Of a stretch of 64,000 bases of DNA, positions 1 to 64,000 are shown piece after piece. Source of the stretch: Onthophagus taurus (lineage: Eukaryota > Arthropoda > Insecta > Coleoptera > Scarabaeidae); assembly GCF_036711975.1 (NCBI RefSeq), contig NC_091971.1, positions 7,261,501 through 7,325,500 on the forward strand, given 5' to 3'. The notes beneath the pieces are model-generated. The model searched no databases and was not told the DNA's origin. It was given only the letters and a program-made list of their open reading frames with translations. Each line of letters starts with the position of its first letter. Within the stretch, counting starts at the first letter, position 1. A program made the position numbers and the translations under genes.

Positions 1-476
1 TTGATTTATTAAATTTTGAATTTCGAAAAATTAACCTTATTGTTTCGTGTCAAATATTTAAACCCAATTCAAAGTTAACAAGTTTCATCAAGTGTATTGT
101 AGCGAAGCTTTGGCGCCTTTTTTAAACAACAAATTTATAAATAAAGGAAATAATTGCTTTGTTCCAACAAGCGGTCGGACTCGTCCGTTATTCGTCAAAT
201 GCAATCGCACATGTCAATTAATGTCGTCACATTTCAGCGGATTTCATTGCATTATTTAACTGTGTGATTGCATTCGACGAGTCAAACCGCTACTTGGAAC
301 AAAGCACAATGTTCTCAAGTTTTATTTTCTTCTTTCCTTTCAGTACATACTTGTTTCCATGTTTCATATTGGGCATAATAAACAAATTTTCTTACAAAAC
401 GATATTTATTATTATTCACAATCTAAAAATTAATCAATACATTCGGCAGAAAGAAAAGAAATATTTGAACATAAAA
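1..476. other. 3' flank of WDR33, no gene seen
   Basis: No coding region is supported here. On the minus strand an AATAAA (seen as TTTATT at 405-410) lies about 70 bases past the WDR33 stop and is the likely poly(A) signal. The rest is AT-rich sequence without recognised repeats. Confidence 0.6.
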
Positions 477-3400
477 TTAAAAACGTCCTCTCGAAGGTCC
501 TCCTCTAGGGGCGCCGCCTCGTGGTCCCGGCATACGGGGATTCCAATTGTTCTGTTTACCGCCAAACCCGCGATTACCCCTAAGGCCCCTAAATCCGCCC
601 CTTCCGCGGAAAGCACCATCCGGGGGACCATTCCACCCGGGATTCTCTTGATACATCCCAAACGGTGGCGGAACATTCGGACGAAAATTTCTATTAAAAT
701 TAACCGGCGGAGGGGGTGGCATCTCCTGGTAACCTCTCCCAAATTTTTGCCCATTCCTCCAACCCCGATTATCCTCATAATAACCATCATAATCATCCTC
801 TTTATTATAATCTTGATAATTATTATCATCCCGAAAGCCTTGATTACAATAATCATCATCTTGATTTCCACCTTGATTAAAATTAACCGATCTGTGTTGA
901 TTTTGTTGGTTTTGTTGATTTTGTTGATTTTGGCGATAATCGACATCTTGCTGACGCATATCAATATCTTTATTTTCCCAATTTGAACCGTTATTTATAT
1001 TATTATGACTTGTTTCGTTGCTTGTTTCATCATTATCATCGTCGTCGTCGTCATCTAAATACGCTTGATTGAGGTAATCATGCTCATCATCATGCGGCAT
1101 GACATCATGAAGTTCTTCTATATCACCAGAATCAATGTAACGTTGTAATGCTTCGGGGCCTTCCGCAAAAGCTGCTTCTAATTTAGAACCCGCTAAAACA
1201 AAAATAATTAAAATAATAATAATTTTATTTAGTTTTATTTAACTTACGTTCAACGGGAATTAATTTTCCATAAATTATAATGGCATTTGGTGCAATTTTT
1301 TGTAACGGAACGACGCCGGGTGTATTTTCAACGATTTGGCTGATAACCTCGGTCAAATTCGATTCTTCCTCGCCCGTTTCGTTCCATTGAGCTTGGAAGT
1401 TTCTTGGAATTGGTTTACTGTAAGGAACCTTTTTTACTTTCACTTTATCGTCTGCGTTATTTCCTAACGGATCTAAATCTAATCCGGGAATCGTTGCGTT
1501 ATCGTCGGGGAAAAGATTTACGTCGACTTTATCTTCTGGACCCATTCCTGGTATCACAGCCGGTTCATCAGCTAAAAAAATTAATACGTTTTCACGGATT
1601 ATTAATTGAACTAACACTAGAATTATCACTATAACTAGAATCTAGTTCTAGGTCTGATGTTAGTTCTAATGATAGTGTTAATTCTAACAATTAGAACTAA
1701 CACCAAAACTATTTATCACCTAATTAGACCTAGAACTAGAAGCATTCATGTCTTTTTAGACGCACAGCTAAACTGGAATGTTTGTAGTTCTAGATCTAGT
1801 TTTTTTAACGTTTTAAATTGAAGGGTGATTTAACATTATAAATATCCTTTTACCTATATCAACATCATCTAATCCAGCAATTCCAGCAGGTAAAGTGTTC
1901 AAATTATATTTATCTCTCATTAAATCGCCTGGTCGATTCCTTGTCCAAAATTTACTGGTATGATCATTCGAACCAGAACATAAAATGTGCCCAAGAGGAT
2001 GCCAAGCTAAAGTCCACACGATACTATCATGAGCTTGCTCGATAGCTCCTACTTCTTTGTCGGCCCTATCGAATTAAATAATATAAATGAATCGGATTTT
2101 TTATTTCTTTTAATTATTACCCAACGTGCCAAAACATGATAGATCCATCTGAGCCACCACTACAGAATAAGCCTTCATGATGCGGGTGCCAAGCAACGCT
2201 GGAGGCTTCTTTTTTATGTCCTCGAAACGTTTGGATTTCTTGGCTAAGGTTGCGGAGGTCGAAAAGTTTTAATAAGTGATCTCTAGAGGCGGTTATTAAC
2301 CAATTTCCGTTTTCGTTCCATTTTAAATCCATCACCGTTGATTTATGAGCGTGTCTAAAAAACAATACAAGTATTTTTTTTATTAATACGGTGATAAATC
2401 TGACCCAACCCAACCCAACATTAATATTAACAGAACAAATTTAGCGCCTCATTCGCAAGCAACCTCGTCGGAGTAAGGTGAAATACGAGATATATAAGAA
2501 ACGATTTCGCCTCAAATCGCCGAGGTCGCTTACGGGCGAGGTACTAGAATCTTCCAAACCTGACGATTTCGTGTTGATACTTAAATCTGGCGCCTCACTC
2601 GCAAGCGACCTCGACTGAGTGAGAGTAAATGTCTTCTTATAAGAGACTTTGTATCTTTACCAAGATATATAAGAAGCGATCTCGCCTCAAATCGCCGAGG
2701 TCGCTTGCGGACGAGGCGCTAGAATCTTCCAAAGCTGACGATTTTGTCTTGATGTATTAAATCCAGCGCCTCGCCCGCAAGCGACCTCGGCGATTTGAGA
2801 CGATATCGTTCCTTTCACATCTGTGTAAAGACATAAAGTCTCTTATAAGACGATATTTACCCTCAAACCGCCGAGGTCGCTTGCGGGCGAGGCGCTAGAA
2901 TCTTCCAAAGCTGACGATTTTATGTTGATGTATTAAATGTAGCGCCTCGCCCGCAAGCGACCTCGGCGATTTCAAGCGATATCGTTCCTTTAACATCTGT
3001 GTAAAGTCACAAAGTCTCCTAGAAAACGATATTTATCCCCAAACCGCCGAGGTCGCTTGCGGGCGAGGCGCTAGAATCTTCCAAAGCTGACGATTTTGTG
3101 TTGATGTATTAAATGCAGCGCCTCGCCCGCAAGCGACCTCGGCGATTTCAAGCAATATCGTTCCTTTAACATCTGTGAAAAGTCACAAAGTCTCTTAGAA
3201 GACGATATTTATCCCCAAACCGCCGAGGTCGCTTGCGGGCGAGGCGCTAGAATCTTCCAAAGCTGACGATTTTATGTTGATGTATTAAATGTAGCGCCTC
3301 GCCCGCAAGCGACTTCGGCGATTTCAAGCGATATCGTTCCTTTAACATCTGTGTAAAGTCACAAAGTCTCTTAGAAGACGATATTTATCCTCAAACCGCC

Positions 3401-6400
3401 GAGGTCGCTTGCGGGTGAGGCGCTAGAATCTTCCAAAACTGACGATTTTATGTTGATGTATTAAATGCAGCGCCTCGCCCGCAAGCGACCTCGGCGATTT
3501 CAAGCAATATCGTTCCTTTAACATCTGTGTAAAGTCACAAAGTCTCTTAGATGACGATATTTATTCTCAAATCGCCGAGGTCGCTTGCGGGCGAGGCGCT
3601 AGAATCTTCCAAAGCTGACGATTTTGTGTTGATGTTTAAATGCAGCACCTCGCCCGCAAGCGACCTCGGCGATTTCAAGCGATATCGTTCCTTTAACATC
3701 TGTGTAAAGTCACAAAGTCTCTTAGAAGACGATATTTATGGTCAAACCGCCGAGGTCGCTTGCGGGCGAGGCGTTAGGATCTTCCAAAGCTGACGATTTT
3801 GTGTTGATGTATTAAATGTAGCGCCTCGCCCGCAAGCGACCTCGGCGATATCGTTCCTTTAACATCTGTGTAAAGTCACAAAGTCTCTTAGAAGACGATA
3901 TTTATCCTCAAAGCGTCGAGGTCGCTTGCGGGCGAGGCGCTAGAATCTTCCAAAGCTGACGATTTTATGTTGATGTATTAAATGTAGCGCCTCGCCCGCA
4001 AGCGACCTCGGCGATATCGTTCCTTTAACATCTGTGTAAAGTCACAAAGTCTCTTAGAAGACGATATTTATCCTCAAAGCGTCGAGGTCGCTTGCGGGCG
4101 AGGCGCCAGAATCTTCCAAAGCTGACGATTTTATGTCGATGTATTAAATGTAGCGCCTCGCCCGCAAGCGACCTCGGCGATATCGTTCCTTTAACATCTG
4201 TGTAAAGTCACAAAGTCTCTTAGAAGACGATATTTATCCTCAAAGCGTCGAGGTCGCTTGCGGGCGAGGCGCTAGAATCTTCCAAAGCTGACGATTTTAT
4301 GTTGATGTATTAAATGTAGCGCCTCGCCCGCAAGCGACCTCGGCGATATCGTTCCTTTAACATCTGTGTAAAGTCACAAAGTCTCTTAGAAGACGATATT
4401 TATCCTCAAAGCGTCGAGGTCGCTTGCGGGCGAGGCGCTAGAATCTTCCAAAGCTGACGATTTTATGTTGATGTATTAAATGTAGCGCCTCGCCCGCAAG
4501 CGACCTCGGCGATATCGTTCCTTTAACATCTGTGTAGTCACAAAGTCTCTTAGAAGACGATATTTATCCTCAAACCGCCGAGGTCGCTTGCGGGCGAGGC
4601 GCTAAAATCTTCCAAAGCTGACGATTTTATGTTGATGTATTAAATGTAGCGCCTCGCCCGCAAGCGACCTCGGCGATATCGTTCCTTTAACATCTGTGTA
4701 AAGTTACAGTCTCTTAGAAGACGATATTTATCCTCAAAGCGTCGAGGTCGCTTGCGGGCGAGGCGCTAGAATCTTCCAAAGCTGACGATTTTATCTTGAT
4801 GTAGACAAAAGGGAGGTGGTAGAATCATTCAAAGCTGTTGATATATCAAATCCAATTAAACTTACAAAGTTGCTAAAGATTGTCCAGTTTTTGGATCCCA
4901 TAACTTAATCGGTTGTTGATTATCTTTACTTCCAGATATGACTAAGGCTTTCTGCGGATGCCAGTGTACGCATTTTACATCGGCACCATGACCTAATATA
5001 TATTATTAATTAATATTTCCAATATGAAATGAATAAAATATAATAATTTAACCCTCTAATACACAAATTAATTATAAATGATATGAATTGGAGGATTAAA
5101 TAGAAATAAAATTAAACTTACCTCGTAAAACTTTTTCTTCTGTATAACGAAAAAAATCCCATATTCGAAGTGTTCCATCGTCTGAACAGGTGACGAATTT
5201 ACTATCGGATGGGCTGAAGCTGTTTAGACAAAAAGATAAACAACAAATTTTCTATCAATCATTTTTATTTAAATACTCATCGCGATTATGGCACAATAAT
5301 AAAGAAATGTTGGGAACAAAAAAATTATTTTCGCATTTATTTTCCATAAATTATAGAAAAACATAATCAAATAAAACAACTTGGTTTTTATTTTCCTTTA
5401 TTTACATAGAAAAAATCCTCCTGTTTGTCTCACGTCGTTTGAAAATAAGGTAAAAATAAAAACAGTCTTCCAAATTTCCAACCAGACGATAAAATTACGT
5501 AAAAGTTACGTGGAATCGCCTAGAAAAAAATTTGGAACGACATTCCGTGTATTTCCTCTTTTTGCACGCAATTTATTGTTTCAATTAATAAAAAAATCAA
5601 CCTGTACATTGTACAAAACCAACTATTTTATTAATATTATTAATTATTACATTCTTAAAATGTCACAAATCTCCGGATTGAGAGAATAAATAAGTCGAAA
5701 TTATTTATTTACTTTGGATCGCGTCTTTATTATCAATTAAATAGTTCTAACCGAATCGAAAATGAATCAATCAATCTTCGCAAGCAAAATTTTTACGTAC
5801 ATTGTTCGCAAGAGGATTAGGAAGGTGCCATTTATTAAGTATACTATTAGATATACAGTATCGAGTACGTAGTGAAGTTGTAGTAGATACCTTATTCCAC
5901 GAAGAGCCTCTTTATGCGCCTGGAACATCTTCACGTTGTTCATGTTTGACTGCCAGTACTTCACGTAACCGGCATGGTCTCCAGTCACCATCCAACTATC
6001 GTTATGCGACCAAACCATCGTTCTCACCGGACTATCATGTGCCTATAGATAAAACATAAACAAAAATTAACTCAAATAAACAGTGGATCTAAATGTTATT
6101 AATAAACTTTAAGAGATTTCATCAACTTCAATGATAGATTTTAAATATTAAAAGATATGATACTAACTTGCAAAATTGTTTCAAAATTAAAAGTTAACCC
6201 ATTCCAAAGTGTAAACTCCCCAGAACTCGCCCCCGTGACTAATCGACGTCCTTCCGGCGTCCAAGCCATACAAAATATGGGACACCGCATCTTATTAGTT
6301 GCTGTTTTAACAAATCTAGTCGTCACACAATTGATTGGATTGTCTGGATAACTCGGTGGTGGCATCATGTCGGGGTAATACATCACATCTGGTTGGAGAG

Positions 6401-6803
6401 CGCGTCTATCTCGATAATCTCTTTGCCAAACTCTCGTCTATAATAAAAGAATTAAATAAATTAATTATTTAATAAATTATTTCAATCATTACTTGTAATT
6501 CTTTAATAATAGACGAATTATAATCGACGGTTTTTCTCATAACAGATTTTCTTAATCGTTTCCCATCGAAATCCTCCAAAGTCATGTTTCCCAACGGTCC
6601 TGGTAACGGTCTATTTGCGCTTAAAAACGGTCTAAATTGTGGTCTAGAGTATCCTAAATAAAAAAAAAAATATTTATTAATACACCAAAAGTAATCACTT
6701 ATAACCTCAATTGATATTTAAGTTTACCTTGGCCACCCATACCGGGTGGTGGAAGAGACATGTTAGGCATACCGTGGCCTTGCGGACTCGGCGCAAATTC
6801 CAT
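477..6803 (-). CDS. WDR33: WDR33, pre-mRNA 3'-end processing WD40 protein
   Basis: Ten exons on the minus strand: 6728-6803, 6493-6653, 6168-6437, 5891-6042, 5122-5219, 4866-4992, 2121-2354, 1854-2065, 1248-1571 and 477-1192. They join in frame to about 789 residues. WDR33 is a core CPSF subunit that helps recognise AAUAAA before cleavage and polyadenylation in the nucleus. The N-terminal block has the family signature [10 protein letters not shown]...RKTVDYN. It is followed by WD40 repeats containing [40 protein letters not shown] and [19 protein letters not shown]. The tail has [10 protein letters not shown], an acidic Asp run, and a Gly/Pro/Arg-rich (RGG-like) end. The vertebrate protein is much longer because of a collagen-like region that is missing here. 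The intron at 2355-4865 carries a satellite array. The start faces LAGE3 across roughly 0.3-0.65 kb. Confidence 0.95.
1590..1805. repeat. CTAG-rich palindromic repeat, copy 1
   Basis: This sits inside a WDR33 intron (1572-1853). The sequence is dominated by interspersed CTAG/AACTAG/TTAGTTCTA words. It contains the divergent palindromic centre of the family: CATTCATG, then AGACG and AGCTAAACTGGAATG. Other copies lie near 11340, 15400-15690, 19110, 39245 and 56030. Confidence 0.6.
2433..4815. repeat. Satellite array A: 14 units with inverted-repeat cores
   Basis: Fourteen tandem units fill a WDR33 intron. Each has a forward core (GAGGTCGCTTGCGGGCGAGG), a spacer of about 46 bases, and the same core inverted (CCTCGCCCGCAAGCGACCTC), so each could fold into a hairpin of about 28-bp arms. 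Forward cores start near 2518, 2693, 2869, 3045, 3221, 3397, 3573, 3748, 3914, 4080, 4246, 4412, 4576 and 4740. The period is 175-176 in the first half. It is 164-166 in the second half, where units lack about 10 bases beside the inverted core. The units are highly similar, so homogenisation is recent. A short open frame across it is only the repeat. Confidence 0.95.
5223..5888. other. WDR33 intron, nothing recognised
   Basis: AT-rich intron between WDR33 exons 4 and 5. A 102-codon plus-strand open frame (5381-5689) has no recognisable domain and low-complexity composition. I see no supported feature. Confidence 0.5.
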
Positions 6804-7449
6804 ACTTTAAATGTTTTATTAACCACTATTCTATATTTTTTTAGTAAAAACTTATAAACACTACCACTTTCATATTTACTACTGTCACCTTCAAACACAC
6901 GACAGCTTCTCTTTTTTTCTTGCTTGTTGCACGCACAGAAATGTAATTACGGCACTGATTGGTTTATTAGAAATTGTAATAAATAGATATTTAAGGTGAA
7001 ATATGTAATCTATTTGCGAATTTGATCCGAATTAATCTTATAAACGGTGTAAGTTTGTTGAGATTGGCGTGATGTAGTAAACTTCATTAAATTCAGTACG
7101 TTGAGTTTCTAATGCGCATGTGCGGATATAGATGGCTGTCATGTTGAAATTAAATTTTTGACTTCATTTTTAATTTTAATGAAATAATACTTTGATTTTA
7201 AATTTTTTCTTGTATAAAACATAATAATAATCATTTCTTTTAAAATTACTTTTTTATATTTCCGATTAATTCAATTAAAATTTTATAAATAAATAAATTT
7301 TATTTTTGTTGGTTGGTACTTATTTTGTGTTACAAATCTAACCTCAAAATATATTTATAGTAATAAATAAATAATTTGAGATGTACAAAACGTAATATTT
7401 CTTTAATTAATTAATAACAATAAATGTAAATCATAAATGTTTTTTTTAG
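6804..7449. promoter_or_regulatory. Divergent promoter region WDR33 / LAGE3
   Basis: About 0.65 kb separates the WDR33 start codon (minus) from the first secure LAGE3 exon (plus). It must contain the 5' UTRs of both genes and the small first LAGE3 exon. It is AT-rich, and I see no TATA box at a convincing place. Confidence 0.5.
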
Positions 7450-7727
7450 CGAAATTGTATTAGAACTACCTGAAAAGAATTACTTGGAAATTATACATCA
7501 AGTTTTAAGAGTCGATAAAGAACCAAAAGCTACAGTTTCGAAATGTTTTAATTTAGAAGAAAATAAATTAACGATGTAAAGTTTTTAATATGAACATCAA
7601 ATTTTTTTATTAATATTGATTTTTTAGAACATTTTCGAGTGTTTCAATAAAAAGTTTACGAATAGCTGTCAATGGGTTTTTCGAAAATCTCAATTTAATA
7701 ACAGAAACAATAAACAAATTTAATTAA
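7450..7727 (+). CDS. LAGE3: LAGE3/PCC1-like subunit of the KEOPS complex (5' exon unresolved)
   Basis: Two exons are secure: 7450-7575 and 7628-7727, ending at a TAA. They encode EIVLELPEKNYLEIIHQVLR followed by VDKEPKATV and, after the intron, SLRIAVNGFFENLNLITETI. This is the Pcc1/LAGE3 fold signature (LRVDKEP and LRxAVNxFxExL). Pcc1 dimerises the KEOPS complex, which makes the t6A modification at position 37 of ANN-decoding tRNAs. The first exon is missing. A possible one is ATG CGC AT at 7112-7119, which joins in phase to give M-R-I-E-I-V, but its donor (GTGCGG) is weak. The stop is separated by a single base from the PIGP start codon, so both are probably read from one mRNA. Confidence 0.82.
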
Positions 7728-7728
7728 G

Positions 7729-8196
7729 ATGCCAGAACATGCTCCTGCTCCAACAGCCAGTCGGGCTGTTTACGGATTTGCTTTACTCCTAATGATGCAA
7801 TTATTTAAAATAATTTATATAACATGGGCGGTTGTGCCATTGGAATGGTTTGAAAGTGTTGGAATTTCATGCTTACCTGATAAATATTGGGCAGTGGCCG
7901 TACCTCTGTTATTATTGACAGTTTTTGCATGCAGTTTCATCATATACTTTTCCTTCGGATTATTAATGACTCCCAATTGGAATGATGCAAATACCGTTAA
8001 AGATAAATTTTCTATTGATTGTAAATCAAACGATAATATAAGTCTGAATTTTTTATCTTGTCCTTGTAAAGTAGCAAATAATTGTAAAATTAATTTTTAT
8101 AAAGGATGTAAAATCATTGAAAGTAATATTCCTATATTAAAAGAACTAGATGTTGTAGAGGTTTCTAAGGAATTGTATTGGAATAGTAATAAATAA
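7729..8196 (+). CDS. PIGP: PIG-P, subunit of the GPI-GlcNAc transferase
   Basis: A single-exon frame of 155 residues. The first half has two hydrophobic segments (about residues 12-37 and 52-78) joined by a loop with the family words ITWAVVPLEW and LPDKYWAVAVPLLLL, followed by LLMTPNWNDANTVKD. This is the PIG-P domain. PIG-P belongs to the ER enzyme (PIG-A/C/H/P/Q/Y) that adds GlcNAc to phosphatidylinositol, the first step of GPI-anchor synthesis. Length matches the family (about 130-160). Its ATG lies one base after the LAGE3 stop (TAA-G-ATG) with no room for a promoter, implying a dicistronic transcript. AATAAA at 8243-8248 fits its 3' end. Confidence 0.92.
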   Translation: MPEHAPAPTASRAVYGFALLLMMQLFKIIYITWAVVPLEWFESVGISCLPDKYWAVAVPLLLLTVFACSFIIYFSFGLLMTPNWNDANTVKDKFSIDCKSNDNISLNFLSCPCKVANNCKINFYKGCKIIESNIPILKELDVVEVSKELYWNSNK

Positions 8197-8239
8197 TAAA
8201 GGGGATTAGTTCTATAACATTTAATTTATTACTTTGTGA

Positions 8240-8690
8240 TCAAATAAATCAAAAATTGATAAATAAATGTTTATTGAATCAATGCGTAAACAAACAAATA
8301 CAAAACTGATTAAATTATGAATAGTTTCAAATCAAAAGTTCTGCCTTTTAAAGGCTTAGAAAATCAAATAAACTTAAATTTAACAAAATCAACATGTTCA
8401 ATCAACGCGATTCATGTGAAACTTACAAATACAACAATATTATTATTAATTAAATATTTATTTCTTATCAATAGGATAAAATTGATAAATAAATATTTAT
8501 TGAATCAAACAAATACGAAACTGACTAAATTATGAATAGTTTTACATCAAAATCAAAAATTCTTCCTTTTTAAAGGTTTAGAAAATCAAATAAACTTAAA
8601 TTTAACAAAATCAACATGTTCAATCAACACAATTCATGTGAAACTTACAAATACAATAATATTATTATAAATTAAATATTTAATTCCTAT
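8240..8690. repeat. Tandem duplication of about 215 bp between PIGP and ELP3
   Basis: Two adjacent, similar copies run roughly 8245-8465 and 8465-8690. They share segments such as AAATCAAATAAACTTAAATT and CAACATGTTCAATCAAC. The right copy includes the last few codons and stop of ELP3, so the duplicated unit came from the ELP3 3' end. Confidence 0.8.
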
Positions 8691-11600
8691 CAATACCATT
8701 AATTTCTTCTCGACGTTCAAACGGGGAAGGTTTAGCTCGTAATTCTGGATGCTTTTCCAATATCGCTGGCAACTAAAATCCCAAAAAAAAATTTATAAAA
8801 ACTTTAAATTATTAAAGTTTTTATATCAACTAACCTTTTCTCGAGCCCATTTTTCAAAGTATTCCTCATCATTAAGTATTTTTTCTTTTGGTTTGAAATC
8901 AGATAAATAAATTGGTTTAGATAATAACTTTGGGGGATCATCAATAGCATAAGAAAAAGCACTTTTATACTCCCCATCTTTCAAACTTTTAACCATATAA
9001 ACTCCTTCTAATTCGTAACCTAACTTCCTGTAATAATTCCTAGTTCCAACGCCGGAAATAACGGCGATTTTAGTAGCTCTATGTTCGTGTATGGCGATTC
9101 TCTCCGCTTGCTCCATTAAAGTAAAACCAAGACCTTTATGTTGGAACTTTCCCAAATCGCGTTCGCTTACAGAAACAACACTACCATAAACGTGTAACTC
9201 CCTAACAATTGACACGTTCCCTTTTAATTCCGGTCGGAAAACTCGATTACCACACCTTCTCAATCGACAAAAACCGATTAAAATATCTTGCTCGGGATCT
9301 TCGTAACTTAAAAAGCTTTCCCACCCTCCGTTAGCCGCATAATCACGACGAACAAATTCGATATGTTCCGGACGTTTCTTCTTGTGAATTTCGGTGATTC
9401 CAACCTCTCGGGTGCGAATATCGCGGCATTTCAGACCTAATTCTTCCATTCTAGCCAAAGCTAATTCCCTTAAATTTCCGTGTTCAACCCCCGAACTAAC
9501 CAAAGGCATCGGAATATCACGCTGAACTCTATATACTCTTGTATATGCAGGAATTATGGATAAAATTTGTGCGATTAAATCCACTAAAACGGAAGGAGGG
9601 TAACTTTTATAACGACCAGTTTTCCAAAGTTCATAAAGACCAGTTCCACGAATTACTAAAGTTGGGTATATTTTAAGACCATCTGGTCTAAATTCATGAC
9701 ATACAAAAAGATCCTAAAACAAATAATGTTATTATTGGGATTAGCCATTCGTCTCTTAAGGGTCCATTCTGGTTAGTTAAATAAAAAAAATCGAAAAATA
9801 TATTTTACGCTGGTTTTTTCTGCTCTCTCTAATATTTGTAAATGTAAAACATGTAATGGATAGGTTTTCAACTCAATATAAAATGTAAATGCGGAAACAC
9901 TTTTATTTATTGTTGTGAAAAGACTCTGTTGTCGACAATATATTCGTGTCTGCAAGTGGTCGCCAGGAAAATGAAAAAAAAATAAAACAGGTGGAAATGA
10001 AGAAAATGTATCAGGAGATGGAACATGGAGCAAACGTGGTTTTTCTTCCCCCTTTAGTGTGGTAACTGTGATTGGACGTTACACTAGTAAATTAAATGAA
10101 ACAGAATGATAGTCTTGCAAACCACACAGGAAGTGCTGGAGTTATGGAAGTTCAAGGCATGTTGGAAATATTTGCAAAAGCTGAAGAACTACACGGCGCG
10201 AAATATAAAAAGTATATTGGAAATGGCGTTACGAAAGCTCAATTGCAACAGGACGCAGAAGTAGAGAAAAAAGAATATTTAAACCATGTGCAAAGAAGGA
10301 TGGGTTCTAGACTTCGTAACGCAAAAAAAACACAAAAACATCAGAAAATTGACAGACAGATTGATAAATGAATTAACTATTTATTATGGACTCGGAATAA
10401 GAAAAAATGGTTATCAATGTATGGGCTACTTTTGAACATAAAATATCAACGCTATCCAAACGGATCAGATTCATGGTGTAAGTGGTAACAAGCTAAAGCC
10501 CTCTCGACTTCTAGGTACAGGAAGTAATTCGACCAATTTATAACGATTTGTCGTCGCATGATTTGTTGACTTGGTGAATAATGAGAGCTTCAATAGAATT
10601 ATTGGCAATTTGTACCTAAACATGTTTTTTGCGGCTACAATATCCAAATAGCCGCATTTTTAGCCACCTGTATTTTTAACGAGGGTTTCAAACCTATTTT
10701 AAAAATTATGGAAACTATGGGCATCACTATCAGTCCATATACAGACATATTTGCCACCAAGCGTCGCGCAAAGCGCATAAAAGATGCAGAACGACTAACA
10801 ACATAATATCAATCTGTGGAGCAAAGAATGGCTCGGTGTAACAAGAAATTGAATATATTACGCAATTTTAAAGAAACAGAAAAGAATAGCCGATTAATTG
10901 TAAGCATTCACTTAAAATTTAAATTAACGAAAACATAACACAAAACTTTAAACGCATTTTCCTAACAAACATATATGTTGGCTTAGCGGAAATAATAACA
11001 CAATTTTAAATACAGGCGAAAGATTTTAAGGAATGATTCTTCAGCAAAAAGTAAGGGGTGTATAATTTTTTGTTCAAAACCCCTTCTCCTCTAAGTTATT
11101 GCCCTCTAAAGTTAAGGGACAAAATATGCAACTTTTTTATCTCTTGACATTGTACAACTAACAAATTGTTAGTTTGATCACAAAAAATAAAATAATGCTG
11201 AGATCAATTTGAAATCTCTGAATTAATTCACTTGAGCCTGTATATTATTTTATTTTTTTGTGATGCAAGAAAATGTTAAGAGACATCATAAACTTTGCCT
11301 AAAATTTGATTTAACAAACCAGAATGGATCCTTAAGATGGCTAAACCTCAATGTTTCTAGTTTTAGTGTTAATTCTAGATTTAGTTCAATAAAAGATACT
11401 AATAGAATTAATACTAGACCTAGGTGATGATGATTAATTACAACATACTTTAAATTGTCTCAGATCTCTTTCATAATCAACATTTGGTAAATTTGGCATC
11501 ATATGAGCCACAATTTTAAAACCACAATCTTTAGCTAATTCAAATGTATCGCAAACTGCTTTAACAGTATGACCACGATTTGTATCTCGAGCAACATCTT

Positions 11601-12534
11601 CATAAACAGATTGAAGTCCTACAAAAAAATCAATCATTAAATTAATAAAATAAAATATTTCATAAAATTTAGTACCAATTTCTAAACGAGTACATCCATA
11701 TCGTAACATATCAGACAAATGCTTTTCCAAGCAAAAATCAGGACGAGTTTCAATAGTAATCCCCACGCATTTCGAACTAGCTCTCTCTGAGTATTTAACG
11801 GCTTCTTCAACGGTACTACTTTTATGTCCTGATAAAGCATCATGCAAATTTATGATAAAATTATCGCGATAATCTTCTGGTAAACTCATAAATGTTCCTC
11901 CCATTATAATAAATTCAACTTTATCAACTGAATGTCCAAGTTGTTTTAACTTAAAAATTAAAAAAGTGAAAAAAAGTAAAAAAAAATTATGGTAAATAAA
12001 AACCTGTTCAATTCTATGTCTTGTTTGAAGATATGGATCATATCTTGCTCGAATCGCCCTCATGGAAGTTGGCTCATACCCAGTGTAACTCTGCGTTGAA
12101 TATTCAAAGTCAGAGTCGGGTCCCCCAGGACAATAAACGCAAATATTCCCAGTGTAGTTAATATGCGGACATCGATGTGGCTTACACATTACGGCAACAA
12201 CAGCAACTCCACTAGCTGTTCTAATCGGTTTTGCGAGGAGTTTAGGTACTAAAGCTTTGCGATGTTCATGGGGGACAGCTGCGATTATATCCACGAGACG
12301 GGGAGTTGTTGATAAGCAGTATTTTTGAGCAATCTTGCATTTTAATTGATTTAAATTAACCACTTGGTGCTCTTTATCCGCTTTTAGTAATGTTTGCACT
12401 ATTTCAGCTACTGTTATTACTTTTTTCTCTTCGAGTGAGAGGTGAGAATATTCTGGAGTAATAAAAAAATTTTATTTATACTATTTATATATATATAAGT
12501 ATTTTTAATTACCATCTTTTTTATTCTTCCCCAT
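8680..12534 (-). CDS. ELP3: ELP3, catalytic subunit of Elongator (radical SAM + GNAT)
   Basis: Six exons (12513-12534, 12004-12452, 11676-11949, 11449-11618, 8835-9713, 8680-8772) join in frame to about 628 residues, starting MGKNKKDEYSHLS. Elongator makes the cm5-type modification on tRNA wobble uridines. The radical-SAM half has KPHRCPHI...[11 protein letters not shown], giving the Cys cluster near residues 95-115, and [15 protein letters not shown]. The GNAT half has [27 protein letters not shown] (acetyl-CoA loop) and [18 protein letters not shown]. Known ELP3 proteins are about 550 residues and end near GYxLxGPYM. Here the frame continues about 80 residues ([10 protein letters not shown]... 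to ...EEINGIDRN) across one more intron. The intron 9714-11448 holds a Mutator-like transposon. Confidence 0.96.
9761..11330 (+). mobile_element. Mutator-like (MULE, Phantom-type) DNA transposon relic
   Basis: A 1.57 kb element in an ELP3 intron. Ends are inverted: GGTCCATTCTGGTTAGTTAA on the left; the right end read on the minus strand is GATCCATTCTGGTTTGTTAA. CTTAAG flanks both ends (9755-9760 and 11331-11336) as a likely part of the target duplication. A plus-strand frame at 10096-10371 encodes [18 protein letters not shown], then KYKKYIGNG and [10 protein letters not shown]. These match the conserved Mutator-like transposase region (HTGSAGxME...YIGDGD...HVQKRMG). A second decayed piece near 10640-10790 reads like GF...[12 protein letters not shown]...D...A. 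The coding region has frameshifts and stops, so the element is inactive. Confidence 0.85.
11337..11425. repeat. CTAG-rich palindromic repeat, copy 2 (right half)
   Basis: Directly right of the MULE: ATGGCTAAACCTCAATG followed by TTTCTAGTTTTAGTG and TAATACTAGACCTAGG. The left half of the same palindromic centre (TTAGCCATTCGTCTC) lies just left of the MULE at 9741-9754, so the MULE landed in this repeat's centre. Confidence 0.65.
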
Positions 12535-12969
12535 TACAACAATTTTTTTTTAATAATAATAATAAAACCACGTTTTTATTTAATTATCACACGTTAACGT
12601 CAAATTTTGCTGTTGACAGAAACAACAACGTGAAGTTAGGTGTAAAGCTTTGTCTATATTTATAAGTTCATCGTTTGTCCGCTTTAGTAATTGAGGGCGT
12701 TTGTAGCGTCCTCAGGAATGTTTTCTAATTTCTACTCAGTTAGCAAATGGCGTCTGGGTGGAAATGTACGTAAATTTTTCTTTAACGCGATGAATGAAAA
12801 GTTTCGTAGTTATTTTGTCATGTTAAATTTTGGTAAAACGATGCATCAGATCAGCAAGATACTTTTATAACTGAATAACGGACGCATTGGGTCTCACAAC
12901 GACGCCATAAACGGTGTAAATCACCGAAGCAGATATTTCTTTTTCCAACAAATCCTCAAAGCAAACACA
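12535..12969. promoter_or_regulatory. Shared promoter region of ELP3 (-) and PCIF1 (+)
   Basis: The two start codons face away from each other across 435 bases. The middle is less AT-rich than the neighbourhood (around 12690-12800). A GT-rich donor-like ATGTACGTAAATT near 12762 may end an upstream PCIF1 non-coding exon. Confidence 0.55.
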
Positions 12970-15900
12970 ATGAATGAAGAGGTAGAGTTAAAAGTTCAAG
13001 AAGATCGGCAGATGTGGCCCCCGATGGATAATGTGCCGATATCGAATATTGTCCCAACACACACAAATATTGCCATATCACCAGCACCCCAAGGAGCCCC
13101 GATAAATCCAAACAATTTCGTTGAGTATGAATTACCTTTTGAATATGTCCAACAAGGTTGGAAAAAATTTTGGTCTAAACGGGAAAATCGACCGTACTTT
13201 TGGAATAAATTAACCGGGGAAAGTTTATGGGAAATGCCCCCTTTAAATAAACCCCAATTTGATCCAATTACAGATCCTTTAGGGATTTGTCCACCGGTTG
13301 GTGCACATCCTGTTGCGATGCAAAGCCCTATTCCTGTTGCTAAACGACGACCTTCCGAAGAATTAGTAGGACCACAAGCAAAAAAATTTGTGTTAGCCGG
13401 ACCGTGGGATTTAGATGTACAGACTAATGTTGTGATAATTGAGAGACCTCCTTGTAATTATATGCATTCACATCCCGAAGTTGAAGCTTACAGGTGCAGT
13501 TTACTTTCAAAGTTGCGACAGTGTTATCAGGAACTATGTCATTCGAGGCAATCTATTGATGCACCAAAAGAATCTTTTAATAGGTGGTTAATGGAAAGAA
13601 AAGTATTGGATACTGGTAATTAATTAATTTTCATTTTACACATTAGGTAAATAAATCATTATTATCAATTTAGGTTGTGATCCTTTATTGCCAAGTAATT
13701 GTTATCCAGAGATATCAATGTCAATGTACAAAGAGATAATGAACGACATCCCTATTAAATTAGTAAGACCGAAATTTACTGGAGACGCGCGAAAACAACT
13801 ATCAAGATATGCAGAAGCAGCTAAATCAATCATGGAATCTCGAAATGCAGAAGCAGAAAGTAGGAAAGTGGTAAAATGGAATGTTGATGAAACGTTTCAA
13901 TGGTTGAGGCGGACAGTTGGTGCTACATATGATGATTTTCAAGACAGGTTGGCACATTTAAAACAACAATGTCAACCACATCTAACAGAAACGGTAAAAT
14001 TTTTAATATTTTATAATAAAATGTAATTTATCATTAATTTTCTTGTAGGTAAAGGTTTCAGTTGAAGGAATTTGTTTGAAAATTTATAATTTATCAGCTG
14101 AGTATGCAAGAAAAGTGCGAGAAAAATCAAATATTATTTTAAAGGAACATGGATTAGAATTGCCCCCAGTCTTGCCAAATAATAGCACAAGGAAAGTTTG
14201 GTGTTATCCCATTCAATTTCAAATTGGATGTACCAGGTTACCTGTAATTGAGTATTTACCAGACAGAGATCAAGCCATGTTAAGATTTCAAGGGGATACA
14301 TTGGTTATTAATGCAACTCACCTACAAAAAATGGTAATATACAGTGCTGTGCAAAATAATAGGTGTGACCTAAAAACAGTCTTTAAATGTATTTTAGTTG
14401 TAAAATATATGAGTAAAAAGTTAATAAGTAAAATTAGAACAAGTATAAGTTTGTTTCTCAAAACAAATATTATTTAATATTTGAAAACAAAAGAACACTT
14501 TAACGCCTGTGCAGAATAATAGGTGTATACATTAAATTAATAAAAATAATTTGGTTTTACTGAAAAATAAAAGAAAAACGGTATAATACAACATTTAAAA
14601 TTAATATTTTGTTTGTTATCCGTTTATTATTACTCTTTTTACATCTCCACATAGATGCTTGATTGGATTAAGGTCAGGAGATTGAGCTGACCATGGCAAC
14701 ATATCGATTTTCTTTTCAATAAACCAAGTCTTTGCTGCCCTGGAAGTGTGTTTGGGGTCGTTGTCTTGCTGAAACTTGCACAGCAGAGTCATATTGTTAT
14801 CAATGTAGGGTGTTGATGTAACCATATTGATTTAAAATGCCTGTATCCAAAAAATTCGGCCAACTCCATACCAGGAAAAGCACCCCCAAATCGCCCATCT
14901 CCCACCATGTTTTATTGTTTTGCTGATGTACCTAGAATTAAATTCTTTTTCTGGAGGACGCTTTACGTCTATCTGATGCGAATAATTTTATTTTCCTTTT
15001 GTTGCTCCACAATATGTTTTTTGACGGCTACTTTTCCATGGTTGCGTGCAAATTGTAACCTTCTCTATACGTTCTTTTTTGACAATAATGAAACTCTTCG
15101 TGAGCTCCTATCAGGCAAATTCTTCTCTAAAAGTCATCTTCTAATAGTCGATGTGTGGATATAATATATAATTTTTGACGTATCAAGAAGGTCTTACTTG
15201 GAGGAGTAAAATGAGAAGTCACGTTTATACACTGTATTTTTTTTAAGTTATTTTTTGGCGGGAGTTTTAAAACCAGAGAGGATTTTAAGTAAGCTCTAGT
15301 TGCGAATTTAATTACTTATTTGTTTAAACATAATAAAAACCAGGGCGTACCTACTTACTTTACTAAAGCAATATACAATAATCTAGCGCTGAATAACAAA
15401 TAAAACTGGACTAATACTAGCACTAGAATTAGCACTAGACATAGAATTAGAAACATTCCGTTTAGCTGTACCTCTCTTAAGACGGCCGGTAGGTGATAGG
15501 TAGCGCTAGTTAAAGTTTCTAGTTCTCGTTCTAGTGTTAGTTCTAGTTTTACACTCGTACTATCTCTAGAATTAACACAAGAACTAGAATCATTCGGGTT
15601 TAGCCGCACGTCTCTCAAGACGGCTAAACCCGAATGTTTCTAGTTCTCGGTCTAGTGTTAGTTCTAATGACAGTGGTAGGTAGCGTTAGTTAGTATAAGA
15701 TATTACTATGTTGTATATTTTTGTTGAACTATCTGAATATCGTCTTGTGCTAGGTGTTAGTTCTACTTTTATACTAGCACTATCACTAGAACTAGCACAA
15801 GACGATATTCACGATACGTTTTGCCCTATTTACGCAGTTTTATAATATTTTCTTTTCGCTACAATGTTTTGCTCTTCCCATTATATCGCTAAATGGTACA

Positions 15901-17082
15901 TTTTAAATTTCATAATAATCTAGAATTATACTTTTGTTCGTAACTTACCCATAAACTATAAAAACTTTCAGAAATTACAACCTATATTGAATTTTAATTT
16001 TATCTTTCAAACTCAAAAGAGGCAATTAGAAGTAAGAGAACAGAATTAAAGTGAACGGATACAATATCAAGTTTGGTTACTCTTTAAGAGAAGTTGCCCA
16101 AAAAAAGTTTAGTTTGAGGGACAAAACATTTTGTGTTAAAAATTGAAATAATTTGTGAATTAATTTAAATTTATTAAAACTTAATTTGATTCTTTTTTTA
16201 GGAACATTTATATCGACACAGTTGTTTCGACGACAGAAAATTCGAATTATTCATCCCGAGAGTTTGGGTCGTCTTGAAACGTTACGCAACATTTCTTGGT
16301 GTAAATCCATCATCAGCAGTTGCAAGCAACGACGTTCACGACACCCAAGCATCCCTTCCGGTTACCGTTTTCGAATGTTTGCACCGGATGTTCGCCGTTT
16401 CTTTCGAATGTTTCGCTTCACCTTTAAACTGTTATTTTAAACAGTATTGTTCGGCGTTTGCCGATTGTGACTCTTATTTCGGAAGTAGAGGGTAAAGATT
16501 AAATCAAATTCGATATGTTGATGCTAACAGCTTTTTTTTTAGACTCTTTTTGCATTTAAAAGCAGTTTCCGGTTCGTTTGAAGCGCACCCACCTTATTGT
16601 GAGGAATTATTAGAAGCCACCATCGATCATATGGAACGGTTATTGTCGGAGAGTCATGAACCACTTAGTTTTGTTATTATTCTTCCGGATTATAGAGAAC
16701 CCACACCTACAGGGCTTCAAAGAGCGGAGGAGAGTCAGTTTAAAAGGAAACAAGTTACTATACCAGCTTATGAACATGAATTTAGGCATGGTTTACAACA
16801 TGTTCTGAATAGGTATTTATTAAGTCAATTATATGGACATTAATTAATTAAATTAATTATGTTTATAGATCTGAATTAAATATAAGATCAACTCATGGGA
16901 CTGTAATAATCTGGTTACAAAATCAAGCCGGTTTTAGTCGATGGGGTCCAACTGAAGATAGAGTTGAAGCGTTGTTAGAGGCTTTTAGGCCGGGGAGAGA
17001 AAGGGAACGTGACCGACAAGAATTGCTTAGTCCAACGCGGCAAGGTTCAACATCGGATAATAAGGACGTTTTAGTGCATTAG
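12970..17082 (+). CDS. PCIF1: PCIF1/CAPAM family, cap-adjacent m6Am methyltransferase homologue
   Basis: Six exons (12970-13615, 13674-13993, 14049-14333, 16202-16491, 16543-16812, 16869-17082) join in frame to about 674 residues; the human protein is about 704. A WW domain (residues 61-92: [25 protein letters not shown]) should bind the Ser5-phosphorylated RNA polymerase II tail. The methyltransferase core follows with [26 protein letters not shown] and [14 protein letters not shown]. In vertebrates this last motif is NPPF and is catalytic; here it reads HPPY (codons at 16586-16597). The rest of the fold ([17 protein letters not shown]-like [31 protein letters not shown]) is intact, so the gene is under constraint but may be enzymatically dead. 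Intron 3 holds a Tc1-like relic and CTAG repeats. Confidence 0.95.
14340..15236 (-). mobile_element. Tc1-like DNA transposon relic in PCIF1 intron 3
   Basis: The left end is CAGTGCTGTGCAAAATAATA after a TA, with a second similar block near 14508. A minus-strand frame (14616-14825) gives [18 protein letters not shown] and [16 protein letters not shown]. These are the second and third acidic positions of the DDE/D catalytic triad and the Tc1 signature. Further transposase remnants (MVGDGRFGG-like) continue to about 14905. The right end near 15235 (ACACTGTA) is degraded. Open-frame breaks show it is dead. Confidence 0.85.
15400..15815. repeat. CTAG-rich palindromic repeat, copy 3 (best preserved centre)
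   Basis: Contains the clean inverted repeat CATTCGGGTTTAGCC / GGCTAAACCCGAATG around GCACGTCTCTCAAGAC at about 15592-15640. It is flanked by CTAG-rich arms (AGAACTAG..., TTTCTAGTTCTCG...). A second partial palindromic centre (ACATTCCGTTTAGCTG) lies at about 15450, and an inverted pair around ATATCGTCTTGTGCTA / TAGCACAAGACGATAT (about 15737-15810) may be a derived arm. Confidence 0.7.
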
Positions 17083-17690
17083 CTTTCAATGTATTTTAAT
17101 TTTTATTACTTTTAATTTAACAGTAATTTTTTGGCTACATCTTAAATTTTGCTATTGCTCATTGAAGCGTTTAATTTTTACTTTTTTTTATGCTACATGC
17201 TAACGTCCTTTACACATCACACTCTTTTTATACATATTTTTTTATTTTTTATGACGTACCTGAATTCTTTTCTCGAGAATCGAACTTTGCAAAGGTTTTA
17301 TGATGAAATATCGGGATTGCTGTGCAAAGCCTATATTTGCAATTTAGACGTATTTTAATTATTATTTATATTAACGAAAAAAAAAATTAAATAAATCGAG
17401 AAGTTATCATTTGTACATAGTCATAGTCTATATATATATGTATACAAAGAAAGAGAAATTTTATTTAGGAAATTCTATATTTAAGAAAAAGATTGTAATA
17501 TAGCTTTTGTTAGTAACTTTTATTTTATACTAATAATGTAGATTTTTACTGTTATGAATATAGGTTTTTCTCCTGATGTTACAATATATATTATTTATTA
17601 ATATATTTGTAAACAGCTAATAAAAAGAATCATTTCACATATTGCACTGTTTCAAATCAACTTTTTTATTACTCTCTATTTGGTAACGTT
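17083..17690 (+). other. PCIF1 3' UTR and poly(A) signals
   Basis: AT-rich 3' region of PCIF1. AATAAA occurs at 17390-17395 and 17619-17624. No other gene is visible. Confidence 0.55.
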
Positions 17691-18530
17691 TATCTAGAAA
17701 TGATTTGGATATGATGATAAAAGTCGATATTTGAATTATCAATTAAATAAAGTTACCGACCATTTTATCTAGAGGAAAGGTGAAGTTGTTAGTCAATAGA
17801 TGGCGCTATTAACGCCATCTATTGACTATTAAAGTAGGATATCACATTATATTAGTTTAATCAAGAATTCTCTTTCATAATTTGCATCAAATATAATAAC
17901 AAATTCATAGGCATACGTTGTGTTTTTATTATTTGAGCTATCCTTGCTTTTAAGTATTTTTATTTGAGCTATCCGTTAAATAAAGTTACCAACCAATTCA
18001 TCTCAAAGAAAGGTTAACGTTGTTAATCAATAGATGGCGCTATTAGGACTACTATTGACATATTAATTTAATCAAGAATTGTGTAAAGAATGGAAACCCC
18101 GAAAAAAGAGTTCCTGGCCCTCTAGGATGGGCGTTGAGCAACAACTCTTTCTCGGAAAAGAGCGATGGTTACGAAAGTTCAAGGAAAGGTTACTGGCCTG
18201 GAATCTAGACGACGATAGCAGGGATGTACCGTCTAAACAGTTTTTGGAACCCGCAAGAGAGGCAGGTCTAGAACCAGATATAAGAACCAGGTGGAAGAAA
18301 GTCTAAAAATACTTGGAGTTAGAAACTGGAAGGGCACAAGATAAAAGAGGGTGGAAGCTGATCCTAGAACAGGCCAAGACCCACAAGTGGTTGTGGTGCC
18401 AATGATGGTGATGAATCAAGAATTGTCTTTCATAATTTTCAGTAAATATAGTAGCAAACTCATAGGCATACATTATGCTTTTATGATATACGTTTAGCTA
18501 TCTATATGTTATAAATAAAATTGCTAACCA
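17690..18530. repeat. Degenerate direct repeats (about 235 bp) with a perfect hairpin
   Basis: Two partial copies share AATAAAGTTACC, AATAGATGGCGCTATTA, TTTAATCAAGAATT and TTCATAGGCATAC blocks (17740-17930 and 17975-18515). The first copy contains a perfect 15-bp inverted repeat, AGTCAATAGATGGCG (17791-17805) and its complement (17813-17827), around a 7-base loop. The second copy is split by a LINE insertion at 18083-18413. Confidence 0.7.
18083..18413 (+). mobile_element. 5'-truncated LINE insertion with 13-bp target duplication
   Basis: AATCAAGAATTGT occurs on both sides (18070-18082 and 18414-18426) as a clean target-site duplication. The insert encodes a C-terminal fragment (LAWNLDDDSRDVPSKQFLEP, then GWKLILEQAKTHKWL). 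It resembles the end of non-LTR reverse-transcriptase ORFs (RWRxLVxxAKTHxGL). The 3' end is a short ATGATGGTGATG tail. Clade not assigned. Confidence 0.7.
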
Positions 18531-18559
18531 ATGGTATGATTCCCCTTCGTACTGTTCAT

Positions 18560-19000
18560 CATAGAATTCTCCCTTCCAGCTAAAATATGTCTATGACAGG
18601 CAGTACTCTACTAGTCTTGGAACATATTTCGGCAATCCCTCCGGAATGAGTTTCTGGCGAAGACCATCCACGGCAACCTTGACTGGTATCCTGGGGATCT
18701 AACTTCATACTCCTGATTGATTCTACAACATGTGTAGAATCTCTGACATATGATTCTGTTCTATCTATAAAAGGAGACAGAATCTTGGCGGCGAGGTGTT
18801 TTGTTAGCTGATAGGTTGGAGAATTTATGGTACTGACAATAGGACGTAGAGGAACATTTGGTTTATGGATCGTAGGTAACCCATATTTTCGTATAAACTT
18901 TTCTGTTATTGTGTTCGGATTCCTGTAGATTTTACCAATTGGAGAATTGGTCGCAACATGGCATCCAAAACGTAACATTATTTCAAAAAACGCACTGCTT
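18560..19000 (-). mobile_element. Penelope-like reverse transcriptase fragment
   Basis: The minus-strand frame at 18580-18978 reads [40 protein letters not shown] and [15 protein letters not shown]. This is the RT segment LPKIHKPxxPLRPIVSxxxSPTYxLAK typical of Penelope-like elements. Only about 400 bases remain. It is an isolated, inactive fragment between PCIF1 and Kr-h1. Confidence 0.75.
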
Positions 19001-19034
19001 GGTCCGAAAATTTTTAGGTCTACTCATAGTGCTA

Positions 19035-19185
19035 GTACTAGTTGATACCACATTATACAGAATGATTCTCGACCTATATGCATAAACTTGAGGATTCCTC
19101 ATGACTAATAAAAATAACTGTCTTAAGAGACAAATGGCTAAACTCGAATGTTTCTAGTTAATTCTAGTTATAGTTCAATTAACAT
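19035..19185. repeat. Mariner-type terminal fragment and CTAG repeat, copy 4
   Basis: TACAGAATGATTCTCGACCT followed by ATATGCATAAACTTGAGG (19050-19095) matches the ends of the deleted mariner-type element at 58.3-58.6 kb. Directly after it, GTCTTAAGAGAC, ATGGCTAAACTCGAATG and TTTCTAG (19112-19165) is a half copy of the CTAG-rich palindromic family. Confidence 0.6.
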
Positions 19186-19369
19186 CGACCGTGAGAGCCT
19201 TGGTACTCAAAGTTATAACCTGCTTCTTAGGGAGTATTGGGAATCAACATGGAACATTTTTCAAAGACGTAACAAGAGAACCTACAAATTTGTAGTTAAA
19301 TATTTATGTTGTAACTGATTTGTATTAGGATGAATTAATGAAACTCTAAAATTATAATGCAATTATATT

Positions 19370-19883
19370 TTTTATTGGTTATTCTTACATCGAATAGAAG
19401 GAATACAATATAATAAGTTATTGCCGATACGTCCGCGACGACGGCTCAGACTTAGAAAATACAGTACGATACGTTTTCCTTTTTTTTAATGACGAACAGA
19501 GAAGAAAATATATATATAATAATAATTAAAGCGAAATAATGAAAAATCACGATTACAACAATTCTCGATACTTTCAAAAACGACGTTCGTGTTTTAATAT
19601 TTTAACTTATTTTACATTTAACAATTATGATTCGATAACAAAAATCGACGAGCGGAACGGTCAAAACTCTAAAAACTAAGCCGCTACGAGGTTCGCTTAT
19701 TACAGAGAAAGGTGGAGCCGCGGTTGCAGTACAAAATATTGCGAGGGCCAACCGCCCTAGGCACTGCATTGAGGTAATTAATAATTATCAGAATACACGT
19801 ACAAATACAATATTAATCTATACCAGTCTTATCACAGAAAAGAAAGAAAAAATGTTCATTAGGGGATTAATTATTGAGAAATC
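19370..19883 (-). other. Kr-h1 3' UTR
   Basis: About 0.5 kb between the Kr-h1 stop and a minus-strand AATAAA (seen as TTTATT at 19371-19376). No other feature was recognised. Confidence 0.5.
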
Positions 19884-21443
19884 TTAATTCTTCTTGTTGG
19901 CGTAATGTATAACCGAACTGTATCTTACGGGGGGCGTTTCTTTTTCGGATTCCATCGATTTTAAAATCATTCTTGAACGTTTCCTGGGGGGTAAACTTAA
20001 TTCTGGGTCGGGAGAAACCGATGGTGCCGGAGAAACGGGGTTTGAACTTGGTGGAGTTAAAGCCAACATAGATTCCTCTTCGATCTCAGCTACGGCCAGC
20101 GCCGCTTCAACTCGCTTTCTAATATCATCGGCGTGATTTAATTGGGGGTCATACTGAATTGGTGGTGGAAAATACGGTCTAATTACTTCCGGCGGAGATC
20201 TTCTTAAGTATTCTTCGTGCACTCTTTCAGTGACGGTTGCGGCAGCCGCTAAAAGGTCGACTCCGGAAGATGGGTGATTAGGGAAATACGGAGTAGGGAT
20301 TCTATCACGGGTATAAAGATAATATCGAATATCGCTATCATAACTAATTGGTTCTTGAGGAAACGTCTGATGAGGCGGAGAATCCTTATTTTCTTTATCA
20401 CTCGACGACGAACAGGAAGATTCGTTAGACTGAATTGAAGACGGCGGTGAAATTGGGGCCGCATTTTCAGAGTGACTTTTAATATGCGCCTCCATACACT
20501 TTTTCGAGTTGAATGTGTCGTTACATATTGTGCACTTGTAAACTTTTTCGCCGTAATGAGCCACTTGATGCAGTTTTAATACGTGGTTATAACCAAAAGA
20601 TTTTCCGCAGATCTCGCAAGAATACGGTTTCTCCCCGGTGTGAGTTCTCGAATGAACTTTTAATTGTTTACTACATGTGAAGCCTTTTTGGCAAACCCCA
20701 CAAACGTAGGGTTTTTCACCGGTGTGCGTTCTCATATGGATCACTAATTGACCAGATTGGATAAATGTTTTCGCACAAACCGAACATTTATGTGGACGCT
20801 CCCCGGTGTGGATTCTCATGTGTCGGTGTAATTTCCCGGAGTGTTCAAAAGCGCGCGAGCAAACGTCGCATTTATACGGACGTTCTTTCGTGTGGATTCT
20901 TCTATGCACGCTTAAATTTTCTTTCACACTAAAGCTTTTATCGCAGAATTCGCAGCGAAAAGGTTTTTCACCAGTGTGCGTTCTGTAATGTCTCGTTAAT
21001 CGGGCGGGAACCGCGAAAGTCTTTGAGCAAATATTACAACGATAAGGATCGTCCGATTCGAGTTTTTGAAGCTTTTGAGGTGTTGTTGGAAAAATCGGCG
21101 GGGTTTGGAATCCATTACACTCCATCTGTTGGGGTTCTTGTTTGGGGGTTGCGGTGTTTTGGAAGTTGCTCATTGGCAAATCCGGGCTGCAAACAACTCG
21201 CTTTATCGCCGCTATCCTAGCCTCTTCCGGAGTTTGAACCGGCGCCATTGGAAGCGGGGTTGCTTCGCTGTAATAACCTACCATCGTTGGATTTTGATTT
21301 GACCAAAAAATATCTGCAAATAAAAAAAAATTTATTAAATAAAATCGAATTAATTGAATTGGTGAAGATTAGAGGAAATGAAACGAACCGTTTTGATCTG
21401 GTTTGCATTTAAGCAAGAGTGTTTTAATTAAGTTTTCATCCAT
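19884..21443 (-). CDS. Kr-h1: Kr-h1 (Krueppel homolog 1), juvenile-hormone response repressor
   Basis: Two coding exons: 21389-21443 (MDENLIKTLLLKCKPDQN...) and 19884-21313. They join in frame to about 494 residues. An in-frame TAA sits 12 bases before the first ATG, fixing the start. Seven C2H2 zinc fingers occupy about residues 108-300, with the family-specific words FAVPARLTRHYRTH, FSVKENLSVHRRIHTKERPY, EHSGKLHRHMRIHTGERPH and SFGYNHVLKLHQVAHYGEKV. A Ser/Pro-rich region follows, then the conserved tail RYSSVIHYANKKN. Kr-h1 is the nuclear early target of the JH receptor Met-Taiman and blocks metamorphosis. The finger sequences exclude the gap gene Krueppel. The gene-poor 14 kb upstream is rich in CACGTG, the expected Met-Tai site. 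Confidence 0.96.
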
Positions 21444-22040
21444 TCTTGGGTTTTAATCAATTTGGAAGTGTGATGTTAACTCACTAAAATGCAATTGAAG
21501 AATGCAGGAGATGTCAAGTGAAGATACAGTGAAGGTGCGTTTTGTAACTCCGCCTTCTGCGTGTGCAGGAATTGGTGGGGGGAAAGTTGGGTCGGTTTTT
21601 GACCCCAACAAAAAAAAATCCCCACCATTTTCACTACACCAACATTTACCATTTTTTTTGAATAACTCAAAAAATAATACAATAGAAATTATATAAACTC
21701 TCTACTATTGAGTTTTTATGTTATATGCATATATATATATATATATATATATATAATCAATAGGAAGTTTATAACTAAGTATATACTAGTATATATATAA
21801 ACTCTCTATACTCAATTTATTATATATATATAAACTAATTTGACATGAAATTGATTGATATATATGTGTATAGGTCAAGAGATTGTTCTGATTTTGATTT
21901 TATAGAAATATTCGCAATTCAAACATGACCATACGTAATCTATAGATAAGTATAAAACCGTCCAAAATTGATTCGGTTGTTACTATTTATAAAGTCGTGG
22001 CGGTTTAATGAAAATATAATTGTTAACTGGAGTGCGCCAC
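21444..22040. other. Kr-h1 upstream region with AT microsatellite
   Basis: Contains a TA dinucleotide run near 21727-21755 and a diverged repeat of it to about 21870. No coding region was recognised. It probably holds Kr-h1 5' UTR or promoter-proximal intron. Confidence 0.45.
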
Positions 22041-22046
22041 GGGTTC

Positions 22047-22160
22047 GTATGGAGGCGAATAACCGTGGATTTTGCTTAGGACTCGTGGCCCCCCAACTAA
22101 AACGTTGGGAACGTACACGAGCTGTCCCCACGGTTAGTCGCCTCCACGTGGAGTTTAGGT
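22047..22160. promoter_or_regulatory. Inverted pair of JH-response-like modules upstream of Kr-h1
   Basis: ATGGAGGCGAATAACCGTGG (22050-22069) and, inverted, CCACGGTTAGTCGCCTCCAC (22131-22149 region). The second contains CCTCCACGTGGAG with CACGTG at 22145-22150. From memory, the Kr-h1 JH-response element described in moths and beetles centres on GCCTCCACGTG, bound by Met-Taiman. Both modules lie about 0.6-0.7 kb upstream of the Kr-h1 start codon. Confidence 0.7.
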
Positions 22161-22178
22161 GCCGCTTTTTTCAGAACG

Positions 22179-22217
22179 ATGCCGACCTCGTCAACCCAGA
22201 GAAACGTAGGTCGGCAT
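22179..22217. repeat. Short hairpin ATGCCGACCT / AGGTCGGCAT
   Basis: Perfect 10-bp inverted repeat (22179-22188 and 22208-22217) separated by 19 bases, immediately beside the JH-response-like pair. Function unknown. Confidence 0.55.
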
Positions 22218-22744
22218 TTCTATTTCCCCACCGCCATTTTTTACATCCATTTTTAAGTTATTACCCCCCAAAAAAAATTGAAAAAAATCATTTCCCCCCA
22301 AACGATCTTAATTAGTCTTAATCAAAACAAAAATTTTTAATAAAAACGTGATTTTTTTGTTTCATAAATTGATTTTTAGATAACAATTTATGCAATAAAT
22401 CGATGTAAACAAAATAATAATAATAATAACTTACCCAATAAATTGATTCGAAGTAATCGATTAATAAGTATCTTCTTATTCCTTAAATTCTTTGCTTCTA
22501 AATGAAATTGACACGGAAAACATTTAAACTATCGTTTTCATGTTAAGAATTTTATTTATTTTCTTAGATGAAAACGTGTTTTTGTGTTTATTATAATCGC
22601 GAGGAAGAGTAGAAATTTCGGACTATGCTAAGCGCGATCCAAAATCAAACTAAATGTTTACCTCCTACACGGTCGGCTCTTAACGCCGCCGGCCGACGAC
22701 AAACGAACGCTTTCCCTCACACTACACGAAGACCCGTGTGCCGA

Positions 22745-22785
22745 AAAGGCACGTGGAGGCCACCAACCGTGGATTTTCGTTTGGC
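22745..22785. promoter_or_regulatory. Third JH-response-like module (kJHRE-type core)
   Basis: GGCACGTGGAGGCCACCAAC then CGTGGATTTT: CACGTG at 22750-22755 followed by GAGGCC. Read on the minus strand (the Kr-h1 strand) it is GGCCTCCACGTG. It matches the two modules at 22.05-22.15 kb over GGAGGC-A--AACCGTGGATTTT. It lies 1.3 kb upstream of the Kr-h1 start codon. Confidence 0.72.
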
Positions 22786-23007
22786 CCGTTTGTCCCCGGG
22801 ATTGTGTTTATCTATTTTCGCACAGCTTTTTCGTAATCTACAAAAAATATTGTTATTAATTGATTACTTATTATGGAGGTGTTATCGAATCATATCTCCA
22901 AATTTGTGCATTTAGAGTAAATTATGAGTGTAAATAATAAAAAAATATTGATTAAAATTATTTGTTTTTAACAAATAAACCCAAATAAATTTTTTTTTGA
23001 CTTTTCA

Positions 23008-24150
23008 AAAATGAAATGTCAATGTGACATAACCTGTTCTCAAAACATGACATAACTAATTTCCCTAGTAATGTTACCAACTGTAATTAGTACAAAAAAT
23101 TATAAGTATATGTGTTTAAGTCCTTAATAAAATTGTGATTTTTTTACTTTACAATAAAACTTCCAAGTTTTTACCAAACTAAAAACTTAAATAAGTATAA
23201 TTAAATTGCCACTTTCATTCTGGATGACAATAAGGGCCAATCACAGCATTTCACGTATTACAGGAAGTATACTCTTCTTCTCATCTTCTTCACAATGATA
23301 AGGCTAGAAGGTCACAATTTGAAAACTTGTCCTTATTACTTCCCAGTCATTGCGTTTAAATTGCGTATTGTTAGGCTAGTGCGTTGTTTCTATTTACTAT
23401 ACTAAAAGGCAATCAACCAAAACAAAAGCCCCGCGTATCGATTCTCTATGCATAGATACAAAAATATTGCGATATTCTACATATCTATCAAGCAACTATT
23501 GAACCAAAGCATTTGAAATGTAGCAATGATTAAAAAATAAAATAAAAGCGGTAGTATGCTTAATGACTCTTTAAAAATGAAATGTCAATGTGACATAATC
23601 TGTTTTCAAAACATGACATAACTAATTTCCCTGGTAATGTTACCAACTGTAATTAGTACAAAAAATTCTAAGTATATCTATTTAAGTCTTTAATAAAATT
23701 GTGATTTTTTACTTTAAAATAAAACTTCCAAGCTTTTACCAAAGTTTGTTCGAATCTTGTAACTTAAATAAGTACGATTAAATTGCCACCTTCATTCTGG
23801 ATGACAATAAGGGCCAATTAGAGCACTTCACGTAATGCAGCAAGTATGCTCCATGACTCCTTAAAAATGAAATGTCAATGTGACATGTGACATAACCTGT
23901 TTTCAAAATATGACATAACAAATTTCTCTGGTAATGCTACCAACTGTAATTTGTACAAAAAATACTAAGTTTATGTGTTTAAGTCCTTAATAAAATTGTG
24001 ATTTTTTACTTTACTATAAAACTTTCAAGCTTTTACCAAAGTTTGCTTGAATCTTTTAATTTAAATAAGTATAATTAAATTGCCACGTTCATTCTGGATG
24101 ACAATGAGGGCTAAAATCAGATGACATAACAAATTTTCCTGATAATGTAA
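23008..24150. repeat. Three to four degenerate direct repeats
   Basis: Blocks AAAATGAAATGTCAATGTGA (23008, 23573, 23863) and TTCATTCTGGATGACAATAA (near 23214, 23791, and a variant near 24090) recur in the same order with about 200 bases between. The last two units are about 290 bases apart. The first pair is separated by an extra 280 bases of unrelated sequence (about 23280-23560). It resembles a decayed tandem array; no coding capacity. Confidence 0.7.
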
Positions 24151-24609
24151 CCAACTGTAATTTGTATAAAAATACTGTGTTAAGTAAAATACTGTGTAAA
24201 GTATTGTGTTACGATCTTGTTGTGTGGGTTGTCCAAATCCAGCATAATTCCTGCCCAAAAGCCACTTTTTGCAAGTCGAGATGACAGAAAACGAATGAAC
24301 CTCGTTTCTCATCTTTTGTGAGGTGCAGTAAGCAAATGTCGTACAGCTAGATTGCAAGCTGTTTTCCTTAACTTTCGTCGAATACAGGAAACGCAAAAAA
24401 TTGTTAGAAGGTTACTTTAAAACGCAGTAACAAATACGTTACCTTACGCTCAAAGCACAAGGAAAGATCTCAAAGTAGAGTCTCTTTTTAAAAATGGTGG
24501 ATGAAATGACTGAAATTCAACACCAAAGAGCAATAAAATAAAATAATTCTTTATTAAAATTTGAAGCTTAATCCTAAAAAGTTTGAGAAACAGATTCCCC
24601 TTTACATCT

Positions 24610-24650
24610 CTTTACACGTGTAAATAGAAAATCCACGGTGAGGAGCCGCT
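24610..24650. promoter_or_regulatory. CACGTG next to a CCGTGGATTTT half-module
   Basis: TTTACACGTGTAAA (CACGTG 24615-24620) followed within 10 bases by GAAAATCCACGGTGAGGAG. Its complement, CACCGTGGATTTTC, matches the right half of the modules at 22.05 and 22.75 kb in 12 of 13 positions. It is a possible partial copy of the same element. Confidence 0.5.
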
Positions 24651-24769
24651 GTGCGTCCAAGTTTTTTGGAGGCCAATGTACCTCATACTAACCGATCCCC
24701 ACCACCACACACCACAGGGTTCAAACTAAAAAGAGAGAATAAAAAAAAAGAAAAACAATCCTCTATGGC

Positions 24770-25030
24770 GACAACGGATTGTTTTTTTTGATCGCCAAAA
24801 TCAATTTGCAACGAAAACAACTCGAAATCGATGTGATTATGTGCAAATATCGGGCGGTAAGCGTTTTGTTGGCGGCGATTTTGGCCGATTTTCGCTTGGT
24901 TAGAAAGAGAAAGTCGACGCCGCCGCGCCGAACTCTCCCGAATAGACTCGGCGGCAACGTTCGACTGTCACGGCCACCTTGACCAATCTCAACGTTAAGT
25001 TGTTTTAGCTGTCCCAGGCAACCGGATCAA
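24770..25030. other. GC-richer segment, candidate Kr-h1 first exon or promoter
   Basis: This 260-base stretch is clearly richer in CpG (CGACGCCGCCGCGCCG near 24914) than the surrounding AT-rich DNA. Both strands stay open for about 65 codons but the translations resemble no protein I know. A 5' non-coding exon or promoter of Kr-h1 is the simplest reading, unproven. Confidence 0.35.
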
Positions 25031-25549
25031 CTTTGAAAATTGAGCAATACTATTGCGTAGAAATATTGAGTACTATGTTCGTACTCGGTAAGGTATACTA
25101 TACCTTTAATTTATTTATTAAAAAAAAATTCAATTTAATATCTTTGCGCGCGCATCTTTTGGACGGGCGAGGCATTTTTTGTACAGCAATTTTGGTAGTG
25201 CCAAAGGACTTTAGGTCGATGAACCCACACGTGGTGTGGACGCCCCATATTATAAACCCCTACTTATTTCAGTTCCCTTTTACCCTAATGTTTTATAAAA
25301 TCCCCTCTTAAATTTTAGAAAACTATTAATATATCGACATTTCTTTTTTTAAATTACTAGGTTATTACTAGCAATGTTAATTATAAGTCCTGGAATGGAA
25401 TGACGTTCTTTTTTAAGTAACTTCATGCGATAAAGCCGAGGCGCCACGATATGATATTAATCACTAAGTCGAGGCTTAATAATTAACGTTATACGAACAT
25501 GAAATTGGTCATATGTAACCTTGAATTAATTAGTTAAAAAGATCTACAA

Positions 25550-25835
25550 CTATAATTGATAGAAGGGCTGCCTCTAGATGTTTTTATCAGGGAGGTGGCT
25601 GTGATGGCGTTGTTTCGATTGCGATCAGTGGATAATAAGCGGGTTGTAAAAATGGGAATAGTCTGGAGTGAGGCTGTTACTAAACAATCCCTTGAAGCTT
25701 GCACAGACTACATCACACCTACTTTCCTAAAAAGGCCACAATTTGGCATTGAGATGATACCCCAGACTAACTTTAGCACTGATGGATCAAAGAAGGATAT
25801 GATCATCGACTCCAAAAAAATTAGCAGAAACGTTG
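25550..25835 (+). mobile_element. LINE (Jockey/R1-type) ORF2 fragment
   Basis: The frame from 25556 reads IEGLPLDVFIREVAVMALFR (25557-25616), then IPQTNFSTDGSKKD (25756-25797). This matches the GLPPLDxxIxxEA segment between reverse transcriptase and RNase H, and the TDGSK motif of RNase H, in Jockey/R1-type LINEs. It is a short, isolated, inactive remnant. Confidence 0.65.
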
Positions 25836-25929
25836 TAATCTGCATTGATAACTGCAGACAGGTTATGCTAGTAATGCTTAGTAAGTATGTAGTTCGATAC
25901 TTACTAAGCATTAAGTATCATCGTTAGTG

Positions 25930-26420
25930 AAGTCCTGTTACTTTCAATTGCTTTCTTTTCTAAAAAATTATCACCTAGCCAAACTCGCTATATATTCTGC
26001 AATAAAATTTTCTAAACATTTCTTCTGGGTAATAAGTTTACTGTTTATACCGATTACAAACCTTTGGTCAATTCGTTTACTTCACAATCTGAAAAGACAC
26101 CACGACAGACTCGATATCTATAGAATCAATATTGACTACCTTGATTTTTCTTATCCTGATTTAAAAGCAATTGGAGATGCTCAATCAAAAGATCTCTTAA
26201 TACACACATTGTTGCCAGAGGAAGCAGAAACAGGTGGAACAACGATCTCCCTATGATTTTATTGGGACTCAGATCCTCTCTCAAAGAGGATCTGGGATGT
26301 TGTTCCGCTGAACTGGTTTATGGTCAGCCTCTGCGTTTACCTGGAGAATTTTTTGTTAATAAAAATCGACTATTAAAAATGTTGTCATTTCATGCAACAA
26401 CAAAGAAATGACTGTTGGTT
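25930..26420 (+). mobile_element. Fossil Ty3/Gypsy-type LTR retrotransposon fragment
   Basis: Pieces resembling the RNase H region (LAIYSAIKFSKHFFWV) and, further on, the integrase C-terminal region are recognisable over about 0.5 kb. No LTRs were identified. It is broken, with several disruptions, and looks old. It lies directly after the LINE fragment in the Kr-h1 upstream block. Confidence 0.55.
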
Positions 26421-28214
26421 GATGGCTTACAATCACCATTTTTGCTAAAGATCCTTAATGAATTTGTTATCGATGTTTTAAAATACTTTCATTATTGGCT
26501 AACAAGCCGCTTCTAAATTTTGCTTTCAAATCCCTAAATATTTTGTTACATTATTAGACTTGTTTTTGTAAAAAACTTATTTTCGATTTAAAGCAACAAA
26601 TAGCGATCGAGATTAATTTATAATATTTAAAAATGAATGCGAATTGTTTTGAACAAATTTTGAATCATTTTAACTCCACGTGTAATGTTGCTATATTAAA
26701 ATGGTATACTACATTCGATAATATTAATAAACTTAAGCACGCGTGGTGATAATAATAGGTACACTCCGTAAACTGTTAAATCGCCACGAACTGTCGTAAT
26801 CGGTTTATGTTGTTGATATTCAAACCCATAACAAAAACCACGACCGCATTATCTTATCTCTCTTTAGAACGTGTGTCGCTTCATTCAACTCAAGAACAAC
26901 AAAACATTCCAAATTTAACTTTAGTAAAACGCAATATTATTCTACAAGTTATTAAATAATCGCACGTGCGATGGTCAGTGGTCGAGTAAATTGCACGATT
27001 ACATTTTTATTTTACGTAATTCCTTCTTTTTATGCATTAAAGGTCAACCTGTTTACAATTGACTTCGATTATGTTATTAATATTCCCTCTTTATTTTTAT
27101 CAAACAGTTTGATTTTGCGACTTCGATTTCGCTGCGTAAATTTTGTTAAACGGCACGTGGCTTTATAGTCTCTGGAGGCCAGGTAAACAGAATAATAACC
27201 TAACCGTGTAAGTACTCCGAGCGTGACAATAGATCATTAAATAAATTCTAGTGTGTAGTTGACTTTGAGATTTGTAATTTTTTATTTTAATTATTTGCAA
27301 CAAAGTTATTTGCTTAATTCTATATATAGTAATAACCTAAAATATTAAATTACACATGATTCTTTATTACAATTCCTAGAAAGCGTGGAAATATTTACAT
27401 TCGCCGTGCAAAACATTTCTCTACGACCTCGCCCAAAAAATTAATCAGCTCATGTATGTGTATTTTGAATATACACATGTTTGGCGATTATCGCACGATT
27501 TCTGCGCGTTTATCTTCGATGCTGCGCCAATTCTGAGAGGAAATCCTTTCGGTCGCGGTATTCGAAAATAGAGCGTTACTTTCCATTTAATTGAGAGGCG
27601 GGCGCCCGTGCAAGTTTTTCACATCACCAAACTCTACAACAACAACAACACCACGAGCCTGATGGCCACACGAGGAAACCTTGAATCCCATTTTCGAACG
27701 TCGCGTGTGCATGCACTCAACGGTTAAGCACATTTTGTGGGTTCTAATAAAGTTTGAGGCGATAAACTTGGAGACGTGACCTAATTTGTTTATAATAGTT
27801 TGAACCATTATCTACACTTACTTATTATTGTTATTGAGTCTATTTTAAATCAGAAAATATTTCTTTTTCAAACAACCAAGAATGTCAGATACTAAACATT
27901 ACAAGTCTTCATTTTCTTGTTGAAAATAGCAGTTAGCCAGACAATTACAACCTTTTAACACTCCAAAATAAACTTAAAACCTTTAAGAGTACCAATAAAT
28001 TTCGAATCTGTTCGAAAAGTTTACAAACCGTTCCCAAAAACTTCAATGCTATTGAGAATACATGAGAATGTGGAAACTTAAAGGTGCATAATGCGTTTTA
28101 CAATAAAACAATAGATATAAATGCAAGTTTACAATAACAAAACAATTGTGCACGAGGAAACCTCGATTGTCACCCGAAAATTTACATTGAATGAAATTTC
28201 GTGTGTGACAAATA

Positions 28215-28340
28215 CGCGATAAGGATTATCGCCGAAAATAGATTAATTCGATGCGCGTTATTTCGTTATCGGTAATTGGCAAAATATAGAATTATCGTTT
28301 CCGAAAAAGTTTCTTATCTTTGGCAAATAAGCGTGATAAG
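28215..28340. promoter_or_regulatory. Cluster of six GATA-type sites
   Basis: GATAA or its complement TTATC occurs at about 28218, 28226, 28266, 28292, 28314 and 28335, in both orientations, within 125 bases. More lie near 27490-27515 and 28560. Such density is typical of an enhancer bound by GATA factors, but AT-rich DNA gives these words often, so this is only a candidate. Confidence 0.4.
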
Positions 28341-28884
28341 TAATTTTTGAGAGCTTTTATTTTTTTCGCAAATTTTAACGAAATCGAAAAAAAAATTAAA
28401 ATCAAATACTTCAAATTTTGTTGCGTCTAACATAAATGTATATCTTATTATTTTTTTTTGATTCGGTTTTCAGAAGAAATATGAAACCTAAAATAATCAA
28501 TACAGGTTTTTATTTAAAAAATGTTTAATACCTAATATCCACAGTAATTTTCCAGACACGTTATCGCGTTATGTTAGTGTAAAACAGCGTGTAAAATGAA
28601 AATTATTTGTTAGTTGTAAATTCTCATGCAAATAGTTCCCAAAGCGAGAGGAGAGTGTGTCAGAAAAATTACGACTTTTCCGCACATGCAATGCGTGCTG
28701 GAGAACCTTGACACAAACCTTGCCACCAATACAAACGGAACCAAATAAACGAGCGTGTGCGTGCCATGCACATTCGTTGCGTAATTTGTTGTTGCAAAAT
28801 TATTATTTGTTATATTATTTATTCAACTATGTTTCATGAAATTATTAACATATATATTTATATATAGGTATTATTAATCTCTGT

Positions 28885-29400
28885 GTACAGGGTGTCTCAA
28901 ATTCGTCGTCCGCATAACTATCTCCGAAACTAAAAGAACTAGAAAAAAAGTAACTTAAATGTCATGATCTCGTTTTTCAAGAAACTGCTAATGCCAAAAA
29001 CTTCGAATAGCTATCGTCTTTTATTTAAGCACTAAATTTTTTACGAAGAATTTAGTGGAGTAGGTAAAATTTTCTTCTATTGTTTTATTTTCGAGATTTT
29101 ACAGGTAACTGTATTTTTTTAAACCCAACCCAATCCCAATTATAGAGTGAAGAAACCCAAATTATAGCGTGAAGAAACTCCAATTTTAACGTGAAGGTAT
29201 GTTGGGACAGGCCAGTTTTCTTTTGAAGCCCCAATTATAGCGTGAAGGAATGTCGGTTTTCTTTTGAACCCCAATTATAGCGTGAAGGAATGTTAGGGCA
29301 GGTCAGTTTTGTTTTCGGCTGTTAATCATCTAGGTAAAAAATATTAAGTAAGGTTAGTTTTGTTTACGGCTGCAATTTTATTTTATTTTATTTAAGTGTT
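28885..29400. repeat. Possible transposon end and a short minisatellite
   Basis: ACAGGGTGTCTCAAATTCGT (28887) resembles the outer end of many insect mariner/Tc1-type elements, but no partner end or coding region was found. At about 29130-29310 a unit containing CCCAATTATAGCGTGAAG(G)AATGT recurs four to five times with imperfect spacing. Confidence 0.45.
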
Positions 29401-29419
29401 GCAAGTTTGATTCACCTTC

Positions 29420-30270
29420 TAAGACATAAAATGAACGATACCATCTATTATCGCCGAGGTCGCTTGCGGGCGAGGCGCTACAACCGACATTTTATACCAG
29501 CTCCACGTTGATATAGTTACATATCCAGCGCCTCGCCCGCAAGCGATCTCGGCGAAGTGAGAATAAATTAATGTGTTTTGCGTTTGGTTTACTTTCCAAG
29601 ACATAAAATGAACGATACCATCTACTATCGCCGAGGTCGCTTGCGGGCGAGGCGCTACAACCGATATTTTATACCAGGTCCACGTTCATATAGTTACATA
29701 TCCAGCGCCTCGCTCGCAAGCGACCTCGGCGAAGTGAGAATAAATTAATATGTTATGCGTTTGGTTTACTTTCCAAGACATCAAATGAACGATACCATCT
29801 ATTATCGCCGAGGTCGCTTGCGGGCGAGGCGCTACAACAGATATTTTATACCAGCTTCACGTTGATATAATTACATATCCAGCGCCTCGCCCGCAAGCGA
29901 CCTCGGCAAAGTGAGAATAAATTAATATGTTATGCGATTGGTTTACTTTCCAAGACATAGAATGAACGATACCATCTATTATCGCCGAGGTCGCTTACGG
30001 GCGAGGCTCTACAACAGATATTTTATACCAGTTTCTTTCCTCGGTAAAATGAGGATAAGCGATTTCTCATTCAAATGTTGTGCGTTTGGTTTACTTTCTA
30101 AAAAATTAAATGAACGATATCATCTAATGTTGCCAAAGTTGCTTGCGGGCGAGGCGCTACAACCCATAGTTTATACCAATTTTTCAATTTTTTGTTGATA
30201 TAGTTACATATCCAGCGCCTCGCCCGCAAGCGACCTCGGCGAAGTGAGAATAAATTAATGTGTTATTGGT
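29420..30270. repeat. Satellite array B: five units sharing the inverted core of array A
   Basis: Forward cores start at about 29452, 29629, 29806, 29983 and (diverged) 30132. The first four are exactly 177 bases apart. Each unit has the same core as array A (GAGGTCGCTTGCGGGCGAGG), a spacer of about 48 bases, then the inverted core. The spacer (TTTTATACCAGCTCCACG) and the inter-unit sequence (ACATAAAATGAACGATACCA) are unrelated to those of array A. Two arrays thus share core, geometry and period but not the rest. Confidence 0.93.
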
Positions 30271-32590
30271 TTTAGATTTTGAAGCTAATTGCTTATATGA
30301 ATATTAAAATTAATGATCCTGATTAATCGTCGTTCTCAAAACATTCCCATGTAACTTATTGACGTGGAAATATTCAGATGCCACGTGCGTCAGCAGCGTT
30401 TCCAACCGAATCAATACCGACTTTGTCTCCCCCATCATCCTAATTTATGACACCCCAAGCTTCGCAACTTCCATCATATTCTATTCTAACCATCCTTTAT
30501 TGGTTAGAGTACAAACCAATAGTATCAAAGATTTGGAATCTTCGCCAATTTGCATAAACTACACCTCTTCATCAACTATTTAGCATGATACACGTGTACC
30601 GTTACCAAGACCTAGAAATCTAGTTCTTTGCAGACGCCGTCGCGTCTACCAAGCCAAACAAGGCCGCCGATTCTGGCGTAAATTTTACTTTCGTATAAGC
30701 TTAAAACAGTTGGCTATGTAGATAACTTTTGAACTTGAAACCGGAACGCAACGGCATAATTATTGAGCGGAAGCAAGATGTACGCGTGTTCGATCCTGCG
30801 CCGGTTTGTTACGTAGGACGATCTGATCTACGCAGGTCTTTTTATTTTGTGTTAAAAGGAGCCTCCTCTTTGAGGTGGCCGTGCGTTGTGCGCAACCTCG
30901 TTTGTAGGTCGATGGGTCGAGGACCGAAGGACACGTGTATGCGTGATGTACATCCTGGATGGAAAATCTCCGAGGCTAATAGTTTTTTTTTTGATTATTA
31001 TTAATAGATTTCATTGCTGTTATGCCTTTTGTTTTATATTGGTTCTCTGCCATCGCCTAAGCTACTTACTTCATTTAGTATAGTCCAATGATGGTGATTT
31101 TGTGTCCTATCTTTAAAATAATAATATCTATATTTACGTGTTGGCTAAAATCAAGAATAAACCTTCCGCTAAAATTAACTCAAAGATGTTGAATGAACGC
31201 CGTGCAATTTTAACTCAAATTATGTATTTGTCATGAGACTTGACACTCACAGAGTTGGTAATAATTGCGTAGGAGTCGCACGTTGTGCTAGTACGCACAC
31301 GTGGAGAATATCCGAGAAGGTCGTAAATGAACCGAGTGATCGATTTTTCAGCCCACACCGCAGAAAATTTGCCCCAGTGCTACTCTTGTTTTTATTATAA
31401 TGTAGGGGTTGCTAGGACGGGGGTATTCGGCTACCCCAAAATTCTAAATTTTAATCAATAATTTAGGAAACTCAATTGTATTTTTTATTTTTCAAATAAA
31501 AATGTAAGTTTAAAAGAATTGAAAGAAATGAAAATGCGTAATACTTAGTATCTTTGTAATCTAACCTTCACCTCTTAGAAAGTTTGGAACGTTGAACTAA
31601 GCATGAAAAGTTTTCTATGCATCGGTGCACATAATCGGAGTTTTAAATTAATATTAAATTTGTAGCTTCTACTTTATCATTAAAATCACCACCTAATTTT
31701 AATTTTAATTTAATAACACTCCCTCAAAATTCATCTTAATGTTTCTTCAAAAAATTAAGGAGACAAATGTTAAACTAAAGAAAGGTTACATAGGTTCAAG
31801 TTCTGAATCTAGGGTAAGGAACGCTTCTTTGGTCCGGATTCGGCACGTGGAAGTCCGGACCACGTGCATTCCGCCTGAAGGGTTCGACGAACCTCCCGGG
31901 TTCTCCTTCTGTGCTGATCGATAAGCGGCAGTAAATGACAGAGAAACAGCAAATCCTCCCGGTTTTGAGAAGGGGAACTATGACTATGACGGAGATGTCA
32001 GGGGTTGAAGAAAAGAAATTAGCAAAAACAGTAGGGGGACAGAGACAGATTCGAATCTTGAAACGGGAGTGGCTCTAATGATAGATTTGGTGAGCGGGCG
32101 ATGTGGAGGGAATGGAATTTATCAATGCTAAGGTCAGTGTACTAAGTAACGAGTCAGTTAAGTCATAAATTATATGGTGGATAATAGGAGCGTGATGAAA
32201 TTCGTGTGTTTTGGTGGAGTCAATGTTTCTTTTTATACTTTTGACCCGAAACAATGACCTGAGTCAATGCATTTTGTATGATTGGAAAATATTAAATTAG
32301 AAATTTATTCTTTCTAAAATAAAGAAAAGCAAAAAGTAAGAAGATATTTAAAAAAAAATTAATTACGAGGACTCCATACGTTGCTTTCTTGAGAGCGAAA
32401 AATAGCAGACAAAGTGATGGAGCTACGTTGAGATATAGGTGTATTATCACTTATCACAGTGTATGAACCTTAACCTCAGCAAACGAATACAAAGAGGAGA
32501 GTCAAAAAATAAAACATTGGCGAAGTTAGAAGATGATCATTATATTAAGGCCATTTAAAACCTGCAGTATTTAGCGCTTACAGCCGCTCT
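30271..32590. other. Gene-free stretch with E-boxes
   Basis: No coding region was recognised. It contains six of the CACGTG sites listed for the Kr-h1 upstream block, including the paired sites at 31844 and 31861 inside and beside a GGTCCGGA / TCCGGACC inverted repeat. Short open frames (30729-31004, 31739-31924) have no family resemblance. Confidence 0.45.
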
Positions 32591-32599
32591 AATCTTCAC

Positions 32600-32860
32600 C
32601 AAGTAGTATTTAATAATTTAAAGTAGTATCTCGTGTTCTGACATCAGTATCTAATCTTTTGGCATCAGTATCCAGTCTCCTGTTAGTTGTATCTAACCTT
32701 GTGCAGGTTCTGCCATCAGTATCTAGTCTCCTGCAAACAGTATCCATCTTCTCCAAGTGGTATCTAATCATTTACAAGTAGTGTGTAGCCTTCTGCCATC
32801 AGTAACTCGTCATCGATTTTGTGCAGCTTCTGCTTCTGTTACTGCAAGCTTAATACTAAA
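32600..32860. repeat. Degenerate minisatellite, locus 1
   Basis: Repeated words CATCAGTATCTAGTCTCCTG, AGTATCCATCTTCTCC and TTCTGCCATCAG recur every 20-30 bases. The same word family appears again at 34.93-35.17 kb. Confidence 0.65.
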
Positions 32861-34920
32861 CTCAAGGTGAATGTTTTGTATGTAATATGTTGTCTTGATT
32901 TAGTTGTCTTCTTCTTATTCTTGTAGTTCTTGCAAGGAATAAGAGGCGTCGATCGGGATTTCTTTTTTCGTCTTCTTTATTATAGAATACTCAAACGATT
33001 GCCTTGTTATATTGTTTTGTGTTTTTTATAAAGTATGTCCATAATTACCATAATTTTTTTAATCGCGGCAGTTATAAAGATAAAAAATTATCAATTTCAC
33101 TGAAGAATTTTGAACTAAAATTCAATTGGGTACATATAAAAATAAATTCAGTGTCATTTATTTTTAACTTTAAACCTCTTAACTATCACTGTATAAAGTT
33201 ACTATATAAAATATCTTGAGACACCTGTTCCCGTTTTAAAATGATTACAAAGATAGATCCCGTATATAATTAGAACCGAATCACTTAGAAATGTCTATAA
33301 ATATTTTAGGCACTAAAAGCATTTTTAGTTAAAATAAAACAATTTCATCAAAGAAACAAAGAAAGATCTAGACTACTTTTAACATTTCAAGAATGTAAAT
33401 TAATAATTAAACCATTCTTGAACGTTGTAGGTATTTACAACAAATCTTTATTAATTGCAAACACTTAATGTTTTTAAACACGTGGAAATATTTACAATAT
33501 GATAAAAAAACTATTTTTATTATAAATTTGTTTATATATGTATACAGTTATTTTAAACAGTCATTTTTTTGTTACCAAAAATTCATTTTGAATTAAACTT
33601 CCGTGTCACGCACTACAACATCACGTGGTGAATAATAAAAGCTCGGTTCCCACATCTCAAAAAGAAGTAACTCCTTCACCGAAAGCCCACCATCGAAAAA
33701 ATAAGGAAAAGAAAGACAACGGTCAAAAAAACACGTACAATGAGATGGCCAACCGTAAAATAATGAAGGAACTCCGATGCAGCTCAAGCTTCGTAATGCA
33801 GCAGACAACGAGAACTTCGAACCAAGTATTTCAACATTCATCATAATATGAACACGTTATTTTGATTCTTCAATGCATTTTTTTTGTCTTTTTGTTATTT
33901 TTTTATTTACTATTTTGATCTTGATACGAGTTTTTATCAGCCATGACCCGTATACAAATATTTAATGAAACGCATCCTCTATGTAGTGCGTACGTGCATC
34001 TGATGACAGAGGAGGTCTTTGAACTTGTTCTTTTCGTGAAGAATGGAGCAAGACTTGAAACGCGAACGCGTTGACGAGAGAAAGTTTTTTCCCGGGTTTT
34101 TAACGGAAAAGGTAAAGAATGAGAAAGAGACGAAGAAAAAACCACATTTAGTTTTCGAGAATCGCTCCTGGTTTTAACCTTTAACAAAGTGTTTGAAAAC
34201 GATTCCAAGCTTTTAAACTCGACTGTTAAATTATGTTAATTGAAGCTTAATGTGTCCCAAAAGTAAAAAAGTTTCTTCTTTAAATGCATCTATTTTAAAA
34301 AAAAAATCTAATGGTCATTAATCTTAAAATGGGAAGATTGAATGAGTGAGTGAATTTAGTGGTGAGATCGATGACGAAAAAGCATCAAGGACTCGATAGG
34401 GGGCCTCGTGTGTTAGAAGGAAGGTTATTGACTCCTAGACGAAAAATTTTACTATCGAAGTAGTGAAGCATTGGATTGCTTAAACGCGCCGGGAGTCAAC
34501 GCTCCCTAAAATTTCAGGACTACGCCACGCGAGGCATAAAAGTTCCCCCAAAACCAAACCATAAATCATGATCCAATGATTCACTTTTCCTTTATTCCAA
34601 ATAATTCCTCATCTTCAATCCCGATAGTCGCCTTATTACCTATTTTTGCCCTTCGTCGATCGTAAAAGAAAATCTGATCGAGTGATGTTGTATGACCTAA
34701 CGTTAAAATCACAAAACGCTTTGTAATACGTTTGCGCGAAATATTGATTTGGGAAAACAGAGGGGAAAACGTTATCACGCATATAAAAAGATACAGTACA
34801 GTTAATTCCAAATTTTCGGCCAAAATCACTTCTGTTAATACGCAAAATAATTATGCGCATAAATAAATGTTGTTATCAGGTTATGAGTCATTCAATATTA
34901 TTTTATATTTCACATTTTCT
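32861..34920. other. Gene-free stretch
   Basis: I see no supported gene. Open frames on both strands at 33593-33846, 33903-34208 and 34581-34860 have no recognisable domains. Two CACGTG sites (33479, 33622) are present. Confidence 0.4.
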
Positions 34921-34924
34921 TTCC

Positions 34925-35170
34925 CATAATAGTATCTAATCACCTACAAATAAGGAGAGTATTCTATCATTAATATGTAACCTTCTGCAAGTAAGGGGAG
35001 TCTTCTGCCATCAGTATCTAACCTTTTGCAAGTAATGAGAATGTTCTGTCATCAGGATCAAACTTTCTGCGAGCAAAGAATCATCAGCATCTAGACTTCT
35101 CCAAACAATATATTGTCTCCTGGAATCAGTATCCATTGTCTCCAAGTAACATCTATACATCTACACTGGG
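34925..35170. repeat. Degenerate minisatellite, locus 2
   Basis: The same words as at 32.6-32.86 kb (TTCTGCCATCAGTATCTAAC, TTTTGCAAGTAATGAGA, ATCAGTATCCATTGTCTCC) recur every 20-30 bases, just upstream of SmB. Confidence 0.65.
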
Positions 35171-35494
35171 TTAACCATGAGTTGTCTAAGTCATCCAGCT
35201 GTAAATTCACTGTTCTACTTAAAACTATAATATCATAAGAAAGCAAGATCAATTTTATTTATAACTACTTGTAAAAAGAATGTGACTGACACCTATTCAT
35301 AATTTACTCAACTAAACAACATAACAAGTATAAATTTTATGAATCTCCCAATAGATGGCGTAAGAAAATACCAAATCTTCTTTATCGACATTAACCGGGT
35401 TTATGCTAAATTTCTAGGTTATGTTTGATAAACGTTAGCGTTACGTTTGTTTTAATACTAATTTGATAACTGAGTAAGCAATAACCGCTTTAAA

Positions 35495-36194
35495 ATGGTA
35501 AGTAATTTGTTAATTCACGCCAAAACTCGTAATTTATCCGAGAAATTTTTTTTAGACGATCGGCAAAAATAATAAAATGATTCAACACATAAACTACAGG
35601 GTTAGAATCACCCTGCAAGATTCCCGTACTTTCATCGGGACCTTTAAAGCCTTCGATAAACACATGAATATGATCTTGGGCGATTGCGAGGAATTTCGTA
35701 AAATCAAACCGAAAAATTCGAAAGTTGAACGTGAGGAAAAACGCGTTTTGGGATTTGTATTATTAAGAGGGGAAAGCATTGTTTCTCTTACTGTGGAAGG
35801 GCCCCCTCCCCCAGAAGAAGGACTCCCGCGGGTTCCTATTCCAGGAGCAGCTCCTGGACCTGGTATTGGGAGAGCAGCTGGGCGGGGTATGCCAGCTGGT
35901 ATTGGTGGAGTTCCGGTGGGGCTTCAAGGACCAGTGAGAGGTGTAGGGGGACCCTCTCAACAAGTTATGACCCCTGGAGGTCGTGGGCAGGTTTCAGCTC
36001 CACCTCAAATGAATCAGGGTCCGCCAAGAATGGGAGGTCCACCTCCAGGAATGATGGGGCCTCCACCGGGTATGATGGGAATGCCGCCTGGGATGGGAAT
36101 GGGAAGAGGGGGGCCACCACCAATGGGGATGAGAGGTCCGCCACCTGGAATGATGCGTGGTGGTCCTCCTGGACCTCCAAGACCACCATATTAA
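35495..36194 (+). CDS. SmB: SmB/SmN, core spliceosomal Sm protein B
   Basis: The first exon contributes only the start codon (35495-35497, followed by GTAAGT). The second exon is 35556-36194. The product has 213 residues and begins [20 protein letters not shown]. The Sm fold is complete: Sm1 covers [23 protein letters not shown] and Sm2 has [20 protein letters not shown]. SmB is one of seven Sm proteins that ring U1, U2, U4 and U5 snRNA. After the Sm fold comes a Pro/Gly/Met-rich tail with GRGMPAG-type and PPPGMMG repeats, which in relatives carry symmetric dimethyl-arginines and bind Pro-recognising splicing factors. Having the ATG alone on exon 1 is an arrangement known from other Sm genes. 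Confidence 0.97.
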
Positions 36195-36750
36195 TCATAG
36201 TCTTTTTTTATAATTTTGAAATTGAATACCATTTTTTTTGTAATGTATTTAAGGTGTATTAATAAACTAAATACTTTGAATCTGAATTAAAGAGAAATTA
36301 TTTCTATATTATCATACATAATATAAGGACATAAGGAAATATATATAAATATGTCATCATATTTACTGAGTTATTTGGAACTCCCATAAAATTTATTAAG
36401 TGTAGCTATTTTTTGAAACAATTTAAAAGTACTTAAAAAAATATTTGCAAGATTTATAATTAGTAGAATATATTTATTAATCACGGCTGTGGCATTTTTA
36501 AAACAAATTGAATTAAGCGAAAAAGATTGAAATAAAAAGGTTTATACAGCTGTTATTAAAAATCGTACCTCAATATTGCATGGGCATTAACTACAATATT
36601 TTAAGGAACAACTTAAAAATTAATAAAATTAATTGAATGTAAAAATAGCACTATAAAGTTCCAATTAATTTATATTTAACTTAAAAACCGTCTCACGTAC
36701 CGCAATAAATTAATATTGAAATTCAACTATATGACCATATTTATTTCTCA
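36195..36750. other. Convergent 3' region of SmB and ABCF2
   Basis: AT-rich 3' ends of both genes. AATAAA-type words (for example TTAATAAACTAAATAC near 36258) fit the SmB poly(A) site. No other gene seen. Confidence 0.5.
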
Positions 36751-39700
36751 TTATTTTTTAGATTTTCCATTATTACTCTCCTTATTATCTTTAAAAATCT
36801 TCGCTTTCAGATGCTCCTTGTATTTTAATATATCTCCCTGCCATTTGGTAACCGTTCCATTCTCACATATCCAAATTTCCTCAGCCACTTGGCTAATCAA
36901 TCTAAAATCGTGGCTAACCAACACCATTCCACCATCAAAATCGTTAATAGCTTCAGCTAACGCATCGATCGTTTCCATATCAAGATGATTAGTAGGTTCA
37001 TCAAGCAACAACAGATGAGGTACTTGCCACGCTAACCACGCAAAAACCACTCTACAACGTTGACCATCAGAAAGCTGTCTTATAGGACAAACTTGCTGAC
37101 GCCCTGTTAATCCGTATCGCCCGATAATTTTTCGCATTTCTTCGCGTTCTTTTACTTCCGGAAATGATTTTAACATATAATCCAAGGGGGACATATCCAA
37201 ATCAAGTAATTCATGTAAATGTTGGTGATAACGTGCTATTCGAAGATGAGAATTTTTTCGAATCATTCCTTCAGTTGGAACAAGCTATAATTAAAATTAA
37301 AAAAAAAATTATTAAAAAAGATATGATATAAGGTGTTTGAGAAATAGTTAGCAACATCCTATTTTTATTAGATCCATTGTAACTATGGTTCTGAAATATT
37401 TTTATGATATACCAGGTGATTTATAACATGTGGAGCAGACCAAAAGGGTAGGTTGGAAAATTTTTGATAATTTTTAGACAACTTTGTACCTACAAGTTTT
37501 GTACTTTTTTACATTCGCTGGTTTTGAATGCGCAATGCACACTACATGATTTATGATGGTTCTATTGACAAATGAAAGAAACATAGTAACAGCGAATCCA
37601 CTAATATGATTCGACATGTGCGCCATTCGTTGCAGGTCTCAGAGTCGACAATACAGTAACTTAAGAAAGAAAACCACACAGCACGATTTATAGTAACTAT
37701 TGACGAATGAAGGCAACACTCAAGCAACGAATCAGCGAATATGATTCACTAAGTGAGCCATTTGTCTCTGGTAGGCCAAATTGAAGATATTTTCTTTAAT
37801 AATGTTTTGACCACAACTTAATAATACAAAGATATAGAACGTTTAAGTTGAATTAATGGCCAAGCATTACTACCATACTACAACCATACCATATACGGTA
37901 TATTACTCTACATTTAAATTCAAACTGCGAATCTTTCGGGGTTATTTAAACAATGCATAATTAACAAAAATAATAAAATCTTTATAATATGGCAGTTATG
38001 GCTATTTAAAAATATTCGCAGTAAAATATTTACTTAAAAAACGCTCAAAAACTGGTGTTTGTTGAGAACTGCTGATACCCAAGGACAGTAGAATCTAACA
38101 GGACTGCTACATCTATTGTTGTGACAACCTGCCCGCAAACTACGTCACACCATTTTCCACGCCCAGCTGTTGTTATGGTCTATGCGTTTACTGTGTATTT
38201 TTAAAGGTTATATCCTAGACATATTCATATTATTTTTGAAGTTTTATGTTTTTAGACGTATTAATGTCTATCATATAAACTCTAAAAACACAGACAGTTA
38301 CCAGGCGTGACAAATAGTGTGACGTAGAGTGCGGGCAACCAACCCGTAGTGGACTACAAAAATACAATGGATGTAGCAGTCCTGTTAGATTCTACTGTCC
38401 TTGGCTGATACCATGTTTTTATTGCTGCCAATCCAGTTGATTTGGTCACTTAGCAGCGGTAATAACGTCACGGTCGGACATGTCATTTAATATTTAATAA
38501 ACAATGTCATTTAACGACAAAATTAAAACTATTAGAGCTGCTGGAAAAAACGCTGCACACGATCCAAATAAGACCTCTTTATTTTGAACGATTTCCAAAT
38601 CGACAGATGTCTTCAGAAAAAACTTTTCTTCAGTTAGTCCAGTGGGGAAGAGATACAGGAAATTTGCAACCTAAGAAAGCTCTTAGTGGTGGTACACCAA
38701 ACAGATATGTAGTGAATGTAGAAAAAGAAATTCTAGATATTGTTGATGCAGATCCAAGTAGTAGTACTCATCAAATTCAGCTGAAAGTTCCCCAGCACTT
38801 TGTATGGGGTACATTGAAAAGGAATGATTTATACCCCAACCATTTGCAAAAGGTGCAAGGACTGACTACTGCTGATTATCCTTTGCAGCTGCTATTTTGC
38901 AAGTGGATAAATGTTTGTTTTAGAGAATTTGTATTTAAAAAAAAATTATTATCAGACGTTTCATAAATTAACATCTCTACTAATTAACAAAACTACTGAA
39001 ACAATAAATTCTCTAGTTTTACAGCTCCTTCCAAATGAGGATGGTGTTGACAAGTATTTTAATTGTTCTTTACTGAATATCAACGATTCTCAAAAATGGA
39101 CGTTAACTTATTTAAAAATTAACGTGCAATATCTGTATAACTATTAGGTTTTTAACAAAACATTATTAAGAAAATCTCTTCAGTGTGACCCCTAGGTACT
39201 AGGAGTACCGTTTTAGTCTGCTCTGTATTTTATAAATCATTCTGTATTTTTATTGAACTAAAACTAACACTAAACCTAGAGCTAGAAACATTCGAGTTTA
39301 GCCGTCTTAAGAGACGCTCAGCTAAACTTGAATGATTCTAGTTGTGCATATCTAAAAACGGTTACTTTTGGTGGATTTTTGATGGAAAAAAATTAGGGTG
39401 TTGCTAACTTTTGTATACAATTACATACATCTCCATATAGTAGTTTTAATAAAGTACTTTTTCCAGCACCATTTGGTCCAACCAAAGCAATTCTTGTATC
39501 CAAATCAATACCAAATTCGACATTTTTGTAGATTAAAGGACCGGTATCGCCATATCGAAAACTAACGTTTTGCACCATAATAACAGGGGGAGGGACTTTA
39601 CCACAACTGGGAAAATAAAAAGTAACCGTTTTATCTGTGATAACTTTCTCAGTTAAACCTCCAGCGACCATTTTAGCTAAAGTTTTTTCTTTTGATTGAG

Positions 39701-40935
39701 CTTGTCTAGCCAACTTTGCAGAACCATGACCAAATCGAGCAATATAATTCTAAAAGTAACAAAGAATTAGCTTAAATTTTTTTAATTATTATTATTTATT
39801 ACTTTCATGTGATTAATTTGGTCCTGCTCCCAGTTGTACTGCTTCATTTGATTTTCCAAAAGCTCCAATCTAGTACGAACAAAAGCATCATAATTCCCTG
39901 TGTAATACTTCAATCGCTTCTTGTTCACATGAACAATGTTTGTGCACACTCCATTTAAGAAATCTTGAGAGTGAGAAATTATCACTAAAATTCTCTTATA
40001 ACTAAAAACAAAATTAACTTTAAATTTATTTGCTTTAAATTAAATATTTGAGTTCACTAACTGTTTTAATTCTTCTTCTAACCATACACACGCATCCAAA
40101 TCTAAATGATTCGTAGGTTCATCAAGGAGCAATAAATGTGGTTTGACATACAAAGCTCTCGCTAAAGCAATCCTCATGCGCCAACCTCCACTAAAATCTT
40201 TCGTCTTCTTATTTTGCATTTCCTTGGTGAAACCCAACCCGTGCAAAATATTAGCAGCCCGAGCTTCGGCTGTATCCGCAGAAATTTCATCTAATCGTTC
40301 ATACACATCCATTAATTGCTCCTGAGACTCGTCGTCTTCACACGCAACAAGTTCCTCAACTAATTTCTCCAAACGAATTCTCTCCTCGTCCACTTCCATG
40401 ACACATTGTAAAGCAGACTTATCGGAAGCGGGCATCTCGCGAGTGAGATGGAAGATATCTATGTGATTTGGAATTGGAACTTCTCTATTACCTAATACTG
40501 CCAAAATCGTAGACTTTCCTTTTATAAAAAAAAATAGATTGTTAATAAATAAAGTAAAAGACAAAAAAGGTTGTTTTTACCACATCCATTAGCTCCCAAT
40601 AACCCATATCTTCGCCCGCAATTTAATTCCAACAATGCGTCTTGCAACATCTCGGATCCATGAAAAGTAATTGAGAAATTTTCAATTTTTATATCCCTGG
40701 ATTTAGGATGCACAGCCAACGAACCGGTACAAGCCCTAGCTTCCGCATTTAAACGAGCGTCTGCTTCTAATTTTGCACAGAGAGCTTCTTCGGGACTCAA
40801 AGGTGTTCCATTAGCCATAGTTCCATTACTTTTCACCTCATCATCCTTTGGGGCATTAGGAATTTTTTTTCCCTGACGTGCTTTAGCAGCATCCTTTTTA
40901 CGTTGTTGTTCGCGTTTTTTTGCGTCAGACGGCAT
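36751..40935 (-). CDS. ABCF2: ABCF2, soluble twin-ATPase ABC protein
   Basis: Five exons (40581-40935, 40062-40518, 39803-40001, 39429-39749, 36751-37284) join in frame to about 621 residues, starting [18 protein letters not shown] proteins have two ABC ATPase domains and no membrane segment; they act on ribosomes and translation. Domain 1 has GANGCGKST (Walker A, split by an intron), [15 protein letters not shown] (signature) and [15 protein letters not shown] (Walker B). Domain 2 has [25 protein letters not shown] and [17 protein letters not shown]. The linker includes [17 protein letters not shown] and [20 protein letters not shown]. The last intron (37285-39428) is swollen by nested transposons. 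The gene runs head-to-head with PREB. Confidence 0.96.
38080..38403. mobile_element. MITE with long inverted ends and perfect 9-bp target duplication
   Basis: GCTGATACC flanks both sides (38071-38079 and 38404-38412). The 324-base element begins CAAGGACAGTAGAATC and ends with its exact complement. The inverted repeat runs about 41 bases with one mismatch, and a second inner inverted block (GCCCGCAAACTACGTCACAC and its near-complement) follows. There is no coding capacity. A 9-bp (or 8-bp) duplication fits a Mutator- or hAT-type source, not mariner. Confidence 0.88.
39245..39345. repeat. CTAG-rich palindromic repeat, copy 5
   Basis: Has arm AACTAACACTAAACCTAGAG, then centre AACATTCGAGTTTAGCCGTC / TTAAGAGACG, then AGCTAAACTTGAATG and ATTCTAG. 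The inverted halves are GTTTAGCC... and AGCTAAAC. It lies within the mariner-type element of the ABCF2 intron. Confidence 0.7.
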
Positions 40936-41537
40936 GATGAAAACTGTTGAAAGTAAAATATATTGAGTAACCGTGAAATTCCGCAACGTAACAGCATGGT
41001 AAAGTTCGTTGAATTTAGTGACATTAACTATTAATTATCAATCAACCGTAAAATGATTTAAATTGGGTTGAAGTGAAACGTGAAATTGTTTAAAGCAAGG
41101 TTCGAGTGATACGTTGGAATTTTGCTAATGTTGGTGATTAAAATATGTGGTTATACGTGTATAATCAAATAAATATTTTGTACTCACGTGTGGATATCTG
41201 ATAGCGGTATTCTTGAAGACTTTTTGACAGGAAATTTTCCCCAGACCGTGATTGCCCTCTACAAACAATTTTTGGTACTACAAGAATTACGATATAAATT
41301 TATTTTTTATAAACGATTTAATTTTAATTTTACGAAAAAACTTTGTTAGGCTTAAATTAAATAAGTTTATATTTTAAATCAGGTTATTAATCTTAAATTT
41401 TTTGATTTTAATTTGCCATAATAACTGGGATTATTAATTTATCTAAAGTTGGTAACATCTTAGTAACTTATTTAACAGATTCGATGTACGTGTACTTTTC
41501 AATAATTAAAGCCCTGAAATTGTATCGAAGTTAAATT
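40936..41537. promoter_or_regulatory. Shared promoter region of ABCF2 (-) and PREB (+)
   Basis: About 600 bases between divergent start codons. Contains one CACGTG (41185-41190). No TATA box is evident at a supported start site. Confidence 0.5.
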
Positions 41538-44500
41538 ATGACCCAAAAAAAGGATGGTTTACTCGCAAGGGTTAATTTTCCATTGTACACGGTACAAATG
41601 CTCACAAGTCGACACGTTTTGGTTGGCGGAGGGGGCGGCTCCTCCAAAACGGGGGTTGCAAACGGCTTTGTAAGATTTTCTTTTACAAAAACTATCATAC
41701 TTAATTATTACGAATTTGATTTAAGGAAGTATTCGAATTATCACATAACGGTGAAAAATTCGTTGCAGAAGAAGTGATTCGTCACGAAACGGGGCGTTGC
41801 GTTGTTATGAATTGCGCTACATACAGTGATAGTCGTCATTCGTATTTAGTAGCGGGACAAGAAAGTCATTGTCAGTTATATCGGGTTAAAAGTGAACTAA
41901 AGAGCGGTGAAGAAGTAATTGAAACTATTGGTGATGATACAACATTAAGAAATCGAAAAGAAAAGACAATAAAAAAGGAGGAAGTTCCTAATGGGTTAAA
42001 TAAAAAGTTAACATTCGCTTTTAAGGCAGCTGATAGTATACAAACCGATTATAATAAAGAAGAACCGGTTCAACGGGTTGTTAGAATTTCGAAAAATGGA
42101 AAAATTATGGCCACTGGTGGTACAGATGGAATCGTTCGTTTATGGAAATTTCCAAGTTTGGAGAAATATGGGGAATTAAAAGTCCATACGAAAGAAATTG
42201 ATGATATAGATTTTAGTTTACATGATAATTATGTTGTTACAATTGCTAAAGATGGTCTGGGTATTGTTTGGGATTATATTAAAAAGAAACAAGTTACTGA
42301 ACTTAAATGGTCTCAGCCAAATGGATCAAAATATTTATATAAGAGGTCAAGGTAAAAATTAAATCAAAACTTATTATAATTTTTTCTTCTCCATCAGGCA
42401 TAAGGCTCAGCCTGATGGAGTTGGATAAATCTTTTCCTATTCCTCCATCCACTTCCTTTGGTTCCTGGCTAATTCCTTTATATCTGCTTGAGTCTTCCCT
42501 CTCTACTTTCTTCCTAGGTTTCCCCACTTTTTCTTATGCTTAGCTTCAAATAGCTTTTTTACTATTGTGTTCTATTCTGTTCTATTCTAATGATGTGGGT
42601 GTACCAGTTTAGTTGCTTTCTTTTTATTTTGCTGATTATCTCTTGATCTACTCCCAGTCTTATTTCTTCAATTCTTATCCTATCCCACTTCATCTTTCCT
42701 ACTATTTTCCACAAAAATTTCATTTCCATTGCTGTGATCTTTCCTTCTTGTTTATCTTGTCAGTATATTGGAACTGCCACCGAGTTGTACACTTTCAATT
42801 TTATCTTTTTATCTATCTTCTTCCCAAAAATTGTTCTATTTAGAATATGATATATGTTGTTTGTTTTCCTTATTCTTGCATTTATGTCTAAATCTATCCT
42901 AAATGATGATACTTCTTCTATCTTTTGTTCCTTAATATTGTATTTCTTTTGGATTATTTCTTATTTCTACTTCCTTGCCTTTTTATGGTTCTCTGCTATC
43001 AGCACTATGTCGTCAACATATAGTAAATTATCTATTTTTACTGTTTGATATTTATTTGTTCTCGTATTTTTTATCACTCTGTCGTTCGTTTGCTTGCTCT
43101 GTATGCTATAGATGTGTAAAGTTTTCACAAATTTCAAGTATCTATAAAGTCCTCAATAGCTATGCGACAGATGTCAGATTTATCACTCCATTATAGCCCT
43201 GAATCATATTTTAATGCATTCAATTAAACAACATGTATAACATGGAAAACGTATATTCAATAATACATAGGATTTGTGTACATGGGCAATAATACATGTG
43301 CACAAGAGAACGAGACAGCAGGCGGCGCCGGCGCAGTTGACTGGCGACCTATAGTTGTGATGCATCAGCAACTGTGTTATGGCGTAATTGAGTTGATACA
43401 TTGCGCTAACTCACTTAGGTGCGCCAGTAGCAGTGTGTGAGCAAATTTTACTGCGTTACACATGCTTAGTATGCGACTTGTTCATGCTGTCTTTGCTGCA
43501 ACCCTTGTCTGTTTTCATCTTCATCATTACCTCTCCTAATACTTCCATTGTTATCTCTTCAGTTGCACTATGTCTGTAGTGTCTTCCCTTATCTTATCTT
43601 CTCTTTCCTCCTCTATTGTTTGTGTCCGTTTTCCATCCTTGAACTTTTCTGCATAAAAATCGCATAAGTCCAGACTTTCTTTCAACTCTTCCTAACTTTT
43701 CTACTTCGCCTCCCTTACCATATTCTTAGCTACATCTCTGTTCGTTCTATAGTTTGCTCTATCCTCTTCCTTATTCGTTCTTATGTATTTCTTCCATGAC
43801 TCTTTCTTCTTCTTGATTGCCTGTCGGACCTCTTCATTCCACCAGTGTGTTCTCTTTGTTTGATTATTATTCTCCACCTATCCTCCAGTGTTAAATTCTC
43901 TGTTTATTCTAGTTTTTGAAATACGTTATTTGTTTTTTCTTGGTATTTTAGTCTTTCTTCGTCTTGCCTTAGTTTATGGATTTTTATTTTCATGTAGGTT
44001 TTTATCTCTTCTCTTTCGATTTCTATATTATTAATAGTTGCCATGACTAGTCTGTGGTTGGTTCCCATTTCTGCTTCTGCTTCAGTCTTTACCATGTGGA
44101 CTCTATTTTGGAGATTCCAGGTGGCATTCCTTAGCATTCCTTTTGTTCTGCCACAAACGTATATTTATCTTGCCTCCTCTTATTCCACATAGTGTTTCCA
44201 ATCAATAAGTCATTTATTTGACAAAATTCCAACATTTTTTGCCCGTTTCTATACATCACTGCCTCTCCCTGATTCCCATATACTTCTATACTACCTCCCC
44301 CTTCTGTATATCATTACCTATTCTCGCATTCCAGTCTCCCATTATAATTACTTCCTCTTCTTGTTCTCTGGATTTATGGATTTTTTTCTTATTATCAAAT
44401 AATATATTATTTAATTTATTTCTTATGAATAGATTTGGCCCAATTGAAGAAGATAAAGGAAAAAGTGCTTTATATACATTAGCAAACCCCACCGGTCAAC

Positions 44501-44979
44501 CAAAAAAACAAAAATCTTATTTACAACGTTGGTTCCCCCATGAAAACTCATTAAATAAATTTGTTCCGATCGATGAGAGTCTAGCAGCATTAGCAGTGCG
44601 AGATGATGGTCGATTTGTAGCTGTTGGAACAATGTTTAGTGGATCAGTCCTGTTATACATAGCATTTAGCTTACAAGTAATAATTAATTCTCCGCAAAAA
44701 TAATGATTTAATTTTCATTTTTCTTTAAAACAGAAAGTTCTTCATATCCCCGCCGCACATTCCATGTTTGTTACCGGTTTGGAATTCCTCCCGGTTGTTT
44801 CGGATCAACACACAATAACCAGCGTGTCTGACGCAGCCGTTGTCTCGATTTCGGTGGATAATCAGTTGTGTATACACAGTTTGCCTTATCGGTCTTCGAT
44901 ACCCACTTGGATAGCTATATCTGTGATAGTAGTGACATTATTCTTTACATTTTTGTTGTGTTCGTATTTGGGTATATGA
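41538..44979 (+). CDS. PREB: PREB/Sec12, ER membrane exchange factor for Sar1
   Basis: Four exons (41538-41669, 41726-42351, 44433-44676, 44734-44979) join in frame to 415 residues. Sec12/PREB is an ER-anchored beta-propeller that loads GTP on Sar1 to start COPII budding. The N-terminus has RHVLVGGGGGSSKTGVANGF, the conserved glycine-rich loop that binds a potassium ion in this family. WD-type blades follow (VVRISKNGKIMATGGTDGIVRLW, LAVRDDGRFVAVGTMFSGSV, HSMFVTGLEFLPV). A single membrane segment (IAISVIVVTLFFTFLLC, about residues 392-410) sits at the extreme C-terminus with only a short lumenal tail. The third intron position holds a 2 kb LINE in antisense. Confidence 0.95.
42370..44430 (-). 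mobile_element. LINE (RTE-like?) relic in antisense in a PREB intron
   Basis: On the minus strand an endonuclease remnant (IIMGDWNARIG, near 44340) lies upstream of C-terminal reverse-transcriptase-type sequence near 42600-42900, including RIRIEEIRLGVDQEIISKIK and NWYTHIIRI. It resembles the RIRxEEIRxxxxxxDxIxxxxLRWxGHVxRM tails of insect LINEs. Most of the RT core is missing or unreadable and frames are broken, so it is dead. The clade is uncertain. Confidence 0.65.
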
Positions 44980-45163
44980 GTTTATATTCGATTTGTTAAA
45001 TTTATTAATAAATGTACGTAAAAGCACGTTCAAATCGTTTAAAAATAACTTCTTTCTTTATTTTGCCATTTGTTAATTTAGGTGTACAGTACTTATGGAA
45101 TTAAAATAAATTTCGAATACGTTTTAAATTTTTATTTAAATCTATTTAATAATATAATGTTTT
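44980..45163. other. Convergent 3' ends of PREB and PHKB
   Basis: Short AT-rich spacer between two stop codons facing each other. AATAAA-like words occur on both strands. Confidence 0.5.
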
Positions 45164-48100
45164 TTATGATGTTATACATCTATCAGCTGCATGTCCATGA
45201 TCAACATCTTGTATAAGTGTTCCACCTTTTAAAATATCATTTACAACAGCCCTAGCTAAATAACCCGTTGATATCAACATTGGAACTTCAAACAGCACAG
45301 AAATAGATTCTTTTAAATTATGATCCTAAAACAAAATTGATGAAATAAAAAATATTTATAATATTAATCTTTATTACCTTAACATACATATCAGCAGCGG
45401 CTTGAATTAATAGCCTTATATCCAAAGGTGCTTTAAACGTCAACTCGGGATTTCGATGTAAAATTGTGGACACAGTCGAAAGTAATTCCACAACGAGTTG
45501 GCGATACTCAGGTTGTTGAATATAATTAAGCATCTGTTCAACCAATAAAGCAAAGCTGAGTTCAGATCGTGTCATTTGAGTTATTGTCGGATTTTGAGGA
45601 ATAACATTCCCCATAACGACTAATCCTTGGGGAGTTCTTTGGATTACATCCCAAACTCGGTTATAAAAAGACCTCGGCACCCTACACAAACAACCCTCCA
45701 ACTGTCTTCGTTGAAAAGGCGTCAATTTCTCGTTATCGGCCCATTCTTTCAAAGATAACACTTTATATATTAATTGTCTAACTTCGTACGGAGTGTGACT
45801 TTCTAATTCTTTAGGAGATCCTTTCATTTTTAAATACAACTTCATCGCCTCTAAAACCCAACCAATCCTAATTTTTAAAATACCTTTAAAGAGTGAGGGA
45901 TCGGTTGAAATCAATCTTCCACAATACAAAATAATTTCTTGCTGAAGAACTGCTTGGATTACATCGAACGGTTGGATTGTGTTATATAAAACTGATTGTA
46001 TCTCGGTTGGAGTTAAGGGTTTATGAAGAACGGTTTCTTTTTGTCCAATAACTCCAACAGTGAGTTGTTTTCCGTGTACTAATACGCAAGTTATAAAGGG
46101 ACTTATCGAATCAACGCTGTGATGTAAAAGACTACTCGTGTAACGAACAGCGGCCCAATGCCGCTTCAAAGCCGCTTGCAAATATAACTTTTTTATGTGA
46201 GTTTGAACGGTTAAATCGTTAATTTTAAATTGCGCACCCTCCCTTTGTAAAAGAAATCCGTAGAGTTGACATAAAATGTATAAATTTTCAGTTCTTTTAA
46301 TTGCTTCTATGATATCGTTGGTTGGGCGATTTTTATAACTCTAAAATTACTCAAATTAAATCGGTTTTAATAAAAAAAAAATAATTTCGATACATTAACA
46401 TTTTCGAGAATTTCCTGGCAATCAATCACTTTCGGAATATCCGTTAAACTTTGATAACCTATGTAATCATGTTCGAGTTGTTTGAATTGAGTGAATTTTT
46501 GTTGGGGTAAATCTAAGACGGTCATAAAATCTAAATGTTCTATAAAAATAATTTAATTAACTTAATTAGTTTAAAAAAATTTAAATCTCACCAACACAAG
46601 AACTTGATATCAAATTTTGTAACCGTCCCAACCTCACTTTGATCCCATCGCAATAACCCTTTTTTAACATAGCCAATAAATCCAACATCTTCTTAAATTG
46701 AGGATCCCTCATGTGTTCTTCGCGTATTAACAAACAAACTGTGGGTCTTCCCGATAATCTCCAATATTTTCCAACAAATTGAAGTTCGGTTTTAACATCG
46801 TCAATTAATAAAGCCATATCTCGGTACAAATAGAACTCGGAAACTTCAAAAATTAAAGGGTAGCATAAAACTGTGCTCCCGCAAACTCGATAAAGCTATA
46901 ATTTTAGTCGAATTTATTGTTTTATATTGAAATTTTTTTTAATCAATTACTTTGCTAGTTCCTAAACTGCCGATTGGTCTCGCTGGGCGACCTTTTAATT
47001 GCAATTTATGATTAACCCCCAAATTTTCGTAAACCTTAACAAGTTGTCTTGATGACCAAATTTGAACTGGTTCGACTTCGTGTGGAGTTTGAGTTTGAAT
47101 ACCGTAAGTAGCCATCATCGCTTGTAATCGCATCGATTCGGCTATAAGAACTATTTGTACCACTAAATCGGTTGCTGTGCCCTACAATAAATTCCAACTA
47201 AAAGCCCAATTTATTCCTACACATTACATTTATACAAAATGAAAGAGTAGAGAAGAAAATATTAAGACGAAACCCACTTATGTGTAATTATTAACATTTA
47301 CAAATAAACAATTATCTTACCGACTAACATAATCAACAAAAGAAGATTACTTAAAAATTACTCATGCATTTCATGCATATAAATAGCACAAAACAAATCA
47401 AATACAAAAATAAACATTTGGAAGTAAACAAATGTGCTTAAAACTTACGTACTATAGATGGTTTTGCCTAAAAAAATTATTAGCATATATACAAAATCAT
47501 AAAATAAAAAAAACTTTCCAAAAATATAATAACATTGCTTACTTGAAAAGCAGAGTATCTTCCCGCTCGTCTGGGGCGGTTATAAGACGGTAAATATCGT
47601 TTAATTAAATCTAATTCATTTATATGGAGTAAACCGCCGGTTAAAAGTTGGGATATAATAAACATAGCTTGATTCCAGAGGAAAAGCTCATTAAAATCGC
47701 TTGGGTTGCGTTCTGTGCTGTGCGGATTTAATCGTTCTTGGTCTACATTTTCTTGCGGGACGTAATAATACATTGGTATGATTGGATCTAAATAAAAACA
47801 AGATTTATGTAGTTTTTTATATAGTCTAAATTTATACAATTTATACCTGAATGTTGATCAACGGCTATGGTAAGTTTTAAAAGCTCCTGATATTTTTTAA
47901 TCTGATCGGGTAAATTCTTAAAAACCCCATCGATTATCATAAAAATGAAAAAAAGGGGCCATTCGCATTCGATGTGCTCAAAATTGGTGGTTTCTCCTTT
48001 ACCATAATATCTTTTATTAGAGTCCTCAACAACCGTTTTATATCCATCTCTCACAAATCTTTTAAAACCATAATTTCCCTTTAATTCTTTAACAATATTA

Positions 48101-49839
48101 TGTTTACATTCTTTATACAAAACATCTTCATGCGTAGCAAACGCGGGGAATGAAATTGTTGGTAATAAAGCACTATCCACACTCTAAATAATAATTATTA
48201 AAAATTAATTTAAATTAATTAATTAAATCTACTTTTGATGAAGATTCCCTGGGACAAAGTGTCTCAAAAATACTTCTATTTCTATTATGAGCATCAATAT
48301 CAACATAAACAACACTCCAAGAAGCTCCTTTTTCACCAAAAAGATTACAACCATTGATAGCCTCAAGCGCGGCTTTCGCCATTCCGATCGAACTTGCGTG
48401 AATTTCTGGGGTACCATCATTATATTTTGTCCCTCTTTCCCACATTCCAAAATCGGGGGTTCTATAAGCTCTCTCTACGTAATAAACCAAGTTTTGAACA
48501 AAAGCTACTTCATCCTAAACACATTAAATAATTTATATACAAAGTATCCCGCGTAAGCGGCAAAGTACATAGATGGCATTAAGACGCCTTTAAGATTCTT
48601 TGCATGATTATGATTAATTCTACTATATCTCAACAACTACAACAGATAGCTATATAGGGATATGTACTGAATGAATGATTTGTAGAGAATTAAATTCTCT
48701 ATCTGATAAGCTAATTAAATATGAGGTGTACCATATCAAATTTTCAACTTTTTTACAATTTGAATGTAGTAAAACAATAGTTATATTTTTGAACATCCTG
48801 TATGAGATAGACCGTTGTAGCCAGTGGCGCTCTATTTAAAGATATCCAAGCAGTAATAGTTACAAATTTTAACTTTCTAGCTCAATCAGCTGCTAAGAAA
48901 TTCTGATTTAAAGGACACAGTGTTAATTGTAAAAAAAGTTTCAAATTAAAATAACTCAAAAACTAAAAGTACTAGGTATCGACATATCTTATCAAAGTCT
49001 ACATATTTTTGAGTGTAGAATCAGAACACGCAATAAAAACTATATCATTCCATTTAAAATAACATGTTTATTTCGGTATGTCGTTATGAAACACCTGTAT
49101 CTATAAAAATATCTGTTTATAGTGTGGTAAATTTCCTATAACTTTTGTCTAAGGAAGCTCCTTATTGCCATTTATATATTCAAACCTTAATTTTATCAAT
49201 ATTTACTTGTGTATAAATGATTTGCAACCCAGAACTAATCATTTGAACTAAAAATAATAAATAAATTGATACTGCATCAATTTGTAAGTGGTTATATTGA
49301 TTATCTGGGTAGATAGGGTCTCCTCTGACTAAATGAAACTTGACATGTAACGAATGAGTATTACATTGGTTCTTTTTGAATAATTCGATTCTCGGGGATT
49401 GTCTTATCCAGCATTCTAATATACCCCGCATACATTTCACCGCTGATTGTCCCAATTCATAGGATTTACCACGATCATCATCAATACGCCTTTAAAAAGA
49501 TCAAAAAAATTGATTTATGTTGATTTTGGAATCATTTTATTACCTATAAGCTTGATATAAACTCCATATAGCTGCTGCGCAATAAACACTTTCTCTAACA
49601 CTCCCAATTTCTTTATCGGAAGATACAACAGGAAATAATCCAGTGATAGGACTTTGGTATCTTAATAATTGCCGTTTCACTTAAAATTGTAAAATTAAAG
49701 TGGTGATGTTTCTTTTGTAGATTATAACTCACCCATTCCATAATAAATATCCAATTGCCTTACAGTATCCTCATAATCGGCAATTTTTAAAAATTGTTCC
49801 ACCCCAATCCGATCTTCTGCACTGTATCCTTCAGATAAC
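45164..49839 (-). CDS. PHKB: Phosphorylase b kinase regulatory subunit beta (first exon not found)
   Basis: About eleven exons are readable between 49839 and 45164. The longest is about 45378-46340. PHKB is the large regulatory subunit of phosphorylase kinase, which activates glycogen breakdown. The order of family words is clear: [79 protein letters not shown]-like [123 protein letters not shown]. The wording fits beta, not alpha. The C-terminus is DRCITS, a CaaX box expected to be farnesylated. The start exon should lie in 49840-50377. Confidence 0.93.
48520..49180. other. PHKB intron with possible transposon sequence
   Basis: About 660 bases without coding sequence. AAAACTAAAAGTACTAGGTA and nearby text resemble AT-rich mariner-type ends seen at 28.9 and 58.1 kb, but I could not define ends. 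The minus-strand exon resumes at about 49181. Confidence 0.3.
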
Positions 49840-50377
49840 CTATAGATGCAAATTTGAAACAAGAATTTAACAGAAAATATTGATATACCTTGTACTAGAC
49901 TGCATTTTAAATTAAATAGACTGCATTTACAAGTATTTTTGTGTGTATTATCAATGTCATAAAGGTTAATGCAAGGTTAGAGGTTATGTTAGCTTAGGTT
50001 ATGTCGTTCAAGGTTTGTAATGTGTGTTGCATACACACCAGGTCTTATCATGATCTTATGATTTTTTATTATATATAAATTATTTATTAGATACACAAAG
50101 AAGTCAATAATAATATGTAAGGATGCATTACGTCGATTTAAATAATTATAATCCGTATACTCTGAGTTTTAATGTAAAATCTAAAAAATGTTTACTTTTG
50201 AGTTTCTCTACCTTGATTCTCCCCACTCTTTATGGGTTTAAATTTACCGGCATAACCGTCCAAAGACCGTTAATACCGCGCAAACCGAACAAAAACTCAC
50301 CCCAAAAGGGAAGTTAAAACGTATTTCCTCTTTTATCGTATCTTATTTAATCGTTTGCATTCAAAGTGTCGTGAACC
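49840..50377. promoter_or_regulatory. Promoter region between PHKB (-) and HMMR (+)
   Basis: Head-to-head spacing of about 540 bases. It must contain the first PHKB exon, which I could not identify. No supported open frame. Confidence 0.4.
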
Positions 50378-53176
50378 ATGTCTTTTCCACGTGCCAAATT
50401 GCAACGGTTCAACGAAATTCCTAGTAAATCACGTTTAACTTTCGAATTTATTTATATTTTAATCGTTTATTTTGTTAGCTTGTTCACCATCTCCAGCTGA
50501 TTACAACCCCATCCAAAAGCAACGTGCGTGGTCCGTTCTTTCTGCATGTTCAGCAACAACAGACCGATTTTCAGACAATGCATCAGTTACATCTAATGGT
50601 TCTTCAGTGTTTCGAACGGTATGCAAACTATTATTAAGTTTCTTCAATCAATTCTTTTTATTTTATTTTGATAGCCAAATGTTGTTGAGAGAAAAAAGCC
50701 AATATCAATCAAAATGTCCACAAAACTTTTTAACACAACTGATAAAGAAATGTTGGAAGCAAAAATTGTGGAGTGTAGCAATAAAGATGCTTACATAAAA
50801 GATTTGGCTGAGCAAATTGAAGAACTAAAAGTACAAATCAGCGATTTACGCCAACAAGAAGATGAGATTGAGTTGGAAAAAACCAAATATGAAAGGAATT
50901 TAATGGATGTGAAAGGTAAACAAGAAGAGGAGTTGGAAAAATTAAAACATTCCCATACAGAAATATTAAATTCGTTAAGAATTAAGCTTAGGAAACGTTC
51001 GGAGGAGTTTACAAGTTTAAGAGATGAATACAGAAATATAAAACAGGAACAACAAACTACATTGGAGGGTTTATTAAAAGATTTAAATCAAATGGGCGAA
51101 GAGTTTAATGTAAAAGCAACAGAAATATATAATGCAGAAATTGTTTCAAGAGAAAATAAGATTAAACAAAAAGAAATTGAAATAGAAAAGATTACAGAAG
51201 ACATGAAGATTTTAGAGAAAAATAATAACGAAGAAATTAAAAAAATTAAAGAACTACATGCAGCTGAAATTTCAAAAGTAGAAGAGGAAATGTTGCAAAT
51301 TATAACATCAAGTGAAAAATTATTAGATCAATTAAAAAGTGGACACGAATTAGAACTTAAAGAAATCGAAAAAAAGCATACAACAGAAATTTTGAAGGTT
51401 AAAAGAGATCATTCGGATTTAATTAAATCATTAATGGATCAAAAAGTGGCTGATTTACAACAATTAGAGGAGGATTATCAATTAAAAAAAGATCAAATCG
51501 AAAAAGAAACCAAACAGCTCATTCAACAAACTGAAACTTTATGGAAAAATACATTAAAAGAGCAAGAAGAAAAATCTAACCTAACTTTTAAAAATCTCCA
51601 ACAAAAAAGTGAATCAAAAATCATTGAAATTGAATTAGAAAAGAACAAATTAAAACAAGAATTAGCTGATGCAAAATACGAATTAAAGGAATTAAAAGAA
51701 TTGTGTATAACTGAAGAAAAATTTAAATTATTACAAATCAATTATGAAAAAGAATTGGAGTTTTTAAAATCGAAACGCGTCGATTTAGAAATTCAAATAG
51801 AAGCGGTAGAAAATGAATTAGCTCAACTTGTTAACACCTCACGTTCTTATCAAGTTACTTTAGATAAAACACGGGAAACTGTTAAAGCAATTTCAAAGAG
51901 ATTGTTGAATTCAGATAGAGATGTGGAACTCTTAAAGAAAGAATTGGAGAGTCGGGAACAAATTTGTTTGAATTTGGAGGATGAATGCAATCGTCGTCTG
52001 GATGAAATAGAAAATTTAAACAAAATTAACGCCGAATTAGAGGAGAAACAAGAAAGATTTATCGCCATTTCCAACAAAGAAATTGAGGCGATTAAAAAAG
52101 ATTATGAGTGTAAAGTTAAGAGTTACAAGAATCTTATTGATGAGACTGAGCGAAACAACAAAGAGTTTCTTTCCCACAGAATTAAATGTTTACAAGAAAG
52201 TAAAGAGGCTTTTGATTTGCAACAAGTTCTAAATAATGAAGCTCAAAATGGTATTAAAACTGTAAATGAAAAAATAACCAATTTAGAACAAGTTAATATT
52301 AATTTAAAGGAAGAAAATGATGAATTAACCTGTGAGTTAAAAGAGAAAAAGGGCGCTGTAAAAGAGCTTTTAGTTGAAAATGAGTCATTAGATGCAAACC
52401 TTAACACAAAAATGAAAGAAAACGAAATATTAAAACGAGAATGTTTAACAAATATTAATGAGGATAGTGTCGAAGAATTAAAAAAACAACTTTTTGAGTT
52501 ACAAGAAGTGTGTGATAATTTACAAAATTATTGCGAATATTATAAATCGAAAGTTGAGGAATACGAAAAAGAAATTCAAGACGCTAAAATTATTGAAAAA
52601 AATTATAATGACCAAACAAAAAAATACGAAGACTTACAAAAAAGATTTTATCAATTACAAGACGAACACAACAAACAAAAACAAAAAGTACATAAATATA
52701 TTTTTATTAAACATTTTGATTCAAATTTAATTTTTTTTTAATTTTTAGATTGAAGAATACGACAATTTAATTGGACCATATAAAGAGCAATTAGAAGCTT
52801 TTGAAGATGAAAGAAAGCAGTTAATATCACAAAAAACGGACGCCGAAATGAAAGTGGCTGAAATAAGTACGAAATATGCCGAAATTTTGGGACATCAAAA
52901 CACAAAGCAAAAGATCAACCACATGGTTGATTTAAAAACGAAAATTCAATGCTTGGAAAAAGTAAGTGACGTTTTACCGCCGTTTTTGTGTTATTGGCTG
53001 TATCTGTTTTGTTTCCTTCTTCTCAGGCGAATAAGGATATGGAGGCAAAGGTCCGCAAACAAGCGAAAACCATCGAACAGTTAAAAAGTGACCAAACTAA
53101 ATATTCCAAAAACAAAGAAAATAATTTAAATTCTCCCTGCGATCGTTATTTAAGCCCATTACGTGATAGAAATTAA
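50378..53176 (+). CDS. HMMR: HMMR/RHAMM-like coiled-coil spindle protein
   Basis: Five exons (50378-50423, 50479-50618, 50675-52687, 52749-52961, 53027-53176) join in frame to 853 residues. The N-terminus MSFPRAKLQRFNEIPTCSPS followed by PADYNP matches the HMMR start (MSFPKAPLKRFND...CAPSPGAYD). The middle 600 residues are almost continuous coiled coil rich in Glu, Lys and Leu. The end contains YAEILGHQNTKQKINHMVDL, the near-invariant HMMR C-terminal motif. In vertebrates HMMR binds microtubules and the spindle pole through these ends and positions the spindle; the hyaluronan-binding role is vertebrate lore and should not be assumed here. Codon use is very AT-rich, like the neighbours. Confidence 0.92.
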
Positions 53177-54339
53177 TACATTTTATTTTTATTCTTATAT
53201 ATTTAACATTTAATTTAACTCAGTATTTTTTTTTTTTTAATTTGTTTTGTGATGTTTTTGAGTATCCAATTTTAAATTGAAAAAATGAACAGATAATAGG
53301 ATTTTATAAGACTGATGTAATCTAATGTATTGATTTCCATATTATTATTATCATACAATATTGTAATAAAATACTGACTTATAAGTACTATTTAATAAAA
53401 AAAATTATTCAAATTAAAACAATTTTTGTGGTTTCTCAAAGTCAACAAGTTTAAAAATTCGCGAAAAATCGATTTCTTAAAGTATTGTTATCATATTTTC
53501 AGGATATATAAAGAAAATTATGTATTATATCGTGGTAAAATTAGATTTTGAAAATTTTATTTAAAACATTTTTGAAAAAAATCTATTTCTAACTCAATCG
53601 CTTTGAATTTAAGACGATTTATAAAGAACAAAGTCACCTTTTTAATGGTGAAACTCGATTTTGAAAATTACTTTTAGATTTTGAGTTATAACTGTTTTAA
53701 TTTAAACTCTATTTTGTAATTTATAAGTATTGTCAATTAATTACCAACCTTAAATAAATAAAATCACCAAGCAGAATCATAATTTATGATGAACTTTTCT
53801 ACTTAATAACTTATAATTTGGATGCTTAAAACGACTTAAATTAAAATATGTTTTCTAAAAAGAATATATGGCAAATTATTTTAAATATATGTATTTACAT
53901 GATAAAATCTTAAAATACAGGAATGGGTGTGTTTAAAATTTAAATTAAATTTATCAGTACACAAGGTCGCTGACGTCAATAAAACCATTATACTTATCTA
54001 ATAACTTAGAAAGTTGCAAGTATTTCATGTATTTTACCCGGAATTAAAATCGATTTCTTATTTAATGTCTTTAAGTTTCCAACACTGCAATAAACTCTTG
54101 TTTTGTTGTGTCAACAATAAGACAAACATATGTCACTTCCACTTATCATTTTTAATAATTCTCTTTTAAATTAACAACAATAAACGCTGGTGGTGTTCAT
54201 TCTACGTGAACCGACCAGATGTGACGTACGTAGATTAGATTTCGTGAGTGTTACAACAATGACTCATAGCAAGGTTAAATCGTTGTTTACCGTAGTTGAG
54301 CGAAAAAAGTTACAGTCAGTGTAAAGTTTTAACAAAAAC
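53177..54339. other. Intergenic HMMR-CYLD, CYLD promoter region
   Basis: AT-rich and mostly featureless. Just upstream of CYLD there is a full CRE word TGACGTCA (about 53971) and an AP-1 word TGACTCA (about 54260). HMMR poly(A) signal candidates (AATAAA near 53366 and 53393) lie at its left end. Confidence 0.45.
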
Positions 54340-57300
54340 ATGGGCTCAAGATACCAATATGGTATCCTAATCGAGAACACCGTCCTGGCGGACCTGAAAA
54401 ATCCTGATTCAATCAATGGTAAGAAGACCGGACTGCTAGGGAAAATTGTAAAAATCGAAAGCATCTTAAAAAACAATTATACCGTTAGGTTGCTTAAAGA
54501 AAACGAAACGTGGGAGACTACGACGTATATTTGTCCCCACACTAGTTTGATTTACGTGGACGAGAAGTTATGGCCTTTTTTGGATGCTATTCCCTCACCT
54601 CAAGAAAGAGTTAAGTTAGCACAAAACAAAGTTCGCTGTGACAAATTAATGCAGATTACTAGGGATACTCTTGTGGGGTATTCTACAGAACACGATATTC
54701 ATTTGGGAAAAGTTAAATTTATTGGGTTTGTTAAAGGATTAGGAAAATGTTTTGGAATTCAGTTACATGTAAGTTTTAAATTATAAGAATCAAATTTAGG
54801 TTATTAGGTCACTTTCACAAGTTAATCAGTAACCGTGAAGAGTTGTACTTATCAAATTTTATTCTTTTGTGTTAGACAAAGCTTCCTGGAAATAATTGCA
54901 ATGGAATGTACGCCGGTATCCAATACTTTGTGTGCTTACCCGGCCACGGTAAATTCACAACAATCGAAAAATTAATGCCACAACATTACGAAAATGAAAC
55001 ATCCCCAGTAACCAAGCGCCCCTTAACGGAATACGAAGAAACCGTAGCGAGGAATTTATCCGGGTTCACCGACAGCACACGATCAAAAGAAACGAGAGGT
55101 ATTTCAGCGAGAAATCCAAATTTTTTCCGCACATCACATTCCATGCAAAACCTAAGTGAAACAAACAACTTTACCATTAATTCAAACAAACAAAATTCAT
55201 CAAGTATTACTCAAAACAACCAAACCACAACGATTAATTCGTACAACCAAAGTGTTAATTCAAATAACGAATTTGATCAGAATATGTTACTCCAACCGGA
55301 TAAAACACATTTAATAGACGATAAAACTATGTCTCACATCTCATCTAATCATAAAACCAAATCAGAAATTGATTTGAAAGATGTGATTGCCGGGATTTGG
55401 TCTGAAACGACCGAACCGGTTCAACCGCATTATTACTCCGATTTAAAACAATTATGTAAACAGACCGGTGATGCTAAATCGACGTTGAGCGATAAATCTT
55501 ACGGCTCGTACAATAATACGCTTTCGAAGACGTCGTCATCGGCGAGAAATAAAAGTTTGAACCCGCTTTCACATATTGTTAATGGGAGTAAAACGTTGCC
55601 TAAGAAAACTAAGTATAATTTGGATAGGGTTCAGAATAAAGATAATAAAAGTGTTTTTGTGTCAACGAAACATGTTGAAATTTTACCAAGTAAGTAATTT
55701 TCGTTTTTTTTTATTGATTAATTAATTTTCTAATTAATTAGATAAATAACTTCCTATTTCTTAATGTGTTTCCAGGAAATTTGAACCATTACCCAAAGTC
55801 CTTAAATGCACCATGTAAAACCTTACTTACTTTATAATTTGGTACAAATGAGTTAATTTTAATTTCGTTTAATTTTAACATCATTGTTGTTTATTAATCA
55901 AATATGAAAAGCTGTAACTCATCTGGAATATTATGGAAGTTATGAAAATGTGTGGTCAAGATGTAATGTTTTTTTGTAATTGCAAATTTTGGAAAGGGAA
56001 GGGGGTAATATGTATTAATAAAGGGCTTGAGAGACGCATGCCTTAACCCAAATGTTTCTAGTTCTAGATTTAATGTTATTTCTAGTGCTAATTCTATATA
56101 CAGGTATAGTTCTATATATGGGGTACTAAACCATTTGAAAAACAAAAAAATATTTTATACAAAAGTTGTTTGATTCATGTATATTTTTTTTTACCTGTAT
56201 ATTTTATCATATTATGAATACAACTAAATTTGTGTATACAACCGTATATATTACTATTTCACAGCGTTCATAGTTCCTGAGATTTTCAATTATTCTTCCA
56301 AAATGTGCCTATTACAGGATCGTTTTGAAAACGATGTAAAAACGAAATTTTTTCCGATTTTGCCTTGAAACTACTTCAGACAATAGTCAAAGCCAGTAGG
56401 TAGATGATAGTATTCAAAAATATTAGATACACTATCGTTTAAAAATAGTTGAAAAACCTCAGTTACTTTTGTTGTTTTTCAAATGGCTTTTTTTTAAGTT
56501 TTTTAAATGGAACATCCTGTATATTGTATGCTGGTTGAATTGCTCATCAAGTTTCCTTTAATTAATGATAAGTATGTCATATGTCTAACTTTAATAGTTT
56601 TCCTGATATTTAGAATTTAAAGTAAAATGTGTAATATCCAATAATAATATCTAAAGATATTAGATACGCTATACAGCATGTATATTGTGTGCTGGTTGAA
56701 TTGCCCATCAAGTTACCTTTAATTAATGATAAGTATGTCATATGTCTAACTTTAATAGTTTTCCTGATATTTAGAATTTAAAGTAAAATGTGTAATAAAA
56801 TGTCATTATAGTACTTAAAAAGTGATAGAATGTAATATATTCTGTCCTTTTTTTTGGCACTTTTTTTTTTCTTGATTGTTCGTCTGTCATTTGTAAATCA
56901 GTAATATTATATTAAAATACAATTTAAAAAAGAACTTTAATAAATAAATAATCAAAACGTGATAAAAATACAATTAAATGGCAGAACAATAAATCCCTTT
57001 TTTTTTTTTATTTTAGTTACTAAATTATTTGAAGGAAATCCAGCAACAAACTATAAACAATTACTAAACGTTGCTCAACAAGTAGATATTAATTTAATTA
57101 AGTATAAAAGATCTTGAGGTATCTCTTAACATGTGTATCTTATTTTCTCTAAAGTCGTAAATTATATGGCAGAACAATTGCATATTTTATTACTTACATC
57201 TTTTTAAATCTTATAAAGTACCAAGTCGCATTAAAATCTGGTATATGGCATCAAAATTATTTTACATTATAAAATATTAATCAAATAATAAAAGGAAGAA

Positions 57301-60300
57301 CAAAAAAAATTGATAAAAATAGACAGAATATAATATTAAGTACAATAACTCATATTTTATTACACATTATTCTTTAAATTCTAAATATCAGGAAAACTAC
57401 TAAAGTTAGATATATGACATACTTATTATTAATTAAAGGTAACTTGATGGGCAATTCAACCCGCACACAATATACAGGCCGTTCCATTTAAAAAACTTAT
57501 CAAAAAGCGATTTGAAAAACATCAAAAGTAACTAAGCTTTATGAACACGCTGTATAGCGTATCTAATATCTTTGGATACTATCATTTATCTACTGGCTTT
57601 GACTATTATCTGACATAGTTTCAAGGCAAAATTGGAAAAAAAATCGTTTTTAAAAAGATCCTGCAATGGACACAATTTGGAAAAACTCCCTGTTAATTTT
57701 GCCAACTTTACAACAATTTGGCAGGTATTATAGAAAAAAATGAACTATATGTCACAATGACGTTTGAGCTTTCGTTATTCAAAAAGAAAAGGTGCATAAA
57801 AAATGTTGTGGGTGTTTATTTGCCATTTATTTACCTAGAAAAGGTGTTTTATTCTATTTACTTACTTTGTAGCACCAACAGAAACCCTAAAAAATTTACA
57901 TTGACAAGTATTATAAAAAAAACTATATGTCAAGTGATATATTATTAGGATCGTTGAGAAACCCCCTTTGTTACAAAGTCATGGCCAACTATGGTTTCCA
58001 TTAGAAAAATTAAGTTTGTGTCATAACTCAAAAATTATTGCTTAAATAAGAAAAATAGTTAGACTGTTTTATTAAAGATATAATAACCTACAAATTTCTC
58101 CTTTACACATTTTTCCTAAAATTAATAATAACGGAGCCATAGGTATCGAACGATATAACAAAAAAAAACTGTTTATTCGAGATATCTAGTTAGCCATGAA
58201 TTTCATGGAAAAAACAAAAAGTTTCTATCTCCGCTAGTTTTCAAGATCTCCATACTAAACATGGAAAAAACTCACTCTGTGTAATAATCATAACAATTAA
58301 TCTTCTATATATAGAATGATTCCCAACATATACGTATAAACTTGAAAAATGATGAAAAAAATGGTAATAAAAGTTTTTTAGTTTCCCAGATATCCGATAT
58401 AATCGGCGACATCTAGACAATGTGTTTTCTGGAAAATGGATAGGTCGAGGTGGTCCAATAGCTTGGCCACCATGATCGCCCAGCCTCAATCCTTCTATGT
58501 ATTCTTGATTTGATAGCAAATATCACCGATATCTATGAAACAGAAAATCTTTTACAACGCCTTTTAGTAATCATTCGTCATAGTGGTATAAATCCTGAAG
58601 TTTAAGCATATAGGTTGAAAATCATCCTCTGTATAGTTTAACTCCAAATTTTTTGACGTATTTACAATTCATTGACGGGATATGTATTCATTTCTGCTTC
58701 TAATTTCTTTATTTTATCAGTTGCCAAAAAAGTGTTTGAATTAATTAAATTTTATTTAATTAATAATCTAATTATAATAAAACATTTTTTGCTTTAAATT
58801 TAATATTAGTTATTTTATTAGGTTTCACACAAACCTAAAGTTATACTTAGAACATTTTTGCTGCTACTGGTCAAGACTCTCATAGCTGACCAAAAATATC
58901 TCTCAGTATACGTGCGATGGTCGCAAGCTATCGAAGCGAACTTTTTCTCTCTAGCAACCTATTTTTAATCACTTCGTTATTAAGAATGTATGTTTTCGTG
59001 GTGTCGCGGAACTTTCTTGAAACGCGAATTTTGTAACCATACTTTCCGACCGATAACTAAAAATATCCACTTGAAAAATTCCTTTCGTTTTCCACGCAAC
59101 ATGAAACCCAAAAACAAAAATTTGAAATTAAAAATTAATAAAAAATCGAATAGTTACGACATGAACAATGAACCTATTTATTGTAATGTGCGCGATATGG
59201 ATTTATTTAGAGTACCGTTGTTTGTCTTAGAATTAACCCAAAAAGAAGATAACACCACTTCGAGGCAAGTTCACCCGTCCACGTCAAACGTAAACAACAT
59301 CCCGGTTTATTACGACCCCGAACCAGGAACAACAAACGATTTATCCGTCGGAAGTTTAGTTGAAGTTACTAACGATGTTTCCGAAGAACCACTTTACGGT
59401 GTTATTCGATGGATGGGAGTCGAAGGGAAAAGTAAATACGTCCTTGTCGGCGTTGAACTTGAAGAGGAACAATCGCATTTACCTTTAACATTAACCGATG
59501 GAGTTCATAATGGGTTAAGATTCTTCCAATGTGGGAATAATAGGGCTTTATTTGTACCTTTAAGTCAATGCCAAAAGGATTCGAGGTTTTCTGATGGCGC
59601 AACACCCAGCCTTGTTCATAGTGTTAGAGAAGAAAAAACTTTTGGGAAGGTAATCTAATTATTATTAAATATAGATAATATAATAAAATTATTTTATTTT
59701 TTAGGAATGCCCAATTGTTCAAGGATGTTTAGCCCCATTAATAATGCCTACAGAAGAAGATGTAGAAGCCGTTTGTGGTAAATTTCGTGGAATACAAGGA
59801 CATCACAATTCTTGTTATTTAGATGCAACTCTTTTCGCGATGTTTACTTATACCAGTGTTTTTGATAGTTTACTTTATCGGCCCAAAGGTCCCAATGATA
59901 TTTCGCATTATGAAGAAGTAAATTTATTTTTTTTTTTATTATGATTATATTATAATTTATTAATTTTTTTAGGTCCAAAGAGTATTAAGAGAAGAAATAG
60001 TAAACCCCTTAAGAAAAGATTTATTCGTTCGAGCCGATAGAGTGATGAATTTAAGAAAATTATTGGATCGATTGAGTTCAGTGTCGGGTTTAACGAATGA
60101 AGAAAAAGACCCAGAAGAGTTTTTAAATTCTCTATTGGCGCAAATTTTAAAAGCCGAACCGTTTTTGAAGTTAAATTCGGGACAAGAAGCTTATTACTAC
60201 CAATTATTCGTCGAAAAAGACGACGAACTCGAATTACCCACTGTTCAGCAATTATTCGAACAGAGCTTTTTAACTAGTGATATAAAATTAAAAGAAGTCC

Positions 60301-60935
60301 CTTCTTGTTTGATCATCCAAATGCCGAGATTCGGCAAAAATTATAAAGTTTACCCAAGAATACTCCCATCACAATTATTAGACGTTACCGATATAATAGA
60401 GAATTCCCCGCGGCAATGTACAGTTTGTGGTTGTTTGGCCGTTTGGGAATGTCGACAATGTCTCGGGGAATGCGGAGTTGGTTTAGAAAGCACCGCATTT
60501 TGTAATCCGTGTTTAGAAACGGCTCACACTCATAATCGAAGATCTGGACACCACCCAAAACCTTTAAATGTTTGCCAGGATTTTAAGATAATGGCGGAAC
60601 ATTGCCCCCCACCCAGACTTTACATGGAATTATTCGCTGTAGTCTGTATTGAAACATCACATTACGTAGCGTTCGTTAAATGCGGGGTGGGTCACGAAGC
60701 ACCTTGGTGCTTTTTCGACTCAATGGCAGATAGGAAAGGTGAAAGAAACGGTTATAACATTCCAGAAATGGTCCCATGCCCGGATATATCTAAATGGCTT
60801 TCAGACGAACAAACCTGTAGATTATTACACGAAAATAATCCCCACGATCGATTATTACCCGAACACGCGCGTAGATTATTATGCGATGCTTATATTTGTA
60901 TGTATCAAAGCCCTGATGTTATGATGTACAGATAA
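54340..60935 (+). CDS. CYLD: CYLD, Lys63/Met1 deubiquitinase with CAP-Gly domains
   Basis: Exons 54340-54768, 54876-55689, 58985-59649, 59705-59917 and 59973-60935 join in frame to about 1027 residues; human CYLD has 956. CYLD trims Lys63 and linear ubiquitin chains and damps NF-kB and JNK signalling. The first part carries CAP-Gly-like modules (FIGFVKGLGKCFGIQLH..GMYAGIQYFVCLPGHGKF). Exon 3 has a clearer one (GSLVEVTNDVSEEPLYGVIR and LTDGVHNGLRFFQC). The USP core has the catalytic Cys in GHHNSCYLDATLF (Cys codon 59813), RQCTVC...CNPCLETAH (inserted B-box zinc site), the catalytic His in ETSHYVAFV (about 60660) and FFDSMADR. Exon 3 can start either by splicing at 58985, which keeps phase, or from its own ATG at 58990 preceded by an in-frame stop. 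A second promoter is therefore possible. Confidence 0.94.
56025..56115. repeat. CTAG-rich palindromic repeat, copy 6 (partial)
   Basis: CTTGAGAGACG then CTTAACCCAAATG and TTTCTAGTTCTAGA in a CYLD intron. It is a half copy with a diverged centre. Confidence 0.55.
56280..57700. mobile_element. Long-armed foldback element in a CYLD intron
   Basis: The left arm (about 56290-56800) and right arm (about 57370-57690, inverted) are complements over several hundred bases. Matching text includes CAATTCAACC/GGTTGAATTG, CATCAAGTTACCTTTAATTA, GTCTAACTTTAATAG and TTTTGCCTTGAAAC. In the left arm a segment of about 120 bases is duplicated 163 bases apart (56515 and 56678). The centre (about 56820-57350) is not repeated and contains an exon-like stretch at 57017. 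No transposase was recognised. Confidence 0.75.
57017..57118 (+). other. Exon-like open stretch inside the foldback element
   Basis: Preceded by a long T tract and TTTATTTTAG, an excellent splice acceptor. If spliced to CYLD exon 2 (ends 55689, phase 1) it stays in frame and gives ITKLFEGNPATNYKQLLNVA plus 14 more residues, then TGA. It could be an alternative last exon making a CAP-Gly-only CYLD, or a captured exon of another gene. No family recognised. Confidence 0.4.
58300..58645 (+). mobile_element. Internally deleted mariner-type element
   Basis: Diverged inverted ends: AGAATGATTCCCAACATATA (58316) and, on the minus strand at about 58640, ACAGAGGATGATTTTCAACC then TATATGCTTAAACTT. A short plus-strand transposase remnant (WIGRGGPIAWPP, near 58440) is the motif before the third catalytic Asp in a mariner family. 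Only about 340 bases remain. The same end occurs alone at 19.05 kb. Confidence 0.65.
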
Positions 60936-61680
60936 CTGGCGCGATCCAAATTAAGAAACGAATTATTTAAAAAAAAAATAATTAATTATCTAATTCATTA
61001 ATAAAATAAAAGCCTTCACCCTAAGGTTAATAAGAAACTAATTGACTGACCGTTCGGAGATTACTATTTATTCACTGAGAGTATCGCTTTGTTATATAGT
61101 CTGTAGAAATGTATTAAGTGGTCGTTTCTTGCGTCTTATAACCTGTTATCATAATGAGGAGTTTTATTTGTACAATTAAAAAATAAATATTTGCACCTGA
61201 AAATATACTGAGTAATAAAAGTTTGAATTGCGAATTTTGCGTTTTAATAAGACATAATAATGGGGTCATACACACTTATTAAATTTAGAGAAAATTTTTA
61301 CGTACAACGATATATGCAAGTTTGTGTATGAACACAAAGTAAACGAAATATTTTGATAAATTTTATATTTTGCGTAATTTGAAGCAAGTATTCAAACGAA
61401 ATAATTTCGCAGCTTTTCTGTGACGTAGAAGTGTACAGTCTGAAACAAGTTAAATTGTCCATTAGAAAAGCGCAAATGGGTATATAAATTTAAAAGAAAT
61501 TTTTTAACAATGATTTTGTTCGTAAATATTCAAAAAAAAAATAATGGTAACTATATTTTTATACAAACTTTCAGAAAATATAATAAAAAAAAGTCGTGTA
61601 TGACCCGATTTGTATCCTATAATTTATAAATCATTTCAAAAAGTAGCTTGTAAATCAATTCTCATAATTCAACTTTTAAT
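60936..61680. other. CYLD 3' region, nothing else seen
   Basis: AT-rich. AATAAAATAAAAG near 61001 and AAAAATAAATATT near 61180 are candidate CYLD poly(A) signals. No gene or repeat recognised. Confidence 0.5.
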
Positions 61681-61699
61681 ACAATAGATGCTTCAGTTG

Positions 61700-62562
61700 C
61701 ATTTAAGATGCCGAAGGTGCTTGGTTTTTACTTTATAGAAAAGTACATGCGGAAATATTACGGTTGGCCCACTTCGCAAGTATTCCGAGGTTTTGCCTCC
61801 ACAATTTTGATCATGAACATTAATAATGTTATTTCAAATATATACTATAAATGTTCTAGTGAATGTACCATTTGATTTACTGGTATTGTGTTGCTATTTA
61901 GGCGAATTATTGGTAGCACATACAGAAAATCTTAAGAAGATAATTGATAACATAAATTTAACAAGAAATAAAAAACGAAATTTTATCAAATTGCAACCTG
62001 TTGTCATGTATAATCAAAAGATTTTCAGGTATTTTAATTTCAAAGAGTATTTACAGAAGCTTTATGATGTGAAATGGTTTTAGGGTGTGTCAGTGTGTTA
62101 TTGATTATTGTACCAGCTTTCTATTACCAGCAAAAGTATTTATTATAATTTTGTTAACTATTGCAACTACATACTAAATTTGCTCTGGTATGTCATGCTG
62201 TTGGAGAACGACTTACTAACGCGGTATGAACAATTCTTTAAACCTAACTAAAAACAATGTTTTTAATTTGTATATAATAGGTGTGCAGTGTGGCGGAAAC
62301 CGTGCATAACATGACCTGGTACGATGCTGATGTATCAACACAAAAAGACGTTTTAATCTTAATTAGTTTGAATCAAAAGGCATTAAAAGTGGAATTGCCT
62401 TTTATTCGTGAATTAGCACATGAAGCTGCAGCAATGGTATGAGTTATTTCAGTTAAGACAATTTAAAAATAATAAAATTGGGGTTATGTTGCAGGAATTC
62501 AAAAAGGTTTATGTTTTTTACAACTGGATATTAAAAGTTACGAAGCAAAGAAACTTTTAAAA
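61700..62562 (+). pseudogene. Odorant-receptor-like (7tm_6) gene, C-terminal half, probably broken
   Basis: The frame 61826-62083 has TINVLVNVPFDLLVLCCYLG then ELLVAHTENLKKIIDN, the layout of an insect odorant receptor around TM4-5. Later, LLIIVPAFYYQQ (about 62102) and TKFALVCHAVGERLTNA (62168-62218), an exon at 62281-62437 (VCSVAETVHNMTWYDADVST, LILISLNQKALKV) and a last exon EFKKVYVFYNWILKVT follow. These match the GxxLxxxSxxVxxAxYxxxWY...QKP end of the family. Between TM5 and TM6 the frame shifts, and two TAA codons interrupt the stretch after YYQQKYLL, so this copy looks like a pseudogene. The N-terminal half is not convincingly present. Confidence 0.6.
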
Positions 62563-62650
62563 TAATACAATTTATATTTAGATGTTAATGTTTATACCAC
62601 AATATTAAAAATAAAGTTTATTACAATAAAACTTGTTTTATACTATGTTT

Positions 62651-63670
62651 ATTCACAGTGACTCACATAAATGATCCCACTAAGCGATAGCACAAAAAAA
62701 ACAATGTTAAATAAATCAACAAAAACGAAAAATGTTTATTAAATAGAATAATGTAGAAAATATACTTGTTAATAATAAAACAAGGAAAAGGTTTTATTTA
62801 TATTATGCCTTACGTCACTACATAAACAAAACAAGAAAAATAATACAAATTAAGAGAACTTTATTAAATTATTTATGTTTTGTAGGATTTCCCTTGGCCG
62901 ATAAAACAGCTGTCAACCTTTTTGGTATGGAGTTGACCAAATTTTGGGTATTTGTCGAGGATATATTTGCCCATTCTTCTTCCAACGCTTTAATGAGCTC
63001 TGGTTTGGTTTCTTGGATGTTCAATTGGGTTTAGGTCCATTTTATTTGCGGACGATTATTCGTCCATCGCTTCCAAATATATTAAACTAACTTTCATCCA
63101 CAAAAATAACTTTGTTCTAATAATCAATATCCTTTTCAATCATAGTTTTTGCAAACTTTAAGCGAAATTTATGATTTCTTTCGTTTATAAAGAATTTTTT
63201 TCGGGCACTTCTACTATTATATCCTGTACTTCTGATAGCGCCGCGTATGGTTTCAGGATATACACATTTTTCTCCGTTATTTTCTAACTTAGTCGCAAGT
63301 TTAGGAGCACTTAAGCGATAATTTTTTTTAATAACACTTTTTTCAGCGTCATTTAAAATATTTCTCGCGCCACTTCTTGGTTTATTTGTCATCCTACCTT
63401 CATCTTTAAACCGCTTTATTATATCATGTATATCGATTAACAGCGACTAATCTTCACAATTTTAGAAATTTTCCGAATCGATTTTCCTATTCATGATGGC
63501 CAATAACCAACTTTCTTATTTGAATAGTCGCTTGTATTCTTTTCTGTGCTATTGTTGTAAAAGGTACAAATAATATTGTTGTTTTCACACAAATTTAGTA
63601 TTCTGTGTATATGTAGTTAATTTAGTTAGAGTAGCAAATCATGTGTCTGATGATTTGTGTGTATAATTTC
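62651..63670 (-). mobile_element. Tc1-like DNA transposon relic
   Basis: The left end is CAGTGACTCACATAAATGAT (62658). A diverged complement (TGATGATTTGTGTGTAT...CACAGT) lies near 63648-63675. The minus-strand frame 63117-63392 reads KPRSGARNILNDAEKSVIKK, RLSAPKLATKL and VYPETIRGAIRSTGYNSRSA, then KKFFINERNHKFRLKFAK. This is the paired DNA-binding part of a Tc1 transposase (TIRRxLxxxGxxxRxAxKKPxL). The catalytic part to about 62880 is decayed, so the element is inactive. Confidence 0.8.
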
Positions 63671-64000
63671 ACAGTCTATCCGATTTTATTTATTTTCAAA
63701 ATGTAAGTTTACAGAAAATTTTACTAAATTATTGAAGGAAATGTCTCTAAGAATATACTAAATACACTAATTGTTACTAATGAGATCTGATTGGTTTAAA
63801 TTTCAATTTTTCAACAAGGATTAAAAGGTTTAAAGAAAATCCAATGTACTACAACTATCAGGAAATGTATTTAAGAAATATTTACCTAATACATTTAAAA
63901 TCTCCACATTACAAAAGGTTAAGATATGAATTAATTACAATCCTATTAAGAAAAACAAAGATTAATTTTAAATAAATAAAACTATAATACCTGGGGATTA
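63671..64000. other. Right edge of the window, nothing recognised
   Basis: AT-rich DNA without open frames, repeats or signals I can support. Confidence 0.5.

What the first reader, a model, noticed from the sequence alone, without database searches (positions are those of the whole stretch)
2433..30270. Two satellite arrays 25 kb apart share an inverted core and a 176/177-bp period but not the rest of the unit
Array A (2.43-4.81 kb, 14 units) and array B (29.42-30.27 kb, 5 units) both carry GAGGTCGCTTGCGGGCGAGG and its inverse about 46-48 bases apart. The period is 176 in A (first half) and 177 in B. Spacer and inter-unit sequences look unrelated. Ordinary amplification from one source would keep whole units alike, so either the core and spacing are selected or cores spread as a mobile hairpin into different backgrounds. 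The period is near one nucleosome.
Basis: partly seen in the sequence, partly recalled or inferred. Interest (0 to 1): 0.84.

Follow-up and report, generated by a model that had tools for sequence, protein, structure and literature searches.

The report
Shuffling satellite DNA with conserved hinge
Two repeat arrays near ordinary genes belong to one scattered repeat family in which a short, strictly kept DNA motif joins interchangeable pieces that swap and flip, so the motif looks like what lets these repeats spread, although nothing shows yet what recognises it.

Summary
Both arrays are real, but the claim that everything outside the core is unrelated is only half right. Each unit is core > IN (about 52 bp) > inverted core > OUT (about 84 bp). 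OUT of array A matches the reverse complement of OUT of array B (z 7.1, 0 of 2000 shuffles); IN of A and of B do not align significantly once core-adjacent bases are stripped. The core is genome-wide: 6290 copies with at most 2 mismatches in 290.8 Mb, reversed control 0. In the window and 40 loci, IN and OUT behave as cassettes: one OUT type occurs with several IN types, and OUT is flipped relative to IN in some arrays, array A included. New mutations enter the core, but few become fixed between arrays (core 41 singletons, 4 fixed; spacer 194 and 153; p 1.4e-6). Hairpin arms do not covary and the period varies, which weakens the hairpin and nucleosome ideas. Best reading: a dispersed satellite family whose core is needed for propagation and is where cassettes recombine. 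Closest known: Box 1 satellites of Meloidogyne.

The parts
2440..4803 (.). Array A: 14 + cores and 14 - cores; IN of 51-52 bp; OUT of 84 bp, then 74 and 72 bp (first OUT 55 bp); lies in an intron of a WDR33-like gene (gene on the - strand)
   Evidence: peptides from ORFs at 2117-2440 and 5767-6042 match WDR33 chains of the PDB best
2870..2892 (+). Example of the core: the 20-mer (2873-2892) with the three OUT-side bases GCC before it
   Evidence: per-position conservation
2893..2944 (+). IN cassette, type A (between + core and - core)
2965..3048 (+). OUT cassette, type A (between - core and the next + core); homologous to the reverse complement of OUT type B
2613..2696 (-). OUT cassette of array A inverted relative to the OUT cassettes from 2789 on, while the neighbouring IN keeps its orientation
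   Evidence: identities
2467..2521 (-). First, shortened OUT cassette of array A; best match in inverted orientation (z 6 inverted against 4 forward), too weak to be counted as called
29405..30270 (.). Array B: 5 + cores and 4 - cores (no - core found between the + cores at 29987 and 30135), IN type B of 55 bp, OUT type B of 82 bp, somewhere between a zinc-finger ORF and an LSM-domain ORF
29653..29707 (+). IN cassette, type B
29728..29809 (+). OUT cassette, type B (its reverse complement aligns with OUT type A)

Best explanation
A and B are two subfamilies of one dispersed, modular satellite family in a 290.8 Mb eukaryotic genome. The unit is two copies of a 20-23 bp core in inverted orientation, joining two non-coding cassettes, IN and OUT. 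SHOWN: the core is at thousands of places; IN and OUT types recur in different combinations and relative orientations; core variants arise in arrays but seldom become the fixed state of an array, while spacer variants often do. INFERRED: (1) cores are the points where cassettes are exchanged and flipped, by homologous exchange or template switching between core copies; (2) the core is kept because only units with an intact core found or expand new arrays, most simply because a DNA-binding protein or a replication/recombination process recognises it; isolated copies then decay. Local arrays would grow by unequal exchange or rolling circles, and pieces re-insert with ends at no fixed phase. The family looks selfish; no host function is shown.
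For: Core count 6290 at up to 2 mismatches, 1463 exact, 8031 at up to 3; reversed controls 0, 0 and 4. An IN 20-mer for comparison: 35 exact, 360 at up to 2, reversed controls 0 and 1. Cassettes: 251 segments in the window and 40 loci, 217 called (105 IN, 112 OUT); IN type A with OUT type B in L048, L057 and L059; IN types A (2) and B (4) in one array over type B OUT in L057; two INs strictly alternate over type B OUT in L050. Flips: among 15 loci with only type A pairs, 10 have one phase, 3 the other (L032, L045, L062) and 2 both (L027, L053); 3 of the 10 rest on a single pair; array A of the window has both (23 pairs and 2). L053 OUT at 349 against 525: 86.9% as reverse complement, 71.4% forward. 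Fixation test, arrays with at least 4 units: core 41 singletons and 4 fixed, middle 194 and 153, Fisher p 1.4e-6, ratio 0.12 (bootstrap over loci 0-0.32). A direct-core family of 86-88 bp (L026, L030, L034, L041) shows no other similarity to IN or OUT at z 3.5 or more.
Against: No protein, small RNA or chromatin data. The fixation test uses units whose cores were recognised with at most 5 mismatches, at loci chosen by core or whole-unit similarity, which favours intact cores; columns and loci are not independent. Genome-wide conversion confined to the core would give a similar pattern. In loci chosen by an exact core (L025-L052) the core is less protected (0.121-0.149 against 0.265-0.412; core at least as diverged as the middle in 9 of 109 pairs). 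The edge of constraint is clear on the IN side but not on the OUT side: the first 3 OUT bases hardly vary, and in type A OUT the first 10 on one side do not vary among 9 loci. That IN type B forward corresponds to IN type A forward is not established, so only phase calls within type A are free of assumption. Exchange beyond the core edge rests on 2-3 diagnostic positions in one array, L057, whose OUTs after type A INs also differ elsewhere. Cores of 20-23 bp are short for homologous recombination.
Confidence: 0.57

Rival explanations
1. Neutral, core-limited concerted evolution: spacers have diverged beyond the reach of conversion, so only the core, shared by the subfamilies, is still homogenised between loci; no site function is needed.
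For: The core is the only sequence I found shared between the inverted-core and direct-core families, and mutations in it seldom fix. On the OUT side conservation runs on for 3 to 10 bases in some classes, as conversion tracts might.
Against: On the IN side, variation starts within the first bases beyond the core in several positions, and the 8 bp beside the core taken together fix variants like the middle (47 singletons, 34 fixed). The two arms of one unit, the nearest partners, are not homogenised: 1 shared against 221 unshared mutations in IN hairpins, 8 against 205 in OUT hairpins.
Confidence: 0.28
2. The core is the terminal inverted repeat of a miniature (MITE-like) transposon: a common transposase mobilises [core-IN-core] or [core-OUT-core] elements with unrelated interiors.
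For: Conserved ends with varied interiors in both orientations is how MITE families sharing one transposase look (recalled); several INs occur with one OUT type. L036 holds one core-IN-core pair whose flanks I could not assign clearly.
Against: The stretches on contig C1 begin and end at assorted phases of the unit, and I saw no evident target-site duplication by eye in the 11 stretches printed. 86-92 bp arrays with all cores in one orientation exist. Alternation of two INs at one point of OUT (L050) would need repeated insertion at one base. No carrier element was seen in flanks shared among 21 sources; the shared flanks that I looked into next to arrays (L026, L028/L029, L036, L042) are other repeats that also occur away from arrays or, in L029, inside a cassette.
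Confidence: 0.12
3. The transcribed arrays make small RNAs (hpRNA-siRNA or satellite piRNA) and the core is kept as the small-RNA sequence.
For: Single hairpins fold into near-perfect stems of about 28 bp or more (z -9.6 to -11.3, 4 of 4 folded); array A lies in an intron.
Against: Arms do not covary, so the stem is not what is maintained. No small-RNA data. No Rfam family reached its gathering score in array A (5 weak hits; array B was not searched).
Confidence: 0.07
4. The period near one nucleosome is selected and the core positions nucleosomes.
For: Median interval of inverted-core units is 176 bp (quartiles 175-178, n 208).
Against: The range is 118-214 bp within the 60-230 bp that the script allowed, with arrays at 174 (L059), 181-182 (L063), 187 (L064) and 199-214 (L050); direct-core arrays have 86-92 bp; array A itself falls to 164-166 bp.
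Confidence: 0.05

Closest known systems
Box 1 (CENP-B box-like) satellites of Meloidogyne chitwoodi and M. fallax (PMC3694981; outline with abstract and found passages seen)
   Same: A short conserved motif in otherwise divergent satellites (32-64% identity) at the junctions where monomers replace each other; cut-and-paste or illegitimate recombination proposed.
   Different: There the motif is 17 bp and resembles the CENP-B box; the passages that I saw describe no inverted pairs. Here the core is 20-23 bp, stands in inverted pairs, joins two cassettes per unit that also flip, is scattered among genes, and lacks the CENP-B box pattern.
BIV160/Cg170 and related bivalve satellites, some carried by pearl or Helentron elements (PMC5139131, found passages; PMC7492417, search listing only)
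   Same: Divergent monomers share two conserved motifs; short dispersed arrays.
   Different: No carrier element was detected here; that study found no statistical support for junctions at the conserved motifs of BIV160/Cg170.
Tribolium satellites with inverted subunits and macro-dyad symmetry (PMC13081366, found passages)
   Same: Inverted parts within monomers and conserved inversion sites.
   Different: Those are long subunits (about 300 and 470 bp) or kilobase subarrays in putative (peri)centromeres; here cores of 20-23 bp flank cassettes of about 50-90 bp, in the window near genes.
Satellites arising from MITEs or foldback elements (miDNA4 and Xstir of Xenopus, as described in PMC12628747, found passages; Tetris of Drosophila virilis, PMC4079207, search listing only)
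   Same: Inverted repeats tied to tandem arrays.
   Different: No defined element ends or target-site duplications were seen here.
Aedes satellite piRNA locus tapiR1 (function recalled; search listing only)
   Same: Recalled: a short conserved sequence within a diverging satellite.
   Different: No small-RNA evidence here.

Membership tests
Satellite DNA (dispersed tandem repeats) | Head-to-tail non-coding units at many loci | tested here: met
   521 matches to the A unit; 374 to the B unit
Satellite DNA (dispersed tandem repeats) | Higher similarity within an array than between arrays | tested here: met
   TRF matches 93-94% in A and B; between-locus distance in the middle of cassettes 0.237-0.412
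Motif-driven modular satellites (Meloidogyne Box 1 kind) | Short motif conserved between divergent monomers | tested here: met
Motif-driven modular satellites (Meloidogyne Box 1 kind) | Switches between divergent segments located at the motif | tested here: met
   Type changes between IN and OUT in L048, L050, L057, L059; in L057 type A-like sequence seems to run about 8-11 bp beyond the core, on 2-3 diagnostic positions. Breakpoints elsewhere in the unit were not scanned for
CENP-B box satellites | NTTCGNNNNANNCGGGN in the repeat | tested here: not met
   No match with up to 1 mismatch in arrays A or B; 6 matches in the window, 6.35 expected; other loci not searched
MITE / foldback transposon | Defined termini with target-site duplication at solitary copies | tested here: inconclusive
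   Assorted end phases, no evident duplication by eye among 11 stretches printed; L036 unresolved; no empty sites from relatives available
MITE / foldback transposon | Related autonomous element with transposase | not tested
   No search for a transposase flanked by the core was made
Helitron/Helentron-borne tandem repeats | Common flanking element around arrays | tested here: not met
   All-against-all comparison of the window and 20 C1 loci; the shared stretches beside arrays that I examined are other repeats. Only these 21 sources, cut at E 1e-10, were compared
hpRNA / satellite small-RNA locus | Small RNAs from the stem | not testable with these tools
   No RNA data; arms do not covary

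The most novel reading that the evidence does not exclude
The 20-23 bp core is the only heritable part of a non-coding selfish element: a site recognised by a host-encoded or transposon-derived protein that promotes amplification, excision and inversion of whatever DNA lies between two cores. Cores in direct orientation would give 86-92 bp arrays and cores in inverted orientation the flipping 175-bp units, so that new satellite families arise by capturing new cassettes between cores.
Probability: 0.22. Interest if true: 0.82.

Novelty: new variant of a known kind. Interest (0 to 1): 0.55.

Why it matters
Whether short conserved motifs drive the turnover of otherwise unrelated satellites is an open question with few well-resolved cases. 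Here thousands of cores, cassettes that swap and flip, and a comparison of recent with fixed changes make it answerable in one genome: new core variants appear at 63% of the spacer rate but differences between arrays at only 13%, so a low mutation rate alone does not explain the conserved core. If a core-binding protein exists, the core gives a ready probe for it.

Tried and rejected
Whole units as simple diverged copies: rejected for IN, accepted for OUT in reverse orientation. Nucleosome-length selection: the period varies. Stem conservation or arm-to-arm conversion: no covariation. CENP-B box: absent from arrays A and B. Known structured RNA: no Rfam family at gathering score in array A, five weak hits of E 0.0012-0.21 that I take as chance hairpin matches (array B not searched). 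Viral origin: no exact match to the extended 27-mer in viral contigs. Host taxon: a TNAGG telomere-like pattern gave one TTAGG stretch only (two overlapping hits); the taxon is not established, and the insect-like look of the genes is recalled. Literature: the core 20-mer occurs in 0 papers of the held library. I found no description of cassettes flipping at short inverted satellite cores in the searches, which cover open-licence PMC papers only; for most hits only the listing was seen. A core of 28 bp, which I first assumed, was given up.
Full report
WHAT IS THERE. TRF finds array A at 2510-4803 (period 176) and array B at 29405-30031 (period 177). The core 20-mer with up to 3 mismatches occurs 36 times in the window; 100 shuffles gave none. 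Each unit reads core(+), IN, core(-), OUT. Array B lies between a C2H2 zinc-finger ORF and an LSM-domain ORF.

ARE A AND B RELATED BEYOND THE CORE? Yes, in part. OUT of A aligned forward to OUT of B gives z 1.9; aligned to its reverse complement, z 7.1 with 0 of 2000 shuffles as good. Class consensuses give z 6.6 in reverse and -0.1 forward. For IN, forward z is 3.3 (10 of 2000 shuffles as good) and reverse z 2.3 (50 of 2000) with the ends included, but the pair does not reach z 3.5 once 5 bp are stripped at each end. So OUT is a shared, inverted module, while IN is either replaced or diverged beyond recognition.

GENOME-WIDE. The genome (290.8 Mb, 33 contigs, unnamed) holds 1463 exact cores, 6290 with at most 2 mismatches and 8031 with at most 3; the pattern read backwards gives 0, 0 and 4. 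For comparison, an IN 20-mer close to the type A consensus (one position is split between T and C, and I used C) gives 35 exact and 360 with at most 2, backwards 0 and 1; this is not like for like, since the core stands twice in a unit and in more families. The A unit has 521 matches and the B unit 374 (lower bounds), on nine contigs each in the parts of the lists that were shown. I read 20 loci of 10 kb from contig C1, which are 20 of the 23 clusters that I count in the C1 part of the listing, and 20 loci of 0.8-1.3 kb: 8 of the 14 C2 clusters of that listing, the richer ones, and 12 places from the lists.

CASSETTES. In the window and these 40 loci I found 251 IN or OUT segments; 217 (105 IN, 112 OUT) could be assigned to type A or B and to an orientation. 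Of 207 adjacent IN/OUT pairs, 44 were left out as unassigned. Type A IN occurs with type B OUT in L048, L057 and L059. In L057 four type B INs and two type A INs stand in one array over type B OUT, although the OUTs that follow the two kinds differ in detail; in L050 INs of 55-65 bp and of 80 bp alternate over type B OUT; L063 has a 50-bp IN. These last INs are not wholly unrelated: the L063 IN matches the shorter L050 IN in reverse (z 4.9), and the two L050 INs match weakly in reverse (z 3.7). Orientation also varies: among 15 loci with only type A pairs, 10 show one phase, 3 the other and 2 both; three of the ten rest on one pair each; array A of the window shows both. The clearest cases are L053, where every second OUT in the stretch read is inverted (86.9% identity as reverse complement, 71.4% forward), and the window, where OUT 2613-2696 is inverted against its neighbour (78.6% and 65.5%) while IN is not (82.7% forward, 57.7% reverse). 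Phases for pairs with a type B IN rest on an unproven equivalence of IN orientations, so I do not lean on them.

OTHER FAMILIES WITH THE SAME CORE. L026, L030, L034 and L041 (4 of the 20 C1 loci) hold arrays with cores in one orientation and a period of 86-88 bp; their spacers resemble each other (z 4.9-17.2) but none reached z 3.5 against IN or OUT. L051 has a 92-bp direct array. The core is thus shared by at least two families with no other similarity that I could detect.

CONSTRAINT ON THE CORE. Among the 12 loci found by whole-unit similarity plus the window, the core differs by 0.028-0.055 and the middle of the cassettes by 0.237-0.399; the core was as diverged as the middle in 0 of 93 within-class locus pairs (36+21+15+21). 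In L025-L052, found by an exact core and many of them short and decayed, the core differs by 0.121-0.149 and the middle by 0.265-0.412, with 9 of 109 pairs the other way (3 of 55, 6 of 45, 0 of 3, 0 of 6). So it looks as if dead copies lose the core. Recent changes were then compared with fixed ones in arrays of at least 4 units. Singletons within arrays appear in the core at 0.0142 per base against 0.0225 in the middle (ratio 0.63), but differences between array consensuses at 0.030 against 0.233 (ratio 0.13). Counting each core once, and as fixed a variant in at least 80% of an array's units: core 41 singletons and 4 fixed, middle 194 and 153, Fisher p 1.4e-6, relative fixation 0.12 (bootstrap over loci 0-0.32). 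The 8 bp beside the core, 47 and 34, behave like the middle as a whole, but position by position the picture is mixed: on the OUT side the first three bases hardly vary in either type, and ten in a row do not vary on one side of type A OUT; on the IN side several of the first bases vary. I therefore take the core as the 20-mer plus GCC on its OUT side, 20-23 bp. Bias to weigh: units were recognised by cores with at most 5 mismatches, and the loci were chosen by core or whole-unit similarity.

NOT THE HAIRPIN, NOT THE PERIOD. Single hairpins fold into strong stems (z -9.6 to -11.3, 4 of 4), as any such inverted pair must. But mutations in one arm are not matched in the other: 1 shared against 221 unshared in 128 IN pairs (null mean 4.2), 8 against 205 in 123 OUT pairs (null mean 4.5). 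Each core is kept on its own, as a site. The interval of inverted-core units has a median of 176 bp (quartiles 175-178) but runs from 118 to 214 bp (n 208, within the 60-230 bp that the script allowed).

MECHANISM. Shown: conserved core, cassette combinations, flips. Inferred: exchange happens at cores. In L057 the left side of the type A IN shows type B OUT up to the core, and its right side carries about 8-11 bp of type A-like OUT before type B OUT resumes. This rests on two or three diagnostic positions in one array; if right, it fits homologous exchange or template switching better than exact site-specific cutting. Inferred: only units with an intact core seed or expand arrays, through a binding protein or a replication/recombination step. 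The main rival, conversion limited to the core, is not excluded; the lack of arm-to-arm homogenisation and the edge on the IN side speak against it, the softer edge on the OUT side does not.

CARRIER ELEMENT. Flanks of the window and 20 C1 loci were compared all against all. The shared stretches beside arrays that I looked into belong to other repeats: that of L026 also occurs in L038 and at window 11004-11264 away from arrays, and that of L028 matches the insertion inside an IN cassette of L029. No common carrier was seen.

WHAT IS KNOWN. The nearest case is Meloidogyne, where a 17-bp CENP-B box-like Box 1 is conserved among divergent satellites and marks switches between monomers (PMC3694981; outline with abstract and found passages). 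Bivalve BIV160/Cg170 satellites share conserved motifs, without support for junctions at them (PMC5139131, found passages). Tribolium satellites show inverted subunits and conserved inversion sites on a larger scale (PMC13081366, found passages). Satellites from MITEs are reviewed in PMC12628747 (found passages), and circular satellite DNA in Tenebrio is reported in PMC13192020 (found passages). This case adds paired inverted cores, flipping of one cassette against the other, and a test of fixation. I call it a new variant of a known kind.

Noticed in passing
L026:4235-5538, L030:4316-5715, L034:2733-3613, L041:4337-5031: A second satellite family, 86-88 bp, carries the same core in one orientation; its spacers match each other but not IN or OUT at z 3.5. 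Its period is half of the main unit.
   Followed up: partly
L030:5885-7143: After a run of + cores the 87-bp array turns round and continues with - cores, an inversion of a whole subarray.
   Followed up: no
L051:1-1200: Direct-core array with an exact 92-bp period (12 of 12 intervals counted), another spacer class.
   Followed up: no
L029:4834-6280 and L028:1804-2047: An inverted-repeat insertion appears to interrupt an IN cassette between its two cores in L029 (read by eye, with a possible TATA duplication); parts of it also lie beside the array of L028.
   Followed up: partly
Core position 15, window and L025-L064: G to C at core position 15 in 48 of 387 cores with at most 4 mismatches, the commonest transversion, suggesting a core subtype (for example in L040).
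   Followed up: no
window 15370-15731 and 39049-39345; L042:5746-5924, L044:286-1557, L026:1-758: A different repeat of about 120 bp, matching itself in both orientations, recurs in many of the fetched loci and twice in the window.
   Followed up: no
window 14619-14831 (-) and 63117-63446 (-): Broken remnants that look like Tc1-type transposases (the first matches DDE_3 below its cut-off, E 0.0005; the second by eye).
   Followed up: partly
window 8291-8695, 23553-24111, 34933-35070: Other tandem duplications without the core (periods 222, 297 and 41 bp).
   Followed up: no
G000:C3:12202483-12202517: Six perfect TNAGG repeats in a row were found at this one place only (TTAGG), so exact telomere-type arrays of that form seem scarce in this assembly.
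   Followed up: no
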